Below, piece by piece: positions 1 through 64,000 of a stretch of 64,000 nt of DNA. Source of the stretch: Heterotrichella gracilis (taxonomy: Eukaryota; Sar; Xanthophyceae; Tribonematales; Xanthonemataceae); contig JAULBX010003666.1 in NCBI GenBank assembly GCA_032358255.1, forward strand, positions 62,001 to 126,000, written 5' to 3'. The number at the start of each line of letters is the position of its first letter. Position 1 is the first letter of the stretch. Below the pieces are notes generated by a model that saw nothing but the letters and a program-made list of their open reading frames with translations, was not told the DNA's origin and did no database searches. The translations under genes and the position numbers were made by a program.

Positions 1-248
1 TGGTTTAGGGTTTGCGGACTAGGGTGTAGGGTTTGGAGTTTGGGGTTTGGGGTTTGGGGTTCGGGTGGGTTGTGCCTGCATGTTCCCCCATGACTGCAAA
101 CCCCAAACAGGAATAAGGTGTGGAAAGGGTTTGATCGCCATAGCTACTCTCCTCACCACACACCCTTGGAGCAAAAGGTGAAACCCAGGTATATTGACCT
201 CGTACGTTTGCACGGCAAAATCACAACATTTTCCCAAATGCCACGCAC

Positions 249-3200
249 CTCGGGCGGGGCCAAGTTTATTTCGTCCAGCAGCAGCCACCAGCCCTCCCGC
301 AGGGCCTTAATCAGCGCCCCCTCCAGAAACGCAAATGCAAAACCCCCCTCCGCCGCCGCGGCCGCACGCTCAGCCGCCGCCAGGTCAGCTCGAAAATGCG
401 CCCATTGCTCCTTGAGGCTGTTACCCCCCCCTTGGCGGCGGCGCTTGGCGGGGGGCTCTGAGGAGGCGCCACCTGGCGCCTCCTGGGTGGCTTGGTACTG
501 CAGGGGGAGGAGGACGGAGGTGCAATATGTAAATACAGGAGGGGGTGCATTTATGGGTGCGGATGGTTCAAAGTGGTTGGCCGCTTGCGGCCCCTGTTTG
601 GGACGGAGAGGGGGCTGGAATGCCTGGGGTAAAAGATGAGCAGATTTGGAGGGCACCTTTTGGGTGCACGGGAGGGGTGACAGGATATGTGGATGAGTGC
701 TTGGAGACTAGGAAGATGCAAAATGCTTCTGATGGCAATGCAATGCGGGTGTTGATGCGTGGTGTGATTTGCACAGGCTGTGCGCGGCGTGGCTCAGAGA
801 ATTGTAGTCTAATTTATCTGTAAGGATCCTCATAGTGGGAATTGGAACAAAAATCTTCAGCATTGCCACGCCGCGCATGCTGTGCTGGGTGCCGGTGCAC
901 CGTGAGGAGTGCACTATGGTGAGTGGTGACCAAAATACTGTGGTGGGTGGTGATTGGATAGTTTCATCCATTGATGTGGGTACGTAGCAATGTTGCTGAG
1001 ATGCGTCTTTAATAAAGACTCTTTATGGTACAGCGACAAGCGTGCCTGTGGTGGTTGTGCGGGTGCATGGCAAGATGCTCAAGTTGATGCTGCAATTTGA
1101 CGATGCAAGCCTTCCTACATAGGTTAGGTCTACTACCTAGTCTAGCTAGAGTTTCTGCTAGGGTTTTCCCATCGGCTGCTCAGGGCAAAATTTGAACTCA
1201 ACCCGGAGTAACCCGGTCAGTAGTCTAACATGTATATTGATGCAAGATCATCACTGCAGCCGAGGAGGAAAACCCTGACAAAAGCCTACAAAGTGGAAAC
1301 CGCTACTCCCAACCCTGCAAACTCCAAGACCCTTCCCTTCAACCCTACAAAAAGGAGATCGCTACTGCCAAAACCCCTCCACCTACCCAGTTAACACCTT
1401 CCCTTTGACCCTACATCCTACACCAAACCCTTCCCTAAAAACCCCAACAAAACCCCTACCTTGTCCGCGGCCGCCCTCAGCGCCTTGAGCAGCGTGGCCC
1501 ACTTGCCCCTCTCCGCGTACTTGGCCACCCTCCCCAGGAAGGCGTCGTTATCCCCCTTGGTCCAGGTGCGGCGCACCAGGGGGGAGAAGCGCTCAAGCAG
1601 GGGGAGCAGCGCATCGCGGGGCTCCACGGGGCGGAACCCCCCCAGCAGGTCTGCGCTGTCCGTCTGCTGGCTCAGGTTGAGCACAAGCAGCTTGGCGCCA
1701 ACCTGGGAGATAGGGTTTGAAGGATTTAGGGAAAGGAAAACCATAAATAGGATGTTTAGGGTGTGGGTTGTAGGGTGTGGGCATGCTGGCTCAGGTTGAG
1801 GAACAGCAGCTTGCCGAAATACGGGGGGGTAGGATGTGGGGTTTTTCATGTAGGGTTTTGTCAAGAAGGTGTAGAATGCAGACTGAGCTAGTCTTGTGCC
1901 TGACAAGCTACCCTACACCATACCCCCCTGACCCAAAAGAACTGATTCCACAAACCCATGCTCCAGGTGACCAGCACACCAAAAGGTGGTACAATGTGGA
2001 CCCTGGATAATTGGCACAATGCGTGTGAATGTGGACGTTGAAACCATGGCCAATGCGTACATGTGGACCCTGAAAAGGTGGCCAAATGCGTGGAAATGTG
2101 GACCCTGTTTAGTGGGCACCCGCCTGTGGAATTCAGGCGCTACCCGTGGGAGGGGACTCCGGATGTCAGCCGGGCAGCGCCACGAAGCGCCACCTGGCAA
2201 CTCACTGCCAGGCAAGCCCGGTGTGTGACAGACAGGTGGCGCGACGCAAAGCCGCCAGTTTGGTGTGGGCAGCGCGGGGGGGCGCGGGGGCGGGGGGGCG
2301 CCGCCGCGCACGGGAGCAAGGTGGGTAAACCCACAGTGCGCGCGCTGCCGGAGAAGGTGGCGAGTGCAACAGCGAGTTGTTGATGGCCTTGCACGCAGGA
2401 TGTGCAACGCTATCCTTAAACTGGAAAATGCTCCAAGGTGACCTTCAATTTTGCCACCCCGGTGGAGGTGGCCATTTGCCTTTCCAAACCCTACTGCATA
2501 CCCTACTGCATACCCTACCACAAACCCTACTGCAAACCCTGCCGTAAAACCCCACCGCAGCCCCCACCCACCTGCGCCGCCACCTGCTGCACCATGGTGG
2601 TCTTGCCGGTCCCCGTCTCCCCCACCAGCAGCACCGCCTCGTTCTGCGCAACCCCCACAGCCACCGCCTCCATCACACGCATAGCATGGCCCATGGTGGC
2701 AAACCGACTGGGCTGGGATGCGGCGCGAGCGGCCTGGGATTGGGAAACCATGGGCATGGTTGCGCGACCGATGGCGACCGCGGACTGGGTGGGGGTGAGG
2801 GCGGGCTTGTGCAGGGATTCGAAGGACTCGGCGGTGGTGGTGGGGACGGCCCAGAGCGTGGCCAGGGATTTGAGCAAGGGGAGCTTTGCCTGGGGAGGGG
2901 AGGGAAAATCGAGCGATCAGGGGTGAGGTTGGGGGCAGAATCATCTGGGGCAAAGTGGGATCAAGGAGGATGCAATGCCGTGGAGCCAGCCATCAACCAC
3001 CTCTCTACCGCATGCATAACTGTTTACAATTTAGGGTTTAGGGTGCCCATCGCAAGGCATGAGGGGATCTGGATAGAGGTGCACTTTGGTCCTGTTCATT
3101 TTGCAGGACCAAATGCGACACATCACACATGCCCTTTGTGGCACACAGCGGCGCAAAAACCCTTACCTGGGGTTTTGTCACTGCCGCGGCAAACAGGTCA

Positions 3201-6200
3201 GCAGCTTCTCTGAAGGCCGCCTCGCGCACCCCAGGAGGGACCGCAGCCAGGATGGTGGGGGTGTCGGAGGCCGCCAGGTGGCGCAGCCCGGTGGCGATGG
3301 CCGCGCTGTGCAGGCCCTGGGGGCAGGAGGGGTAATACAGGATTTAGGGGTGGGGTAAGGTGGGTGGAGGGGGGCCTGCATGGGAGGGCTGGTATGTGTG
3401 GTGCGTGGTGCTTCCCCTTACAGAAACCTGCAGCATCCACATCCCATGTTAGGGTCCGCTGTATAACAGGGATTTGTAGGTGCTCCACAGCACAGCAACC
3501 CGAATAGCTGCACCATTCCATGAGGCTGCGCAGGAAGCTATCAAACAACAAAATCCAATGGTACACACCCCAAACACAGTACAAACCCTACCAAACCCTA
3601 CAACTGCGACTGAAAATCCTACAAACCCCAAGGCTGCGCACCATCATCCTCCTGCACCACTTGATGAGGTCCCGCAGCGAGCAGTGGCGCCGCAGGTGAA
3701 GCGCCAAATCCCCGGGCTTCAACCCCGCTGCCCGCAGCGCCCCCGCCACATCCCCGCCCACATCCACATCCCCATCCGAGCCCACCCCCCGCCCCCCTCC
3801 CAGGCACTGCACCAGCTCCAATGTGGCCATCGCGTGCGGGATGAGGGGCGCCAGAGGGGGAAATAGGCCCCCCAGGATTTGCGCCTGCTCCTGGCTGGAG
3901 GGGGCCTGCACCACCACGTGCGCCCAGTACCCCCCCAGAACGTCCCGCACCCCTTGGGAGCTCCCGTAGGCGCCCGCGCCCCCCCCGCCGGCGGTGGGGG
4001 AGGAGGTGATGGTTGCGATGAGCTGGAACCCCGGTGCTGCGGTGATGCGCTGCGCGCGCTGGGCGACCGTGAGGGTGCCTGATTCCAGCAAGGGGAGGAG
4101 GGCGGAGAGGACGTCTGCGGGGGCGAGGTTGATGTCCTCCACCAGCAGCCACCTACCCTGCATCACAGCCTGCGCGAAGAGGGGAGAATGTCTGGTTAGG
4201 ATCCATGAATGCAAGAGGGTTTGGAACTGTGTCGGTGATGGGTGGTGGGGGGGGGGACATGGGTGCGAAAGGGTGGGGACCCTGGCTGGTGTGCAAGTAC
4301 CTGGCTGCTACCATGCAATGGATGCACAATGGTGACTCTGCGGCACTTGGGATCGTGTGCCACATCCAGGGGCCATCCAACAACACATGGCCGGACCCCT
4401 CAGCAACATGCTTGAACCACTCAACACCACTGGCTAGCGTTAACACTGCCCCCCTGCCAGCCACACCTGCGTGAGCGGCCCCGGCTGCCACACAAACTCG
4501 CCAGGCACCGCGGTGCACATGTAGGCGCCCAGCAGGCTCTTGGCATCCATCTGGTCATCCAAGTGTATCCTGATCATGTCGCTGTTCCCTGTCAAGTGCG
4601 CCAGCTCATCCACCAAGGCTGATTTCCCGCTCCCTGGGGGCCCCTCCACCAGTATCGCGGCCCCCTGGCAGAGGGAGAGGGCGGCCGAGTGCAGGTTGCG
4701 GTTGACGGTGGCGGTGCGGATGAGGCGCTGGCGGGTGTTTGAAGGGGTGGCGGTGGAGTGTGGGGTGTGGGTCTTCTTGCGGGGGAGGTCGATGCCACAT
4801 ACGTTGACCAGGCCTACAAAAGATAATAGACAACATGATAAATATAGTAGCCAAGTGATTGATGAATAATAAAGAAGGGAACTTTACAGACATGGATAAA
4901 TCGGTCATGAATCGTTGCAACCGTTGATTACGATGCACCCTTACGCAGACGACGTGGGCAGGGATAAGGAGATGCCATCCAGGAACAACAAATCTGCCTA
5001 GTGCCAATCGCCAGTAGAAACCAGGCCCTTGAGATGACGCAACACCCAAAACAGCGCTATCATGCAAAGGGCTACCCACGCTGCCACCTGCTCCACCCCT
5101 CACCTTCCGGCACCAGGTTCCCAGCCACCCCCTGAGGCCCATGTGACAGCGCATCCACATCCACATCCACATCCGCATCCACATCCATATCCATGTTCAT
5201 GTCCACGTCAGCATCGTTTTCCTCTTCGGCTGCCATCCACATGCCTGCCTTCTCCACCGCCACGTGCGCCCTGTCCTGCTGCCAGCTCAGCGCACAGCTC
5301 AGCGCATCGTGCTGCGCCGCCACGTGGCGCACCACCCCCTGCTGCTGCGCGTCGCCCTGCAAAGGGGGGAGGGACAGCGGCATAAGCAAAAGGTACACTT
5401 GCCATAGCATGCCCGTGTTGATTGTGGCCAGGAGGGGGAAAAGGCGAGCATTCAGAGCAACATCATGAAACCAAGTGCGGTGCAACGACTCGTACAATCA
5501 TTTTGTCCCAATGATGGTTTATTATCAACAGCGGCACCTTACAGACACAGTCATGTAGAGAGAAGTAAGCAGAGGGACAGGGGCTATGGCGCGGGCGAAG
5601 CAAGTCAATACCCTTCAGTGCATATGGGGATGGCAACTGCCTGCCGCGTACCGCATCAATCATTCGCCCGATGCACTGCGCTGCAGTCCACCGCACCTCG
5701 CGATCCTGCAGCATGGGCAGGGGTGCTCTCTTAAAACCCCTAGCAGGTGCTCTCTGAAAACCCTAAACCCTGAAACACAGCCACTTGCATCCACTGCAAT
5801 GAAGCATGCTACAACGGCAACATTGCTTACGCCTGTCAATAACCGAACAGCAAGCATGCATCAACAAAACGTGTGCATGCGCATGCAAAGCCCAGGCTTG
5901 GTAGTGACGCAACACCAGTGGTTCCACCGCCGATACACCAATCCCCAGATACATTGAACATCCCATCCCCAATGGTGTGGTGCCCCTTCAGGTTGGGTGC
6001 AAGAGCATGGACACGCACCTGGTGGGAAAGGCAGTCTAGGAGGGAGGCTGCTGCCGCGAGTGACCTCAGCTCGGGTGCCAGCTCAGCCAGCAGGAGGGTT
6101 GAGCGCAGGAGGAGGAGGGTGTCGTAGGGTTTTGCTAGGGCCTCATGTGAGGAGGTCTCGTGTGGGAGCGGGCTGGCCCTGAAGTACTGCACCACCACTC

Positions 6201-7049
6201 TGCGCGGAGGGAGGTGGGTCAACATGCATGGGTACCCGCATGCGGGTCACTAGGGTTGCTGAGATGCAAGCTGTGAGGGCGACAGGTGCACGTTACTGCG
6301 ATGGTGCTGCGGTTGAGGTGGGGAATTTGGTGCTTCTAAGGGTGTATGCAACTGCAATGGACATATTGACTATGCATGCATGCATTCGCCTGCCCATATG
6401 CATGCATACGGCACTTGTGCAGGGCAGAACACACAGCCAGCGAGGCTCGGCCTGCAGCCTTCCAGATACCACCAGCAAACCACGCATATATCCGTGTTTG
6501 CAAAGGTCACGATTTGGGCTTCAGTCGATGGCTTTCACAGGACGTGCGGCTAGCCTTGGCGGCTGTGCGATGCTTTTGCGAATGCACGCACATACCCATG
6601 GGTGTGCGGCGCCAGCTCCAGAATGCGAGGCAGCGCAACAGCGAGCGCGGCGTCTGGCGCCGCCACTGGCGGCGGCCTGCCCCGTAGCTTTGCATCGACT
6701 AGGCTGCTGATAATGGGGAGCAGCATGGGGCGCAGGGCCCCTGCCGCAGCCAGGGTAGTGTCGGGGTACAGGAGGCATGCTTGGGCAGCACGCAGCGTCT
6801 CCTCATCGCTCAGTTGAGCCTACGATAGGTACGAAAACAACACGTTTTAATGCAGTACGGTTGGAGCAAGCTTGACCAATTGGGTTGCTGTGCATTATTG
6901 GATCGCATGGTGTGTTGGGGGGGCCATACCAGGCTAGTAGCCGATAGTGCGGCAGTTGCGAGGGCGTTTGGCGCGGACGGGCACCGTCGGCATATGTGGT
7001 GCAGGGCATCTTGCCAGCTGAAGCTGGCTTGTTCAGTTGCCGCAACCAT
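249..7049 (-). CDS. MDN1: Midasin (MDN1/Rea1), AAA-ATPase of 60S ribosome assembly, N-terminal part
   Basis: Midasin is the giant dynein-like AAA+ ATPase that strips assembly factors from pre-60S ribosomes in the nucleolus and nucleoplasm. Eleven exons (6930-7049, 6596-6819, 6019-6199, 5652-5705, 5104-5356, 4467-4813, 3642-4169, 3167-3316, 2572-2889, 1460-1702, 249-497) join in frame into 889 residues. The start at 7049 opens a 40-codon exon resembling the plant midasin N-terminus. AAA1 has Walker A GPPGSGKS (about residues 335-342) and Walker B WLLVEDINLAP (about 400-410). AAA2 has Walker A GETGTGKT (about 709-716), NLSQQTDSADLLGGFRP, and Walker B WLLLDEINLAP just before the last visible donor. 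The rest (about four more AAA modules, linker, MIDAS domain) lies beyond the left edge. Exon 5 carries an unusual acidic Asp-Val/Asp-Met run. Introns contain echoes of exon edges. Family assignment is very secure; small exons 4 and 5 are less certain. Confidence 0.93.
1787..1830 (-). repeat. Echo of the 5' edge of the 1460-1702 midasin exon
   Basis: This intronic stretch repeats, with about 80-85% identity by eye, the segment at 1668-1710 that holds the acceptor and the first codons (LLVLNLSQ) of the neighbouring midasin exon. The two copies are separated by TTTAGGG/GGGTGT-like sequence. The copy has lost a usable reading frame and looks like a decayed tandem duplication. Confidence 0.7.
2484..2556. 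repeat. CCCTACTGCATA-type minisatellite in a midasin intron
   Basis: About five imperfect head-to-tail copies of a 10-13 base unit (ACCCTACTGCAT, ACCCTACCACAA, ACCCTACTGCAA) end just before the exon donor at 2571. The unit resembles a degenerate CCCTAAA telomere-like heptamer. Confidence 0.7.
3488..3530 (-). repeat. Echo of the 3' edge of the 3642-4169 midasin exon
   Basis: The plus-strand segment with CTGCACCATTCCATGAGG repeats the exon end at about 3650-3680 (CTGCACCACTTGATGAGG), which encodes DLIKWC. In this intronic copy the peptide would read SLMEWC. It was first considered as a separate exon, but the aligned position in other midasins has no room for it. Confidence 0.6.
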
Positions 7050-8163
7050 TGCTACGCATCAGTGGCTGCTATAGGTGGGCCGGTTCATGTGCAAGGGTGG
7101 GTACAGGGCGTTGAATGTCGCCACGCGTGTACTTCCAGTGTGTCACAAATAGCCTGATTGTTGTTCTCAGTCGCTGAGAGTGGCTGCTGGTTGCATGGCA
7201 TTGCCGTTTAAGTGCCATCAAGTGCCGGCTGCTTTTGCAGTCCCCCCGTTGTCTTGGTCATGATCTGCTCCCCTGGGGTAAAATGCTTTCCAGTGCGAAA
7301 TGGATGGCTGTAAGCTGCTGCCTCGAGCTGCCCCACTTCAACTTCCTGTGCCTACAAAAACCGTATTACTGTTTTTTCGTGTGTTCTGGTTTCTTCTGGC
7401 GCGCTTGCTCAACCCGGTGTGTTATCTCCCTTACTGCCGCATGGACGGATGCCGAGTACCTTCTATCACAGCAAAGCAAACCTCCGCACAGCGATAGACA
7501 CTGCCAAGATTCACTGAACAGTGGTATTTTGTTTCTAATAGGAACTTCTGAATCCCTGGAAGAAAGGTTCAGAACCACGCTCGATCCTCCTCGGCTGGCA
7601 TCCCTGTGCGATTTGCAACGCCTCAAGAGCGAACTGGTGCATGGATTCTTGGCAGTAAACTGAGAGAGTTCAGGTGAGAAGTGATCAGGAAAGCTTTCAC
7701 CGGTTTTTCTATTTGAGTAAGTAGGTAAAGTGCACAACACGGTGTGGTTGCTCTTGACTCTCATAAACCGCTCACAAGGTGGTGAGCCAAGTCAAACCTG
7801 CACGAGAGGCTCTAACAGAGCCGTCTGCGAGCTTTATGTCCCCCCTGCTTCTTAATCATAGGCTTGATGCTTTATAGTTTTCTCCATCTGCTTTTTGTGC
7901 TGAACTTGAGACCTAAACCTTTCGTGCTCACAAAGTGCTGGCTAGCTAGCTAGCTTCTTTGAGACACAATAGGCACATAACCAAGCTGTCCAAGCGGACC
8001 ACTGGCCGTCATAATAACTTGGGGGGGATCCTTTCATCTGCATCAAATACGTTTGCCTCAACTGGTTGTTGCCGCTGATAAACTGTTCATAACATCTGGG
8101 GAACCGTTTCATCTGCATCAAGAACTTGGTACTGATAAATTGTGTTGTTCTGGCCAGCCAGTG
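7050..8163. promoter_or_regulatory. Shared upstream region of divergent midasin and Ser/Pro-rich genes
   Basis: This 1.1 kb stretch lies between two divergent start codons and must hold both promoters. No convincing conserved protein is encoded. Visible elements are a GCTAGCTAGCTAGC self-complementary run near 7943-7957 and the direct repeat CATCTGCATCAA at 8035 and 8110. No clear TATA box was identified. A 5' exon of the rightward gene could also lie here, since its reading frame stays open upstream of 8164. Confidence 0.4.
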
Positions 8164-10848
8164 ATGCACAAGGCCAACATCAGCAGCAGGTCCTACAAGG
8201 AGATGTACATGGACAGCGCAAACCACTCCAGCAGGAACGTTGCTGTGGCCCAAGCCCTGCAGAATGTCGCCAAATCGGCAGCTGTGAACGAGGCCAAAGT
8301 GAGCATACAGTGTCATCCTACGTGCCAAGCGCTTGGTGTAATATGCCTGAGCCTCAGGCTGAGGTTGTGAATGCATTTCTTATGCACACAGTATAGCAAC
8401 TGGTAACTTTCTGTGCCAGTGCTGTCACCCCTGACACCTATACCCTTTGCCCCTTGCAGAAGCCACTCCCAGCCATACGCACAGGGCTGGAGCACCTGCC
8501 CCAAGACAAGCCGCGTCCCTCCACCACAAGCTCCAGCACCACGTCCAGCACCAGCAGGGCCTCCCCCCGTGTCAAATACAATGACATTGACTCCCCCGTC
8601 AAAGCCTACATCGAGGGCAGGACGGATGGCCCCATCAGGGCCCTGCACTCCCGCCCCAGCACCTCACCCGGCCCCAACCGTGACCTCATGAACAGCCCCA
8701 AACCCGCGAAGTCCCTTTCTGGCAAGAAGCGCAGGGACACGCCTGCCATGCACCATGGCCTCTCCGCCTTTGCCCAACCCCGCCCAACCAGCTTGAAGCA
8801 AAAGCTGGGGCTCCAGAAACGACCCTCTACGGCGCCAAGCTCGCGCAAGGCAAGCATGCCAGCCAAACCCCCAAAAACCCTTCCAGCCAATCTGCCTGTT
8901 GCCCCACCATCCACTGCAGCTGGAGGGTATGACCCATCCCTCGCGTCAGAAGCTTCAGACAGCCTGGGGCCTCTTCCCAGCCCACGGGCGCTGCATGCCT
9001 TGCTGTCCCCCGATGTCAGCGGCCATGCACAACCCCCCCAGCCCAGCCTGAGGCCCGTGCTCACCAAGAAGGACAGCATCCAGGTGCTCAAGGCACGCAA
9101 GGCAAAGAAGACGCAGTCCCAAGGGGAGCAGGCAGAGGAGGTGAGACGGGGTGCTGGGGCTGGTGCCTCAATGGCGATGTGCTTGTCACCTGCACCTGCA
9201 GCATGTGCATCACACAAGCCATGAGTTCCGTGCTCCAGCAAGACCCTGCATAGCCCGCTGCCGCCAACACATGTTGGAAACACAAAAACGTCTCAAATCC
9301 TTTGCATCCTGGTGTCATGTCATGCGCTTTGGCAAGGCCTAGCTGTTCACCGTTTATTCTCACCACCACACCATCAGGATTTGCTGCAATCCAAATATAT
9401 CTGCTCCAACTGAGGAAGAGAAGTGCATCTAAGTAAGCATTTATAACCTATTTTTCCTTGCAGGATGTGCCTGCTCCGGCGACGCCATCTGGCATCCCCA
9501 GCGTGGTGTTTGTGCCAGGCGGAACCACCTCCTCCAGCCGCCTGGCCCCCGTGTCCCGCACCGGCTCCTTCCAGCGGCGCATGACCGGCCTCAAGGTGCT
9601 GCTCAAGGAGGAGCTGACCAGGCGCAGGCCAGGGAGGAGCAACAGCAGCAGCATGGAAGGGGGGGCGGAGCAGGAGGGGGGCGGCGGCCGGGGCGCAGGT
9701 GAGCGAGGGGTGGGTGGCAGGAGGGGGAATATGGGGGTGGGTGGGGGAGGGGTTCTGGCAGACATGAGACAGTCCCCTGTCAAAATGATACGTGGTTGTT
9801 TATTGGCTGGCCACTGATCTGCACCATGTGTTGGAGCTGCAGGAGAAAAATAAATACTTTTTAAGTAATTTTCAACAATCAATCACAAATGAAGACAAAA
9901 TATCTCATGAGATAATGCTGGCCACTGACCTGCGGCATGATGGCTATGCAGGCGCCACCAGCGGCGCCACCCATGATGATGGTGATGCTGCCACCCATGG
10001 CCTGCAGTCCCCACCATACGATCCCCCATCGGTGGTTGACCCAGGCAATGCGCAGCTGGCAGCACCTGTGGCTGTGCCAGTCCCAGAGGCCATGTTGAAG
10101 GTGGCAAGCAAAACCAGTATGGAGGCAGCCCCTGCCCTGGGCGGATCAGTAACCTCGGTGGTGGCGCGTGCTGGTTCTGGTGGGCACCAACACCTTGGTG
10201 TGGTGGCGGCGGCTGGAAGCGCAGCCACCCCTCCACCACCTGCATTGGATCCAATCCTTTCGCCCATCCGGACCAATGCGCCTAGCCAGAAGCAGGTGGG
10301 GCACATGGCAAAACTAGTCCTGTCCAGCTGGTGCTATGCATGGTCACCCTTGATGCACAATGGCGAGATGTACCAAGAAATCAAGTAGCACGATGGTATG
10401 CTTGGTCATAATGAAATGAGGGAGTACATAATTTGTCCATGCCCTGGTCAGCATTTACATCACAATATGTGATCACTCACAATCAGATACTGTTTTTGCG
10501 CCACAGGTGCATGACCCACGCCCGCTCACCCCACAGCCCGAGCCCGACTGGCGCGCTGACATGCCCTGCGCCGCTGTGGAGGCAACCGCGGCAGAGCACC
10601 ACCCCAGGGGCGCCACCCCCGCCTCCTCGCCCCGCGCAGCCGCCGGGCCCAGGAACCAGTGGAACCAGCCTGGCTTCACAACCGGGTGGAACCCGCCACC
10701 AACAGCACCGACAGCGCCCGCGCCCTCCACACCCACCAGGGTGGGTGCGGGCGGCGGCAAGCGGGTGCAGGCCCCGGCACAGCGCAAGGCCGGCTTGTCT
10801 AGCATGTTTGCATGCTGGGGCGGAGCTGCAAGGCAGGTTAGGGACTGA
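8164..10848 (+). CDS. Ser/Pro/Ala-rich basic protein of unknown function
   Basis: No family was recognised. Five exons (8164-8298, 8460-9140, 9464-9698, 9952-10295, 10507-10848) have compatible phases (0, 0, 1, 0) and give 578 residues. The N-terminal 45 residues look folded (helical, ending NVAKSAAVNEAK). The rest is low-complexity: basic and Ser/Pro/Thr-rich with many KP, SP and TP pairs in exon 2, Gly/Ala-rich in exon 4, and Pro-rich at the end. A short C-terminal island, SSMFACWGG, stands out from the disordered context. No signal peptide or membrane segment was seen. The composition would suit a cytoskeleton-associated or phosphorylated scaffold protein, but that is only inference. The start at 8164 is the ATG nearest the helical segment; in-frame sequence continues upstream, so the N-terminus is uncertain. 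Confidence 0.6.
9805..9843 (+). repeat. Echo of the 9919-9960 acceptor region
   Basis: CTGGCCACTGATCTGCACCA at 9808 repeats CTGGCCACTGACCTGCGGCA at 9919, just upstream of the exon starting at 9952. It is a tandem copy of an intron-exon border within the same intron, about 110 bases away. Confidence 0.55.
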
Positions 10849-11823
10849 GATGGATTCCTGGCTGAGCTTGGAATTCTACTCGCTGGCAGTCTGAGCCGCT
10901 CGGGCATTGTTGCCTTTATTTACATAGCATTTTTGATCGTTATGGAGTTGATCGTTGCCTGCAGCAGGGGTTTATACTCATGTATAGGCTGATCATGAGG
11001 ACCCTCAGGGCTGTGCAAGCTCGGCAGCCATAACTCATTGCCATCAAGAAGTTTTAATGTTTGTTTTTTATTACGCATATGGTCATGGCGCCCAACGTAT
11101 TTGAAAGCCACACAAAACATTGGTAATTACTCGAGGGTTGTGTTTAACAACATACTTAGGCGCCACGCACACAGTGTTAACAATTGGCAGTAGTTGTGAT
11201 GGGCAGGTGGTGCAAATGAATCCCTCAGATGACCTACAGGTCTTAAAATCCTGGAGATGCAATCCAATGGGAAGCATCATTGTTGAGATATTATAAACAG
11301 CATGGCTATTTTTTGGCACAAGGTGCATTATCAGGTATTGCCACATGATAAGTAATGGACTTCAAGTAGCTAGGACCAATTGGCGCATCGAACGCAGTTT
11401 CCTTTACAGTGTCGGGTCATGTCTGACTCAGCCTCAGAGAGTCTTTCAGAGAAGGGATATCCAAAACTGCACGTGACATGCTGTGGTAGGATCCATTTTT
11501 GCATATGCACCAGGTTGCCATTGGTATCATTAAAGTAAATAAATCAACATTACTCGAGTACTAGCCGAGCCCTTGTACATACACCGGCAAAGGGCACTAC
11601 AATGTATGCGATGTCATAGCATGTGCCACCCTTGTGCAAAGAGGGGCAGGCTGGCTCAGCTGACGTGCCGCAATGATAGCAATTGCAGTCAGGCCTGCCG
11701 AGGTCAAGCAGCAATGTTGAACATGTTGGCATGCAACTCATTTGAGCAGAATATAGACTGTGTGTTCAACACTCGCCTATTGAAATCGCTCAGCATGCTG
11801 CCTTAATCTGTCAGTTTATTTAT
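10849..11823. other. Convergent intergenic region, no gene seen
   Basis: This region holds the 3' ends of two convergent genes. It is richer in A+T than the flanking exons. No conserved open frame, RNA gene or element was recognised. Confidence 0.5.
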
Positions 11824-13481
11824 TCACTTCCCCTCGCCCTTCTGTGCTACCAGCCTGCCCACCACCGGGTACTTGAAATGGAACTTGGCCTCCCAGTCGT
11901 GCAGGAACGACATCTCGGTCTGCGAGAGCCCCTCAAGATCATCGTGGCAGTCCTCCAGGTCAGTGGACAGCGTGGCGAAGGCGCGTGCACACTCGTGGCC
12001 CGCAAAGGGGTACATGCCGTCTGGGCCGTAAAAGTCCTTGCCTGAAGGTACGGTGCAGGGTTGGGTGGCGGTGGAGGAGGGTGGGAGGAGGGTGGGATGG
12101 GAGGGGGGTGTGCGCCAAGCACAACTGGCTGGCATGGAAGGTGATCTCGTGCAGCTTGACCAAACAAGAGTAAACTCACAGGGGTTTCACATGCTTGCCA
12201 TGATTTGGCGAGTCAGGCAATGTTTTGGGCGGCGTGATTGGCTTGTGCCCACTGCAGCTAATCCCAGCCAGAGCTTTAAAGTAAGTGCGCGAGAGAGTGC
12301 AAGTGTCCCCAAGCAATGTTCCACCACAGCGCACCAGCACTACTTCTTGGATCAACAGTGACATTGCACTGAACCATGGTATCGCATGGTGCAGCACTTA
12401 CCCTTTGACACATCGAACAGCACTCCCCTGATGGCCAGCAGCATGGGCTTGGATGAGTCAGTGCCATCATAGGCCAGCAGCTGCTCAAGGGTGAGAGACA
12501 ACGGGGGGACAACCTGGGGGGAAGCAACGGTGAGGACCCAAGTTTCCAACGTGCAGGCAAGAATACACAAACAATAACATGGGGCGCACACCACGCATGC
12601 AGAAGCATTACGGATGGAAAGCCAGTGACAGGTAATGCCATCGACGACCACAGTGCACTACCGTATCCTGGGGAGGTGAGATTTATGACCACCTCTGACT
12701 GGTCACAGGGCTTAAACGTGTGTCACACCCGTGCAACAATATTGACATAGACTACAAGCCCCTACCTTGCCTGCCACCCCATATTTGGACTGGAACCTGG
12801 CCTCCCAGTCCTCTAGGGTTTTCAGCTGCTCCCCCGTCAAACCCTCCAGGGACTCGTGGCAGTCCTTGGCGTCAGTGGACATGAGCGCCAGGGCACGCGC
12901 CACCTCCTTGCCAGCAAACACTGCGTAGCCTCCCCCTGTGGAGCGGGGTTTGAGGGTCAAGTGGGGTGCAAGGATGCGGGTCAGGCATTGGGAAGAACGA
13001 ACGCAGGCATTGGGAAGGACCAATGCCTTGAAGGGCGACTTGCACTCAAGTCTTGGAGACAACCATGCATAGACAACACTCAAAGGCGCAACCTGATAAT
13101 TGGGTTCCCTGCAAATTGCGCATCCGTGACACACTGGCAGGCCTCGCAAGTGGCCAGTAACCCATATGCATGCATGCATTGCATCTTTCAACCCGCACCT
13201 GGGCCGTAAAAGTCCTTTCCGTTGCTGACATCGTACACCACGCCCCGTACGGACAGGTAGATGGGCTGCCACGGGTCGCTCCCGTCGAACTTGGCCAGCC
13301 TCTCCTCAGTTATGTCCCCACACTCCACCGTTTCAGGCTCTGCATTGGCTGGTCGTTGGGGCAGAGCGCTTCGCAGCCACAAGAAAACGAGCGTGCTGAG
13401 GAACACTATCAGGAGGGATAGCGCAAAGTTCTGGGATATGAAGGTATTCAACGAAGCCAGCAGGCTTTGAAATGCATGCAT
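11824..13481 (-). CDS. Membrane-anchored protein with two tandem cytochrome b5-like (MAPR) domains
   Basis: MAPR proteins (PGRMC1, plant MSBP) bind heme or steroid and modulate cytochrome P450s in the ER or plasma membrane. Four exons (13199-13481, 12766-12935, 12402-12513, 11824-12041; phases 1, 0, 1) give 260 residues. Residues about 17-41 form one hydrophobic segment (FALSLLIVFLSTLVFLWL), expected to be an N-terminal membrane anchor. Domain 1 starts at DITEERLAKFDGSDP and has YDVSNGKDFYGPG, FAGKEVARALALMS and LEDWEARFQSKY. Domain 2 repeats the plan: LTLEQLLAYDGTD, FDVSKGKDFYGPDG, FAGHECARAFATLS and LHDWEAKFHFKY. Both domains have the same exon split at the same codon (between G and KDFYGP, or just after it), which points to an intragenic duplication of a two-exon unit. 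Known MAPRs mostly have one domain. Confidence 0.88.
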
Positions 13482-14530
13482 TGTTGCTGCTGCTGTGGAG
13501 GCACAGGCGGTTTGCTGCTCGTGGCGGTTTACGGTTGGTTAATGACGCTATTGGGAATAGGAAGGCGTGGGCAGACAGCAGAGAAGACGCCCAATATACG
13601 TATGTGATCCGGGTATTTACAGCAGCGTTGGTTGACTGGTATATACAACTTGATGTGCGTGCACCTGGTGAATACTGATGGACGTTTGGGGGTCCGATCT
13701 GATCCTTGCTGGTGGCGACGCTCACAAGGAATAGACTTCACGCGTTGTAAATAGACGTCCAGAGGTAGCTCAAGTGGCATCGCCTGGTGACTGAGCCTTA
13801 GAAAAAGTAATGTCACGGTGACGGTCAAGAGTCGGCAAAACCCTTTGAGGGTACTCCCGCTGGGGTCACCGAGATATCTATCCGTTGACAACGGACCTTT
13901 CAAGTCAATTAAGCGTCTGGTGACCGCTGCCAAACAGCCACAGCGGCTGTGACTTTTGCCTTACCATCGCACACAGGCGACGCTGTCTTCCCCAAGCTGC
14001 TCGCTTCAAATTTGAAGGGTTTCGGAGCAGGGTTTCCTGAAGCCGCGACTTCCACAGCACCCCGGGTTGCCTTTTCAAAACCTCCAGTGCTTTGATTGCT
14101 GATGGAGCTGACAGTTTGGTAAGAACCCCGTACCACCCAACTGTATGCCTCTATGCATGCATGCATCGCTGGCGTGGTCCCCAGCAACTGTGTGTGACCA
14201 GGCCAAAGGGGGAAGCTTGTGGCTGTGTGTGACACACAGTCTCTTTCCATGCACTTACCAGCAGGTGCCGGTTGCTGTGTTAACCCACTTGGTGTTTGAA
14301 TTCTGACCTGCGGGCCCATTTAAAAAGCTGTCACATGCCCCCTCAACCCCACCTGTGGGCGTGCAGGTTGCTCCAAGTTCCCTTTACTTCCTTAGTTGCC
14401 CTCGTCATGGAAGACCCAAAGGCGTAAGCCCCGTGACGCGGCCTTCCTCGACTTGTCCTTTCCCACCACACTAAAACCACATGGCGTGACCCACCCACCC
14501 GGCCTGACTTCCTCTACCTACACCCACACC
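13482..14530. promoter_or_regulatory. Shared upstream region of divergent MAPR and Cys-rich protein genes
   Basis: This 1.05 kb divergent intergenic region contains no convincing coding sequence. A 16-base TGCATGCA run lies at about 14152-14165, and another TGCATGCA at 13473-13480 overlaps the MAPR start codon. See the finding on this palindrome. Confidence 0.4.
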
Positions 14531-16988
14531 ATGCCTCCCATGTGGCGCCTCCCCCTCCTCCTCGCCTGCACCCTCCCCTTCCTCCCCCTGCACCCCGCGC
14601 GTCCCACAGCCATCCAGCGCACCACCCCCTCCTGGCACCTCCCACACCCCAACACACACGCAGCCCTCCTACCACACTCCCACATACCCACCCACCCGTG
14701 GTTGGACACCGCGCGCCGCAGCCTCCTGGTGGGGGGTGGGGGTGGGGGTGGTGCCCAGCCGGGCTATACGTCGGACTCGTTTGCCTACTGGGCGGGGGTG
14801 TTCAACTGGACCACCGAGCAGGTCTGTGGCTGGAGGGTGTGGGGTTTGGGGCGTGGTGGTTGAGGGCTGTGGTGGTCAGGTGTAGGGTTCAGGGTGTTTG
14901 TGGCGTCGGCTGTAAGGGTGTAGGGTGTAGGTAGGAGCCAAGCAACGCTGCCTAACGCTTAGTAGGTACCGCAAGTATGCCAACAGTTTAGCCAGAATGG
15001 CCGTCGACCTTGCACCAGCTGGCCCTGGCACCACTCGACTCCCTTCTGGGTTTACTCCTACGACCATCACTTCTGAGCGTGGTTTGTGCACGCAGGTTGA
15101 TGTGTACCTAGCTCGCTACGGTGCAGCACTTGACGCTTGCAACCTTGCGGCCAGCAACGCCCTTGTGTGCACCAAGCAGTGCAGCTTTGCATGCAAGACA
15201 GCACTCACCCAGGTGAGGCCAAGGCGCTGGGCTAGGGTTTAGGGTTTAGGAGCGTGAAGCATGGGGGGAAGGGGAAGGGCGCAAGCGGGCCTCGGCGCGG
15301 AACCCTGGCCAAGGGTTGCATGTTGGGTCGAGTGGTCATCCTCGAGAGCACGGCCATCGACTGGAGTAACCTTAGGCTGCTAGGGTGATGCGGGGCAAAA
15401 CCGTAATGTAGGGTTGTGTTGTGTGTTTCTCCTTGCATGGGGGCAGGTGGAGCCATGGGTGGTGGCTACCGCCCCACTGATTCTACGCTGATCATGCTGT
15501 GATCACAATCCCTGCACTGGTCAGCGGTCCTGCACATGCACTGACTTAAGTGTGAAGCTGTCCTCTCATTGGGCTGGCAGGTCACTGCACCAGCACCACT
15601 CGATGCACCCCCCTGTGAACCACATGCAACCCCCTGATAACTCCTTCCCTTGGGTTGCAGGTGCCCCTCCCATGCAGGAAGGCGCTCCTAGCTGCGCCCT
15701 CCCCTATCGGCTGCTCATAGTACGTCGCCCTTCACCCAACCAAGCACGTCCTCCCCAGCCGGTGGCTCCTGTTATGCCCCACCTACCCCTTGCCATGCCA
15801 CTTGTTGCAGTTTCATCCCGGTCACACGGAGCACCTGTCATACCCTGCATGGAGGAGCAACCAACTCTCCCTTTGTGCTATCCCCCTTGCATCAATGCTC
15901 AACTATCCCACTGTGTGCCCCCTTCCGTTGATCGTGAATACCCCCCTCCTCCTGTCTTACCCCACCCCCCGGACCCCTGACCCTAACGACCCGCCTTCCC
16001 CTGTGCGCCACCACAGCCTGGAGGTTTTTGAGCACTGCAACATCGATTTGCAAGGCTACAACGCCCCCACGGTGCGGAACCCTTAGCTAGGGTCGTCCAC
16101 CTTGCACCAGTGCCCCTTTTGCCGCGCCTGCAGGATAATCGAATGCATAAGCGCGATCGGATGCCGCATTCGACACCCCTTGATCTGCCGCATCCTGAAC
16201 GGCACTGCTGCATATAGCACCGCCACCTGCCCCTGGAGATCCTGCATCACCGCGTCACGTATGTCGGGCACAGCTACCTCCCAAACCCTAAACCCTTGCA
16301 CACCTCGTGGCAGCAACCGTCCACACCATGCGCAGACCTGGCTGACATACGACAACAACCTCCAAACCCTTCCAGCCCTCCAAAACCCTTGCGCACCCCT
16401 GACAAAGATCTTCCACCCCTGTGCAGACCTGCGGCGCCGCCAACTCCTCCAACGCGCTGGCCCTGCTGTCTGTGGGCCTGCGCCTGGGCATGAGCTACAC
16501 CTATACCCTTGCACACCTCTTGAAAACCCTAAACCCTTCACAGCAACCCTTGGACCCCTGTGCAGACCTGCGGCGCCGCCAACTCCTCCAACGCGCTGGC
16601 CCTGCTGTCTGTGGGCCTGCGCCTGGGCATGAGCAACCTGCAGGTGCAGGACTGGCTCACCGCCGACGACAACGCGCAGCTGGTGGCGGCATGCGAGTCC
16701 TCCCCGGGCGTGGCTAACAGCTCCGCACCCGCGGTACTCAACCCCTGCATCTACAGCATGTATGTGGCGGATATGACGTGCCCCCAGCTATGCTATGATC
16801 AGCTCGATGCGCTGCCCATGTCCTGTAGGCAGCTGCTGGTGGCTGCGCCCAGCTACTACGGGGCTACTTTCCAGACCCAGATGGAGCAGTGTGGGGTGCC
16901 GTACAGTGGGAATGGTGTGGGGGTGGTGGGGGTGTCGCGGGTGGTGGTGGCGCTGCTGGCGGTGGTGGTGGTGGTACTGGCGCTGTGA
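14531..16988 (+). CDS. Secreted Cys-rich protein with GPI-anchor-like C-terminus, unknown function
   Basis: Five exons (14531-14821, 15096-15212, 15661-15719, 16017-16071, 16566-16988) have phases 0, 0, 2, 0 and give 314 residues. The start gives a hydrophobic signal peptide (MPPMWRLPLLLACTLPFLP). The mature part has regularly spaced cysteines (CNLA, CTKQCSFACK, CRKALL, EHCN, TCGAANSSN, CESS, PCIY, TCPQLCYD, SCRQ, QCGV) and several N-glycosylation sequons (NWT, NSS). The last 19 residues, after VSRVV, are almost wholly Ala/Val/Leu and end at the stop, as in GPI-attachment signals. It probably acts at the cell surface or wall; the function is unknown. The middle exons 15661-15719 and 16017-16071 are chosen because their phases fit exactly, and are less certain than the others. 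An identical copy of the first 70 bases of the last exon lies 139 bases upstream. Confidence 0.65.
16420..16496 (+). repeat. Identical echo of the 5' edge of the last exon (16559-16635)
   Basis: About 76 bases, including the TGCAG acceptor and TCGAANSSNALALLSVG codons, are repeated without a visible mismatch 139 bases upstream of the true exon. CCCTTGCACACC and CCCTAAACCCTT motifs are interspersed. This copy has no donor after it, so it would be spliced out or would disrupt the frame. Its identity implies a recent duplication. Confidence 0.85.
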
Positions 16989-17567
16989 TGTGGTAGGGGC
17001 GGGGGCGTGGTCCAGCAAAAACCACTGGTGACTGCGCTGTGAACGTGTGAATGAGGTGTAGCATCTGAAGCGCTCTTGGAGATTGATTACCAATGAGGAT
17101 TATTTCCCTGTTCCTGTTACCTTCTCCATTTTATTGGCATTTGTTTGCAGAAAAGCCTTCTTATGACTTGGAAATGCCCCTTGAATGTGCACTTGAGGTG
17201 GCAAATAGGCTTGTGCGTGCGTGCACTTGCGTGTTCCCTTTAATTTCTTTGGAATTTGCGATGGTATAAGTTCTTAAGGTTTTGCAGCCACTAACGTAAA
17301 GAAGCATGAACCATGCGACCCTAGGGTTCTGGGGCTAGGGTTCTGAGCCCTGGTTCAACCTGGAGTCCATCGACTGTAATATATCCCCCCCTTGCAGTTC
17401 ATAAAAGGCCTTCATATAAGGTAACACACACCCATTACAAGCCTTTGTTGCGAGCAAACACCTGTCCAAAGCCAACCATCGTACAGCGCCAGCCTGAGCC
17501 TCCTCTCGGCCCCTTGGTAGGCATCACAGCACGGCCTGGGTGGGTGCCAGGAAGCCACTTGCCCGCC
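16989..17567. other. Short intergenic spacer, no gene seen
   Basis: This holds the 3' region of the Cys-rich protein gene and the upstream region of the small membrane protein gene. A GGTTCTGGGGCTAGGGTTCT repeat occurs near 17325-17345. The frame open from 17445 has only a non-ATG (TTG) beginning, so the downstream gene is started at 17568. Confidence 0.4.
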
Positions 17568-17795
17568 ATGGTCACAGCCACAGTAGTGGGTGCTTCGTTG
17601 GGCGTGTTGGTACACATATACAGCCAGGCCTTGAGAAAGGTGCCAGTGTGGCGGGAACCTTACTTTGCCGTAGTATGGGGCGCAGCTGGGGCGTATTTGG
17701 CCAACGAGACCGTCAAGTTTGAGGAGAAGACGAAGGCTGAGGTGGACGTGATGCTGGCCAAGAGGATCGAAGCCAACAAGAACCTCAAGGACTGA
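17568..17795 (+). CDS. Small intronless membrane protein, 75 aa
   Basis: The ATG at 17568 has a good context (GCCATGG) and opens a 75-residue frame. Two hydrophobic stretches (TATVVGASLGVLVHIY and FAVVWGAAGAYLA) flank a basic LRKVPVWRE loop. A charged C-terminal helix, FEEKTKAEVDVMLAKRIEAN, follows. The size and layout recall small conserved plant and algal mitochondrial inner-membrane proteins such as complex I accessory subunits, but I cannot assign it to a family. It is one of only two intronless genes in the window. Confidence 0.6.
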   Translation: MVTATVVGASLGVLVHIYSQALRKVPVWREPYFAVVWGAAGAYLANETVKFEEKTKAEVDVMLAKRIEANKNLKD

Positions 17796-18716
17796 CCTGG
17801 GCTCCCAGGCGTGCAAGATCTGGTTCTCCATTCATCGTCAGAGTGGGTCAGTAAGCATCGTGAGCAGCCTTTCTCACCAGTTTGGGAGTACTCCACCTAC
17901 AGTCATATATTTCATCGGAGGACATCACCTTTCCCATGCCCGTTTTTTACCTTTAGCAACCACTTTCCTACCTGGATATCTCCAGTACCTGGCTTTACTT
18001 GACTTTCCTTATGCAATGCCTTTGGGGCTGGTCCTCTGCCGTTTACCATACCAGTAGTCTAGAGCAACACTTTACAGCGCTGACTTTTATCGGGCTTTTG
18101 TGCCCTTGCTCAGCACTCTCATGGGCTGTGCCTGTAACTGAATGAACCTTCCTCTGCGTCTCTGCTGTACACCTTGGCTTCTTGTGGCTTATGCATGCAT
18201 ATCGCTCTACCCTTGGCCAGGCGTCACTGTGCCTGGGCCCACACACCACTCCACAGGGTCCAATCTTACACGGTAAGCATGTCTAGAACCGCCATTGGAG
18301 CCACAACCTCAAGGCCATAACCTGGAAGCGATTGCTGACACAGCGGGTGTGGAAGCGTTGCTGACAGAAGGGGATGGAATACTCGTGCAGCACGAATATG
18401 TTGCTAGAATAGCCCCTCTGCAGCCCCAACAGAGCTTTCACCATGGTGTCATGACACTGGTACTACACACTGGTGCTCAGGCCTAGTCCTTTGCAGTACG
18501 GTCAGCTGAACAGGGAAATATCCACTCTAGCCAGTTGCCGTGGGGGTGGACGTGTGCACCACGCCATTGTGCACGAGTTCAGTAAGAATCCATGGCAATG
18601 TCAGCACACCGCTGTGCGTCCCCAAGAAAACCCTACCCACCCCAACAACCCCAGCAGCCACCCCTACCCTGCCCCTCCTTGGGCCCCTCCTCAATCCCCT
18701 CCTGCCCCCTCACGAG
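17796..18716. other. Convergent intergenic region, no gene seen
   Basis: This lies between the 3' ends of the small membrane protein and SDF2 genes. A TGCATGCA occurs at about 18191-18199. No conserved coding sequence or RNA gene was recognised. Confidence 0.4.
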
Positions 18717-20421
18717 TCACAGCCCCTCCTTTGGCCTCTCCGGCAGGTACACCCCCTCTGCCGCACTCCACAGCGTGGTGGCGGCCTTGGTGCGTATGCC
18801 GCACACCTCCTGCTGGTTGGCGATGGGCCGCCCGTACTTGCGGTTGTGGCTGATCAGGTACACGCCCGTGTCCTTGTGCTTGAAGCGCACCTGGGCAGGA
18901 AGGGGGTGTACAAGCTAATAAGGCAGGGGAGTTATTTATACTTGCAGTAGACGCTGATGAGGTCCATGCCCTTGTCCTTGCGCTTGAAACAAGGAAGGGG
19001 TAAAGAAGGTTTGTTTTATGTTGTAACAAGACTGCGCTCGTAACTTTGATGGTTACATAAATAAATCAACTTCTTCGTTTAGGATAAGGGCAGGACCCTC
19101 CTCACCTTAGTATCACGCCGCCACTGGGGCACGGCAGCGTCCCACTCCACCTGCCACACGTCGCCGGTGTCGGTCTCAGTTTCAGAGCCAAAGGCGCTGA
19201 CCTGCGGGGGAAACGAAGCCAATCATGGAGGTGTGCAGGGGGAAAACCTTGGTGAGGGTTTGGAGGGTACCAGCAGGTTCCCACTGCACGCAGGGAGTGG
19301 GGTGACAGGCAGGCGTCCAGTGCTGCAGCACACACTGTCTGCCTGTTCATTTGCTGTACGCACGCTGTGTGGGTGCATCCCGTGCCACCATACCGGCCCT
19401 TGTTGGCCAACACACCCCAACGCCGCGGGCCCCACTCCCACACGCACCAGCAGCAGGGCCATGTGCCATGTCCCCCTACGCACCTCCTGGTTGTTGCTGA
19501 GCGGCGAGACGTACAGGTGGCTGTGCAGCCACTTGCTGGTCTTGGAGTGGAACAGGCGCAGGAACTGGCCGCTCTTCACAGGCTCGCCCTGGGTGCAGGG
19601 GGCGTCCTGCGCAAGGGGGGGAGTAGGGTTCAGGACTTAGGGTTTACATTGAGGGTTTTGATTATACAGAGACTCTCTGTCAGATAGTACTCCTATGGAG
19701 AATAAGGTACCACCCATGCATGTTGCTATTGAATTCCCCAAGGTGTGAACCTGCGCGTGCTGTGGCCAGTGCACACGTGTGTACACAGCAGGGTGTGCAG
19801 GCTGTGCCAGCACCGCACCGCTGTGCCCCTGACCACCCAGTAGTCGTTGGAGTCCTCCCCTCCTGGGTAGGCGGTCACTGACTGCTGCCCGCTGCCCCCC
19901 TGGCCGTAGCCGTATGCGATCTCGTGCGAGTGCAGGTTGTGGTTGGTGCTCTCATGCCGCAACTTGACCAGCGTGCCGCAGGTCACCTGCAGTGCACTTA
20001 TTTAGTTGCATGGTTCCTTCCAGCAGTACAGGATAGCTGGGTAGCAGTATATCGATACAAGGATACGCCACAGCTGTATGGCACTGCACCACTGTACCAG
20101 TTCCTATCGCCCAAAACCAGGTGTTCCACTGCTGGGGAGAGTGCAAAGTGGTGAGTGTTGCCACACTTTGGTAACTGTGCAAGTTTTACAGGACAGAAGG
20201 CTTCAGTTTCTTGCATGATGGTATCTTTAGTAGCAGCCCAGTGCCCAGTGTTTTCATACTGTGCCACACAATGCAATATGATCTAGAGGGCTCAGGTGAG
20301 GTGATCAGCGAAAACCTACCAATGGAGACGCTGAACTATCTGCTGCGGACGACCTTGCAGCCAGTAGGCTGCACAAAGCGGCGAGCAGTAGCGTCGCAAC
20401 CCCGTGGTGGATGGATACCAT
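18717..20421 (-). CDS. SDF2: SDF2-like ER protein with MIR domains
   Basis: SDF2 is a soluble ER protein that works with an ERdj3-type J protein and BiP in glycoprotein quality control, and in Arabidopsis it is needed for the unfolded protein response and immune receptor maturation. Five exons (20320-20421, 19819-19986, 19484-19606, 19106-19201, 18717-18890), all phase 0, give 220 residues, the usual family length. Residues 1-27 are a signal peptide (MVSIHHGVATLLLAALCSLLAARSS). MIR repeats follow, marked by LRHESTNHNLHSHE, GSGQQSVTAYP, NDYWVV, LFHSKTSKWLHSHL, SNNQEVSAFG and FKHKDTGVYL, then QQEVCGIR and the family's closing AAEGVYLPE. No C-terminal HDEL-like retrieval signal is present (it ends RPKEGL), as in plant SDF2. 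Confidence 0.95.
18950..18992 (-). repeat. Echo of the 5' edge of the last SDF2 exon
   Basis: CTGATGAGGTCCATGCCCTT with CCTTGCGCTTGAAA repeats the exon sequence at 18850-18885 (CTGATCAGGTACACGCCCGT, CCTTGTGCTTGAAG). The copy sits in the adjoining intron about 100 bases away and has lost the acceptor. Confidence 0.65.
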
Positions 20422-20504
20422 GGTGGTGTTCCGATTGATTGAAGATGGGCAGAGCTGCAACAAGCGGTAGAACAGCTGCGGAGTATAAAATATGTGGGTT
20501 GTCG

Positions 20505-20512
20505 TTTATATT
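20505..20512 (-). promoter_or_regulatory. Possible TATA box of the SDF2 gene
   Basis: On the minus strand this reads ATATAAAC, about 85 bases upstream of the SDF2 start codon, a plausible core-promoter position. A TGCATGCA palindrome lies at 20572-20580. This rests on motif and position only. Confidence 0.25.
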
Positions 20513-21410
20513 CCTCTGGCCGGACCACCTGGCTTACTGGTGGTTGTCAAGGCACTTGCTGTGACTACATAATGCATGCATATTCTAATGCGTTGATCAC
20601 GGCGCGGTAAAGCGCACACGACAAGAATGAAGACAGCCGAAGCAACAAGTAAGAGTGTCACGTTCTGTGTATTGCAACTTGCCGATTCTATGTATTCTGT
20701 TTGCTTTGCTTTGCTTTTCAGAAACTTCCGTCCAATCACCCCCCCTGGAGGGGGACGGCGGGTGAACGGCGGTTTCATGCTCTGAAACCGTTTACAACCA
20801 GCACTGGGGGACAAGACGCGAATTGATTGGTTCACTTGCCCATTTTCTTGTACCTTAATGTGCTTTATTCTGCTGCACGGTTATCGGTTGAAGCCAATGG
20901 CATGGCTATCGGTTCAAGCGAATGGTATGCATAATTCATTGCCATCATTGAGCCCAGCACTAGCCTAGGACTGATATTAGCAGCAATCATTAAATTCTGG
21001 TTATGTTTGCTGGCACGTCTCGATGGTTTTGTTTCGCAACCCTCGCCGAGGCCCATTTACCTCCATAAGAGGGGGGTTCCCAGAGTGCTTTCGATGGACA
21101 ACAATATGAAAAAACCCTAAGAAAAACCTATTACCAATTGAAGGAAATAAGAACACAGTTAAAGTACTATGCCCCTGCACTAGTTATGTAGTACCCAAAC
21201 AACGAGTGCCCAAAAGGCAACCCACAACACAGGCGCAGGCCTCCATGCAGGCCTCTGCATCCCCTGCCGCACAGCCACCCTGATGATCTCCCTACCACCA
21301 CCGCCGCGGGATGGTCAAATGGTTCGCCTTGCCTTGCTTCGCGTGGGCGAGGGGCGCCACACATACAGCTGTGGCACCGAGTGGTTGGATACCAGTGTTG
21401 TCTGGCAGCG
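20513..21410. other. Intergenic region between two leftward genes, no gene seen
   Basis: This holds the upstream region of SDF2 and the 3' flank of the PAF-acetylhydrolase-like gene. An imperfect inverted repeat of CCCCCCTGGAGGGGG lies near 20740-20755. A short open frame on the minus strand at 21167-21427 is an out-of-frame extension past the lipase stop and is not called. Confidence 0.4.
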
Positions 21411-24400
21411 TCAATCCCGCACCGCAACCCTCACTATGGCCAGGTACCTCCCCAGCAGCTGGCGCCAGCCCTCGGCATCCCCTTTTTTCACACCCACCCT
21501 GTTCCTCCCTTGGACATTTCCCCCCTGGCTGAACGCCTTGCTAGCATCTACAGGGTGTGGGTTGGGCCCCGTCGGGGCTAACGTGGCAGCGTCTGGTTGG
21601 AGGAGTTGACTGACAGTGTCTGAGGGGGAGGGTATGTCGGCGGGAGGGGGTGGCGAGGGGTGTGGCTCCTCACCCGCTTGACCCTGCACGAGGGTCTCAA
21701 ACCTGCAGGTGGGGCATGGGTTACAACAATGACCAATCCAGCACCAATCATGATGCACCCACAACCAACCTTGGAGAAATAATGTTAATAAAACATCATA
21801 TTCTATGACGTGTCAGTGCACCGTTGTTGCCTTCACAAGTGCAATTGTGCCAACGCTCATATCAATGATTGAGTCAGGGACAGTATGACAAGGATGAGAC
21901 CCTGCTACGACCTCCTCAGCAGCAATGCTGCACTGACACTTGGCAAAAGCCACAAAGGCACCCCACTCTGAGTGGCACAACCCGTTTATATCCAGAATTT
22001 GCGAAAACCAATCGGCTAACAAACAGCAGGGCTCGGCACCACGCGGCCTTTAGTGCACCCCCTTCCCGAAACCACGCCGCACCTGCGATCAGGCGCATGC
22101 GCCTTGCCATCCCCATTCCCTTCCGCACGCTCGCCCCCTCCGGCCATCCCCTTCTCGCACTCCGCTGCCAGCTGGCCCAGGTCACCCACCAGCTCCAGCT
22201 GGCGCGGCGTTAGCGCCAGGTGGCGGCGCATGAAGGTGAGGGCGCTGAGGCAGGTTAGGCGCAGGGCAAGCACAGGGTCCACAGCCGCCTTGAAGCCCAT
22301 CTGCAGGCATGGGGGGGTATGTCAGCTGCAGGAGGGTAAGTAGTGGGCACAGACCTAGTGGTGAGTTCCCCGTAAAACCCCACCCAGTACTTGACTGCTT
22401 GATCCGCATGACCCACTCGCATATATTTTGCAAGTGTACGATCACACAAAGTGTGTTGTTTTTGGTGGACTTCTGAATCAATAAACCCCGCAATAATACT
22501 AATGTTAGAAATTATAAACGGTAGACCAGGTCCATGAACCACTTTACCTCTTGCCAAACAGCCTTCTACTTACAATTTGACTTTAAAAAAATCTAAATCA
22601 GGAATCGGCTGCCATAACTCCCGCCACCCACCAGGTCCATGATCCACTTGAGCTTGGTGCCGAACAGGGGCAGCAGGTCAGCTGCGGTGTGGTGCGACGT
22701 CCCCTTCACAACCACCAGCGCACCCCCTGCCCCCCCGCCACTGCTACATGCAGCCAGGATTTCCTCCTGGCGCTGCCCCCCGCACTCCAGCTCCCCATAT
22801 GGGTTGGGGGTGTTCCAGTCGTGGCTCCCCATGATGAGCAGGGGGGTGGGGCAGGTCCAGGGGGAGAGGGGGGGGCTGCCGGGGGGGACGGCGGGCCTGC
22901 GGCGGGGGTGGGGCGTATGTGAGTCTAATTGCACCAGGGGGGGGGAGGAGTTGGGTAGGGGAACGGCTGCATTTTTGCGTGCACGCATTTGCTGCCATCA
23001 CCTAAATGGCCTTCATTGATCTCCTGATTGATAGACCATGAACATGCAACCTACATGCCCTTAAAACCCACACGGCACCGGCCGACACAACCGCACAACT
23101 GTCACCACCGCCGTCGCCGCCACATGCACACGCACCACCAGGGGTCCAGGGCGACCGCTCAAAAAAATGCGCCTGCATGACCCTGGAACCCAAACCAGCC
23201 GCCGGCAAGAACCCACATCTACCACCCCCGCCACATGCACACGCACCACCATGGGTCCAGGGTGACTGCGCACTGAAAGCGCGGGTCATCAGCCGCCACA
23301 AGCACTGTGGTGGCACCACCAAAGGAGTGGCCAGCCACCGTGACGCAGGATGTGTCCAGCAAACCCTTAAGGAGGGTGTCGGCGGGGGCGCCCCCGCTCA
23401 GGCTGATGCCCTTGCTGTCGCCTGCGCAGGAATGTTTTCTTCATTTGATAGAATGAGCGTTTAGTTGAGTGGACCCAAGAATAACCCAGTGGCTTGCAAT
23501 GTAATCATGTTTCTTTGTTTTGTTTAAAAGCCTCCTTTGTAATCATGTGCACAGCTGGTGCCCTGCTTGAAGCCTCTTTTAAGATTCTAACTCTTCCGTG
23601 CATTCCGGTAGTACACAAAAGTCATGGGTTGCTCGCACTGCAGTGGTACCTTTCAGTTTCTGAGGTATAACTATCTGCAGTACATAACCAGACTTAATCG
23701 TTCCTGTGCAGTCCGTGACAACCCCGATCATCACATCCCACCCCCCCTCCCAAACCCCACCTTTGTGCATTCGCTGCAGCACCTCCAGTGCTGTGTGCAC
23801 CTCCCCTGCTCGGTGCTTTGTCCTATCGTACTTCCCCTGCTCCCCTCCCATGCCGCTGTAGTACCGCCAACCCCCTGGCCCCGCCAGGTGGCAGGTGCTG
23901 GCCGTGCCGTCTGCATGCTCTATGGCCAGCACAACAAACCCCTGTAGGAAGAGACATATAAATTTTTAGATATACCATTAAACCATTAAAATATTAAAGC
24001 CTATATTTTTCCATAAGGTCCCATGGCGATGCACCCTGCCTCCATGGCCCCGCACGTCACACACCACACGCAGACACATGACAACGTATTTGAACCCACA
24101 TGGGACGCCAGCTCCTCATGTGATTGTGATTATGCATTTGAACCCACGTGGGACGCCAGCTCAGCGCAAAACACGCTGTAGGTGTGGCGCATGCCCGCCA
24201 GGCCGTGGGAGAAGATGACAAGTGGCAGCGGGGGCTGGTCCGGCTGTGCCAGGGGGGGTGCAGCGGGGATGAGGGGGAGGACATGCGGGTGGCCCATGGC
24301 GTAGGCCAGCAGGGTGATGGCTTGGCGAGAGAACCAGTGGCGAACGCCTGGGGATGGGGGGTAGAGGGCACAAAGGGTAAGTTGAGAAGGTGCAAGGGAG

Positions 24401-25058
24401 AGTTCTGTGACAACCTGCGCGAAAATTACCCTGGGTTGTGTTGGGGTGCAAGCAGCGCCATGCCATTGCCATGGAGCGCATGCCCGCCAAGGCCCTGGCG
24501 TAATGCACCACGTGATTTTGTGTCGGAGTGTGCTTTGCATCGCACCTTTTGCTCTAAAGTAGAGGAAGGCTGCCAGCCCCCGTGCATACTCCCAGGAAGG
24601 GAGCCAGCGCACTGGGTGCTTGGCGAACCAGCGGCGGGAGTAGCGGGCCGATGTCGGGTAGAACAGCGCACCCACCAGTTGCTGCAGCCAACGACAGTGA
24701 TTGGTACGACAGAGATGGCGTCACTGGCAAGTGGTGAGTGCAAACTGGTGAGCGGTGGTGGGTGGGCCAACGTTGGTCTGGGCATTGATCTGGGCGTTGC
24801 GTGTGGGTGTGGAATAGGTTGGGCGAGGTATGACTATGTGTAGAGGGAACAGCAACCTTCCACCAGTTTGGGTATAGCTTCTTTGGAAGTTCCAGCCTGT
24901 ATATGCATGCATGCCCGTCACATTCCGTTTTGTCCCGCTGCTGCGACGCAGCCTGGCTGGCAACTCACGTTTTCTGCAGTGACATGTTCAACGTCTGTGC
25001 CCGGGCGTATCCACTCTAGGTCGACAGCTCCTACACCATACGGACCGATGGGCTCCAT
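21411..25058 (-). CDS. Platelet-activating factor acetylhydrolase-like serine lipase
   Basis: Family members (PLA2G7/PAF-AH) cleave short or oxidised sn-2 acyl chains from phospholipids. Eight exons (24969-25058, 24546-24681, 24148-24347, 23761-23941, 23250-23421, 22632-22896, 22083-22300, 21411-21702) have matching phases and give 517 residues. Family signatures appear in order: FYPTSAR; PLVIFSHGLAGMRHTYS (oxyanion region); FVVLAIEHADGTAS; the nucleophile elbow GHSFGGAT (Ser about 235); VTLDPW (Asp about 258); and KGTSHHTAADL (His about 328). The triad order and spacing match human PAF-AH. No N-terminal signal peptide is visible, so it is probably intracellular. The last about 110 residues are a Pro-rich, disordered extension that is poorly conserved. 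Three exon-edge echoes lie in its introns. The enzyme class is secure; the substrate is inferred from the family. Confidence 0.92.
23122..23160 (-). repeat. Echo of the 3' edge of the 23250-23421 exon
   Basis: CACATGCACACGCACCACCA then GGGTCCAGGG repeats 23230-23262, which spans the donor and the codons for LDPW. The copies are about 110 bases apart. Confidence 0.7.
24088..24118 (-). repeat. Echo of the 3' edge of the 24148-24347 exon
   Basis: TTTGAACCCACATGGGACGC then CAGCTC repeats TTTGAACCCACGTGGGACGC at 24138, which contains the donor and the LASH codons. The units are about 50 bases apart. The copy has lost the GT of the donor (CATGGG in place of CGTGGG on the plus strand). Confidence 0.7.
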
Positions 25059-25927
25059 GGCAGTTTTATGTGGCGCCAAGACGACCTCACCGCCACCACA
25101 AGGTGGACCAACACTAATTGAAGAACCAGTTGTCGTTCAACGTTTATGTAACAGCAGAAGAAACGATGGATACAGGCGCAAGGCCACCGAGGCTCGTGTG
25201 GTGCGAGGAAGCTGCGAGGGATCTGTGGAGTGTTTTGCTAAGGCTGGAAGCAAATTGAAAAAAGCTGCAGTGTGACGATATATAGCAAACCTTCGTTTTT
25301 GCGTTGGCAGCGTTGCTGTTAAGACTTGTTTCCTTGCACTATCACAACAAGAGCTGGCGTTGAAACTTTGTGGCGCAACAAGTACTGGGCATTCAATGAG
25401 TTATGGCCAAAATTAACCTGGTCATAAACCCTGGCTAAGGGTTTCCGAAAGGAAAGCAATTGCTATTATAATACTTCATTCATGGACCCAAGCGTGCTTC
25501 GCAGTGGCCTGCATAAGTTCAGACTTGCCCACTGAATCCTCAATTGTCCTGTCCTGTTTATCTGCCCACTTAAGTCCTCAATCCTGGCCGGATTGGCATA
25601 AACTCAAAGGGACAAATTTTGCTACCTCTTGCACAGTCCTTCAGCCTTCTAACTGGCTACACTGCCCAAAGACTGTGCCTTTACTCATTTGAAACAGCTA
25701 GGCAGACAGCTGTACCACCTGTTGGGCACAAACATTGTCTTTCAGGCAGTCTACACTGGGGTGCAGGCAACTGCACATACGCATGGATGTTGCAAAGTCT
25801 CAGTTACAACCCCCAAACTGCCCTGATCTGTGCTAGCTTTCCAGCCAGGAAACGGGATCACTCGTTTCGTGTTCGCACAAGGTCCTGCATAAACGAAATC
25901 AGCGGGGTTATCCACCGGCACGACACG
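25059..25927. promoter_or_regulatory. Shared upstream region of divergent PAF-AH-like and ITPase genes
   Basis: This 0.87 kb region lies between two start codons and contains no convincing gene. TGCATGCA motifs lie just inside the first introns on both sides (about 24903 and 26108) rather than in the spacer itself. Confidence 0.4.
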
Positions 25928-28711
25928 ATGCCTGCACCGCCCAAGATAAGCTTTGCCACTGGGAACCAGAACAAATTGCGAGAGGTACGGCAGGACATCC
26001 CACCTCCCCAATTTTGCACAGCCTTACCATTCTCACGCAATGCATGGATTAGCTTATGGCTGCTGTATAGTATGTGATGTAACAGTTCAACAGCGGATGA
26101 CATCCCGCATGCATGCATATCCGTTACAACTGCATTACAACGCCTTGATACTTCTTGCTGCCTCTAACGCTTCATACCAATATGTTTTGATGGTCTTAGC
26201 CCTTGAAGGGTTCACCCACTTGCACCGTTTGTCAAGCAACATTGCATTCCCAGCAAACTGCTCCATTGACCACTACACCCATCACCCACTCTGGAACCGC
26301 GTCAGCATCAAAGCATCGCAACAGCCAGCACACTCACCATGCTGTGCCCAATCACTGCTCTCACCTCACCCTTGCACACGGCTCGGTTGCTCCGCGCTTG
26401 CCTCCCATGCGGTTCCCATGGAACCGCTCCTTCCCTGGAGTGGCCTGTGGTGACGTGCATATCCTCGCGGCGGGCACTCACTGCAGTTGTGATTTCACAG
26501 TATCCTATGCTCTGACCAGCGCACGCATCCCTGCAAGGGACTCTGTCACAACCCCATGCCCAAACCCTACATCCAACCCAAAACCCTAAACCTGTACATG
26601 TGCGTACTGTCATTCTGGTGTAGACTGTGCCGCTGTATGTTCCAACCTGTATGTGCCCGTGCCTGCAGGTTGTCGCCATCCTGGCGGCAGGCCAGCAGCT
26701 GCCCTTCGAGATCGAGGCAGTCAAGGTGGACCTGCCCGAGCTGCAGGTACACCTGATTAGGGTTTAGGGTAAACATATAGGGTACACACTACCACACACC
26801 CCTTACCCTAAACACCCACCGGGGACACCCAACACCCATTTATGTATGGAGCCAGCCACCACCACCACTTGAGTGCAACCACCACCAACCTGCAGGGCGA
26901 GCCTGAGGACATTGCGGTTGAGAAGTGCCGCCTGGCGTCACAGCAGATTGGCGGTGCGGTGATGGTTGAGGACACAAGCCTGTGCTTCAACGCGTACAAG
27001 GGGCTGCCAGGTGGGTCTAGGATGCAGGGTTAGCATGTGGGTTTAGGGTTTGGGTTTAGGGACGGTGATGGTTGAGGACACTGGCCTGTACTTCAATGCA
27101 TACAAGGGGCTGCCAGGTGAGAGGGGAGGGTTGAGGTTTAGAAGCGGTGGTTTGGCTTTAGGAGCGGTGACGGTTGGGGGCGCAAGCCCGTGCTTCAATC
27201 CATACAAGGGGCTGCCAAATGCGGGGAGGGGGGTGCGCGTTACAGTAGTTGTTGCAGCAATACAGTAGTTGCAGATTGCAGTAGCTGCAGCCCCCCAGTT
27301 TAGGACAGTAGGTCTCCGTGCAAGCGCACACATGCGCCCTGCCATTGCTTACACCTCTCTTGGCAGCACCCCGCCCCAAACCCCTGCTTACACCCCGCAT
27401 TAATTACACCACACATGTCAGGACTGCCCCCCCTGAACCCGCCCCATCCCAACCTTATCCCTGCACCCTCGCCCCAGGCCCCTACATCAAGTGATTTGCC
27501 CCACCCACACCCAAACCTTATCCCTGTGCCCCCCCCCAGGCCCCTACATCAAGTGGTTCCTTGAGAAGTTGGGCCATGACGGGCTCAACCGCATGCTGGC
27601 AGGGTTTGAAGACAAGTCGGGGTATGCGCAGTGCATCTTTGCGTACACAGAGGGGCCACATGCCGAGCCCAGGTAGGTGAATGGTGTAGGGTTTTGTGTC
27701 TTTCATGGTGTGGGCCTAAACCCTAAACAAATCTTTGCGCACACGGAGGGGCCACATGCCGAGCCCAGTAGGACATTGGGGACAGGAGGATAATGGATTA
27801 CATTTTGCTGTGGGCCTAAACCCTGAACATGTCACAGCCACACAAACTCAAGGACCTTCTTTGTAACTGATGCACCTGTAAAAAGTGGGGGTACTTACAG
27901 TGGCGCTCACAGTGGCGTGCCCCAGATGGAATGCAGTGGCCACATGCCATGCATCCATGTGTTCCACGTACTTGCTGCTGGCAATCGCCAGCCCCGTATA
28001 AGAGAGTGCATTGCCCTGCCCTGCATTACTTCCTGATCCATTCGCCTCAGGCAGTGTGGAAAATATCTTTTATTCATTTGTTTTGTTTGCTGATCCCAGG
28101 ACCTTTGTGGGGCGCACTCCGGGAACCGTGGTGCCCTCGCGGGGACCCAGTAACTTTGGCTGGGACCCGATTTTCCAGCCTGATGGGTTTGAGGAGACGT
28201 ACGCCCAGATGGACAAGGGAATCAAGAACACAATTTCGCACCGGTGAGGGGGGATCTACTCATTTTCTATGTATATCCCAAGCTTGTTCACAATTATGAC
28301 CAAATTTCTTGTCTAGGTCAACAACGAACACTGCTGTTTTCATCTTATGAAGGGGGTGGGTGGAGAATGGGGTTCACCAAACACAACATTTGGTGGCAGG
28401 GCAGAGCATGCCATGATTCATGTGTGAAATTGATGCATGGTTTGGAAGGTGCTTGTGTAGTTTTGATGCCAATGAGCGAGCTGAAGGCCAGGTCTGCAGT
28501 GCAAAGGAGCAATGGTGACGCATCACGGGTGTCTCCAGCAGTGGCATGCATAAACCCTAAACCTAGAGTCCCTACACCCCGCTGTGCAAATGCCCTTCAA
28601 AATGCCCAATACCTACAGCGATCCTGTTATGCCTGTAACAGGTACCGTGCCCTGGACAAGCTGCGGGCATACCTGCTGGAGGGGGAGGAGGGCAACGGGG
28701 CAAGCAGCTGA
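25928..28711 (+). CDS. ITPA: Inosine triphosphate pyrophosphatase (HAM1/ITPA)
   Basis: ITPase hydrolyses ITP, dITP and XTP to monophosphates, keeping deaminated purines out of DNA and RNA. Six exons (25928-25984, 26669-26746, 26896-27010, 27540-27672, 28100-28243, 28642-28711) have phases 0, 0, 1, 2, 2 and give 198 residues, the size of human ITPA (194). Signatures: [12 protein letters not shown] near the N-terminus (nucleotide-binding TGNxxK), [34 protein letters not shown], and [20 protein letters not shown], which forms the base pocket. The end is [21 protein letters not shown]. The introns carry four separate echoes of exon edges (see repeats). The ATG at 25928 is the only start giving the conserved first strand. 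Confidence 0.97.
27059..27216 (+). repeat. Two echoes of the 3' half of ITPase exon 3
   Basis: Copies at 27064-27117 and 27166-27217 repeat the coding sequence from about 26958-27011 ([15 protein letters not shown]). The first reads [15 protein letters not shown] and keeps the reading frame and a CAGGTGAG donor; the second is more diverged ([15 protein letters not shown]). GGTTTAGGGTTTGGGTTTAG separates exon and first copy, and TTTAGG-like sequence separates the copies. If the first copy's donor were used, the exon would be extended. Confidence 0.85.
27443..27496 (+). repeat. Echo of the ITPase exon 4 acceptor region
   Basis: This copy of the acceptor and first codons (CCAGGCCCCTACATCAAGTG) lies about 62 bases upstream of the true acceptor at 27539, including the pyrimidine tract and its CAACCTTATCCCTG flank. 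It offers a competing acceptor that leads into the wrong frame after the GPYIK codons. Confidence 0.8.
27729..27771 (+). repeat. Echo of the 3' edge of ITPase exon 4
   Basis: ATCTTTGCGCACACGGAGGG and GCCACATGCCGAGCCCAGTA repeat 27635-27676, which encodes [12 protein letters not shown]. The donor AGGTAGG has become AGTAGG. CCTAAACCCTAAAC lies between the copies. Confidence 0.8.
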
Positions 28712-30238
28712 AGAAAACCCTATGCTGGGGTTTATGCTGGGGTGTATGTATATACCCTGCTACCAACTGAGGAAACCCTCGCAAGGGTTGGTATGCCCTG
28801 CTGGAGGGTGCGTGGCGGCTACGGAGCAAGGACATTTTTGCAGTTGTGGGCTGCAGCTGCAGAACCTGGGAGGGGTGGAGCTGGCGCAGGGGAGCCGCAA
28901 TGGCGCATGGATGGGGAGTGGAGGGTGGCGACGGCGCATGAGGTCAATTGGGGATGGGGTGGCACATGGGGCTCAAGGAGAGGGTGGGGATGGCGCATGG
29001 ATCTTCAAGGTGTGGCACTATGGGGGCAGCGTGGGGAACATCAGCTAGGGTAGGAAATCGAATCTCCAAGCTATGCGATATAAGCCTGGTGACAATATAC
29101 TTGCCTCCTCTCGTTTTTGATGACATTGGTAGACCCATTTTGGCTGTTTGTTTATTGATGTTTCTTTGGGTAGAATCCAGGTGCGTTGAAAGCGCCACTC
29201 TCGAATTGAATGAGTGGGCAGCACAGGGACAATTTATAATTTTGAAAACTATACTTTTTCTTAAGCATGCGCATCAGGCATTGGCAGCGGGGCTTCAGTG
29301 TTGCATCGTATCGTGAAACACGCCTTGTGGCTGCAATCGTGCATTGTCTCGTGATTTAGGCACTGTGGCAGGGATAGGGTAGGGTGATGTAGGCACCTTG
29401 AGGCAGGTGCAGCACTATATTGCACAGATGGGTACCGCTGAGTCAGGCTTTGTCAGCATGGTTGTGCACCACGATATGGATTTGTGAACCCTATTGCAGC
29501 ATGGCCATCCCACTCACTGTACGCAGTTTCAGACTGCCGTCACGACTCGACAGCCAGCCGCAAAGTCTAGAAAAGCTTGCTATATGAGCCTTGGCCAGAT
29601 GATCTGGTCAGTGTGCTTTGCATTGCTCAAGTAACTGCAGACACTTTGAAGATCAAGCAAAGTGGGACTGCAAGTGTCCAAAATGACTGTCTTTTTTGGC
29701 GAGATAGGAAAAAATTCGAAATGTTTTTCAATTGTAACTTATTCTGCTTTCGAAGCGGCCTCGAAGCAAGGTGATAAGGGCTGCGTACGACTCAACGGTG
29801 CACATGCAGATCTCTTGAAATCTGATTCCTTCCTTCCCCGTTTTGCATGCACATGGCGCCCAGGGCCTGCATGGAGGCCTCTTTGCAAACGGGGTTTGCA
29901 AAGGGGTTACCGCATAAAGAGGTGCTTAGCTCTTTGTTTTCGGCCAGTTGCAGCAGCGCAAAACCACTCTTTCACCCTTGCTGGCAGTGCTCTTCTGAAG
30001 CCTTCCAAAGGGCCACTATGACAGGGCCTTCCTCTCACCCCTAAAACTAAAGGAGGCGGTGCGCACCAGGCTACCGCCACCGCTGCTTGCACAGAAAGCT
30101 GCCATACTGCAACCGAGTTTTTTTCTGAGCAGCACCTCCTTGTGTTTCTGTCTCCCTGTGGCGCCGAGATGCACCAGCTGCCCTCCTGCCTGGGGATATA
30201 CGTCGTGCAACTCCGGAAGCACAGCCTGGAGGCTCGCC
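28712..30238. other. Intergenic region, no gene seen
   Basis: This lies between two rightward genes. Diverged GGCGCATGGATGGGG-type units repeat at about 28895-29005. From about 29060 to 29340 it is A+T-richer and without structure I can name. A minus-strand open frame at 29907-30509 lacks any recognisable similarity and overlaps the exon of the next gene. Confidence 0.4.
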
Positions 30239-32097
30239 ATGGCTGAAGGCCCAGCGTTCCGTAGTGGGAGGCAGGAGGGCGCAACCACGCCTGAGCTGCG
30301 GGAGGAGGCGGCGGAGGCCGCGCAGGGTACGTGCTCTGCAACAGCTTAGCGGCCGGTATCTGTGGGGGCTTGTTTGCGAAGATAACAAGAAGCTGCTGCG
30401 CTCGTGCTCCTTGAGAGGGATGAAATAATTCAGAATTCAACAAATGGGATTTCCAGGCTGGCAGTGCTTGGCCACAGCGGCTCGCATGGAGCTGATTTTT
30501 GTGCCGCACTGCACTGCAGCAGACCTTTTTGCATGAAAGGCTTCGCTGCAGTGCTGCTTACCACTGCATGTGGTTGTGGCCCACCGGGTGAAGCTTTAGC
30601 TCACAAGCTGGATTACAAGGCCCTTGGCATATATGCCATGCGCATCCCATTAGATTATCCATCCATGCCCTGTGCCCCATGCTGCCCCAATGGCATGAAG
30701 GCAGGCTACACTCCTTGAAAACCACGCAGCCCCCCATCCCCCACCCCACCCCACCCACCCCCCATGTAACCCGCCCTACTAACCCCCTTTACTCACCTCC
30801 ATGCGCCCCCTCAAGCACCCTCCATGCAACCCGTGCTAGTCCCCACCCGCCCTTCGCACCGCCTCGCCCTCCCCTGACTCATATGTCATTCGTCCCCTTA
30901 CTAATTCTTTACTCCTCCCCTGTGCGCCATGCAGGCTCCTCACCGAGGCGCCAGCAGACCCCAGAGCAACACATCGGCCCAGGCACAGAGGCGCGCACTG
31001 GCACAGGTCAGTGAGACAAAAGGTCCCTAGTCAAGGTTTAGGATGTAGGGTTAGGGCACCATTTTGCCCCTGGCACAGAGGCGCGCACTGGCACAGGTCA
31101 GTAAGGGCAAGTGTCCGTTGTTTAGGGTTTAGAAAGTAGGGCTTAGGGCATCATCTCAGACCAGGCACAGAGGCGCGCACTGGCACAGGTCAGCGAGGCA
31201 AACGTCCCTAGTGTAGGGTTTAGGGTGACGGTACCACTTCATCTCAGCCACAGGGTTGCGCAGACTCATGTAGCTTCATAGCCTAGTAGACCAGTAAGCC
31301 AATGTCCCATAGCTGGTTGGGATACTGTACATGACGTGCATTGCACCAGCACACTACGTTGCAACTGCACTTGCCCAGTCAGCCTAGCGTGACCATGGGC
31401 AAGCTACCCAGCTAAATAGGGCAATGCAATGCCATTCCTCGCCGAACAGATAGCATGTATGGACATACATGCGATGCTATCTGTTTGGCGTGTATTGACA
31501 TCGCATTGCCCATTCGGAGACATAGCATGCCCATGGTTAAGCTAGGCTGACTTGGATACTCTGTCTGTGCAGCTGTTGGTTCCATGCATTCAATGTAGTG
31601 CCCTTGGTGTGATGGCTAAGGATGGGCCAGTGAGTGTGACACATGCACTGTTTAGTGCTGCGCATCCCTTGCAGGCACCCTGGGTTCAGGCCCACGCAGG
31701 GACAGGGGCGCCGCCACACCAGGCCAAGAGTTACATGGATTACATATGCAATGTTTTGATTTACTTTACTGACGGTGGTGGTGTTCAAATGTTTACAGGC
31801 ATGGGTTCAGGCTCAGACAGTGCCAGGGACGCCACCAGGGGGTCGGAGGGGGGAGCTGCCCCCAGCGGTGGGGGGACGCCAGGTGGCCTGCAGGGGGAGA
31901 AAGGGGGCCTGGAGGGGGGTGGCGGTGGTGGGGACGATCCCTCTGCTGATACAGTGCTGGTGGGGCCCCAGGCCACAACTCAGGCAAGGGGGTGGACCCC
32001 AGGAAGCTCAACTAGGAAGGCGCCGGTGGGGGGTGGAGGGTTGGGGTGGCGTCTGGTGGGGCGATGCCTCTCAGCCCTGCTGCAGATGAGGGTGTAG
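30239..32097 (+). CDS. Low-complexity Gly/Ser-rich hypothetical protein
   Basis: Three exons (30239-30326, 30935-31006, 31799-32097) have phases 1 and 1 and give 152 residues. The protein starts MAEGPAFRSGRQEGATTPEL with a short acidic helix. It continues with a charged segment (SSPRRQQTPEQ) and ends in a Gly-rich domain with DDPSADTVLVGPQATTQ and a hydrophobic C-terminus (LVGRCLSALLQMRV). No family was recognised. Support comes from matched phases and from the echoes of exon 2 and exon 3 edges in the intron, which mark the same splice borders as in well-identified genes here. Composition bias makes a chance frame possible. Confidence 0.42.
31060..31192 (+). repeat. Two echoes of the 3' edge of exon 30935-31006
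   Basis: GGCACAGAGGCGCGCACTGG with CACAGGTCAGT occurs at the true exon end (about 30981-31011), again at 31074, and again at 31165. The copies are nearly identical, about 90 bases apart and spaced by GGTTTAGGATGTAGGGTTAG-like sequence. Each copy keeps the donor. Confidence 0.88.
31377..31552. repeat. Foldback (inverted-repeat) element, MITE-like or hairpin precursor
   Basis: Two arms of about 85 bases face each other. The left arm begins AGTCAGCCTAGCGTGACCAT and the right arm ends ATGGTTAAGCTAGGCTGACT. By eye the arms pair at about 75-80%, with a nearly perfect central stem (ACAGATAGCAT / ATGCTATCTGT) and a loop of about 12-17 bases. It lies inside the second intron of the low-complexity protein gene. 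No clear target-site duplication or transposase was seen. It could be a non-autonomous DNA transposon or a transcribed small-RNA hairpin. Confidence 0.7.
31660..31722 (+). repeat. Echo of the 5' edge of exon 31799-32097
   Basis: TTGCAGGCACCCTGGGTTCA followed by GGCCCACGCAGGGAC resembles TTACAGGCATGGGTTCAGGC followed by TCAGACAGTGCCAGGGAC at the true exon start. The acceptor AG is preserved in this upstream copy. Confidence 0.6.
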
Positions 32098-34198
32098 GAT
32101 TTGGGGTTTAGGGTTTTGCGCCGCGCCTGCCGAGCGGGTGGCGTGCGTGTAGTGTAGTGTAGCGCGCGTGTGGTAGTGTGCAGGGTGTGTGGGTGGCTGT
32201 GGATGTTTGTGTTTTGGAAGTGGTGCATTTTGGTAGCATGTGGTGGAGGCGGCTGTGGTCCTAGAGCTACTCAGGGTTGCTCTTAAACGCACGACGCCAA
32301 CTACCCGGAGTTTCCTGGTGCGTTTTAGAGAGCCACTGCCGCAGGACGGGCTACGTCGGCCCTGTGAGTTCAGGAGTAAAGAGTTTTATCATCACCATAA
32401 ATCATCACCCGGCAAGTGGTGCTTAGACACAATGCCAATCCGTTCAGAGTGGCGTACTTGCTCGGAGTGCGATGCCTCCGGTTCATCAGGAGGCAGCTCC
32501 AAATTACGAGATCGTTATGTTCCTATTTCATGTTGCTAATTGTTTGTCGGTCGGCGGAAGAGCCATGTGGCGTCCAGCGGCCATCCAGCTTCCACATGAC
32601 ACGCGCCACACATGGGGTAATGTTGCCACACAGGTTACCATGCACTTTGAAGAAGCAGCCACCCACACCCCTGTGATTGGCATTATCACAGCGCTAGAGA
32701 CAGTCTGATTTGGTGCCAGCCATATCCTAGATTTTTATTGCTTGCTGGTTTTATTGCTTGCCGCAGTTCAGGAATGTGGCCTGGTTTGGTGGACCTTCAC
32801 CCAGGTTGGCAATCATTTTTGCCGCCGTATATATGTCGCGAAATAGGACATGCCAATTTATTGCCAGCCACGCACAGCACGCAGCGGCAACAGTGCGTGT
32901 TTCTTGATAGTTGCCCTCGATCAGGACCACGGGGTTTTATCCCGGCTATGGTATGTGACCATCACGTGGTTGGTGACACTGCCGCGTGTGGCACATTAGG
33001 GGGATCTTGAGCGATTCAAAGCATGGCGCTGACCGCTGCACGTGATGCTGTGCACTGCTGCACTCAGTGGATTTATAAACTGTAGCAGAGGCCCGCTGCT
33101 TTTGGCGGGGACTGATTTCTGAATGATTCTGTTTGTGGACTGTCCCAGCACGTTGCAAGTTTCAAGGGAACAGTGTGTGCTTATTATACAAAAAATACTT
33201 ATTTGATTGCGGGCTTGAAAGTGTGAGGTTCCCGCCATTGTTCCTGGGGCTGGGGCCAAGATGGGGGGTTGTACAGCCAGACACCGTAGAATCGTTACAG
33301 CGCTGTAGACCCTGGCCGGTAGGATGGCCAGGGTTCATCAAATGCTACATAGTGTTGCATTCGACAGCCTGCCAAGATAATAGCTTTGAAATATATTATC
33401 TGTTGTCTGATTAGCGAGACAACAAGTATTTCAGGTGATCTTACGGTTATATTACAAGAAGTCACGATGAGATAGATTGGATGTGGCAGTATCGTTATCA
33501 CTCCCCAATGGTTGTTTTTGAAAGCATGGAGTTGGATGTACAATATGCATCGATTGGCGTGGTAACCGTTATGCCAGATGATTTAAATTGCAGGATAACA
33601 GCACTGCTTGTACGTGTAACATTTGATGTTGTACACCTTACATCAGACGCCAATCCAGTGCGCCAATGGCCAGTATGGGTCGACTCCAGCGGGGAGTGCC
33701 GCATCATGCGCACCATTTCACCACCCAAAAACCCAAACTGGCTGTGCCCCTGGTGCCTAGGCAGGTTCAGCACCCCACCCCCATGCGAAAACCCTAGGGG
33801 AAACCCTACACGACCTGTCAGGTGTGTGGAGCCAACCACAGGTCACCCTGGGCACCTGACCCCAACGTTGAGATACACTGAGGTGAAGGCAGAGCTCTGC
33901 ACTGCATTGCGCCACTGGTGTTATACCTTTCTCACCACTGGCGGGAGCTGGTTGCACATTTCACGCATGTCACACACAGGCGCCGTGGACAGATGGTGCA
34001 GCGGTGATCAATGATCACAGCTCATCACCACTGGAATCCCTAAATACACTGCGTAAATCACCAAAAATTGCCAGACTGTTTTAAGGAGCGTTCAGTAGCT
34101 ATTGCACTTGCACGTGGTGTACACCGCTGACCACTGTTGACAGAAACCACACACCCTACACCAGACAGTGAGCACGCTGGAACATGGTGGTTCACTCA
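32098..34198. other. Convergent intergenic region, no supported gene
   Basis: This 2.1 kb stretch has a GTGTAGTGTAGTGTAG-like run near 32150-32165. An ATG-initiated open frame of 177 codons at 33481-34014 has no recognisable similarity or domain and is not called. No transposon or RNA gene was recognised. Confidence 0.4.
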
Positions 34199-34912
34199 TC
34201 ATGCAATGCGTGCCCCAGCAAACCCTGTAGGGTCCTTGGCGGCTGCCCCAGCATAGCCCTTGGCGCCCGAGCCATACCCCACGCCAGCCACATCCAGGCC
34301 CCCTTCAGGCACGCCAATTGGCTTCACCCCCTCTGGGTTTGCTGCATCCCCCACCTGGCTGTCACCCTCCTCTAGGGTATCACTGCTCAGGTCTTGGAGT
34401 GCCATGGCAGCATCCCTCTCATCGCCACCCACTGCACCACCCTCAAGTGTATCCTCAAAACCCTCCGCACCCTGAGCTCCCCCAGCCCCCTTGGTAGTGC
34501 CATCCCCGGCAGAGGCGTACTCCCCCGCTCCAGAGCCCCCCTCCCAACTGGGTGTGGTACTTTCAGCCGCCGCCTGCTCTGATGCTCCGGGCTGCCTGCC
34601 CATGGTGTCTCCTGTGCACAAGGGTGAGGGGAGCACTGTCAGTTTACCAGTCCTGCAGGTGGAAATGGGACAAGCCGGGAGGCGTGGCAGCACTGGAATG
34701 GAGCAACTGTGACTGTAACAATAAGACCTATCGAGGGCCCTCAAGTGTGGGCCCAGCCATTTATTTCATAAGGGTTGTCAGACCCCTACATGCCGCACGA
34801 ATGCCGGAAGAATGAACCCACTGCGACTTCTGGACCCACTGGGCTGTACCAGTGTTGCTGCGTGTCACTCACCTCCCTGCACTTCAGAACTGTAGCCTCT
34901 CGTACCCGACAT
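34199..34912 (-). CDS. Hydrophilic disordered protein, LEA-like composition
   Basis: Two exons (34873-34912, 34199-34611; phase 1) give 150 residues. The start MSGTRGYSSEVQGG leads into a Gly/Ala/Glu/Asp-rich chain with no Cys and few hydrophobic residues (EGGSGAGEYASAGDGTTKGA, DERDAAMALQDLSSDTLEEG, GYGSGAKGYAGAAAKDPTG). Such composition is typical of stress-induced, intrinsically disordered LEA-type proteins, but no defined LEA motif was found, so the function is inference. The first exon is short and rests on the phase match and a GTGAGT donor. Confidence 0.55.
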
Positions 34913-36615
34913 GGTACCAGATAGCAAGAGCCCAACCCGCTGGTGCGCAGCAGGTCTCGATGTCACCTGGGCTTTTGATGCTTGAGACTTCTTTGGAGCA
35001 AGAGTTGAATCGTGCCGGTGTCTTGAACATGCAGGTTGCAAATTTTTAGGTGAACGTACAAGCAACATACCGTGTCACTTTGAAGTCGAGCTCTCTTGTT
35101 TCGGAGCTGGGTGCCGTGTGGGTGGCAGCTGCTGGGCATGTGTCCAATAGCATGTTGAATGCCTGGTGTGGCAGTACCAAGTGTGGCAGTACCAGTCACT
35201 GTTTTGTACCTGTTTTGTTCGGTTCCAACGCACTACTGCCTTTGGCAGGGCACAATTTCAGAGGCAAGGCAACTCTTTTGTGTGTAATTGATAAGTGGAG
35301 ACGTTGTTCATTTTTGCAGCTAGTGGCAAACTCTGTCAGGACTGACTTTGTTTCACGCTGCGGGCAGTGCCAGCCAGCATTTTACCCATACCCTGAAGAG
35401 GCTAGCCACTCTCATTGCGTGACACAGTAGCATTAAGGAAAGACGCATCTTGGGATGACAACAGTGTATTACACAAGGCGAGGGAACGCCCCACAGCTTA
35501 GGAACCGCTGCTCCACCTGCTACATAAACACTGGCTAAGCACTGCACAGCGCCCTGACCACCATTTTCTGTGCCTCCAGAAGACAGTGCTGCACTATCCT
35601 TGAAACCGCGTGGACATAACACCCTGTAGACACCTCAACTACAAAAATGGTGCCCACTCAGTGCGCCTCACTGTCTGAAACCAGCATGGAATATAGCAGG
35701 GAGGCATTGCCATTCACAGCCTGCTATCCGGGGTTAATGCCCAGTGCATGCACCACACAAAGTGGTGTGCAGATGGTAATTACTATAGTAATAACGGAGA
35801 TGTGGACAGCAGAGTAATAATACATACATAACATATGCAGTGCTTGGGAAAACGGCTACGTCATGCCACCCCTGCCCACAAAATTGCACGACGAGCCACC
35901 CACTGGAACTAGCTGTGCTCAATACTGTACCACCGCAACCCAGGCCTGGCCACTCGCATGCCCACCACCATGTACTGTTTGAGCTAGCCCTGGTCAGCTA
36001 TCATAGCCCCACTGTCTCAGGGTCACACCACCTGGCCTGCTTCTGCCACCTGGCGCCCAGCCTGCGTGCTTCACCAGCACGCCCAGGGGGACTGGAGTAG
36101 AAATGTCCAATTATAATCTCCCCACCCCCCCTGTGCGGCCATTCCAGTGCTGCGCACTGCCACCACCTGACCCGCGCTCATGCCTGCCTCACGCCTGGGC
36201 CATCCCAGTCACCTGCATGCCCTCCGCCCTGGCCATCAAGCTGGCACGGCCCTGCAGGCATGGTCAGGCAAGGAGTTGAGCTGATGCAGCAATGGAACGT
36301 TTATTTGACCACCTTGAAAGTCCAGCTGGTGCAGCCATACGTTCCTTGCCAGACCGGCACTGTGTACACAGCGCTGAATGGCATGCGGTGGGCATGGGGC
36401 GGTACCAGGGGTGTTAATATATAAACCAGGAATTCCCGGTGTATATACTACCACCCCTGCCGGTTCCTAGAGCACCAGCGGAGTGGTGATGCAGCGCATG
36501 GTGCATTCGTCTAGGGTGGGCGCTCCATCGCTGGTATATATTCAGTGTCAAAGGTGTGTGATAGCATGGGCAGGATGGGGTACCTGTTGCCTTTCAAGCA
36601 TTTAGGGTTTATGTT
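34913..36615. other. Intergenic region, no gene seen
   Basis: This lies between the start of the LEA-like gene and the 3' end of the beta-galactosidase gene. It contains a short tandem GTGTGGCAGTACCA pair near 35167-35195 and a CACCTGGCC/CACCTGGCGCC-rich patch at 36028-36060. No conserved coding sequence was recognised. Confidence 0.4.
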
Positions 36616-39600
36616 TTAGGGTGTGCCACGTGCCTGGATGGGTGCCTCGTTGCTCCGCCCGCCCCTTGCCCTCCCCTCTGGCCCATAGAAGTCTGGCTCA
36701 ACCACAAGCTCCACTGCACAGCCACAAGGGGCGTGGAGGGTTAGTCCAGGTGCGAAATCACCAGAACGATGACTGGACTGCGCTGTGCATGGGGATAAGA
36801 GCAACATGTGAACCAATCCGACATCCCTAAAAATTATGTTTATGTAGTCTCCAAGGTGGCAAAGGCGCACACGCAATAGCTCCTGTTTGCGGCACATATA
36901 ATTATTTATCCCTGCTTGCTTAAGGAAGCAAGCTACCGTACTCAGTTTTCCTTTTCTTTTCTTTTTATCAATCCTATTCAGGTGCAAAACACACCTGACG
37001 GTGTCTTGGGTGCCTTTTCCACCTCCAGGAACACAATCTCGTTCTGTCCATGGCGCAGCACAGGCCCGGGGACGTACAGCGTCATCTGGGGACCGACGAT
37101 GGGCCAATACCATCCCAGGTTGAAGCCGTTCACCCATGCCACCCCCTTGCCCCAGGGGGTTGTGTCAATGAAGGTGTCGGGGAGGTGGCCGGTAGACCCT
37201 AGGGTGGTGTTTTCGTGGATTGCAAACGTGCCCCTGCAGGGGTTGCCACCTCAGCACGGTGGCATTGCGATGGGGTGCATGCTAGCCTGTGGCACAGTCC
37301 TGCGCATACGGATCATGGCACAATGCAGTGGCGCAGCATATGCTGAGATGCTACTACAATGTGGGTGGGGCCCACAGCCGCATCCATACACAGCGGTATA
37401 CAATGCAATTAAAAAACCGGTCAGTGCCTGTGCCTTGCATGAGCAAGCAAAGCAAGCACCCAGCAAGTCGCGCGGGAGGTGCCTTGATGTTGTTTTGTGC
37501 CCCATGCTCTCACCTATAGAAAACCGGTCCATCCCTGTCAGGTGCATGCGCGGAGCGTGAGCTGTCCTCCTGTAGCAGTTTGCGTCCTGCCATACCCTGC
37601 GTGCATAGGAGCGTGGGGTTTAGTGGCTTAGCTGGAAGGCCATGTGCCACACCCGCAGCATGAACATTACGTGCAAAGCATGACTGCACACAGGCGCACA
37701 CCATGTGGAAAGACATCAATTCCCAGGAGGACTTGTGTCTGCAGAAATTTTGACCATATCCCCCCGCCCAGTGCAAACAACAATAAGTACGGTATATAAA
37801 ATAAAGTAATATTGACATTCCAGCCTGCCTTGGACAGGCGTGCGGGTGAGCCAATTGCAAAATAACGTTGAATTCCTCTCAGGTGAATTTATGCCCCTTA
37901 CCTGCACTGCGCCCTCCACCAAACTCCGCCTGCCCATCAGCTGCGCCTCAACCTCTGTGAGGTGCAGGGGGTACACCTCCCAGTTGTGAAGGGGCTCGCC
38001 TGCAAAGGGAGGCATTACGATTCAAGGTTGGATATCACACCAGGTACTGACACTCTGAGCCTCTCGTAAACAGCCAAATCCATATTGCTGAGCTCTTGGT
38101 TCACTGTGCCCTGACTCAGGGCTTGAGAACATGCTATAATATCGTTCTAAACAAGGCCAGGGCAAATTGGGGGCGATTTGGGGCTTCATTGGGCTGTTTT
38201 GAGCTTTTTTGGCCATTTTTGGCTGTTTTGCATTTAATTCAAAATTAAATATGGCCCTTTTCCGCTCAGGGGGCAAAGGTTGGCTCAGTTCTGGAAAAAT
38301 AAGTTGAGTGTGCTGATTCCAAATATGTTTTCAAAACTGTTGCCCTCGGAGTGGAAGGGGAGTATCTAACATGGTTTTGCCCCCCCCTAAAAAGGGCTCG
38401 AGTGTCACTACCTAGGATATCACACTAACTAATGATTGATTGTTGTTAACATAGGAAACTGGGGTTATCGTAATATATTCCACATTTATTATATGGCAGG
38501 GTGTGTACTTGGGAATATTTTTATGTGGTGAAACCCATTTTTGCTGTGCACCTGGTGTCAAGTTGGGAACATGCTGTCTGTCTCTCAAGGGGTGCTGCGA
38601 TGCAAGGCTGGGGTTGGAGGCATTGACACGGCACTTTGCAGCCGGACGCACGTGATAAAGCACTTTGTCAGGCAACGCAGCTGGCCCAGTGGCAGTTTAA
38701 AGAGCCTCCAGCTGGGCTGAACGCCACTGCAGTGGCAGTGCAGTGGCAGGCAGCAAACACAGCGCTGTTTGACGAACAGAGTGTGCAATCCATCGAAGGT
38801 TACAGTGAACTGCGCCTCAAGTTGTGTCAGTCCATATGTACAAGGCCACATGACTTCTGGCAAGCCATGTTTAGTTATATCTGCTGTCAATGCAGCGGCC
38901 AAAGGAAACACCTAATTAGGTAAACAGATTAGCTTGCGATGAATAACGTTGAAAACCTGCCAAACAGCACAAGTGCAGAGTGGTATACAGCGTTCTGTAA
39001 GTCCTGCAGACCTGAGTTATGACAGCGTATCATGGAGCAGTACAGCGGAAACTTTGTACATAACAACAACGGAAAAATATACTGTAGACCTAGCCTGCAA
39101 GACACAACCCAGAAAGCGAGTCAGCGGCAGAAAACCCAAGACCCGCCATTGGCAGCGCCAGCCTATTGAGCTGCAACAGCTGTGCTTCTCCTATTTGCCC
39201 TTCAGCTCTGCTAGCCGCTTGGACAGGTCATTCTCTGGCTCTGCTGCCACAGCCTGCCCTGGCACCTGCTGCGCGCTGGCTGCAGGCAGGTTGAGCCCAG
39301 TCTCCAGCCCATACTCGTCCGCCACTTGTGTCATCAGCGTGTTCACTTCATCCTCTGGAGTGGACAGGTTTGCCTGGTTTGCCATGGCAGTCTCCACGAA
39401 CTCTGTCTGCAGGTCCAGGTTCTCAAACTGCTTCTCAAACTGGTCCATGGTCATGGCAATCTTCTCCAGGTTGTTGGAGGCCAGGGACTTCTCCAGGGCC
39501 TTGACGATGTTGCTCATGTTTTTGTTGACCATCTGCATCTTGGCCTGCGTGTCAAGCCTGCTGACCACCGCATCCAGCCTCGAGGCAAGCTTGAGGTAGT

Positions 39601-42600
39601 TGAGGGCCTCGTTCTTTTTCCTGATGGCGTTCTGGGCATAGATCCTGGCCCCATCCAGGTTGCCCTTCTCGATGGCCTTCTTGATTTTCAACTTCTCAGA
39701 CCGCTCCTCTGACTCGCACTTTTTGGACTGCCGACATAGCTGCTTGCTGGTAAATTTGAGGTTGAAAATTTGCTCAAAAAGCTTGTTCGACATAGCTGCT
39801 GACTATGAGGTCAGCCCCAGCGTGCGTGGTGTGCTTGCTCAGGGCAGCAGGAACAGAGACGGTACGAACGGATGCTTGCTTCCTACCAAGAACAACCTAT
39901 CCGAGGTCCAAACCACGCGGGCGGTCTAAAAGAGTGGTGGACCTTCACGATCAAGTTCCCGGAAGTGGCGGGGTGGTGGAAGCACGAAACAACAGGTAGG
40001 ACAGGAGTGTGTAGGTTTCACGACACTGGCGACACCACGGCGATGGCTAAAGCACGGAGACACACGATAGGAGAAGAGTGCGGCTTTGGTTGATGTTGCA
40101 GCGTTGTTATGCTGTTGTAGGCACGCCTTTGTTCAGCAGCAAAACGCAGGTGCTGGGGAAATGCCAGAATTTGTGACAACATTTTAGGACGACGAGTGCG
40201 AAACGGCCACGTGTCGTGCGGTTAGCGGGAAACAGAAAACCCTCCACCTAAACCCTACCCGTTGGCTCGAGTCTGAGCCTGGCAAGGCCACTCAGGACTA
40301 CCTCGGGAATGAATGTACAACCGAGCACAGGGGCACCCGTTGCAATGGGGTGGGGTGGGGCGTGGCAAGAAAAATTGCCCCTATCAGGGAACCGCGCGTC
40401 ACCACATGATAAGTGTTACGCCTGAAAAGCATGCATCAACGCCAGGGAACGGCACACCACCACGTGGTTAGAGTTATCATGTGAATTTACGCTGAAAATA
40501 CCCAACAACCCCTTCATGCCAACACCCTTGCAGGCAAAAGAGAGGCAGTTCATTGAAATGCACAATGCTAACTACTGTAGCATGTTTGGGTTGTATTTGC
40601 AACTTGGTTCTTTGGCAGATTGGTTCAGATAAAGTGAGGCACAGTGTTTACATTGCACCTATAAATATATGATATGATTCATATTGATGTTGTGCACAAG
40701 TGGGCACCAACATAAGTATTCTTCCCACCTGGTCACTACCTCCAAGCACGCCCCCACCACTGCCAACCACCTACCTGCCACTTCACTGAGCATGCGTTGC
40801 ACAGCAACAGAAGTGCATGCAGCTGGAGTACATGTACATGCCCCCTACCATACCCTAGCATGCCCACGTGCACAAGCATGCCACACACACAGAGGTGCGC
40901 ACACAAGCACCCTCGCCACAGCAACACGCCCCCACCCCCACCCCCCACCGCTCACCATTGAGCAGCACCTCCCCCTCCACCACGCCCTTGCGGTCCCACA
41001 CAGGTCCCGCGCCGTCGCACCCAAAGTTGAGGCGACCCAGCGCATACACAACCAGGGTCAGCACAACCCCGCCCCCGCGCCCCGAGGGAACCCTCGCGAG
41101 GGTCACGTTCCGCGGCTCGTTGCGCCCCAACCCTGCCACCACCTCTCGCCCCACCAACACCTGAAACGCAAGGGGTAGGGTTTAGGGTTCAGGGTGCGCA
41201 ACTCACCGGCCAGAAAGACCTCCCTTGCGAGGCAGCCTTTGAGGTCATAGCTGGACCCTCCCGCGTATCGGCCCATGGCGGCAACCACAATATCCAGCAC
41301 AGGGGGTGAGGGGCGATTAGGGCAGGCGGGGAGGGTAACGTTGGCGGGGCGGGAGCGGTCATACGAGGCCACCAGGCGTCCGTCTAATACCACCTGTGGC
41401 ACCGAACCAAGGGGCGTACATTAAACTGCTTATAGACATAACGCAAGTTCTTTTATTGTATGCCCCTTGATTGGACCACGGGCCCCTTTTGCACATACAT
41501 TTCCCTTCCGCACACGCGAAATGCCATGGACTTTGGAAAGTAGATTTTATTACAACTGAATCCTATTTCAGGGTTATTTTTTCAAAGTACCCTTTATAAA
41601 CCCACCGCCTAAAACCCACAACAGGATCGTGTACATTACATGCACGAGGGGGAGAAAATAAAATGCAATCCAACGTCAAGAGGCGTGTGCATGATTATAA
41701 CTGTGAGAAATTCGAATCTTTACTGAATGCCTTGGCGTACCTTGGCATAGTCGTGCAGCGGCCCAGTGAACGCCAGCTCAGCTTCCCTGTCCAGCACACC
41801 AGGTGGCAGGCGGGCGCGGTACACAATGAAGCCAGACCTGTGGGAAGAGCGGGGTGCAGGGAGGGAGTCAGCAATGGTTGGACAGTGCAAGCGGAACAGA
41901 AATACATTGGCAGTTCCACTTCATTGATGCAGCCCGTAAGAAGCAAACTGCGAGTGTTTCCATCCACTTGAACACCACACCACCACCACCTCCACCACCC
42001 ACCCACCTCTGGTCATACTCCTCCATGGGCAGTGGGTGCTGGGTCTTCACAGGCCCCCTGGGCGCCAGGTCACCCAACACATCCAGGAGGGCCACCGAGT
42101 CATCCAGGAGAACCTCCCCGTAGGCCTTGATCAGGGGGGGCGCCAGGGCGTGCGGGGGGGCAGTGCCGGTGTGGGTGGCCAGGGCTTGTCGGATAGCCTG
42201 CAAGCCAAGGGTGATGGTCAACAGCTTGACAATACATGGGAAGGTTTTAGGGCCATGCCGGGCAAGGATGAAATGATTGACAAAACATCAGCAGGCTTGG
42301 GGCAACAATGAGAGGCACAGCATACGCATGTGGGAGTGGGGTGGTGCCTACGGGTTGCGCCATTGTCTGAGGGATGTGTTGATGTGCGTGCCACTGATTG
42401 CTGCCTCAAGCACTGTGCACGGCCCCCGCCTATTCATACATTTTCACTACAGAACCTCAGCATGTACCAACTGTACCGTTTGCTTTGTTGCTCCATCCAA
42501 GCAAGTAAAAGCACTCTTGCGTTGCCTTCCAAAATCCAAATGTTTTTGCCCATGGTCATCCCGGTGGTTTCAGCACAGTTAATGCCCCAGCTTCCCTTCC

Positions 42601-45600
42601 CACCCACCTCAAACTTGTTAGTCCCCCCAATGCCCGGCTGGCCCGTGCCCCCCGCCTCGCTGATTGGGCAATCGTAGTCGTATGAGGTGAGGTCGGGCTG
42701 GTACACGCACCGCCCGCTGCTGCAGTCAATGTTGGCACCTGTGGGGGGTCAAGTGTGTGTGTGGCATCAGGGAACAAGCACAGGAATCAAAGGGTTGGTG
42801 TCAGAACCCTCTAAAAGGGCTGCGCCCCCATCATACATCCCCCGAGGAAAGCATGCACCCACCCACCAGCACCCCCTACCACCGCACAAGTGGCAAGCAG
42901 ACAAACGTTTAGCAAGAGCGCTTGCATCTGATGAGGCAGAGCGGGAGCAATTGGTATGCTGGTTGGCATCCATCCCCACACAGCAATCAAAACATTCTAA
43001 ACTAGATTTAGCCATGAAACATGCCACATGATCAGTAGCATTCATGCTTGCATCAAGCACCACAACCCCAACACACCCACACACCTGCCCAGAAGCCAAA
43101 GTTTGTCCCCCCATGCGCCATGTACATGTTGACCGACCCGCTGTCCCCCTGGTATCCCAGTATGGCCAGCATCCACGCGGTCATGACCTCGGTGCTGGTG
43201 TTGGCCATGCGCTCACCCCAGTGGCTCAGCCAACCGGTGCTGCAGGGGGCGAGGGTGTGGGAACTATTAACAAAATATATTGTTTTTCATTTTGATTGGG
43301 TCATTGGCTGATGCTGCATGGGACAGGGGTTGTGTGGTGGTGGTGGTGGTGGTGGTGGTGATGGTGGTGGTGGTGGCACCATGGGGGCTTGGTGGTCACG
43401 TTGGGTGTGGCCAGGCCCAAAGATTAGTCATGCACTGTGTCTTTATTAAGTGTATTTGTTGTATCACAAACCCTATGAGTGGTTTTGCGTGCGCCGAGTG
43501 GTGCCAATGAGCGTACTGCAGCATCCACACCGACAGAAGGGAGGGGAAGCAAATCGTGGGTGCACAAGTACTTGCACAGGAGCTTGCTGGCACTCAAAGC
43601 ACTTTTGGGGTTGGATGCATGCCAAAAGGACTTACTAGTACTCGGAGCACATTTGGAGGCAACTTCCCTAGCTTCGGGTTTGAGGTGTACAGTTTAGGGT
43701 ACATGCCAGGGTGCCTTACTAATATTCGGAGCACATTGGAGGCGACTTCCCAGGCGCGTTCATGGCCCTCTGCCTGCCAAAGGCGTCCGGCAGCTGCCAC
43801 CACCCTGCCCCAAAGTCCACCACCCTGCACAAAAGGGGTTGGGTCCATTTGTGAGGCTGGAAGCGGTGTCGATGCAGCACTTTTTGCTTGCGTACGCACG
43901 AATGGGCAAACTCCCTATGGTGCACATGCAGCTCATGCAGATTGGGTCATGCAAGTTGGCCACCTCTGCTGTAAATCAATAACATCCTGGAGAAGCCTCC
44001 CCTCCCCTCCCCTCCCATTCCCACTACTCTGGCGGCACATCCTCCCCCCTCTCCCCCCCTCTCCCATCCCATCCCCGCTCATTTGATCGCCATAACACCC
44101 GACCATACACCCTTCCAGGCTTTTTTTCATGCCACGCCACCCACCCCTCCACCCCCCCTCACTCACGTGTACACCTCGTCCCCAGGGAGTGACCCATACA
44201 CCACGTTGGAGGGGGGGTCAGTGGTGTAGATGACCACTGACTCGCCCAGGTGGCGCCGCACCTCGCCCACCAGGTGGCGCAGGTAGGCGTGGTTGCCCTC
44301 CTCGGGCCGGTACGCGCCGCAGAACCCATACTCGTTCTCAACCTGGGGGCGAGCGACGTAAATAATGCCAATTTGGTTTTAATGCCGTACGCAATACGGG
44401 CAGGCCCCTCTTTGGTGGCTTGCATGCACAGCATATTGGCTTCGCCATGCATCGGGTGAACAGTGCCTCGAGTCATGGATGCTGTGCAACATGCATTGGA
44501 TTGACGGCTTCATCATGCATTACATGGACAGCGCCTTATGCGTCACGAGTAGTTCGCCTCATCATAGCCTTAGGGTCTAGGGTGTATGCCCCCTGCCCAC
44601 TGACCTGCACCAGCGCCACGGGCCTGCCGTGAAAGGTTTAGATTTTAGGTTTTAAGTTTTAGGGTTCATGGCCCCCGCCCACTGACCTGCACCAGCGCCA
44701 CGGGTCCGCCATTCTCGTACAGCAGCGGTCGCATGCGCGGCAGCAGCACGTCCCACCACCTGTCCACGTGGTGCAGGAAGTCGGAGTCGTTGTATCGAAG
44801 CTGCATGGTGCCGCCGCCGCGCACCTGCGGGGGATGGGGGGAAGCTCGTTACAACGTTGTAATAGGGCCCGATGTAGGGTTTAGGGTTTGTGACCAGCCT
44901 GCTACGAGCAGCCTGGCTGGTAAATCACCATTTTCAGGCGCCACCACCACAGTGACTGTACCAAGGCACACTCTCGTGTGGCAGAAGTAAAGCGTAATTA
45001 CTTGGCAGGCAGCCTACGGCATGGAATAAGACCCCATCAGCCCCCCACACCCCACCCTCCCCAAGCCCCACCCACCTTGGATGAACCCAGCCACCAGGGC
45101 AGGCCCCCAAAGTCCCACTCTGCGCATATGTATGGCCCTGGGCGCAGCATGACCAGGAGTCCCTCCTCGTGGGCTGTCCACAGGAAGCGCTCCAGGTCAG
45201 CGAAACCGTCCCAGTCGTAGTGGCCTGGGTAGGGCTCGTGCAGGTTCCAGGGGACGTAGGTCTGTAAAGGGGGTTATATTTATCTATTTCTCTTTGTCTG
45301 TTTGTGTGGGATTGAGGGGTGTTGGAGGGGGTGCCAGGGTGCGGTGAGGGTAATACAGTGGCGCAGGGAATTGTTTGGGAGCGGGAGTTGGTGACGAGCA
45401 AGGAAGATTCAGTGATATATGTTTCAACCAGACGGCTGTGCATACATCTTGGGCCTGGAAAAGCAACCATGCAGGGCTGCATCACCTGGCATGCGCCATG
45501 ACTGGCTATGCATTACCTGAATTGCATTCAGTCCCATCCCTTTGACCCGCTGCAGCCTGTCCCTCCAGTAGGCTGGATGAATTCTTTGGTAGTGCACGCT

Positions 45601-45887
45601 GCGGCAGAGGCAGGATTGAGGTGGCTGCAGTTCCCGACACGAGCATTGTGCACGAAAAGTGACAAACCCTTATGCATGCATTCGAGTGGTATGAGGAACA
45701 CTTGCAGCTGATTTCGCTCGAACAGCGTTGCACACCTTCCGGAAATGAACCGAAAAGCCTCTCCATCTTTCCAAAACTTGTCCTCTGCTATGGTGAAGGT
45801 TCTGTCTGCTGCAACCACGACACGACACGACAGGCCTAGGCTCACGAGGGCAACAGCCCACAAGCAGTTTCGTGTGGTGAGCTCCAT
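36616..45887 (-). CDS. Secreted or lysosomal-type beta-galactosidase, GH35
   Basis: GH35 enzymes remove terminal beta-galactose from glycans by a retaining mechanism. Exons: 45736-45887, 45517-45598, 45076-45261, 44687-44824, 44167-44342, 43720-43824, 43085-43239, 42608-42738, 42007-42197, 41741-41837, then either 41207-41393 or 40956-41160, then 37902-37999, 37514-37596, 36995-37233, 36616-36713. The product is 705 or 711 residues (human GLB1 677). Residues 1-26 are a signal peptide ([19 protein letters not shown]). The barrel carries [37 protein letters not shown] (acid/base Glu about 190) and [13 protein letters not shown] (nucleophile Glu about 278). [23 protein letters not shown] and the C-terminal jelly-roll motif [17 protein letters not shown] follow. 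The two alternative exons are homologous and cannot be joined to each other in frame. One 2.96 kb intron holds an entire CHMP1 gene. Confidence 0.95.
38000..39190. other. Proximal part of the large beta-galactosidase intron, A+T-rich
   Basis: This part of the intron lies downstream of the nested CHMP1 gene. It is strikingly A+T-rich for the window, with TTTTGGCC/TTTTGGCT repeats at about 38190-38235 and the inverted pair CAAAATTAAAT / ATTTAATTC near 38230-38255. No transposon protein was recognised. It may be remnants of the insertion that brought CHMP1. Confidence 0.35.
39191..39793 (-). CDS. CHMP1: CHMP1/VPS46 ESCRT-III subunit, intronless, nested in an intron
   Basis: CHMP1 (yeast Did2/Vps46) is a late ESCRT-III subunit that recruits VPS4 via a C-terminal MIM motif for multivesicular body sorting and cytokinesis. 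A single 200-codon frame starts at 39793 and covers the whole family length. It begins [19 protein letters not shown] (basic alpha1), with the conserved [20 protein letters not shown] and [30 protein letters not shown] follows, and it ends with the MIM1 helix [11 protein letters not shown]. The gene lies wholly inside the 38000-40955 intron of the beta-galactosidase gene, on the same strand. It has no intron, in a window where almost all genes have many, so an old retrocopy is likely. The frame is intact and well conserved, so it is presumably functional. Confidence 0.96.
39794..40955. promoter_or_regulatory. Intronic region upstream of nested CHMP1
   Basis: The promoter of CHMP1 must lie in this part of the host intron. 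GCATGCAT occurs at about 40429-40437. A CCACCTAAACCCTACCC telomere-like stretch is near 40243-40260. CACCCCCACCCCC runs precede the host exon donor. No coding sequence was seen. Confidence 0.35.
40956..41160 (-). other. Alternative exon B of beta-galactosidase
   Basis: This 205-base exon is entered at phase 0 and leaves at phase 1 (GTGAGC donor). It encodes [16 protein letters not shown], then [30 protein letters not shown]. It aligns with human GLB1 VENMGRVNYG and DFKGLVSNLTL. It is homologous to exon A at 41207-41393 but not contiguous in frame with it. Confidence 0.8.
41207..41393 (-). other. Alternative exon A of beta-galactosidase
   Basis: This 187-base exon is also entered at phase 0 and leaves at phase 1 (GTGAGT donor). 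It encodes [36 protein letters not shown] and [10 protein letters not shown]. The intron to exon B is only 46 bases. Either exon fits between 41741-41837 (ends phase 0) and 37902-37999 (needs phase 1). Confidence 0.8.
43335..43380. repeat. (GTG)n microsatellite in a beta-galactosidase intron
   Basis: About 13 near-perfect GTG triplets with one ATG interruption. A similar run follows the PRP4 donor at 61403. Confidence 0.9.
43565..43682 (-). repeat. One or two echoes of the 3' edge of exon 43720-43824
   Basis: CTTACTAGTACTCGGAGCAC with ATTTGGAGGCAACTTCCC at about 43630 repeats CTTACTAATATTCGGAGCAC with ATTGGAGGCGACTTCCC at 43715, donor included. A more degraded third copy (GGCACTCAAAGCACTTTTGG) lies at about 43588. 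AGTTTAGGGTACATG separates the first two. Confidence 0.75.
44588..44630 (-). repeat. Echo of the 3' edge of exon 44687-44824
   Basis: GCCCACTGACCTGCACCAGC then GCCACGGGCCTGCC repeats the donor and VALVQ codons at 44678-44712, about 82 bases away. The gap reads GGTTTAGATTTTAGGTTTTA and GTTTTAGGGTTC. Confidence 0.85.
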
Positions 45888-46946
45888 GACGGGCAATGTT
45901 ACGTTTAATTCAGGTAATATTGCCAAGTTTGCAAAAGCACTCGTGCCGGACGCTGGACAGCCCAAGGCAAAAATGGCTGATGGCCAATCTAGGTGAACAC
46001 TGGCGGGTGACCACTGCAGCCGCGAGCTGCGTTGACCACCACTACAGTAATTGGTGCCTTGCAAATGGTGCGTGGCAACTCTGTGAGGGTGGCAGAAGAC
46101 GTCGAGCGCTTTTGCCAAAAGTTTTGGCAGCGCCATCAACCCAATTTCTCCGGAAGGTTTCGGTCCGGAACCAAAACGGCGGTGACGGCGGGGGCCGCCG
46201 TCCGGCGTATGAGCCACCGTTCAACCAGAAAAATGGTTGTGGCGTTGTAAATCGGTTCTTTAAGAAAGCAATTTGGTGCTGATGGTTCTGATTGTAAAGC
46301 TCTTGTCACGAGTTTCTTGCTTTGGCCCACATCCAACCGGTCGGCATGCCATTCCATTCGCTAGGTGGTTGACTGGCCACTGTTCGGCAGCTGGATCCTT
46401 CTCCCACGTCGTAGCCACCTTCCGTGGTCTTCACTTGCTTCTACCCTTTAACAGCTTAGGTGAGGTTCGTGAGGTCCTAATTGGGTTGTAGAACCCTTGG
46501 ATAGGGATGCCCATAACGGCCTCACTTCCCCGCCATCCTAGTCCCGCAATACCTCATCGCAACGTGGAACATACGTTCCTGCGTGCTTTCCTAATAGGGC
46601 TGGGCAGTGCACACCTGCTCACTGCTTAGGTTTTGAACCGATCAAGGGGAGTTTTGGTCATTGCCGGCACTCCGCACTAGATCTACCATGCCTAGATCTA
46701 CCCTGTGATCAGTCAGCCCTGTCTGCAAATATCCTAACAACTTTATTTCGAAAACAACCCAGTAGAAGCTACGATCTTGCTATTTAGAAGCCTTCCTGCT
46801 TGGGTGCCTCCCATAACTGCACCTGTGGGTATCAGGCATACTTGCCTGGTTGCTGACAATAACCTTTTGGCCACTGGCGCAGGTGCAGATAACTGCCTTG
46901 AATGTGAATTCGCAGCCACTGCAGCACAGCATAAGCCTTGGTGGCA
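45888..46946. promoter_or_regulatory. Shared upstream region of divergent beta-galactosidase and MAP3K genes
   Basis: This 1.06 kb region contains no convincing coding sequence. AGATCTACC occurs twice at about 46679-46702. The TGCATGCA nearest to it (45672) is in the first beta-galactosidase intron. Confidence 0.4.
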
Positions 46947-50610
<3,664 letters not shown>

Positions 50611-50639
50611 GCACCACCCCGGGGGAAGGGGGGACGATG

Positions 50640-50940
50640 CCACCAACCAGCAGCGGGGGGATCATGCGCCAGTCTGCAATACCCCACAGGCACCATGTGG
50701 GTGGTGGTGGGTGAGCTAATGGCAGCGACAGCGGCGGGAGGTCTGCGCCAGGCGACATATCCAGGAGCACGATCGGGTGGAGATTTTATCACAAATTGGG
50801 GAGGGTCATGTGCCAGAGAGCCATGGCCACAAACTTCATACATGTGGGCAGGCAGGAATGGGAGGGAAAGGGGGGTGTCCCACCAACAGCAGGAGGTGAT
50901 GCGCCAGTCAGCGATTGTCAGAGGCACCATATGGATGTAG
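50640..50940 (+). repeat. Two echoes of the MAP3K last coding exon in its 3' flank
   Basis: The end of the coding exon (ATGAGGCAGTCGTCCATGGG, then CACAGGCACCATG at 50570-50602) recurs as ATCATGCGCCAGTCTGCAAT, then CACAGGCACCATGTGG at 50662, and as GTGATGCGCCAGTCAGCGAT, then GAGGCACCATATGG at 50896. CACCAACAGCAG flanks are shared. Here the duplication extends beyond the stop codon rather than into an intron. Confidence 0.7.
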
Positions 50941-51634
50941 GAAGGGCCACACAGGGTGGTGGATGGTGTTACCACTGAATACCAGCAACCTGGGTTTAGG
51001 GTTCTGGTGTCGTCTCAGTGCAGCCTGGCAGCAGCAGCAGCAGCAGGAATAGCGCAGGGAACATAATACGTTGCAGCCGTGATGGGCAGCTTGATAGCTG
51101 TCGATTTTTTCCTTTGAAATTTGCTCGATTTATGGGTTTATGAAGCTGCAGGAGTGTCAGCCTTTGGTCGCCTGTTTAGGAATGTTAGTCTTTTTGTGCA
51201 CCGTTGATGACAGTGACAGTTGGTTTCAAGTGGAACGCATAGCCTCGCGAGGCACTTGTACTTATGTAAAAACAGGCTATATATTGGCAAGTGATATTGT
51301 ACAATGTGGTTTCTGAAATTGTCGGACTAGGGCGGTGTATGCACCCGGACTGTTAGGGATTTGCTTGAAACAGGAACACGCCTCTTAACTTTTTTTGAAA
51401 GCTTTGGCTCTCAACGTTGTCTGCCATTTGTGAACTGGGTGCACATGCTCTATTCATGCTCATATATGCCTGCTTTGGCCTATTTGGCGTGCTGTAATAA
51501 CGTGGTACTAACTTGTGGGCAGAGAGTCATGCACCCTGTCTTCAGTCAAGCGGAACTCTCAGTGCTTACACCAAACGAAGTACAGCTTCGCCTTGCCTTC
51601 ACATCAAGGCGCAGTGAAAGCCCAGCTTTGGTCA
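50941..51634. other. MAP3K 3' flank and F-box gene upstream region
   Basis: GCAGCAGCAGCAGCAGCAGG lies at about 51030-51048. TGTAA, the usual green algal polyadenylation signal, occurs at about 51265, though far from the stop. No other gene was recognised. Confidence 0.35.
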
Positions 51635-54504
51635 ATGGCTGGCACGGTCTCTGCCATGGCGCTACCTAGTCCAGGTCCACCAGACTACACCTTGGCAGAC
51701 CTACCAGACACAGTGCTCGTGGTGATAGCAGAGAAGCTCATTGCCAACGGCAACTCCAGCCACGTCCTGCGTCTCATGTCGGTGCGTGAGCTGGTCGAGG
51801 CATCGCTTGCATGCATTCCGCTTGGAATCCGAAGCAAACAGGCGTGACGCGGTGCTTGTGGGTGTGTTTATTGCAGTGCTGCAGAGCGCTTTGGATGGCC
51901 ATGGCTGGGGTGGACAGCTACTGGAAGTCTCAGTGCGAGCGCCTGGGCTGGAGGTATGCCCTTTGCATGGATACGGGATGCATGCATGCATGTTGCATAA
52001 CGGCCTTTCACCCTTCTTTACCTACAGTCAGGCAGTTGCAAGGTTTCACAGAACGTCGGGGCTTTGTTTGACATAGTACGTCGCTTGAAAAACCAGTCAG
52101 AAGCATTCTATAGTGTGTGTGCACGTTGTTTGGTACCACTGCATCTACACGATGCAACTGCAGTGACCCAGTGCTCTCCCCTTTGCATACGCTTGCACTC
52201 GTTGCCTTGCACACGTGCACTGACGAGCTTGACTGCCTTGCACACGTGCTTTGACCCGGTGGCCCCACCCCCCTTGCCTGCAGCAAGGCCAGTGCTCCAG
52301 CACCCCCCAGCCCCACCGGTGCGGCCCACCCCCCTGCACCCCACCTCCCGCCAGAGGGCTGGCACCTGTACTACTGCAGGCGCATGCAGGCACGGTGGAA
52401 GACCAGGTACCGACCTTTACCACCTCCACACCCCCACCTCCTCCATGCACCACCACACAGCCCACCCCACCCCAGCCAACACCCCCACCCCCTTTGTGGC
52501 CCCCTCGTCCACACTGCTACTGCATCCAGCCGACTACGTGTACGCTGCAGCCCATGTCACCTGCGTACTTTTCAGAATTGCACACAACCATGGCTTTGCT
52601 CCATTCCATAGTCAGCCTGTGTCAAGACTCCAACCACCAGTCAGGACCCCCGACCCCCCATCCCTTGGTCCCATAGGGCCGCCGTGCGCCGCCTATCCAC
52701 CTTCCTACCCCCCGCCAGCGAGCGCAGCCTTCGGCCGGGGGCAGCACCTGGTGAGCTGCAGGCGCTGGAGAGGGGGATGGGGGCCAGGCTGCCGTGGCAG
52801 GTGGGGTGTGGGGTGTGGGTGGGTTAGGGCCCTTGTTGGCGTGCCAGATGAATAGTGTAAGGTCGGAGGCCCTCTGATCGGATTGGGGTAGAAAGGAGGA
52901 TGCTCACGTCCACCAGCGCCAAGCCATGCAAGCCTGCATAATTACAGTGGCAGGAAACGAGCCGATAAAAACCTGTATCCCAAACTCACCAAACAACGAG
53001 AACAGGTCCAGTTCATAGCCACCACTCATTGCGCTGTGGCGAGGAACGCGGCGGTGCATTGACTCTGCCCCTCTTATTGTGTTGCGCAGCTATGGGAGCT
53101 GTACCGCTTTGTGGATGGGCAGGCGGAGGGGCCGGGGGTGCACTTTGCAGAGCTGGGGAGGCTGCTCAGTATGCACACTAAACCCTAAATGAACCCTGAT
53201 TGCTTTGCAAAGCCGGACAGGCTGCTGAGTGTGCGCTGAACCTATATGGACCATCCTGTGGTGCATTGATTGCCAAGCGCTTTCCATCCCCCGCCACCCA
53301 TATACACACTGGCATCATGCGTCCTCCAATTCCTCGAATTTGCCACTTACAAAATGTAACGAGAAGTGGCCCTGCTTCCCTCATTGCAATAGCAAAGCCT
53401 GGAATCGGTTACGTCACTCCAATGCCTGGCCATGTGATCAGGTGTTGCTGAGGTGGCGGCTGAGGTGGCGCGTCGCCACCCACCAGGGGAGGTCAAGGGG
53501 GCGTACAAGCAACTGAAAGAGACGGGTTTGACTGAGGACAGCCTGTACAAGCTACCCCGCGCCACGTTGCTGCCGCATGCGCACTGCCACATGGGTGCGG
53601 AGCACCAACCGAATGAGCCAACAGGCAGGGGTACAATTAAATCCCCCGCTGGCGAGCCTTTTAGTCTTGGCAGACCTGATATTGCACCATGACCCATGGC
53701 CTGCAATAGGAACAAGGACACAGGGACGGGGTACTTGCAAATGGGCCCCATTCTGAATGACTCGATTCCTGGGTAACAACACCATTCATTGTGAGGCACC
53801 CCACATACAATGCAACATTTCAGACCTAACTCCCTCCTCCTAGCAGGATCCTTCCCAGCAAGCCCCCCACCACCCCACCCTGCCCCCGCCGCCCCCCGCG
53901 CCATGCGCTGCAGCCAGCACAGCCCCCGCTGCATTGTGAACAGCGTGGACCACTTCAGCGGGAGGGACGCACCCGCAGTGCTGCTGCCAGTGTGCGGGGT
54001 GGTGCGGGGGGGCCGCCAGCTGTGCTGCGACCTGCAGGGACATGTCTACATGACCGCGGGTGGGTGAATGGGGTGCGGGGTTGAGGGCGGTGGGTGTAAA
54101 AGAGGTTGCAAGCGAGTGGGTGGGTGGAGGGGAGGAGGGGAGGTTCAAAATTTGCTTGTTGGCAATGTGAGCTGTAATATCGTCCATGTGTGCACCATGC
54201 ATGTGTGCACCATGCATGTGTGCACGCCATGCACACACAAACGCCATGCACACATAAATGCAAGCACGCCATGTGCCTGCTTGCACGTGGCACACCAGCC
54301 ATGTATGCATGTGTCGCCCACATGGCGGTGGCAAGGCATTTGAGCATGCCACGTCCCCAGCCCATGCACGATGCGCAGCAGTGCACGTGCACCCTGCCCC
54401 TTGCCCCACCCGACTGAATCTCTCCTCCCCCTGTACACCCAGGCTTCAGCACCGTGTACGCAGCAGACAGCCTGACCGCCTACCTCTACCTCATGCTGCG
54501 ATGA
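51635..54504 (+). CDS. F-box protein, SKIP16/FBXO3-like, without ApaG domain
   Basis: F-box proteins are substrate receptors of SCF ubiquitin ligases. SKIP16/FBXO3 normally combine an F-box, an SMI1/KNR4-like (SUKH) region and a C-terminal ApaG domain. Seven exons (51635-51781, 51877-51953, 52284-52406, 52677-52800, 53090-53168, 53847-54059, 54443-54504) match in phase and give 274 residues. The F-box runs over about residues 18-75 (YTLADLPDTVLVVIAEKLI, CCRALWMAMAGVDSYWKSQC, ERLGW). A basic link follows (GWHLYYCRRMQARWKTR). The SUKH-like core is PGELQALERGMGARLPWQLW and ELYRFVDGQ, the last nearly identical to SKIP16 LLYRFVDGQ. After it come DAPAVLLPVCGVVRGGRQLC and CDLQGHVYMTAG. The frame stops at 54502 and no ApaG-like exon follows before the convergent gene. 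Start: the upstream of two in-frame ATGs. Confidence 0.82.
53190..53238 (+). repeat. Echo of the 3' edge of F-box gene exon 53090-53168
   Basis: GCTTTGCAAAGCCGGACAGG then CTGCTGAGTGTGC repeats CACTTTGCAGAGCTGGGGAG then GCTGCTCAGTATGC at the exon end, some 60 bases downstream. CACTAAACCCTAAATG lies between the copies. The copy retains a donor-like GT. Confidence 0.75.
54183..54300. repeat. CATGCAYGTGTGCAC tandem repeats in an F-box gene intron
   Basis: Units CCATGCATGTGTGCAC and CGCCATGCACACACAAA alternate head-to-tail and partly as inverted copies, giving hairpin potential. Related CATGTGCC units continue to about 54350. Confidence 0.7.
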
Positions 54505-55180
54505 CCCTAAAGGACCCTAAAGGACCACTGCTGAGCACACAGCCAGCCAGCGATCGCACCTTTTGGGACCATTTGCGGCTGGACGGGGGGCCGCGCATGG
54601 GTAATGAGAGGGGGACAGCTTGTGGCGGGGCCCACACACCCGAGGCGATTGCATGGCCACCAGCTGCTAGCATGAGGGTTTAGGGTTTTAAATTAGGCCC
54701 ACCCATGCTGTTATACGGACCTTGGCACTGCCAGTGACTCACATCAGAGGACAATGTACTCTATTAATAAGCCTTACCAATTTGGTACCGACGGCGTACC
54801 CAGTGTTCCGTGAACATTGAACTATTCTATTGTATCATATTATGTGGTCAACTGTCAACTTTGCATGAAATTGTAAGTAAGTAAATGCCGACTTTGCACC
54901 ACCCGGTCTTGCAGACCGCAATCAATCAAGTTCTGACCAAAATCAATTTGCAACCAACTTGCATGAAATGGCGCAATATCTTTCAAGGCATGCATATACT
55001 ACTTATATTATGTCGGCAGTTCTCAAACATTGCATGCTTTTGCATCTTATAGGACAGCTCTTTGTCCTCCAGTCGTTGATGTATGAGCATGCAGCTGTCA
55101 CAGTGCAGAATGATAAGTCAGGCACTACCCTGTCCAATATCCAGTGCGTCTAGGGAGTCACGAGGTTGCGCATCATTAAG
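54505..55180. other. Convergent intergenic region, no gene seen
   Basis: This holds the 3' flanks of the F-box gene and the leftward secreted-protein gene. ACCCTAAAGGACCCTAAAGG stands right after the F-box stop codon. From about 54690 it is A+T-rich with no recognised feature. Confidence 0.4.
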
Positions 55181-58100
55181 TCACAGCTCTTCTGTGGCGG
55201 TCCCGCTTGTTGCCTGCTTGAGCTGTGTTGGCAGCAGGAAAATGTGCACCTGCTCCTCCTTGGCCATGCAGCGGTAGGGCTGGTTGGTCTTGGACTTGTC
55301 GCTGGTGAACATGAACCTGGGACACAAGGGGGGTTGCCGTCAGAGCTGAACACGATCATGTGTGATCAGCAGGAGGTGATATTATGATCGATCAGCGCCT
55401 GTACTCGCCCATCCACTGCACGCACTCGAAGTTGCAAGTACACGCCTGCTGGCAATCGATGTCCCGAGCGAAGAAGTAATGCCTCTCGACAATGCAGATG
55501 CCTATCAATGATCATGACATGCCCAGCCTCATTCCTGGCATTCCCATCTCATGCAATCCTACCACCTAGCTACTACACTCAATCCTGATCCCATCCCAGG
55601 GCAGACTGTACCGCACCTGTAGTCGTCGATCCACTGCACGCCCTCGATGTTGCAGTACACCTGCTGGCAGTCGCTGTCCCTGGGGAAGAAGTAGTGCCTG
55701 CCCAGCCCCACAAAGTCCATTTCCTCAAAGTCAAACTCCCCCGCCCACACACTTCCCTCCTCCTGTGAGGTGATCATGATGTTGTTCCCATGGAAGTCGA
55801 TTTCTGAGTAGTCCTGGTAGAAGGCGGTGCGGGGGATGTGGATCACCTTGACGGTCTCCCAGCTGCAAGAGGGACGGGGGAGTAGAATTCCATGTCAATT
55901 TCCTAACCCATTTATTACTCAATTTGTGTCTACTTCCGAGCAGTCCAGGTAGAAGGCGGTGGCGGGGATATGGAACGTTGAGTTTTTCAAGTTTCAAAAT
56001 TTCCAGCTACAAGTGATCGACTGTAATGCTGGCGTTAGAGGTACAATGGCCAACCTGTGTCGCTGCAGCAGACCATCATCATTGCTTGTAAGGGATCTAC
56101 CACCACTGTCACCCACACAGAAAACCTCTCCTAGGTAGTCCACCCACCGCACTGCTGTTTCTGTCTACCTGTTAATTGCTCACCACCACAACACACAACT
56201 TGAAAACCCTACACTAGGGTACCTCACCCACCTGCACTGCCCGTTGCTGTTCCGCACTTGCTCACCACCACCCCACACCCTACATTAGGGTTTCCCACCC
56301 ACCTGCACTGCCCGTTGCTGTACTGGTACTTGCTGACCACCACCCTCCCGTTGCCGCGAATCCTGCCCTGCTTGCCACCCTCACAGAAGTTGCCCTCGCA
56401 CAGGCCAAGCAGGAACTTGCCTACGACAGGCCAAAAGGGTTTGATTAGGGTTTGCTCAGGGTTTCCTTTTACACAGCCCCAGCAGGAACTTGCTACAGCA
56501 CCAAACAGGCAAAAAGTAAGGTCTAAATAGTGTCTGCATAGGGTTTATCAGGGTTTTGCTTGCACAGCCAGCCCAGGATGAGCTTGCATGCCACAGGGCA
56601 GGAGACAGGCTTTGTTTTAGGTCCTGCTGTTGCAAGCATGGCATTCACCGATTTTGACCAACCAGGGTGGACCAGGGATAATGTCCTGCACCCCCCCAAA
56701 CCCTTTGTGTGTGAATTAGGCCCCTCACACCTTTCTCCCCTCGCATCCTCGTTCAGGGATTAGGTTGAAAGTCTAGGGAGTAAGGTTTACCCCTCGCACA
56801 CCTTTCCTCCCATAACAAGTACCGGTACACCCCCTGCCACCCCTTGTCCACGGTCTAGGGTCTAGGGTTTAGGGTTTGTGCCCCGCGCACCATTCTCCCC
56901 TCCGTCATGGAAGTGCACCCCCTCCCACCCCTTGTTCCCATGGGTCAGCGTGAAGTTGACGTCGCACTCCTCAACCACGCTGTAGTTGCTGAAGTCGGCA
57001 TTGAACTCAACCTCCAGCGCCAGGGGTTTGTAAGTCTCCTCCTCTGCGGGGAGGGGGGCACTATTTTTTGGAATATGTTACGGGGTTCTGTAATGTAGCC
57101 AGAATTTGGTACAAGCAGCAGCTGGGTGTTTGGTCTAGGTCCCATCTGTTGGGAGGCGCTGTAATGTGTGCCAGCCTTACCCAGTGACATGTCCTGGCAA
57201 GACATAAACAATCCATTCTTCTTTTTTGCGATCCGGCACGCTCCTGTCACATCTGCACCTACCTACCGGTACTCACCACTTGAAGATTACAACAGGTGCA
57301 TTGGTTTGCAAAAGTCCGGAATTTTCCAGAATTACTTGCACCGCACCTTAAGAGGCCAACGTTTTGCCGAGGATAATGAACGTGTCCCTGGTTTATTTTA
57401 CAATAATGGAAATGATTGGAATTTTGCTGCCGCACATCGCCTCCCCTGGCCACAATTGAAGTGGTTTCAAAATGTTGCTTACCCTATTGTTGTTTTAAAA
57501 CATAACTCTTGTCAAAAAACCTTGTAAGTAATTAGATGATCATGTTTACAAATCTTAAAATAACTTTAATAATCAAACATTTTTTGTTGTATTTATAATT
57601 AAAGCATTTGCTGCCGCACCTTCAGCGGGCATGGCCTCCCTGACCACGATGAATGTGTCCCAAAATGTTGCTATATTTGCTGTCATTTGATGCAATTTTA
57701 CATTGGTAAGTGATACAAGTGGGGTATTGAATGCGTCGCACCTTCAGCGGGCATTGCCTCCCTGACCACAATAAATGTGTCCTTGTCTGTGCGGTGCGTG
57801 ATGCCCTCAAACTGCGACTCAACCCGCTGGTCCCCAGCCAGGGTGTTGTTGGGGGAGCGGAACTCAAAGCGGTCGCCAATCACGCCAATGGCGTCCATGC
57901 TGCAGAGGGTGTGGGGGTTAGGGTGTAGGGTATAGGGTGTAGGGTGTAGGGTTTGGGATTGGGGAAGCGGAACTCAAAGCGGTCGCCAATCACGCCGATG
58001 GCGTCCATGCTGCAGAGGGTGTAAGGTGTAGGGTTAGCGTGTGGTCCTGGTGGTGGGGTGCCAACCAGGGTGTAGGGTTGAGGCGTGCATGAATTGAGAG

Positions 58101-59272
58101 CCAACAAGGGCGTGGTGCGGGTGCTGCGAGCGGGGTTCAACAAGCCTTCCCAGTTTTTTTGGGGCAGGTTGGTATGGCGGGACCAGGAGAGTAAGTGAAG
58201 TGAAGCACTGGCCACCAAGGGTTGGGACGAAAGATAATACGTGCGAAATACGTCCAGAAGATACGTGCGTGTCTAGTGGCACTGTTGCTTACAGGTGAGC
58301 TCAGTGGTAGTTGGAGTCCCAGCACTCATTGGGACGGGAGATGGCACACACACAGCGGTGATACCATGTATCACACATTGTAAAGTGCGTGCAACTATCA
58401 ACCCATGTGTAAGAAACACCCTGGCTGCTACCCCTCTCACTCACTTGTCAAACACGATGAAGTACTTCCCGTTTCTCTTGGACACCCCGCTTGCCTCAAA
58501 CTTGGGCACCTCTATAGACGGGAACAGGCCGGCCACCGCAATCTCCTTGATGAGCCGCATGGTGTTCTTGCGGTAGTACAGCGTGTCGCATACAGTGCGC
58601 CCCATGCTACACACATGGGTACACAAACACAACTTAGCAGCTTTTCCGCGGTGTACTTTGCACGGTGCAAGCTTGGTTTTGGAGGGGGTGCAAGCAGAAT
58701 GGACTTGGGTGGCAAAGTCGTGCAGTAGGGTTTGGCAGTAGAAAGGGAGCAGGGTTTTGACTAGTGACCGCATGGTGTTCTTGCAGTAGTACAGAGTGTC
58801 GCATCCCGTGCGTCCGATGCTGACACACAGGCGCAGTGACACATTGGTTGCAGCTGGTTCAAAGTGGTGCAGGAGACACAAAAAGTGGGTGGGAAAGGAT
58901 GCTGCACATATGGGTCCAAAACGCGTCTTTGCATCCTTTCCACGTTGCTTTTTGCTTCATGCAGGGCTAGCTGTGAAGGAGGTAAGGGTCTAGGGAGCAA
59001 GTGGGTGGCAAGAAGTCAAGCAGTAGGGTTTGGCTAGGGGGGATCGAGGTTCGGTACCTGTCGCTCGTGAAACCCTCGTCTTCGGGGATCATCACCCCGT
59101 CCACCTCAAAATACCCTGCTAGGGTCTCTTCTGGCTTGGATACGCCTCGGAGGAACTTGCTCCAGAGGTTAGTAGGCTGGCTGGTGAAGGTGGGGAATGC
59201 ATCAGCGGAGCGTGCAACCGCGAGTACTGCTAGCAACAGCATCGGGGCAAGGTACCCCACAGGCGCGGTCAT
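55181..59272 (-). CDS. Secreted protein of unknown function, possibly beta-propeller
   Basis: Seven exons (59058-59272, 58445-58606, 57742-57899, 56891-57043, 56303-56420, 55617-55862, 55181-55316) have phases 2, 2, 1, 1, 2, 2 and give 395 residues. The start gives a signal peptide (GYLAPMLLLAVLAVARSADA). The chain then has repeated strand-like units: YFEVDGVMIPEDEGFTSD, KYFIVFDKNMDAIGVIGDRF, SQFEGITHRTDKDTFIVVRE, WEGVHFHDGG, KFLLGLCEGNFCEGGKQG, TAFYQDYSEIDFHGNNIMIT, NIEGVQWIDDYRFMFTSDK. Alternating 'what was predicted, what is shown' strands and paired Cys suggest a secreted propeller, perhaps related to SdiA-regulated or phytase-like esterase proteins. That link is weak and from memory. The predicted location is extracellular or ER lumen; the reaction is unknown. 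This gene has more echo copies than any other in the window. Confidence 0.78.
55385..55500 (-). repeat. Echo of the 3' half of exon 55617-55862
   Basis: Read on the minus strand it translates as HYFFARDIDCQQACTCNFEC then VQWMGEYR, a diverged copy of HYFFPRDSDCQQVYCNIEGV then QWIDDYR about 200 bases upstream. It keeps a nearly open frame, so it could be mistaken for an exon. It is not needed, because the true exon joins the last exon (FMFTSDK) directly. Confidence 0.8.
55920..55985 (-). repeat. Echo of an internal part of exon 55617-55862
   Basis: AGTCCAGGTAGAAGGCGGTG then GCGGGGATATGGA repeats AGTCCTGGTAGAAGGCGGTG then CGGGGGATGTGGA at 55810, the part encoding IHIPRTAFYQDY, in the intron upstream of that exon. 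Confidence 0.75.
56135..56275 (-). repeat. Two echoes of the 3' edge of exon 56303-56420
   Basis: CACCTGCACTGCCCGTTGCT then GTTCCGCACTTGCTCACCAC at about 56228 repeats the exon end at 56301, which encodes YQYSNGQC. A weaker copy (CCCACCGCACTGCTGTTTCT then GTCTACCTG) is at 56145. CCTACACTAGGG and CCTACATTAGGG lie between the units. Confidence 0.75.
56462..56600 (-). repeat. Two echoes of the 5' edge of exon 56303-56420
   Basis: CACAGCCCCAGCAGGAACTT then GCTACAGCACCA and CACAGCCAGCCCAGGATGAG then CTTGCATGCCACAGGG resemble the true acceptor region CACAGGCCAAGCAGGAACTT then GCCTACGACAGG. AGGGTTTGATTAGGGTTTGC and GGTTTATCAGGGTTTTG occur between copies. Confidence 0.7.
57335..57680 (-). repeat. 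Two or three decayed echoes of the 3' edge of exon 57742-57899
   Basis: The best copy is at 57610-57660 (GCACCTTCAGCGGGCATGGC then CTCCCTGACCACGATGAATG), matching 57738-57780. Poorer copies are at about 57345-57395 and 57430-57480. CAAAATGTTGCT is shared by the last two. Copies become more diverged with distance from the exon. Confidence 0.7.
57905..57965. repeat. Telomere-like TTTAGGG/GTGTAGGG tract between echo copies
   Basis: GGGTTAGGGTGTAGGGTATA, then GGGTGTAGGGTGTAGGG, is a run of degenerate telomere-type heptamers exactly between the true exon edge and its echo. Confidence 0.85.
57966..58022 (-). repeat. Near-identical echo of the 5' edge of exon 57742-57899
   Basis: GCGGAACTCAAAGCGGTCGC through ATGCTGCAGAGGGTGT repeats 57858-57911 with about one mismatch in 54 bases. 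It includes the acceptor and the codons for MDAIGVIGDRFEFR. It gives a second, equally good acceptor. Confidence 0.92.
58765..58830 (-). repeat. Echo of the 5' half of exon 58445-58606
   Basis: CCGCATGGTGTTCTTGCAGT then AGTACAGAGTGTCGCA repeats CCGCATGGTGTTCTTGCGGT then AGTACAGCGTGTCGCA at about 58556. The copy would translate as GRTGCDTLYYCKNTMR against GRTVCDTLYYRKNTMR. Confidence 0.88.
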
Positions 59273-59865
59273 TAAATGCACAGCTGCTCGACTGGGGTCA
59301 GACGAGCCACTAGCCCTCTGCGCTTTCACGGGTGTGCTGGTGGAGGAGTCAGGTAACGGTCAGCGTGCATGCATGCATGTGCCCAAGAGGATGCCGACAG
59401 GCTAAACCGAAGTGACGACGGTCTCATGAAGCGCAGCGTGGCAACCCAATGCTGAAAACCGGCCACTCGGAGTGGCCCACTCCCCTATCACAGATAGATA
59501 AGGTACCGGTGCTGACGGAATTCACGTCTGTGTGATATGCATAAAGCCAACCGGGGAGGTCCCAGCATGCATGCTATCTGCATATATCACTGGGCGCTCA
59601 CTTCGCTTAGTTATACCTTAGTTGTCAGAGTTCCGTTGTATGCAAATCAATCTGTGTGTTTCTGTGACCAAGTGTTCGCTGTAAGAACCTGCAGATATGG
59701 CGGTAATCGGGCGTGCCCATCAGCACTTACCATAACAAGTCGACAAGGACAAAGGCTTCACAGCCCGGAGACATCGACTGCTATAGTAAACGGTAGCAGT
59801 TTGTCAGACAGAGAAAGCTTTGCCCACCGGGCGCACCTGAGGGTGCCGCCTGTAGATCTGCAACC
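59273..59865. promoter_or_regulatory. Shared upstream region of divergent secreted-protein and PRP4 genes
   Basis: This 0.6 kb divergent promoter region carries TGCATGCATGCA at about 59366-59377 and GCATGCATGC at about 59565-59574. No coding sequence was recognised. Confidence 0.45.
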
Positions 59866-62800
59866 ATGTTAGCCCAGGTACGTAGGCAGGTAGATACGCA
59901 TGCATTACATCCTTGACCCCAAACCACACGCTGGGGGACTGAACGTATCCTCCCTAGGCAACCTGCAAACCTCTCCTAGCCTGAATTGGTGGCAGTTCAT
60001 TTGCTTGGGCTCCGCCTCCGCATGTTCATGCACGCATTCAACACCCCCAGACAATGCCAATCTAAAAACCCTGGCCAGGTCACACATCAACCCACTAGCC
60101 GTGCTGGCTGGGCGTGACTTGCATGGGCCAGCCCACATCTAGCCTATAGGACGGCACGTGGTTGGCGTTATGGTTCCCTGCTGGACCCTCTATGTGCACA
60201 GCTCCACCTCCAACACACACTCTGCCTGTTGATGCGCTTGTGTTATGCACTTGTGGTGCGCAAAGTAGAAGTCAGAGTAGTCTCCCTGTCCAGATTGCGT
60301 AGGCATCCCACGTTAGGCATCCCACGTGCTGGGCACTCAGCGGGCACCCCTAGCCACCGCCACCACCCGCACAATTTCCTCGTGCACTAGGATGAAATTG
60401 TAGCCCAAATAAGGCGCAATTGAGGCACCCGCCCACCACCACCCGCCCATCCCGCACCCCCAACCACCCCACCGCAGGCGCCGTGGCCAAGCAGGAGGAG
60501 ATTATTAGCCAGACCCTGAACCTTAAACCCTAAACCCTTCACCACCCATCCAACTGCAGGCCAGTGCCGACGCTGGGTTCAAAGAGAAGGAGGTCACGCA
60601 CCAAACCCTGAGCACTACACCCTACCCCCCACCCCCCCGCACCCCACCCGCAGGCCAGTGCCGATGCCACGGCCAAGCAGGAGGAGACCACGCACCAGAC
60701 CCTAAAAGCTGTCACCCTGTCACCCTAAAACCCTCCACGCTCCAACCCCCGCAGGCCAGTGGCGATGCAATAGCCAAGCAGGAGGAGATCATGCGCCAGA
60801 CGGAGCTCAAGCGGCGGCTGGCGGGGACGGTGGTGCCGACGGACGTGGGCGAAGTGCGCGCCATGCTGCGGCGACTGGAGGAGCCTGTCACCCTGTTTGG
60901 GGAGCGGGAGGTGCGCGAGGCACTCCACTGCCGTTTGAAGTTGCATGGCTTTCATTACAGATGAATGGGCGATTGGTCATGGGAGAGCGCATGTGTCATG
61001 GGGTGGCGCCTCCATTTTTGGCTGACGCCATGTGATGCCGCATGCACCAGCATCTACATGCGTTGGCGCACACACATGCATGGGTTTGTGTGCCTCGCAA
61101 CCGCACCTGCCTGTGCGCGCTGGATGCGTGTAGGGTTTAGGGTTATTCTAGTAGGGCGACCCACATCCGCATACCATTGGGTCACCTGGATGTGTGGGCA
61201 TGATGCGAGGTGGTGGCGCATGTGATTCGCACATGGTGTCGCTGACCGTGACTGTGGCGGGAGCATGCAATGATATGCTGCTTTGTGATGGTCATTTGAC
61301 ACCGCTGATTGTGGCTGTGTGCATTGCCAGATGGAGCGCCGCGAGCGGCTGCGCAAGCTTGTGGCAGACATGACCGAGGAGCAGCGGGAGGAGCTGCTGG
61401 AGGGTGAGTGGGTGGTGGTGGTGGTGGTGGTGGCGGTGGTGATGGCGGCGGTGGTGGTGGTAATGTGGTGGCAAACATGCATGATGACTAGGAGGCGCTG
61501 CTGTGGTGTCTGTGATGGGTGTGGATGCGTAGGGGTGGGGTAATTGGGGATTGGGGATTGGGGATTGGGGACCTGGCTAATGGCAGCGATGACACATCGA
61601 TAGAGCACCCTGTGGTGACAAGCAGACACGGCACAGTAGTTCCTATCGTACTGTAGCTGGCACTGGAGTTGGTTGGAGCCGATTGGATGGCTCCAGCCAT
61701 TTCGTGATTGCTGCCCGTGTCCCCGGGCAGCATACCATGGCTCAGTGTGGATGGTTTAGGGCTTTTGCAACACTGGTTTAGAGCTTTGCAGCACTGAGGC
61801 ATGCATGTGAGTGTGTGCCAGCGCCTTCATATGGCAGCCATGCTGAAGCGGTTGGTGTGCCTCGTTCAGGTTCGGAGGAGGACGAGGGTGCCCCCGCTGG
61901 TGCTCTCCCTGACGACATATTCTACACCGAGGGGCCGGAGGAGCTCAAGCAGGCGCGCATGGAGGTAGGCACAGGCAAACCCTAAAGTCTAAGCCCTAAA
62001 CCCTAACCCCTAAATCCTAAGTCCTGTTCTTCACCGAGGGGCCGGAGGATCTCAAGCAGGCAGGCATGGAGGTAGGCGCAGGCACCCCTCAACGCTACGC
62101 GCTAAAGAAGCACGCATAAAACCCGAAGCCTTAAAGGAGCTCAAGCAGGCACGCATGGAGATAGGCATCTCGTGCATGGGGCCACAAACCGGCTGTTTCC
62201 CTGAGGCTTGCAGTGTGTTTTAAAACCCTGGCTGAAACCCTTTTATAATCCCCACCATTTGGAATGTGCGATTTTAAAGCGCGCTGCCGCCTGCTTGGCG
62301 GCTTAGGGCGCGCGCAGAAAGGTTACTGCTCTTAACCCCAGCAAAAACAATGTCCAAACCCCACCACCGGTGTTCCAAATGGTGCAGCAAATTTCCCTAC
62401 AAACCCATATTGAGGCGCAACTCCTTGGCTGAAATCCATAGCGTCGCTATATCTACCTATTTGATTTTTTGGCTGAAAACCCTCTAAATCCGCGCAGATT
62501 GCGCGATTCTCCCTGCAGCGCGCCGCCGCCCGCCTGGCCTCGCAGCGCGCGCGCCAGAAGGATCCCCTGCGCGATCCGCAGGGGGAGCGAAACGAACTGG
62601 AGGACCAGCTGCGCGCGGTGGCCAACATTTCCTCGGAATTTGGCGAGGAAAGGCCCTTTTCGGGGTGCGCGTTCTCGCCCGATGGGACAACGCTGGCCAC
62701 CTGCGCGTGGAGCGGGATGGTGCGTGTGTGGAGCGTGCCTGGGTGCGAGCGGGTGGTGTCCATCCAGGCGCATGAGAACCGGGTGACTGGGGTGTGTTGG

Positions 62801-64000
62801 CACCCCGGGGGGCGGGCGGGGGGAGAAGGCGTGGCGCTGGCGACAGGTGGGTGGTGGGGGGAGGGGGAGGGGGTGGGGGTTAGTGCCCCATGCGGAGGGT
62901 ATGTGGTATGGTGGCACGGTACTTGCTGGTGGTTGTGGTGATTTTTCTGGTGCGGCACCTGTAGCACACTTGGGTAGTGAGGTATATTTCCTAACACACA
63001 TACGCATTGTCAGCCTTTTCCATCTGCCGCAATTCTTACCCTTTCTTTACAAGCTACTCCAATAGCCTCCCCCGGCTGTGGTCCTTCTTCTGTTCCTCAC
63101 TGTGTTGAAAGAGTTTCTTTTTAAAATCAATATACCCGTTGCTTGCAGGCTGCGCCGATGGCCTGGCCCGGCTTTGGTCCGGCGAGGGCAAGCTGCTGCA
63201 CACGCTGAAGGGCCACACAGACCGGCTGGGGCGGGTGGCCATGCACCCCATGGGGCGACACCTGGCGACCGCCTCGTTCGACGCCACCTGGCGGCTGTGG
63301 GACATCGACTCCGGTGCCTGCTTATTGGAGCAGGAGGGGCACAGCAGGGGGCTGTATGCGGTGGCGTTCCACCCAGATGGCTCCCTGGCGGGGTCAGCGG
63401 GGCTGGATGCGATTGGTGCGTGTGGTGTGTGTGTGTGTTTGTGTGTGGTGGGGGGGAGGGGGTGTAGTGTGGCGTTGAGTGGGAGGGGATGTCACCGGGA
63501 GGGTGGTGGTGCTGGCGCCTGTATCCCTCACGTTGCATGTGTATGCGGTGGCGTTCTACCCGGACGGCGGGACCTGCAGGGCTGGATGCGATTGGTGCGT
63601 GTTGTGGGTTGGTGATGGGTGTGGGGATGGTAGTGGGGCGTCGAGAGGGGGTGGGATGCGATTGGTGCTAGCGGGGGGCGGGTGCCTAGGGTTCAGGGCG
63701 TGTGTTTGGGGTATATTGTGGCCATTTGCCTTCCACACAACTGGGTCCCTGGCGGGATCGGCGGGATGTGATTGATGCAGGCCATGTGTAGAGTGACCAT
63801 AGCACCTCCCCTCCTCCACCGCACCCCGCATCATCCCACACCAATTGCCCCCCCGCCCCTTCACAGGCAGGGTTTGGGACGTGCGCACCGGCAAATCCAT
63901 CATGGTCCTTGAGGGCCATGTGAAGGAGATCCTGGCCATGGACTTCTCCCCCAACGGCTACCTGGTTGCCACCGGCAGCAACGACCACACGTGCAAGGTG
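59866..64000 (+). CDS. PRPF4: PRP4/PRPF4, WD40 protein of U4/U6 snRNP, 3'-partial
   Basis: PRPF4 binds PRPF3 and the U4/U6 duplex in the spliceosomal tri-snRNP. Exons read: 60755-60910, 61331-61403, 61870-61964, 62498-62846, 63149-63415 and 63867 to the window edge, with matching phases (0, 1, 0, 1, 1). The PRP4 motif module is [20 protein letters not shown], then [15 protein letters not shown] and [34 protein letters not shown] follows, then the WD40 blades: [89 protein letters not shown]. These match human PRPF4 blade by blade. A proposed first exon (59866-59877, encoding MLAQ) fits in phase and has a GTACGT donor, but is uncertain; without it the visible coding part starts at 60755. The last WD40 blades lie beyond the right edge. 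Confidence 0.93.
60475..60705 (+). repeat. Three echoes of the 5' edge of PRP4 exon 60755-60910
   Basis: Copies at about 60475-60515, 60555-60612 and 60650-60702 repeat GCAGGCCAGTGGCGATGCAA then TAGCCAAGCAGGAGGAGATC. The nearest copy keeps nearly every base; the middle copy is most altered. CCTAAACCCTAAACCC and ACACCCTACCCCC lie between them. All three keep an AG acceptor. Confidence 0.88.
62022..62168 (+). repeat. Two echoes of the 3' edge of PRP4 exon 61870-61964
   Basis: TTCACCGAGGGGCCGGAGGA then TCTCAAGCAGGCAGGCATGG, with its GGAGGTAGGCGCAGGCA donor, lies at about 62029-62084. A shorter copy, GGAGCTCAAGCAGGCACGCA then TGGAGATAGGC, is at 62136. CCCTAAACCCTAACCCCTAA separates exon and first copy. 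Confidence 0.88.
63525..63780 (+). repeat. Two echoes of the 3' edge of PRP4 exon 63149-63415
   Basis: TATGCGGTGGCGTTCTACCC through GGCTGGATGCGATTGGTGCG at about 63540-63600, and TTGCCTTCCACACAACTGGG then TCCCTGGCGGGATCGGCGGG at about 63727-63770, repeat the exon end encoding [18 protein letters not shown] fragment GGGATGCGATTGGTGC is at 63653. Confidence 0.82.

Follow-up and report, generated by a model that had tools for sequence, protein, structure and literature searches.

In the 64,000-nucleotide stretch of alga-like nuclear DNA analysed here (the window), introns hold partial copies of an adjacent exon's edge together with its splice site, and many of the gaps between copy and source contain short tracts resembling the telomere units TTTAGGG or CCCTAAA. 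We asked what process duplicates exon-intron borders in this genome and how the telomere-like tracts are connected with it.

Exon-edge echoes

Genes were predicted with a home-made, self-trained exon/intron model, which gave 15 models with 85 confident exons (15,370 b), and 8 of 10 submitted proteins had Pfam support. The models g5 and g10 each look like a fusion of two genes, so the gene count is soft. Local direct-repeat pairs (score at least 32) were detected independently of the gene models. It is important to note that one exon of the PRPF4 model (63486-63629) is false, being an echo of the donor edge of exon 63149-63415. It was excluded from the decay simulation, the 168-edge count, the intron-flank and motif-masked tests, the echo identities, the spacings, and the outer-unit and gap/conservation comparisons, and is still included in the 170-edge shuffles, pair detection, tract and necklace counts, tract densities, random placement, length-matched gap scores and the lone-tract test. 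A weak exon of g8 (30935-31006) was added by hand to the gap-score, outer-unit, conservation, echo-identity and spacing analyses, which brings the echoed edges to 27 in the last three of these. Scans of the window returned no Rfam match at the gathering threshold and no tRNA by ARAGORN with the bacterial code.

We found 45 direct-repeat pairs in the window compared to none in each of four shuffles, and these merge into 33 arrays. An earlier blastn self-search, with 45 pairs and none in three shuffles, was superseded because BLAST may lose matches near the main diagonal. A neighboring copy with z > 6, scoring above every one of 100 shuffled versions of the adjoining 500 b, was present at 25 of 170 exon edges; with the false exon removed, 26 of 168 edges are echoed, or 27 counting the weak exon, and 22 of 71 introns bear an echo (false exon still in). 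The earlier note's observation of exon-edge echoes carrying splice sites is thus confirmed, and its estimate of at least 11 of 14 intron-containing genes comes down to 9 of 13 multi-exon models, a number as soft as the gene count. The spread is uneven: g12, g13+14, g5 and g6 account for 20 of the 26 echoed edges, and g2, g3 and g9 have none among 30 (heterogeneity across genes p = 6e-4).

The units are tandem duplications, with direct, adjacent copies of tens to hundreds of bases. Inverted local matches number 11, show no edge bias and never straddle an edge as the direct pairs do. Spacing between source and nearest echo is 48-239 b (median 105, 27 edges); outer copies reach up to 364 b. Decay with distance also holds, the nearest echo being the best in 6 of the 7 edges with several. 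Identity is 78-97% in all but two echoes, and conservation is 0.73 in the exon part vs 0.44 in the intron part (p = 2e-4), the pattern that constraint on just one of the two copies would produce.

Arrays are concentrated at exon edges. A confident exon edge is touched by 26 of the 33 arrays vs 29.6% expected from a placement-and-decay simulation (p = 7e-9), and none lies inside an exon interior. Counted as pairs, 31 of 45 are at exon edges vs 8.2 ± 2.5 under exon-respecting random placement, with a maximum of 17 in 2000 trials (false exon in). The low-complexity filter was rejected as a cause of this count, since switching it off gave 47 pairs and 34 arrays, 27 of which touch an exon.

Taken in order along the window, the echoed borders begin in a midasin-like AAA ATPase gene (g0), where the acceptor edge of exon 1460-1702 is echoed at 1784-1816 (array 1665..1816, minus strand) and the gap tracts are of the TTTAGGG type on the plus strand. 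The acceptor edge of exon 16566-16777 in g4 recurs at 16427-16495 (16415..16637, plus) across a gap with a CCCTAAA tract; 69 of 69 exon bases are identical, which marks this as the youngest event. Four borders of g5, all on the minus strand, are echoed without a telomere tract (in the third case without an exact one): the acceptor edge of exon 18717-18890 (echo 18939-18988; 18835..18988) and the donor edges of exons 22632-22896 (22525..22649), 23247-23421 (a 45-b echo at 91%; 23117..23272) and 24148-24347 (48 b apart; 24088..24162). The ITPase (Ham1) gene, on the plus strand, has echoes of the donor edge of exon 26896-27010 at 27063-27116 and 27161-27217, with TTTAGGG tracts at the joints (26957..27235). 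Its exon 27540-27672 is echoed at both edges, the acceptor at 27478-27496 (27438..27558) and the donor at 27731-27768 (27635..27829), the latter with CCTAAACCCTAAACA at the joint and in the outer unit. Two echoes of the donor edge of the weak g8 exon 30935-31006 (30963..31262, plus) give an array with a telomere-like tract in all three units, and the acceptor edge of exon 31799-32097 in the same gene has an echo without a tract (31681..31837, plus). In the GH35 beta-galactosidase gene (g10, minus) the donor edges of exons 43735-43824 (43618..43737) and 44687-44824 (44570..44710) are echoed, the former with a gap tract and the latter with a tract at the matching place in both units, and in a protein kinase gene (g11, plus) the donor edge of exon 53090-53168 recurs at 53203-53226 with CTAAACCCTAAA in the gap (53143..53234).

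The remaining borders belong to g12 (minus) and PRPF4 (plus). Exon 55617-55862 of g12 has a donor-edge echo at 55399-55465 and an acceptor-edge echo at 55928-55981, both without tracts (55395..55974). Exon 56303-56420 (56206..56493) shows a 71-b unit at its donor edge, with ACCCTACATTAGGG at each unit border, and an acceptor-edge echo at 56472-56493 with tracts in the gap. The echo of the donor edge of exon 56891-57043 (56771..56935) has TCTAGGGTTTAGGGTTT in the gap and a decayed tract in the outer unit. For exon 57742-57899, the donor edge is echoed at 57620-57660 and more faintly at 57435-57456, without a tract (57615..57782), and the acceptor edge at 57959-58009 (96%; 57849..58034), where the gap holds a 48-b AGGGTGT/TTTAGGG-like array, with a shorter array beyond. 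The acceptor edge of exon 58445-58606 recurs at 58768-58819 with a tract at the joint (58555..58821). In PRPF4, three more copies of the acceptor and exon start lie upstream of exon 60755-60910 (60461..60801), and of the four copies all but the outermost are preceded by a CCCTAAA-like tract. The donor edge of exon 61878-61964 is echoed at 62027-62071 and 62135-62160 with a CCCTAAA tract in the inner gap (61920..62173), and the acceptor edge of exon 62498-62846 faintly at 62278-62319 (62278..62554). Exon 63149-63415 has a faint acceptor-edge echo (63037..63180) and donor-edge echoes at 63540-63594 and 63728-63765, with a gap lacking a tract (63353..63765). When the echo exons are omitted, the conceptual ITPase and PRPF4 proteins align to their human counterparts through the echo-bearing junctions, and the echoes in these two genes are therefore non-coding.

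Telomere-like tracts beside the echoes

Telomere-type 7-mers occur 380 times in the window, about four times as often as the runner-up among 20 same-letter necklaces (91), and form 136 tracts, an excess of internal telomere units beyond chance; the 8-mer AAACCCTA alone occurs 55 times, counting both strands. All five stretches that the earlier note had named hold TTTAGGG/CCCTAAA-like heptamers beside an echo. The note had proposed, as grounds for refutation, that heptamers be equally common in introns without echoes; instead tract density is 10.75/kb in echo gaps, 3.26/kb elsewhere in the same introns and 1.88/kb in introns without echoes (false exon in; circular-shift p = 4e-4 for 10.75 vs 1.88). 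The background in noncoding DNA outside echoes is about 2 tracts/kb. With the motif masked before detection, 14 of 35 edges lying no more than 60 nt from a tract are echoed, which leaves 21 with a tract and no echo, vs 12 of 133 edges without one (odds ratio 6.7, p = 4e-5). The tract excess at masked edge arrays has p = 8e-4, and the five noncoding arrays show no such excess; some noncoding arrays are free of tracts. Motif similarity as the driver of echo detection was rejected, as the link between tract and echo persists after masking.

Within the gaps, 13 of 28 score at least 12 vs a length-matched expectation of 2.0, and an exact telomere 6-mer is present in 16 of 27 and missing in 11. The tract is closer to the joint than to the splice site in 13 of these 16 gaps (mean distance p = 0.024). 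The outermost unit was compared with the inner gap at 25 edges, leaving out both edges of exon 63149-63415 and, for the PRPF4 60755 array, with spacings entered manually after inspection of the alignment. It also holds a tract (at least 12 of 16) at 9 of the 25, and at 7 of the 15 where the inner gap has one. Random 60-nt intron segments reach that score in 7% of cases, a comparison between windows of unequal length. The outer tract is often at the aligned position (27540 donor, 30935, 44687, 56303 donor, 57742 acceptor) and was therefore usually copied along with the unit. The inner-gap tract is nonetheless stronger than that of the outer unit (Wilcoxon p = 0.015; p = 0.002 by 7-mer bases), and the outermost copies at 60755, 61878 and 26896 lack one.

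Flank duplication around tracts is seen at the echo gaps and is absent on average at the 78 tracts outside arrays, which show no excess flank similarity (p = 0.24; false exon in). Tracts are thus not always accompanied by duplication, or the duplication has decayed. As for orientation, the 13 gaps scoring at least 12 lean toward sense CCCTAAA (10 of 13, p = 0.09), and the last third of introns holds 30 of 55 sense CCCTAAA vs 2 of 37 sense TTTAGGG (p = 4e-7). A telomerase strand rule, with TTTAGGG by the left copy and CCCTAAA by the right, was unclear when judged by eye on the alignments.

Origin of the echoes

We suggest that the echoes arise when staggered breaks spanning splice borders are repaired by end-joining, combined with telomere-type end processing, a reading to which we give a probability of roughly 45%. 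A staggered break would leave complementary overhangs; fill-in at each end followed by joining would then duplicate the overhang. The duplicated unit would straddle the splice site and take in tens of exon bases and the adjoining intron; the second copy would be found in the intron, decaying there, because an event persists just when one exon edge stays intact. Before rejoining, the broken border DNA may briefly be handled like a chromosome end. An existing tract would be a good seed for a further round of duplication, so that tracts would recur in outer units and yet be strongest in the inner gap. The sequence shows directly the duplications with their direct orientation, their bias to exon edges, their link with the tracts and their decay, while breaks, fill-in, the action of telomerase or CST and successive rounds are inferred from these. 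The earlier note had likewise proposed staggered breaks with telomere filler; the link between duplication and tract supports that idea in part, whereas the outermost-unit tracts do not fit pure filler between copies. These tracts, the 11 gaps without an exact 6-mer, the lone tracts without duplicated flanks and the noncoding arrays that are tract-free or show no tract excess after masking also count against the end-joining reading, and the lean toward sense CCCTAAA falls outside its predictions.

Alternatively, the copies could result from ordinary tandem duplication everywhere, with the conserved exon copy keeping edge pairs visible longer and the telomere-like motifs as mere background. Exon parts are indeed better kept than intron parts, edge pairs outlast others in simulation and telomere 7-mers are common throughout the noncoding DNA. 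The simulated gain in visibility, however, lifts the edge share merely from 24% to 30%, vs the 26 of 33 arrays observed, and the tract link survives masking. We consider this account unlikely in general and, for this window and under the decay model used, refuted. It is improbable that echoes and tracts are functional splicing elements under selection, such as decoy or spare splice sites or telo-box-like enhancers. The crowding of sense CCCTAAA into the last intron third and the intact splice dinucleotide in 16 of 27 nearest echoes would suit such a role, yet 73% identity would by itself yield about 16 of 27 without selection, the orientation is explicable by avoidance of TTTAG|G, which could be mistaken for an acceptor close to the genuine site, and echoes decay with distance. 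We regard an assembly or gene-model artefact as very improbable: the gene models are home-made and one exon proved false, but the copies differ from one another, Pfam and human homologues back the main genes, and pair detection needs no gene model.

Introner elements would also place repeats into introns. In contrast to such elements, the copies here are local and no family is common to the introns of the window; no intron-intron match was found within it (E <= 1e-4, motif masked, low-complexity (dust) filter on), and an introner family was rejected. That the echoes are traces of intron birth, whether from mobile introners or from tandem duplication, is scarcely credible. In favor of such an origin, the duplicated segments span exon-intron borders, as one does in potato RdRp (PMC4974935, in the part of that report available to us), but a match between donor and acceptor flanks, the mark of intron birth by tandem duplication, exceeded the 99% null in none of 69 introns, and ITPase and PRPF4 lose nothing at their echoed borders. 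Introns newly made by duplication were accordingly rejected. It had been suggested that the process could lengthen introns or create them; lengthening follows by construction, and creation is contradicted by the flank test.

A possible but doubtful alternative is that the tract preceded the duplication and forms a fragile site at which replication or repair stalls and recopies about 100 adjoining bases, so that telomere machinery is unneeded at the duplication. In its favor, tracts are aligned in the outer units of several arrays and enriched in outermost units over random segments, and in yeast, telomeric sequence located inside chromosomes promotes rearrangement (PMC11626172, from the accessible text). 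A tract-first origin nevertheless predicts equal retention in all units, which is at odds with the stronger inner gap, with the outermost copies that lack a tract, with the gaps lacking an exact one and with the 21 tract-bearing edges without an echo.

Relation to known systems and meaning

The duplication half and the telomere half of the end-joining reading are each known in other organisms. As far as the accessible parts of the reports go, short interstitial telomeric sequences in mammals were inserted at double-strand breaks, with the flank directly duplicated at some loci, as in the horse, a feature attributed by the authors to staggered breaks (PMC2246262, PMC7215372). The tracts described here are similar in being telomere units inside chromosomes, with duplicated flanks at the echo gaps though not, on average, at the lone tracts. 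In mammals, however, flank duplication alone is a minor class (6/130 rodent, 4/25 primate and 3/66 horse loci), and human insertions are reported from no coding exon and from introns at chance level (PMC2246262, PMC7215372), so position is not tied to exons, whereas here an exact 6-mer marks 16 of 27 gaps and the duplications sit on exon borders. Unlike the mammalian insertions, the tracts here are short and degenerate.

Short direct tandem copies of tens to hundreds of bases are also reported to arise from end-joining of staggered breaks in rice and Arabidopsis (Vaughn and Bennetzen 2014; Schiml 2016, both as cited in later work). In mouse and human cells they come from 3′ overhangs filled in by Pol alpha under the guidance of CST, CST and Pol alpha-primase being telomere end-processing factors (PMC8355091). 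In the accessible text on these duplications, telomere-like joints and a preference for exon borders are undescribed; both occur here. Telo boxes of Arabidopsis and rice are likewise isolated AAACCCT units dispersed through genomes with a TTTAGGG-type telomere, and their proposed source is non-processive telomerase acting on free 3′ ends; they differ in peaking in 5′ regions and being rarer in Arabidopsis introns, and the accessible text describes no link to local duplication (PMC3022908). The potato RdRp case, as far as that source was available, shares a duplicated segment crossing the exon-intron border but differs in yielding a new intron, while here existing introns just lengthen (PMC4974935). 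In the titles and abstracts searched, which cover the subscription literature thinly, we found no description of exon-edge duplications with telomere-like joints, and the targeting of exon edges and its coupling to telomere-like tracts look new.

We further propose, tentatively and with more doubt than belief, that exon-intron borders are break hot spots in this lineage and that their ends would routinely be treated as would-be telomeres, by telomerase and CST-Pol alpha fill-in, before joining, each round duplicating exon edge and splice site, leaving a telomere-like scar and lengthening the intron. If so, intron growth would be fed continually by abortive telomere formation. Measured against the exon copy, which stays unchanged, the decay of an echo would give its relative age; if borders are repeatedly duplicated with telomere-like joints, echoes beside constrained exons would form a dated record of break repair readable from one genome. 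The finding bears on the growth of introns and on the reason for long introns in some unicellular genomes and, if true, would allow a connection of telomere end processing with intron length to be tested in laboratory algae.

Exon-edge echoes and their bias toward exon borders

An earlier note had claimed that introns of this window hold partial copies of the edge of an adjacent exon together with its splice site, which we call echoes. A scan for ungapped local direct repeats with 30-700 b spacing, chained and scored, confirmed this claim, returning 45 pairs at a score of at least 32 compared with 0 in each of four dinucleotide shuffles. When each edge was instead compared with shuffles of the adjoining 500 b, a copy at z>6 was found for 25 of 170 exon edges. 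Exon 63486-63629 is itself an echo, as shown by PRPF4 homology, and without it the echoed edges number 26/168. We conclude that the echoes are real. Donor and acceptor edges are echoed to a similar degree (15 and 12; n=27, counting a weak, hand-added exon of gene model g8 at 30935-31006), and the nearest echo lies 48-239 b from its edge (median 105), being the best match in 6 of the 7 edges with several echoes. The echo share differs between gene models, with 8 of 14 edges in g12 and none of the 30 in g2, g3 and g9 combined.

The window is nuclear eukaryotic DNA, with GT-AG introns, acceptors that our trained model gives as the type TGCAG|G, and a TTTAGGG-type telomere motif, described in PMC8226300 as the ancestral state in green algae. 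In our judgement its appearance is that of green-algal DNA. Gene models were home-made and self-trained, yielding 15 models and 85 confident exons (length at least 50, log-odds at least 9). Pfam matches were obtained for 8 of 10 submitted proteins, with none for those of g12 or g4, and comprise midasin-like AAA, cytochrome-b5 domains, PAF-acetylhydrolase with a MIR domain, Ham1/ITPase, GH35 beta-galactosidase parts with Snf7, protein kinase, and PRPF4 with WD40 repeats. Alignment to human proteins spans echo-bearing borders in ITPase (166 residues) and PRPF4 (352 residues). Among intron-rich genes, a Snf7/CHMP-like gene at 39191-39746 is a single long exon.

The first ITPase echo (27060-27116) is an in-frame open stretch of 57 nt flanked by TTTAG|G in a telomere-like tract and by an intact GT, a layout that would in principle permit its use as a cassette exon. 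Past the ITPase stop codon, 28700-28815 resembles a decayed copy of the end of the last exon with AAACCCT-like motifs, so the 3′ end of a gene may also be echoed. The pair 50664-50703/50899-50937, classed as noncoding, probably involves a small kinase-gene exon that the model missed.

By location, 31 of the 45 pairs lie on an exon edge, 14 are purely noncoding and none is in an exon interior; exon-sparing random placement predicts 8.2 ± 2.5 edge pairs. Edge pairs are expected to remain visible longer because the exon copy is conserved. We simulated the decay of 2,400 tandem duplications of uniform age under point changes and small indels, letting exon sites change four times more slowly than neutral ones. 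The simulated edge share of visible events was 29.6% compared with 26 of 33 independent arrays, merged from the pairs (p=7e-9), a comparison contingent on the decay model used and on home-made exon calls. Edge arrays numbered 27/34 with the complexity filter off and 26/31 with the telomere motif masked. The 11 inverted matches, which are partly non-independent, had no exon-edge trend, with 2 overlapping exons and 1 within 20 nt of an edge. As to why exon borders are favored, our guesses are chromatin that breaks easily or nicks tied to transcription at the splice borders. The strongest local inverted match in the window (36406-36459, score 68) is noncoding, and an imperfect inverted repeat in a g8 intron (31374-31511), capable of a long hairpin, is possibly a small element.

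Telomere-like tracts in echo gaps

The letters AAACCCT form 20 necklaces; the telomere necklace leads with 380 seven-mer matches, counting both strands, and the runner-up has 91. Exact tracts number 136 in the window, half consisting of a single heptamer. Heptamers had also been claimed to lie between the copies, and tract density bears this out, at 10.75 per kb in echo gaps (the stretches between edge and echo) versus 1.88 in echo-free introns, with 8.52 in echo spans, 3.26 in the rest of echo-bearing introns and 0.65 in exons. The excess in gaps was significant by circular shifting (p=4e-4), and the link at edge arrays persisted when the motif was masked ahead of the search (p=8e-4); the noncoding arrays (n=5, motif masked) had no tract excess. 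Tracts scoring at least 12 of 16 occurred in 13/28 gaps versus 2.0 expected from length-matched sampling, and on the far side of the echo in 4/28. An echo was present at 14 of 35 edges with a tract within 60 nt versus 12 of 133 without one. Two results do not fit the mechanism proposed in the earlier note: 11 of 27 echo gaps hold no exact tract, and flank similarity of the 78 tracts outside arrays showed no excess (p=0.24).

Two further repeats contain related motifs. A 12-b minisatellite at 2485-2540, CAAACCCTACTG, has ~4.7 copies and includes a telomere-like heptamer, and a degenerate 7-b array at the window start (2-65; GGTTTGG, 9 copies, 77% match) looks like a decayed telomere-type stretch.

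The duplicated unit and its origin

In the alignments, the unit extends from an intron tract across the splice site and ends within the exon, and the joint is exon interior abutting the tract. Of 16 tract-bearing gaps, 13 have the tract closer to the joint than to the splice site, and the mean distance is 10.2 nt versus 16.4 nt expected (p=0.024). A tract is present in the inner unit at 15/25 edges and in the outermost at 9/25, and the inner tract is the stronger (p=0.015; by exact bases p=0.002). Thus, the tract is usually a component of the unit, strengthened or added at the joint. Nearest echoes agree at 73% in exon parts and 44% in intron parts, the pattern expected of a constrained copy paired with a free one. 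Of these 27 echoes, 16 retain an intact splice dinucleotide, which is not above the prediction from 73% identity.

Telomere units in mammals are described as inserted at breaks, sometimes with a directly duplicated flank ascribed to staggered ends (PMC2246262, PMC7215372). In mouse and human cells, CST-guided Pol alpha-primase fill-in of 3′ overhangs followed by Ku-dependent joining is reported to produce short tandem duplications (PMC8355091), and the same CST-Pol alpha-primase is also the telomere fill-in machine. Given these precedents, we infer that a single event would be the simplest account, in which break ends would undergo chromosome-end-like processing ahead of joining, leaving both the duplication and a telomere-like joint. 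A pre-existing tract that seeds the duplication would be nearly as good an explanation. We found no published title or abstract describing exon-edge duplications with telomere-like joints in a literature search that was thin in subscription papers.

Consequences for introns

Across the window, sense TTTAGGG tracts fall 18/17/2 by intron thirds and sense CCCTAAA tracts 14/11/30, so that the last third nearly lacks the former (2/37) and concentrates the latter (30/55; p=4e-7). We read this bias as selection, in that TTTAG|G mimics a 3′ splice site and would not be tolerated right before the true one. Among echo gaps scoring at least 12, 10/13 lean to sense CCCTAAA, which is not significant (p=0.09). 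No sequence family common to introns was found in the window. The earlier note had proposed that duplication could lengthen introns or create new ones; none of 69 introns has copied flanks at both ends, so the window gives signs of lengthening alone and none of newly made introns.
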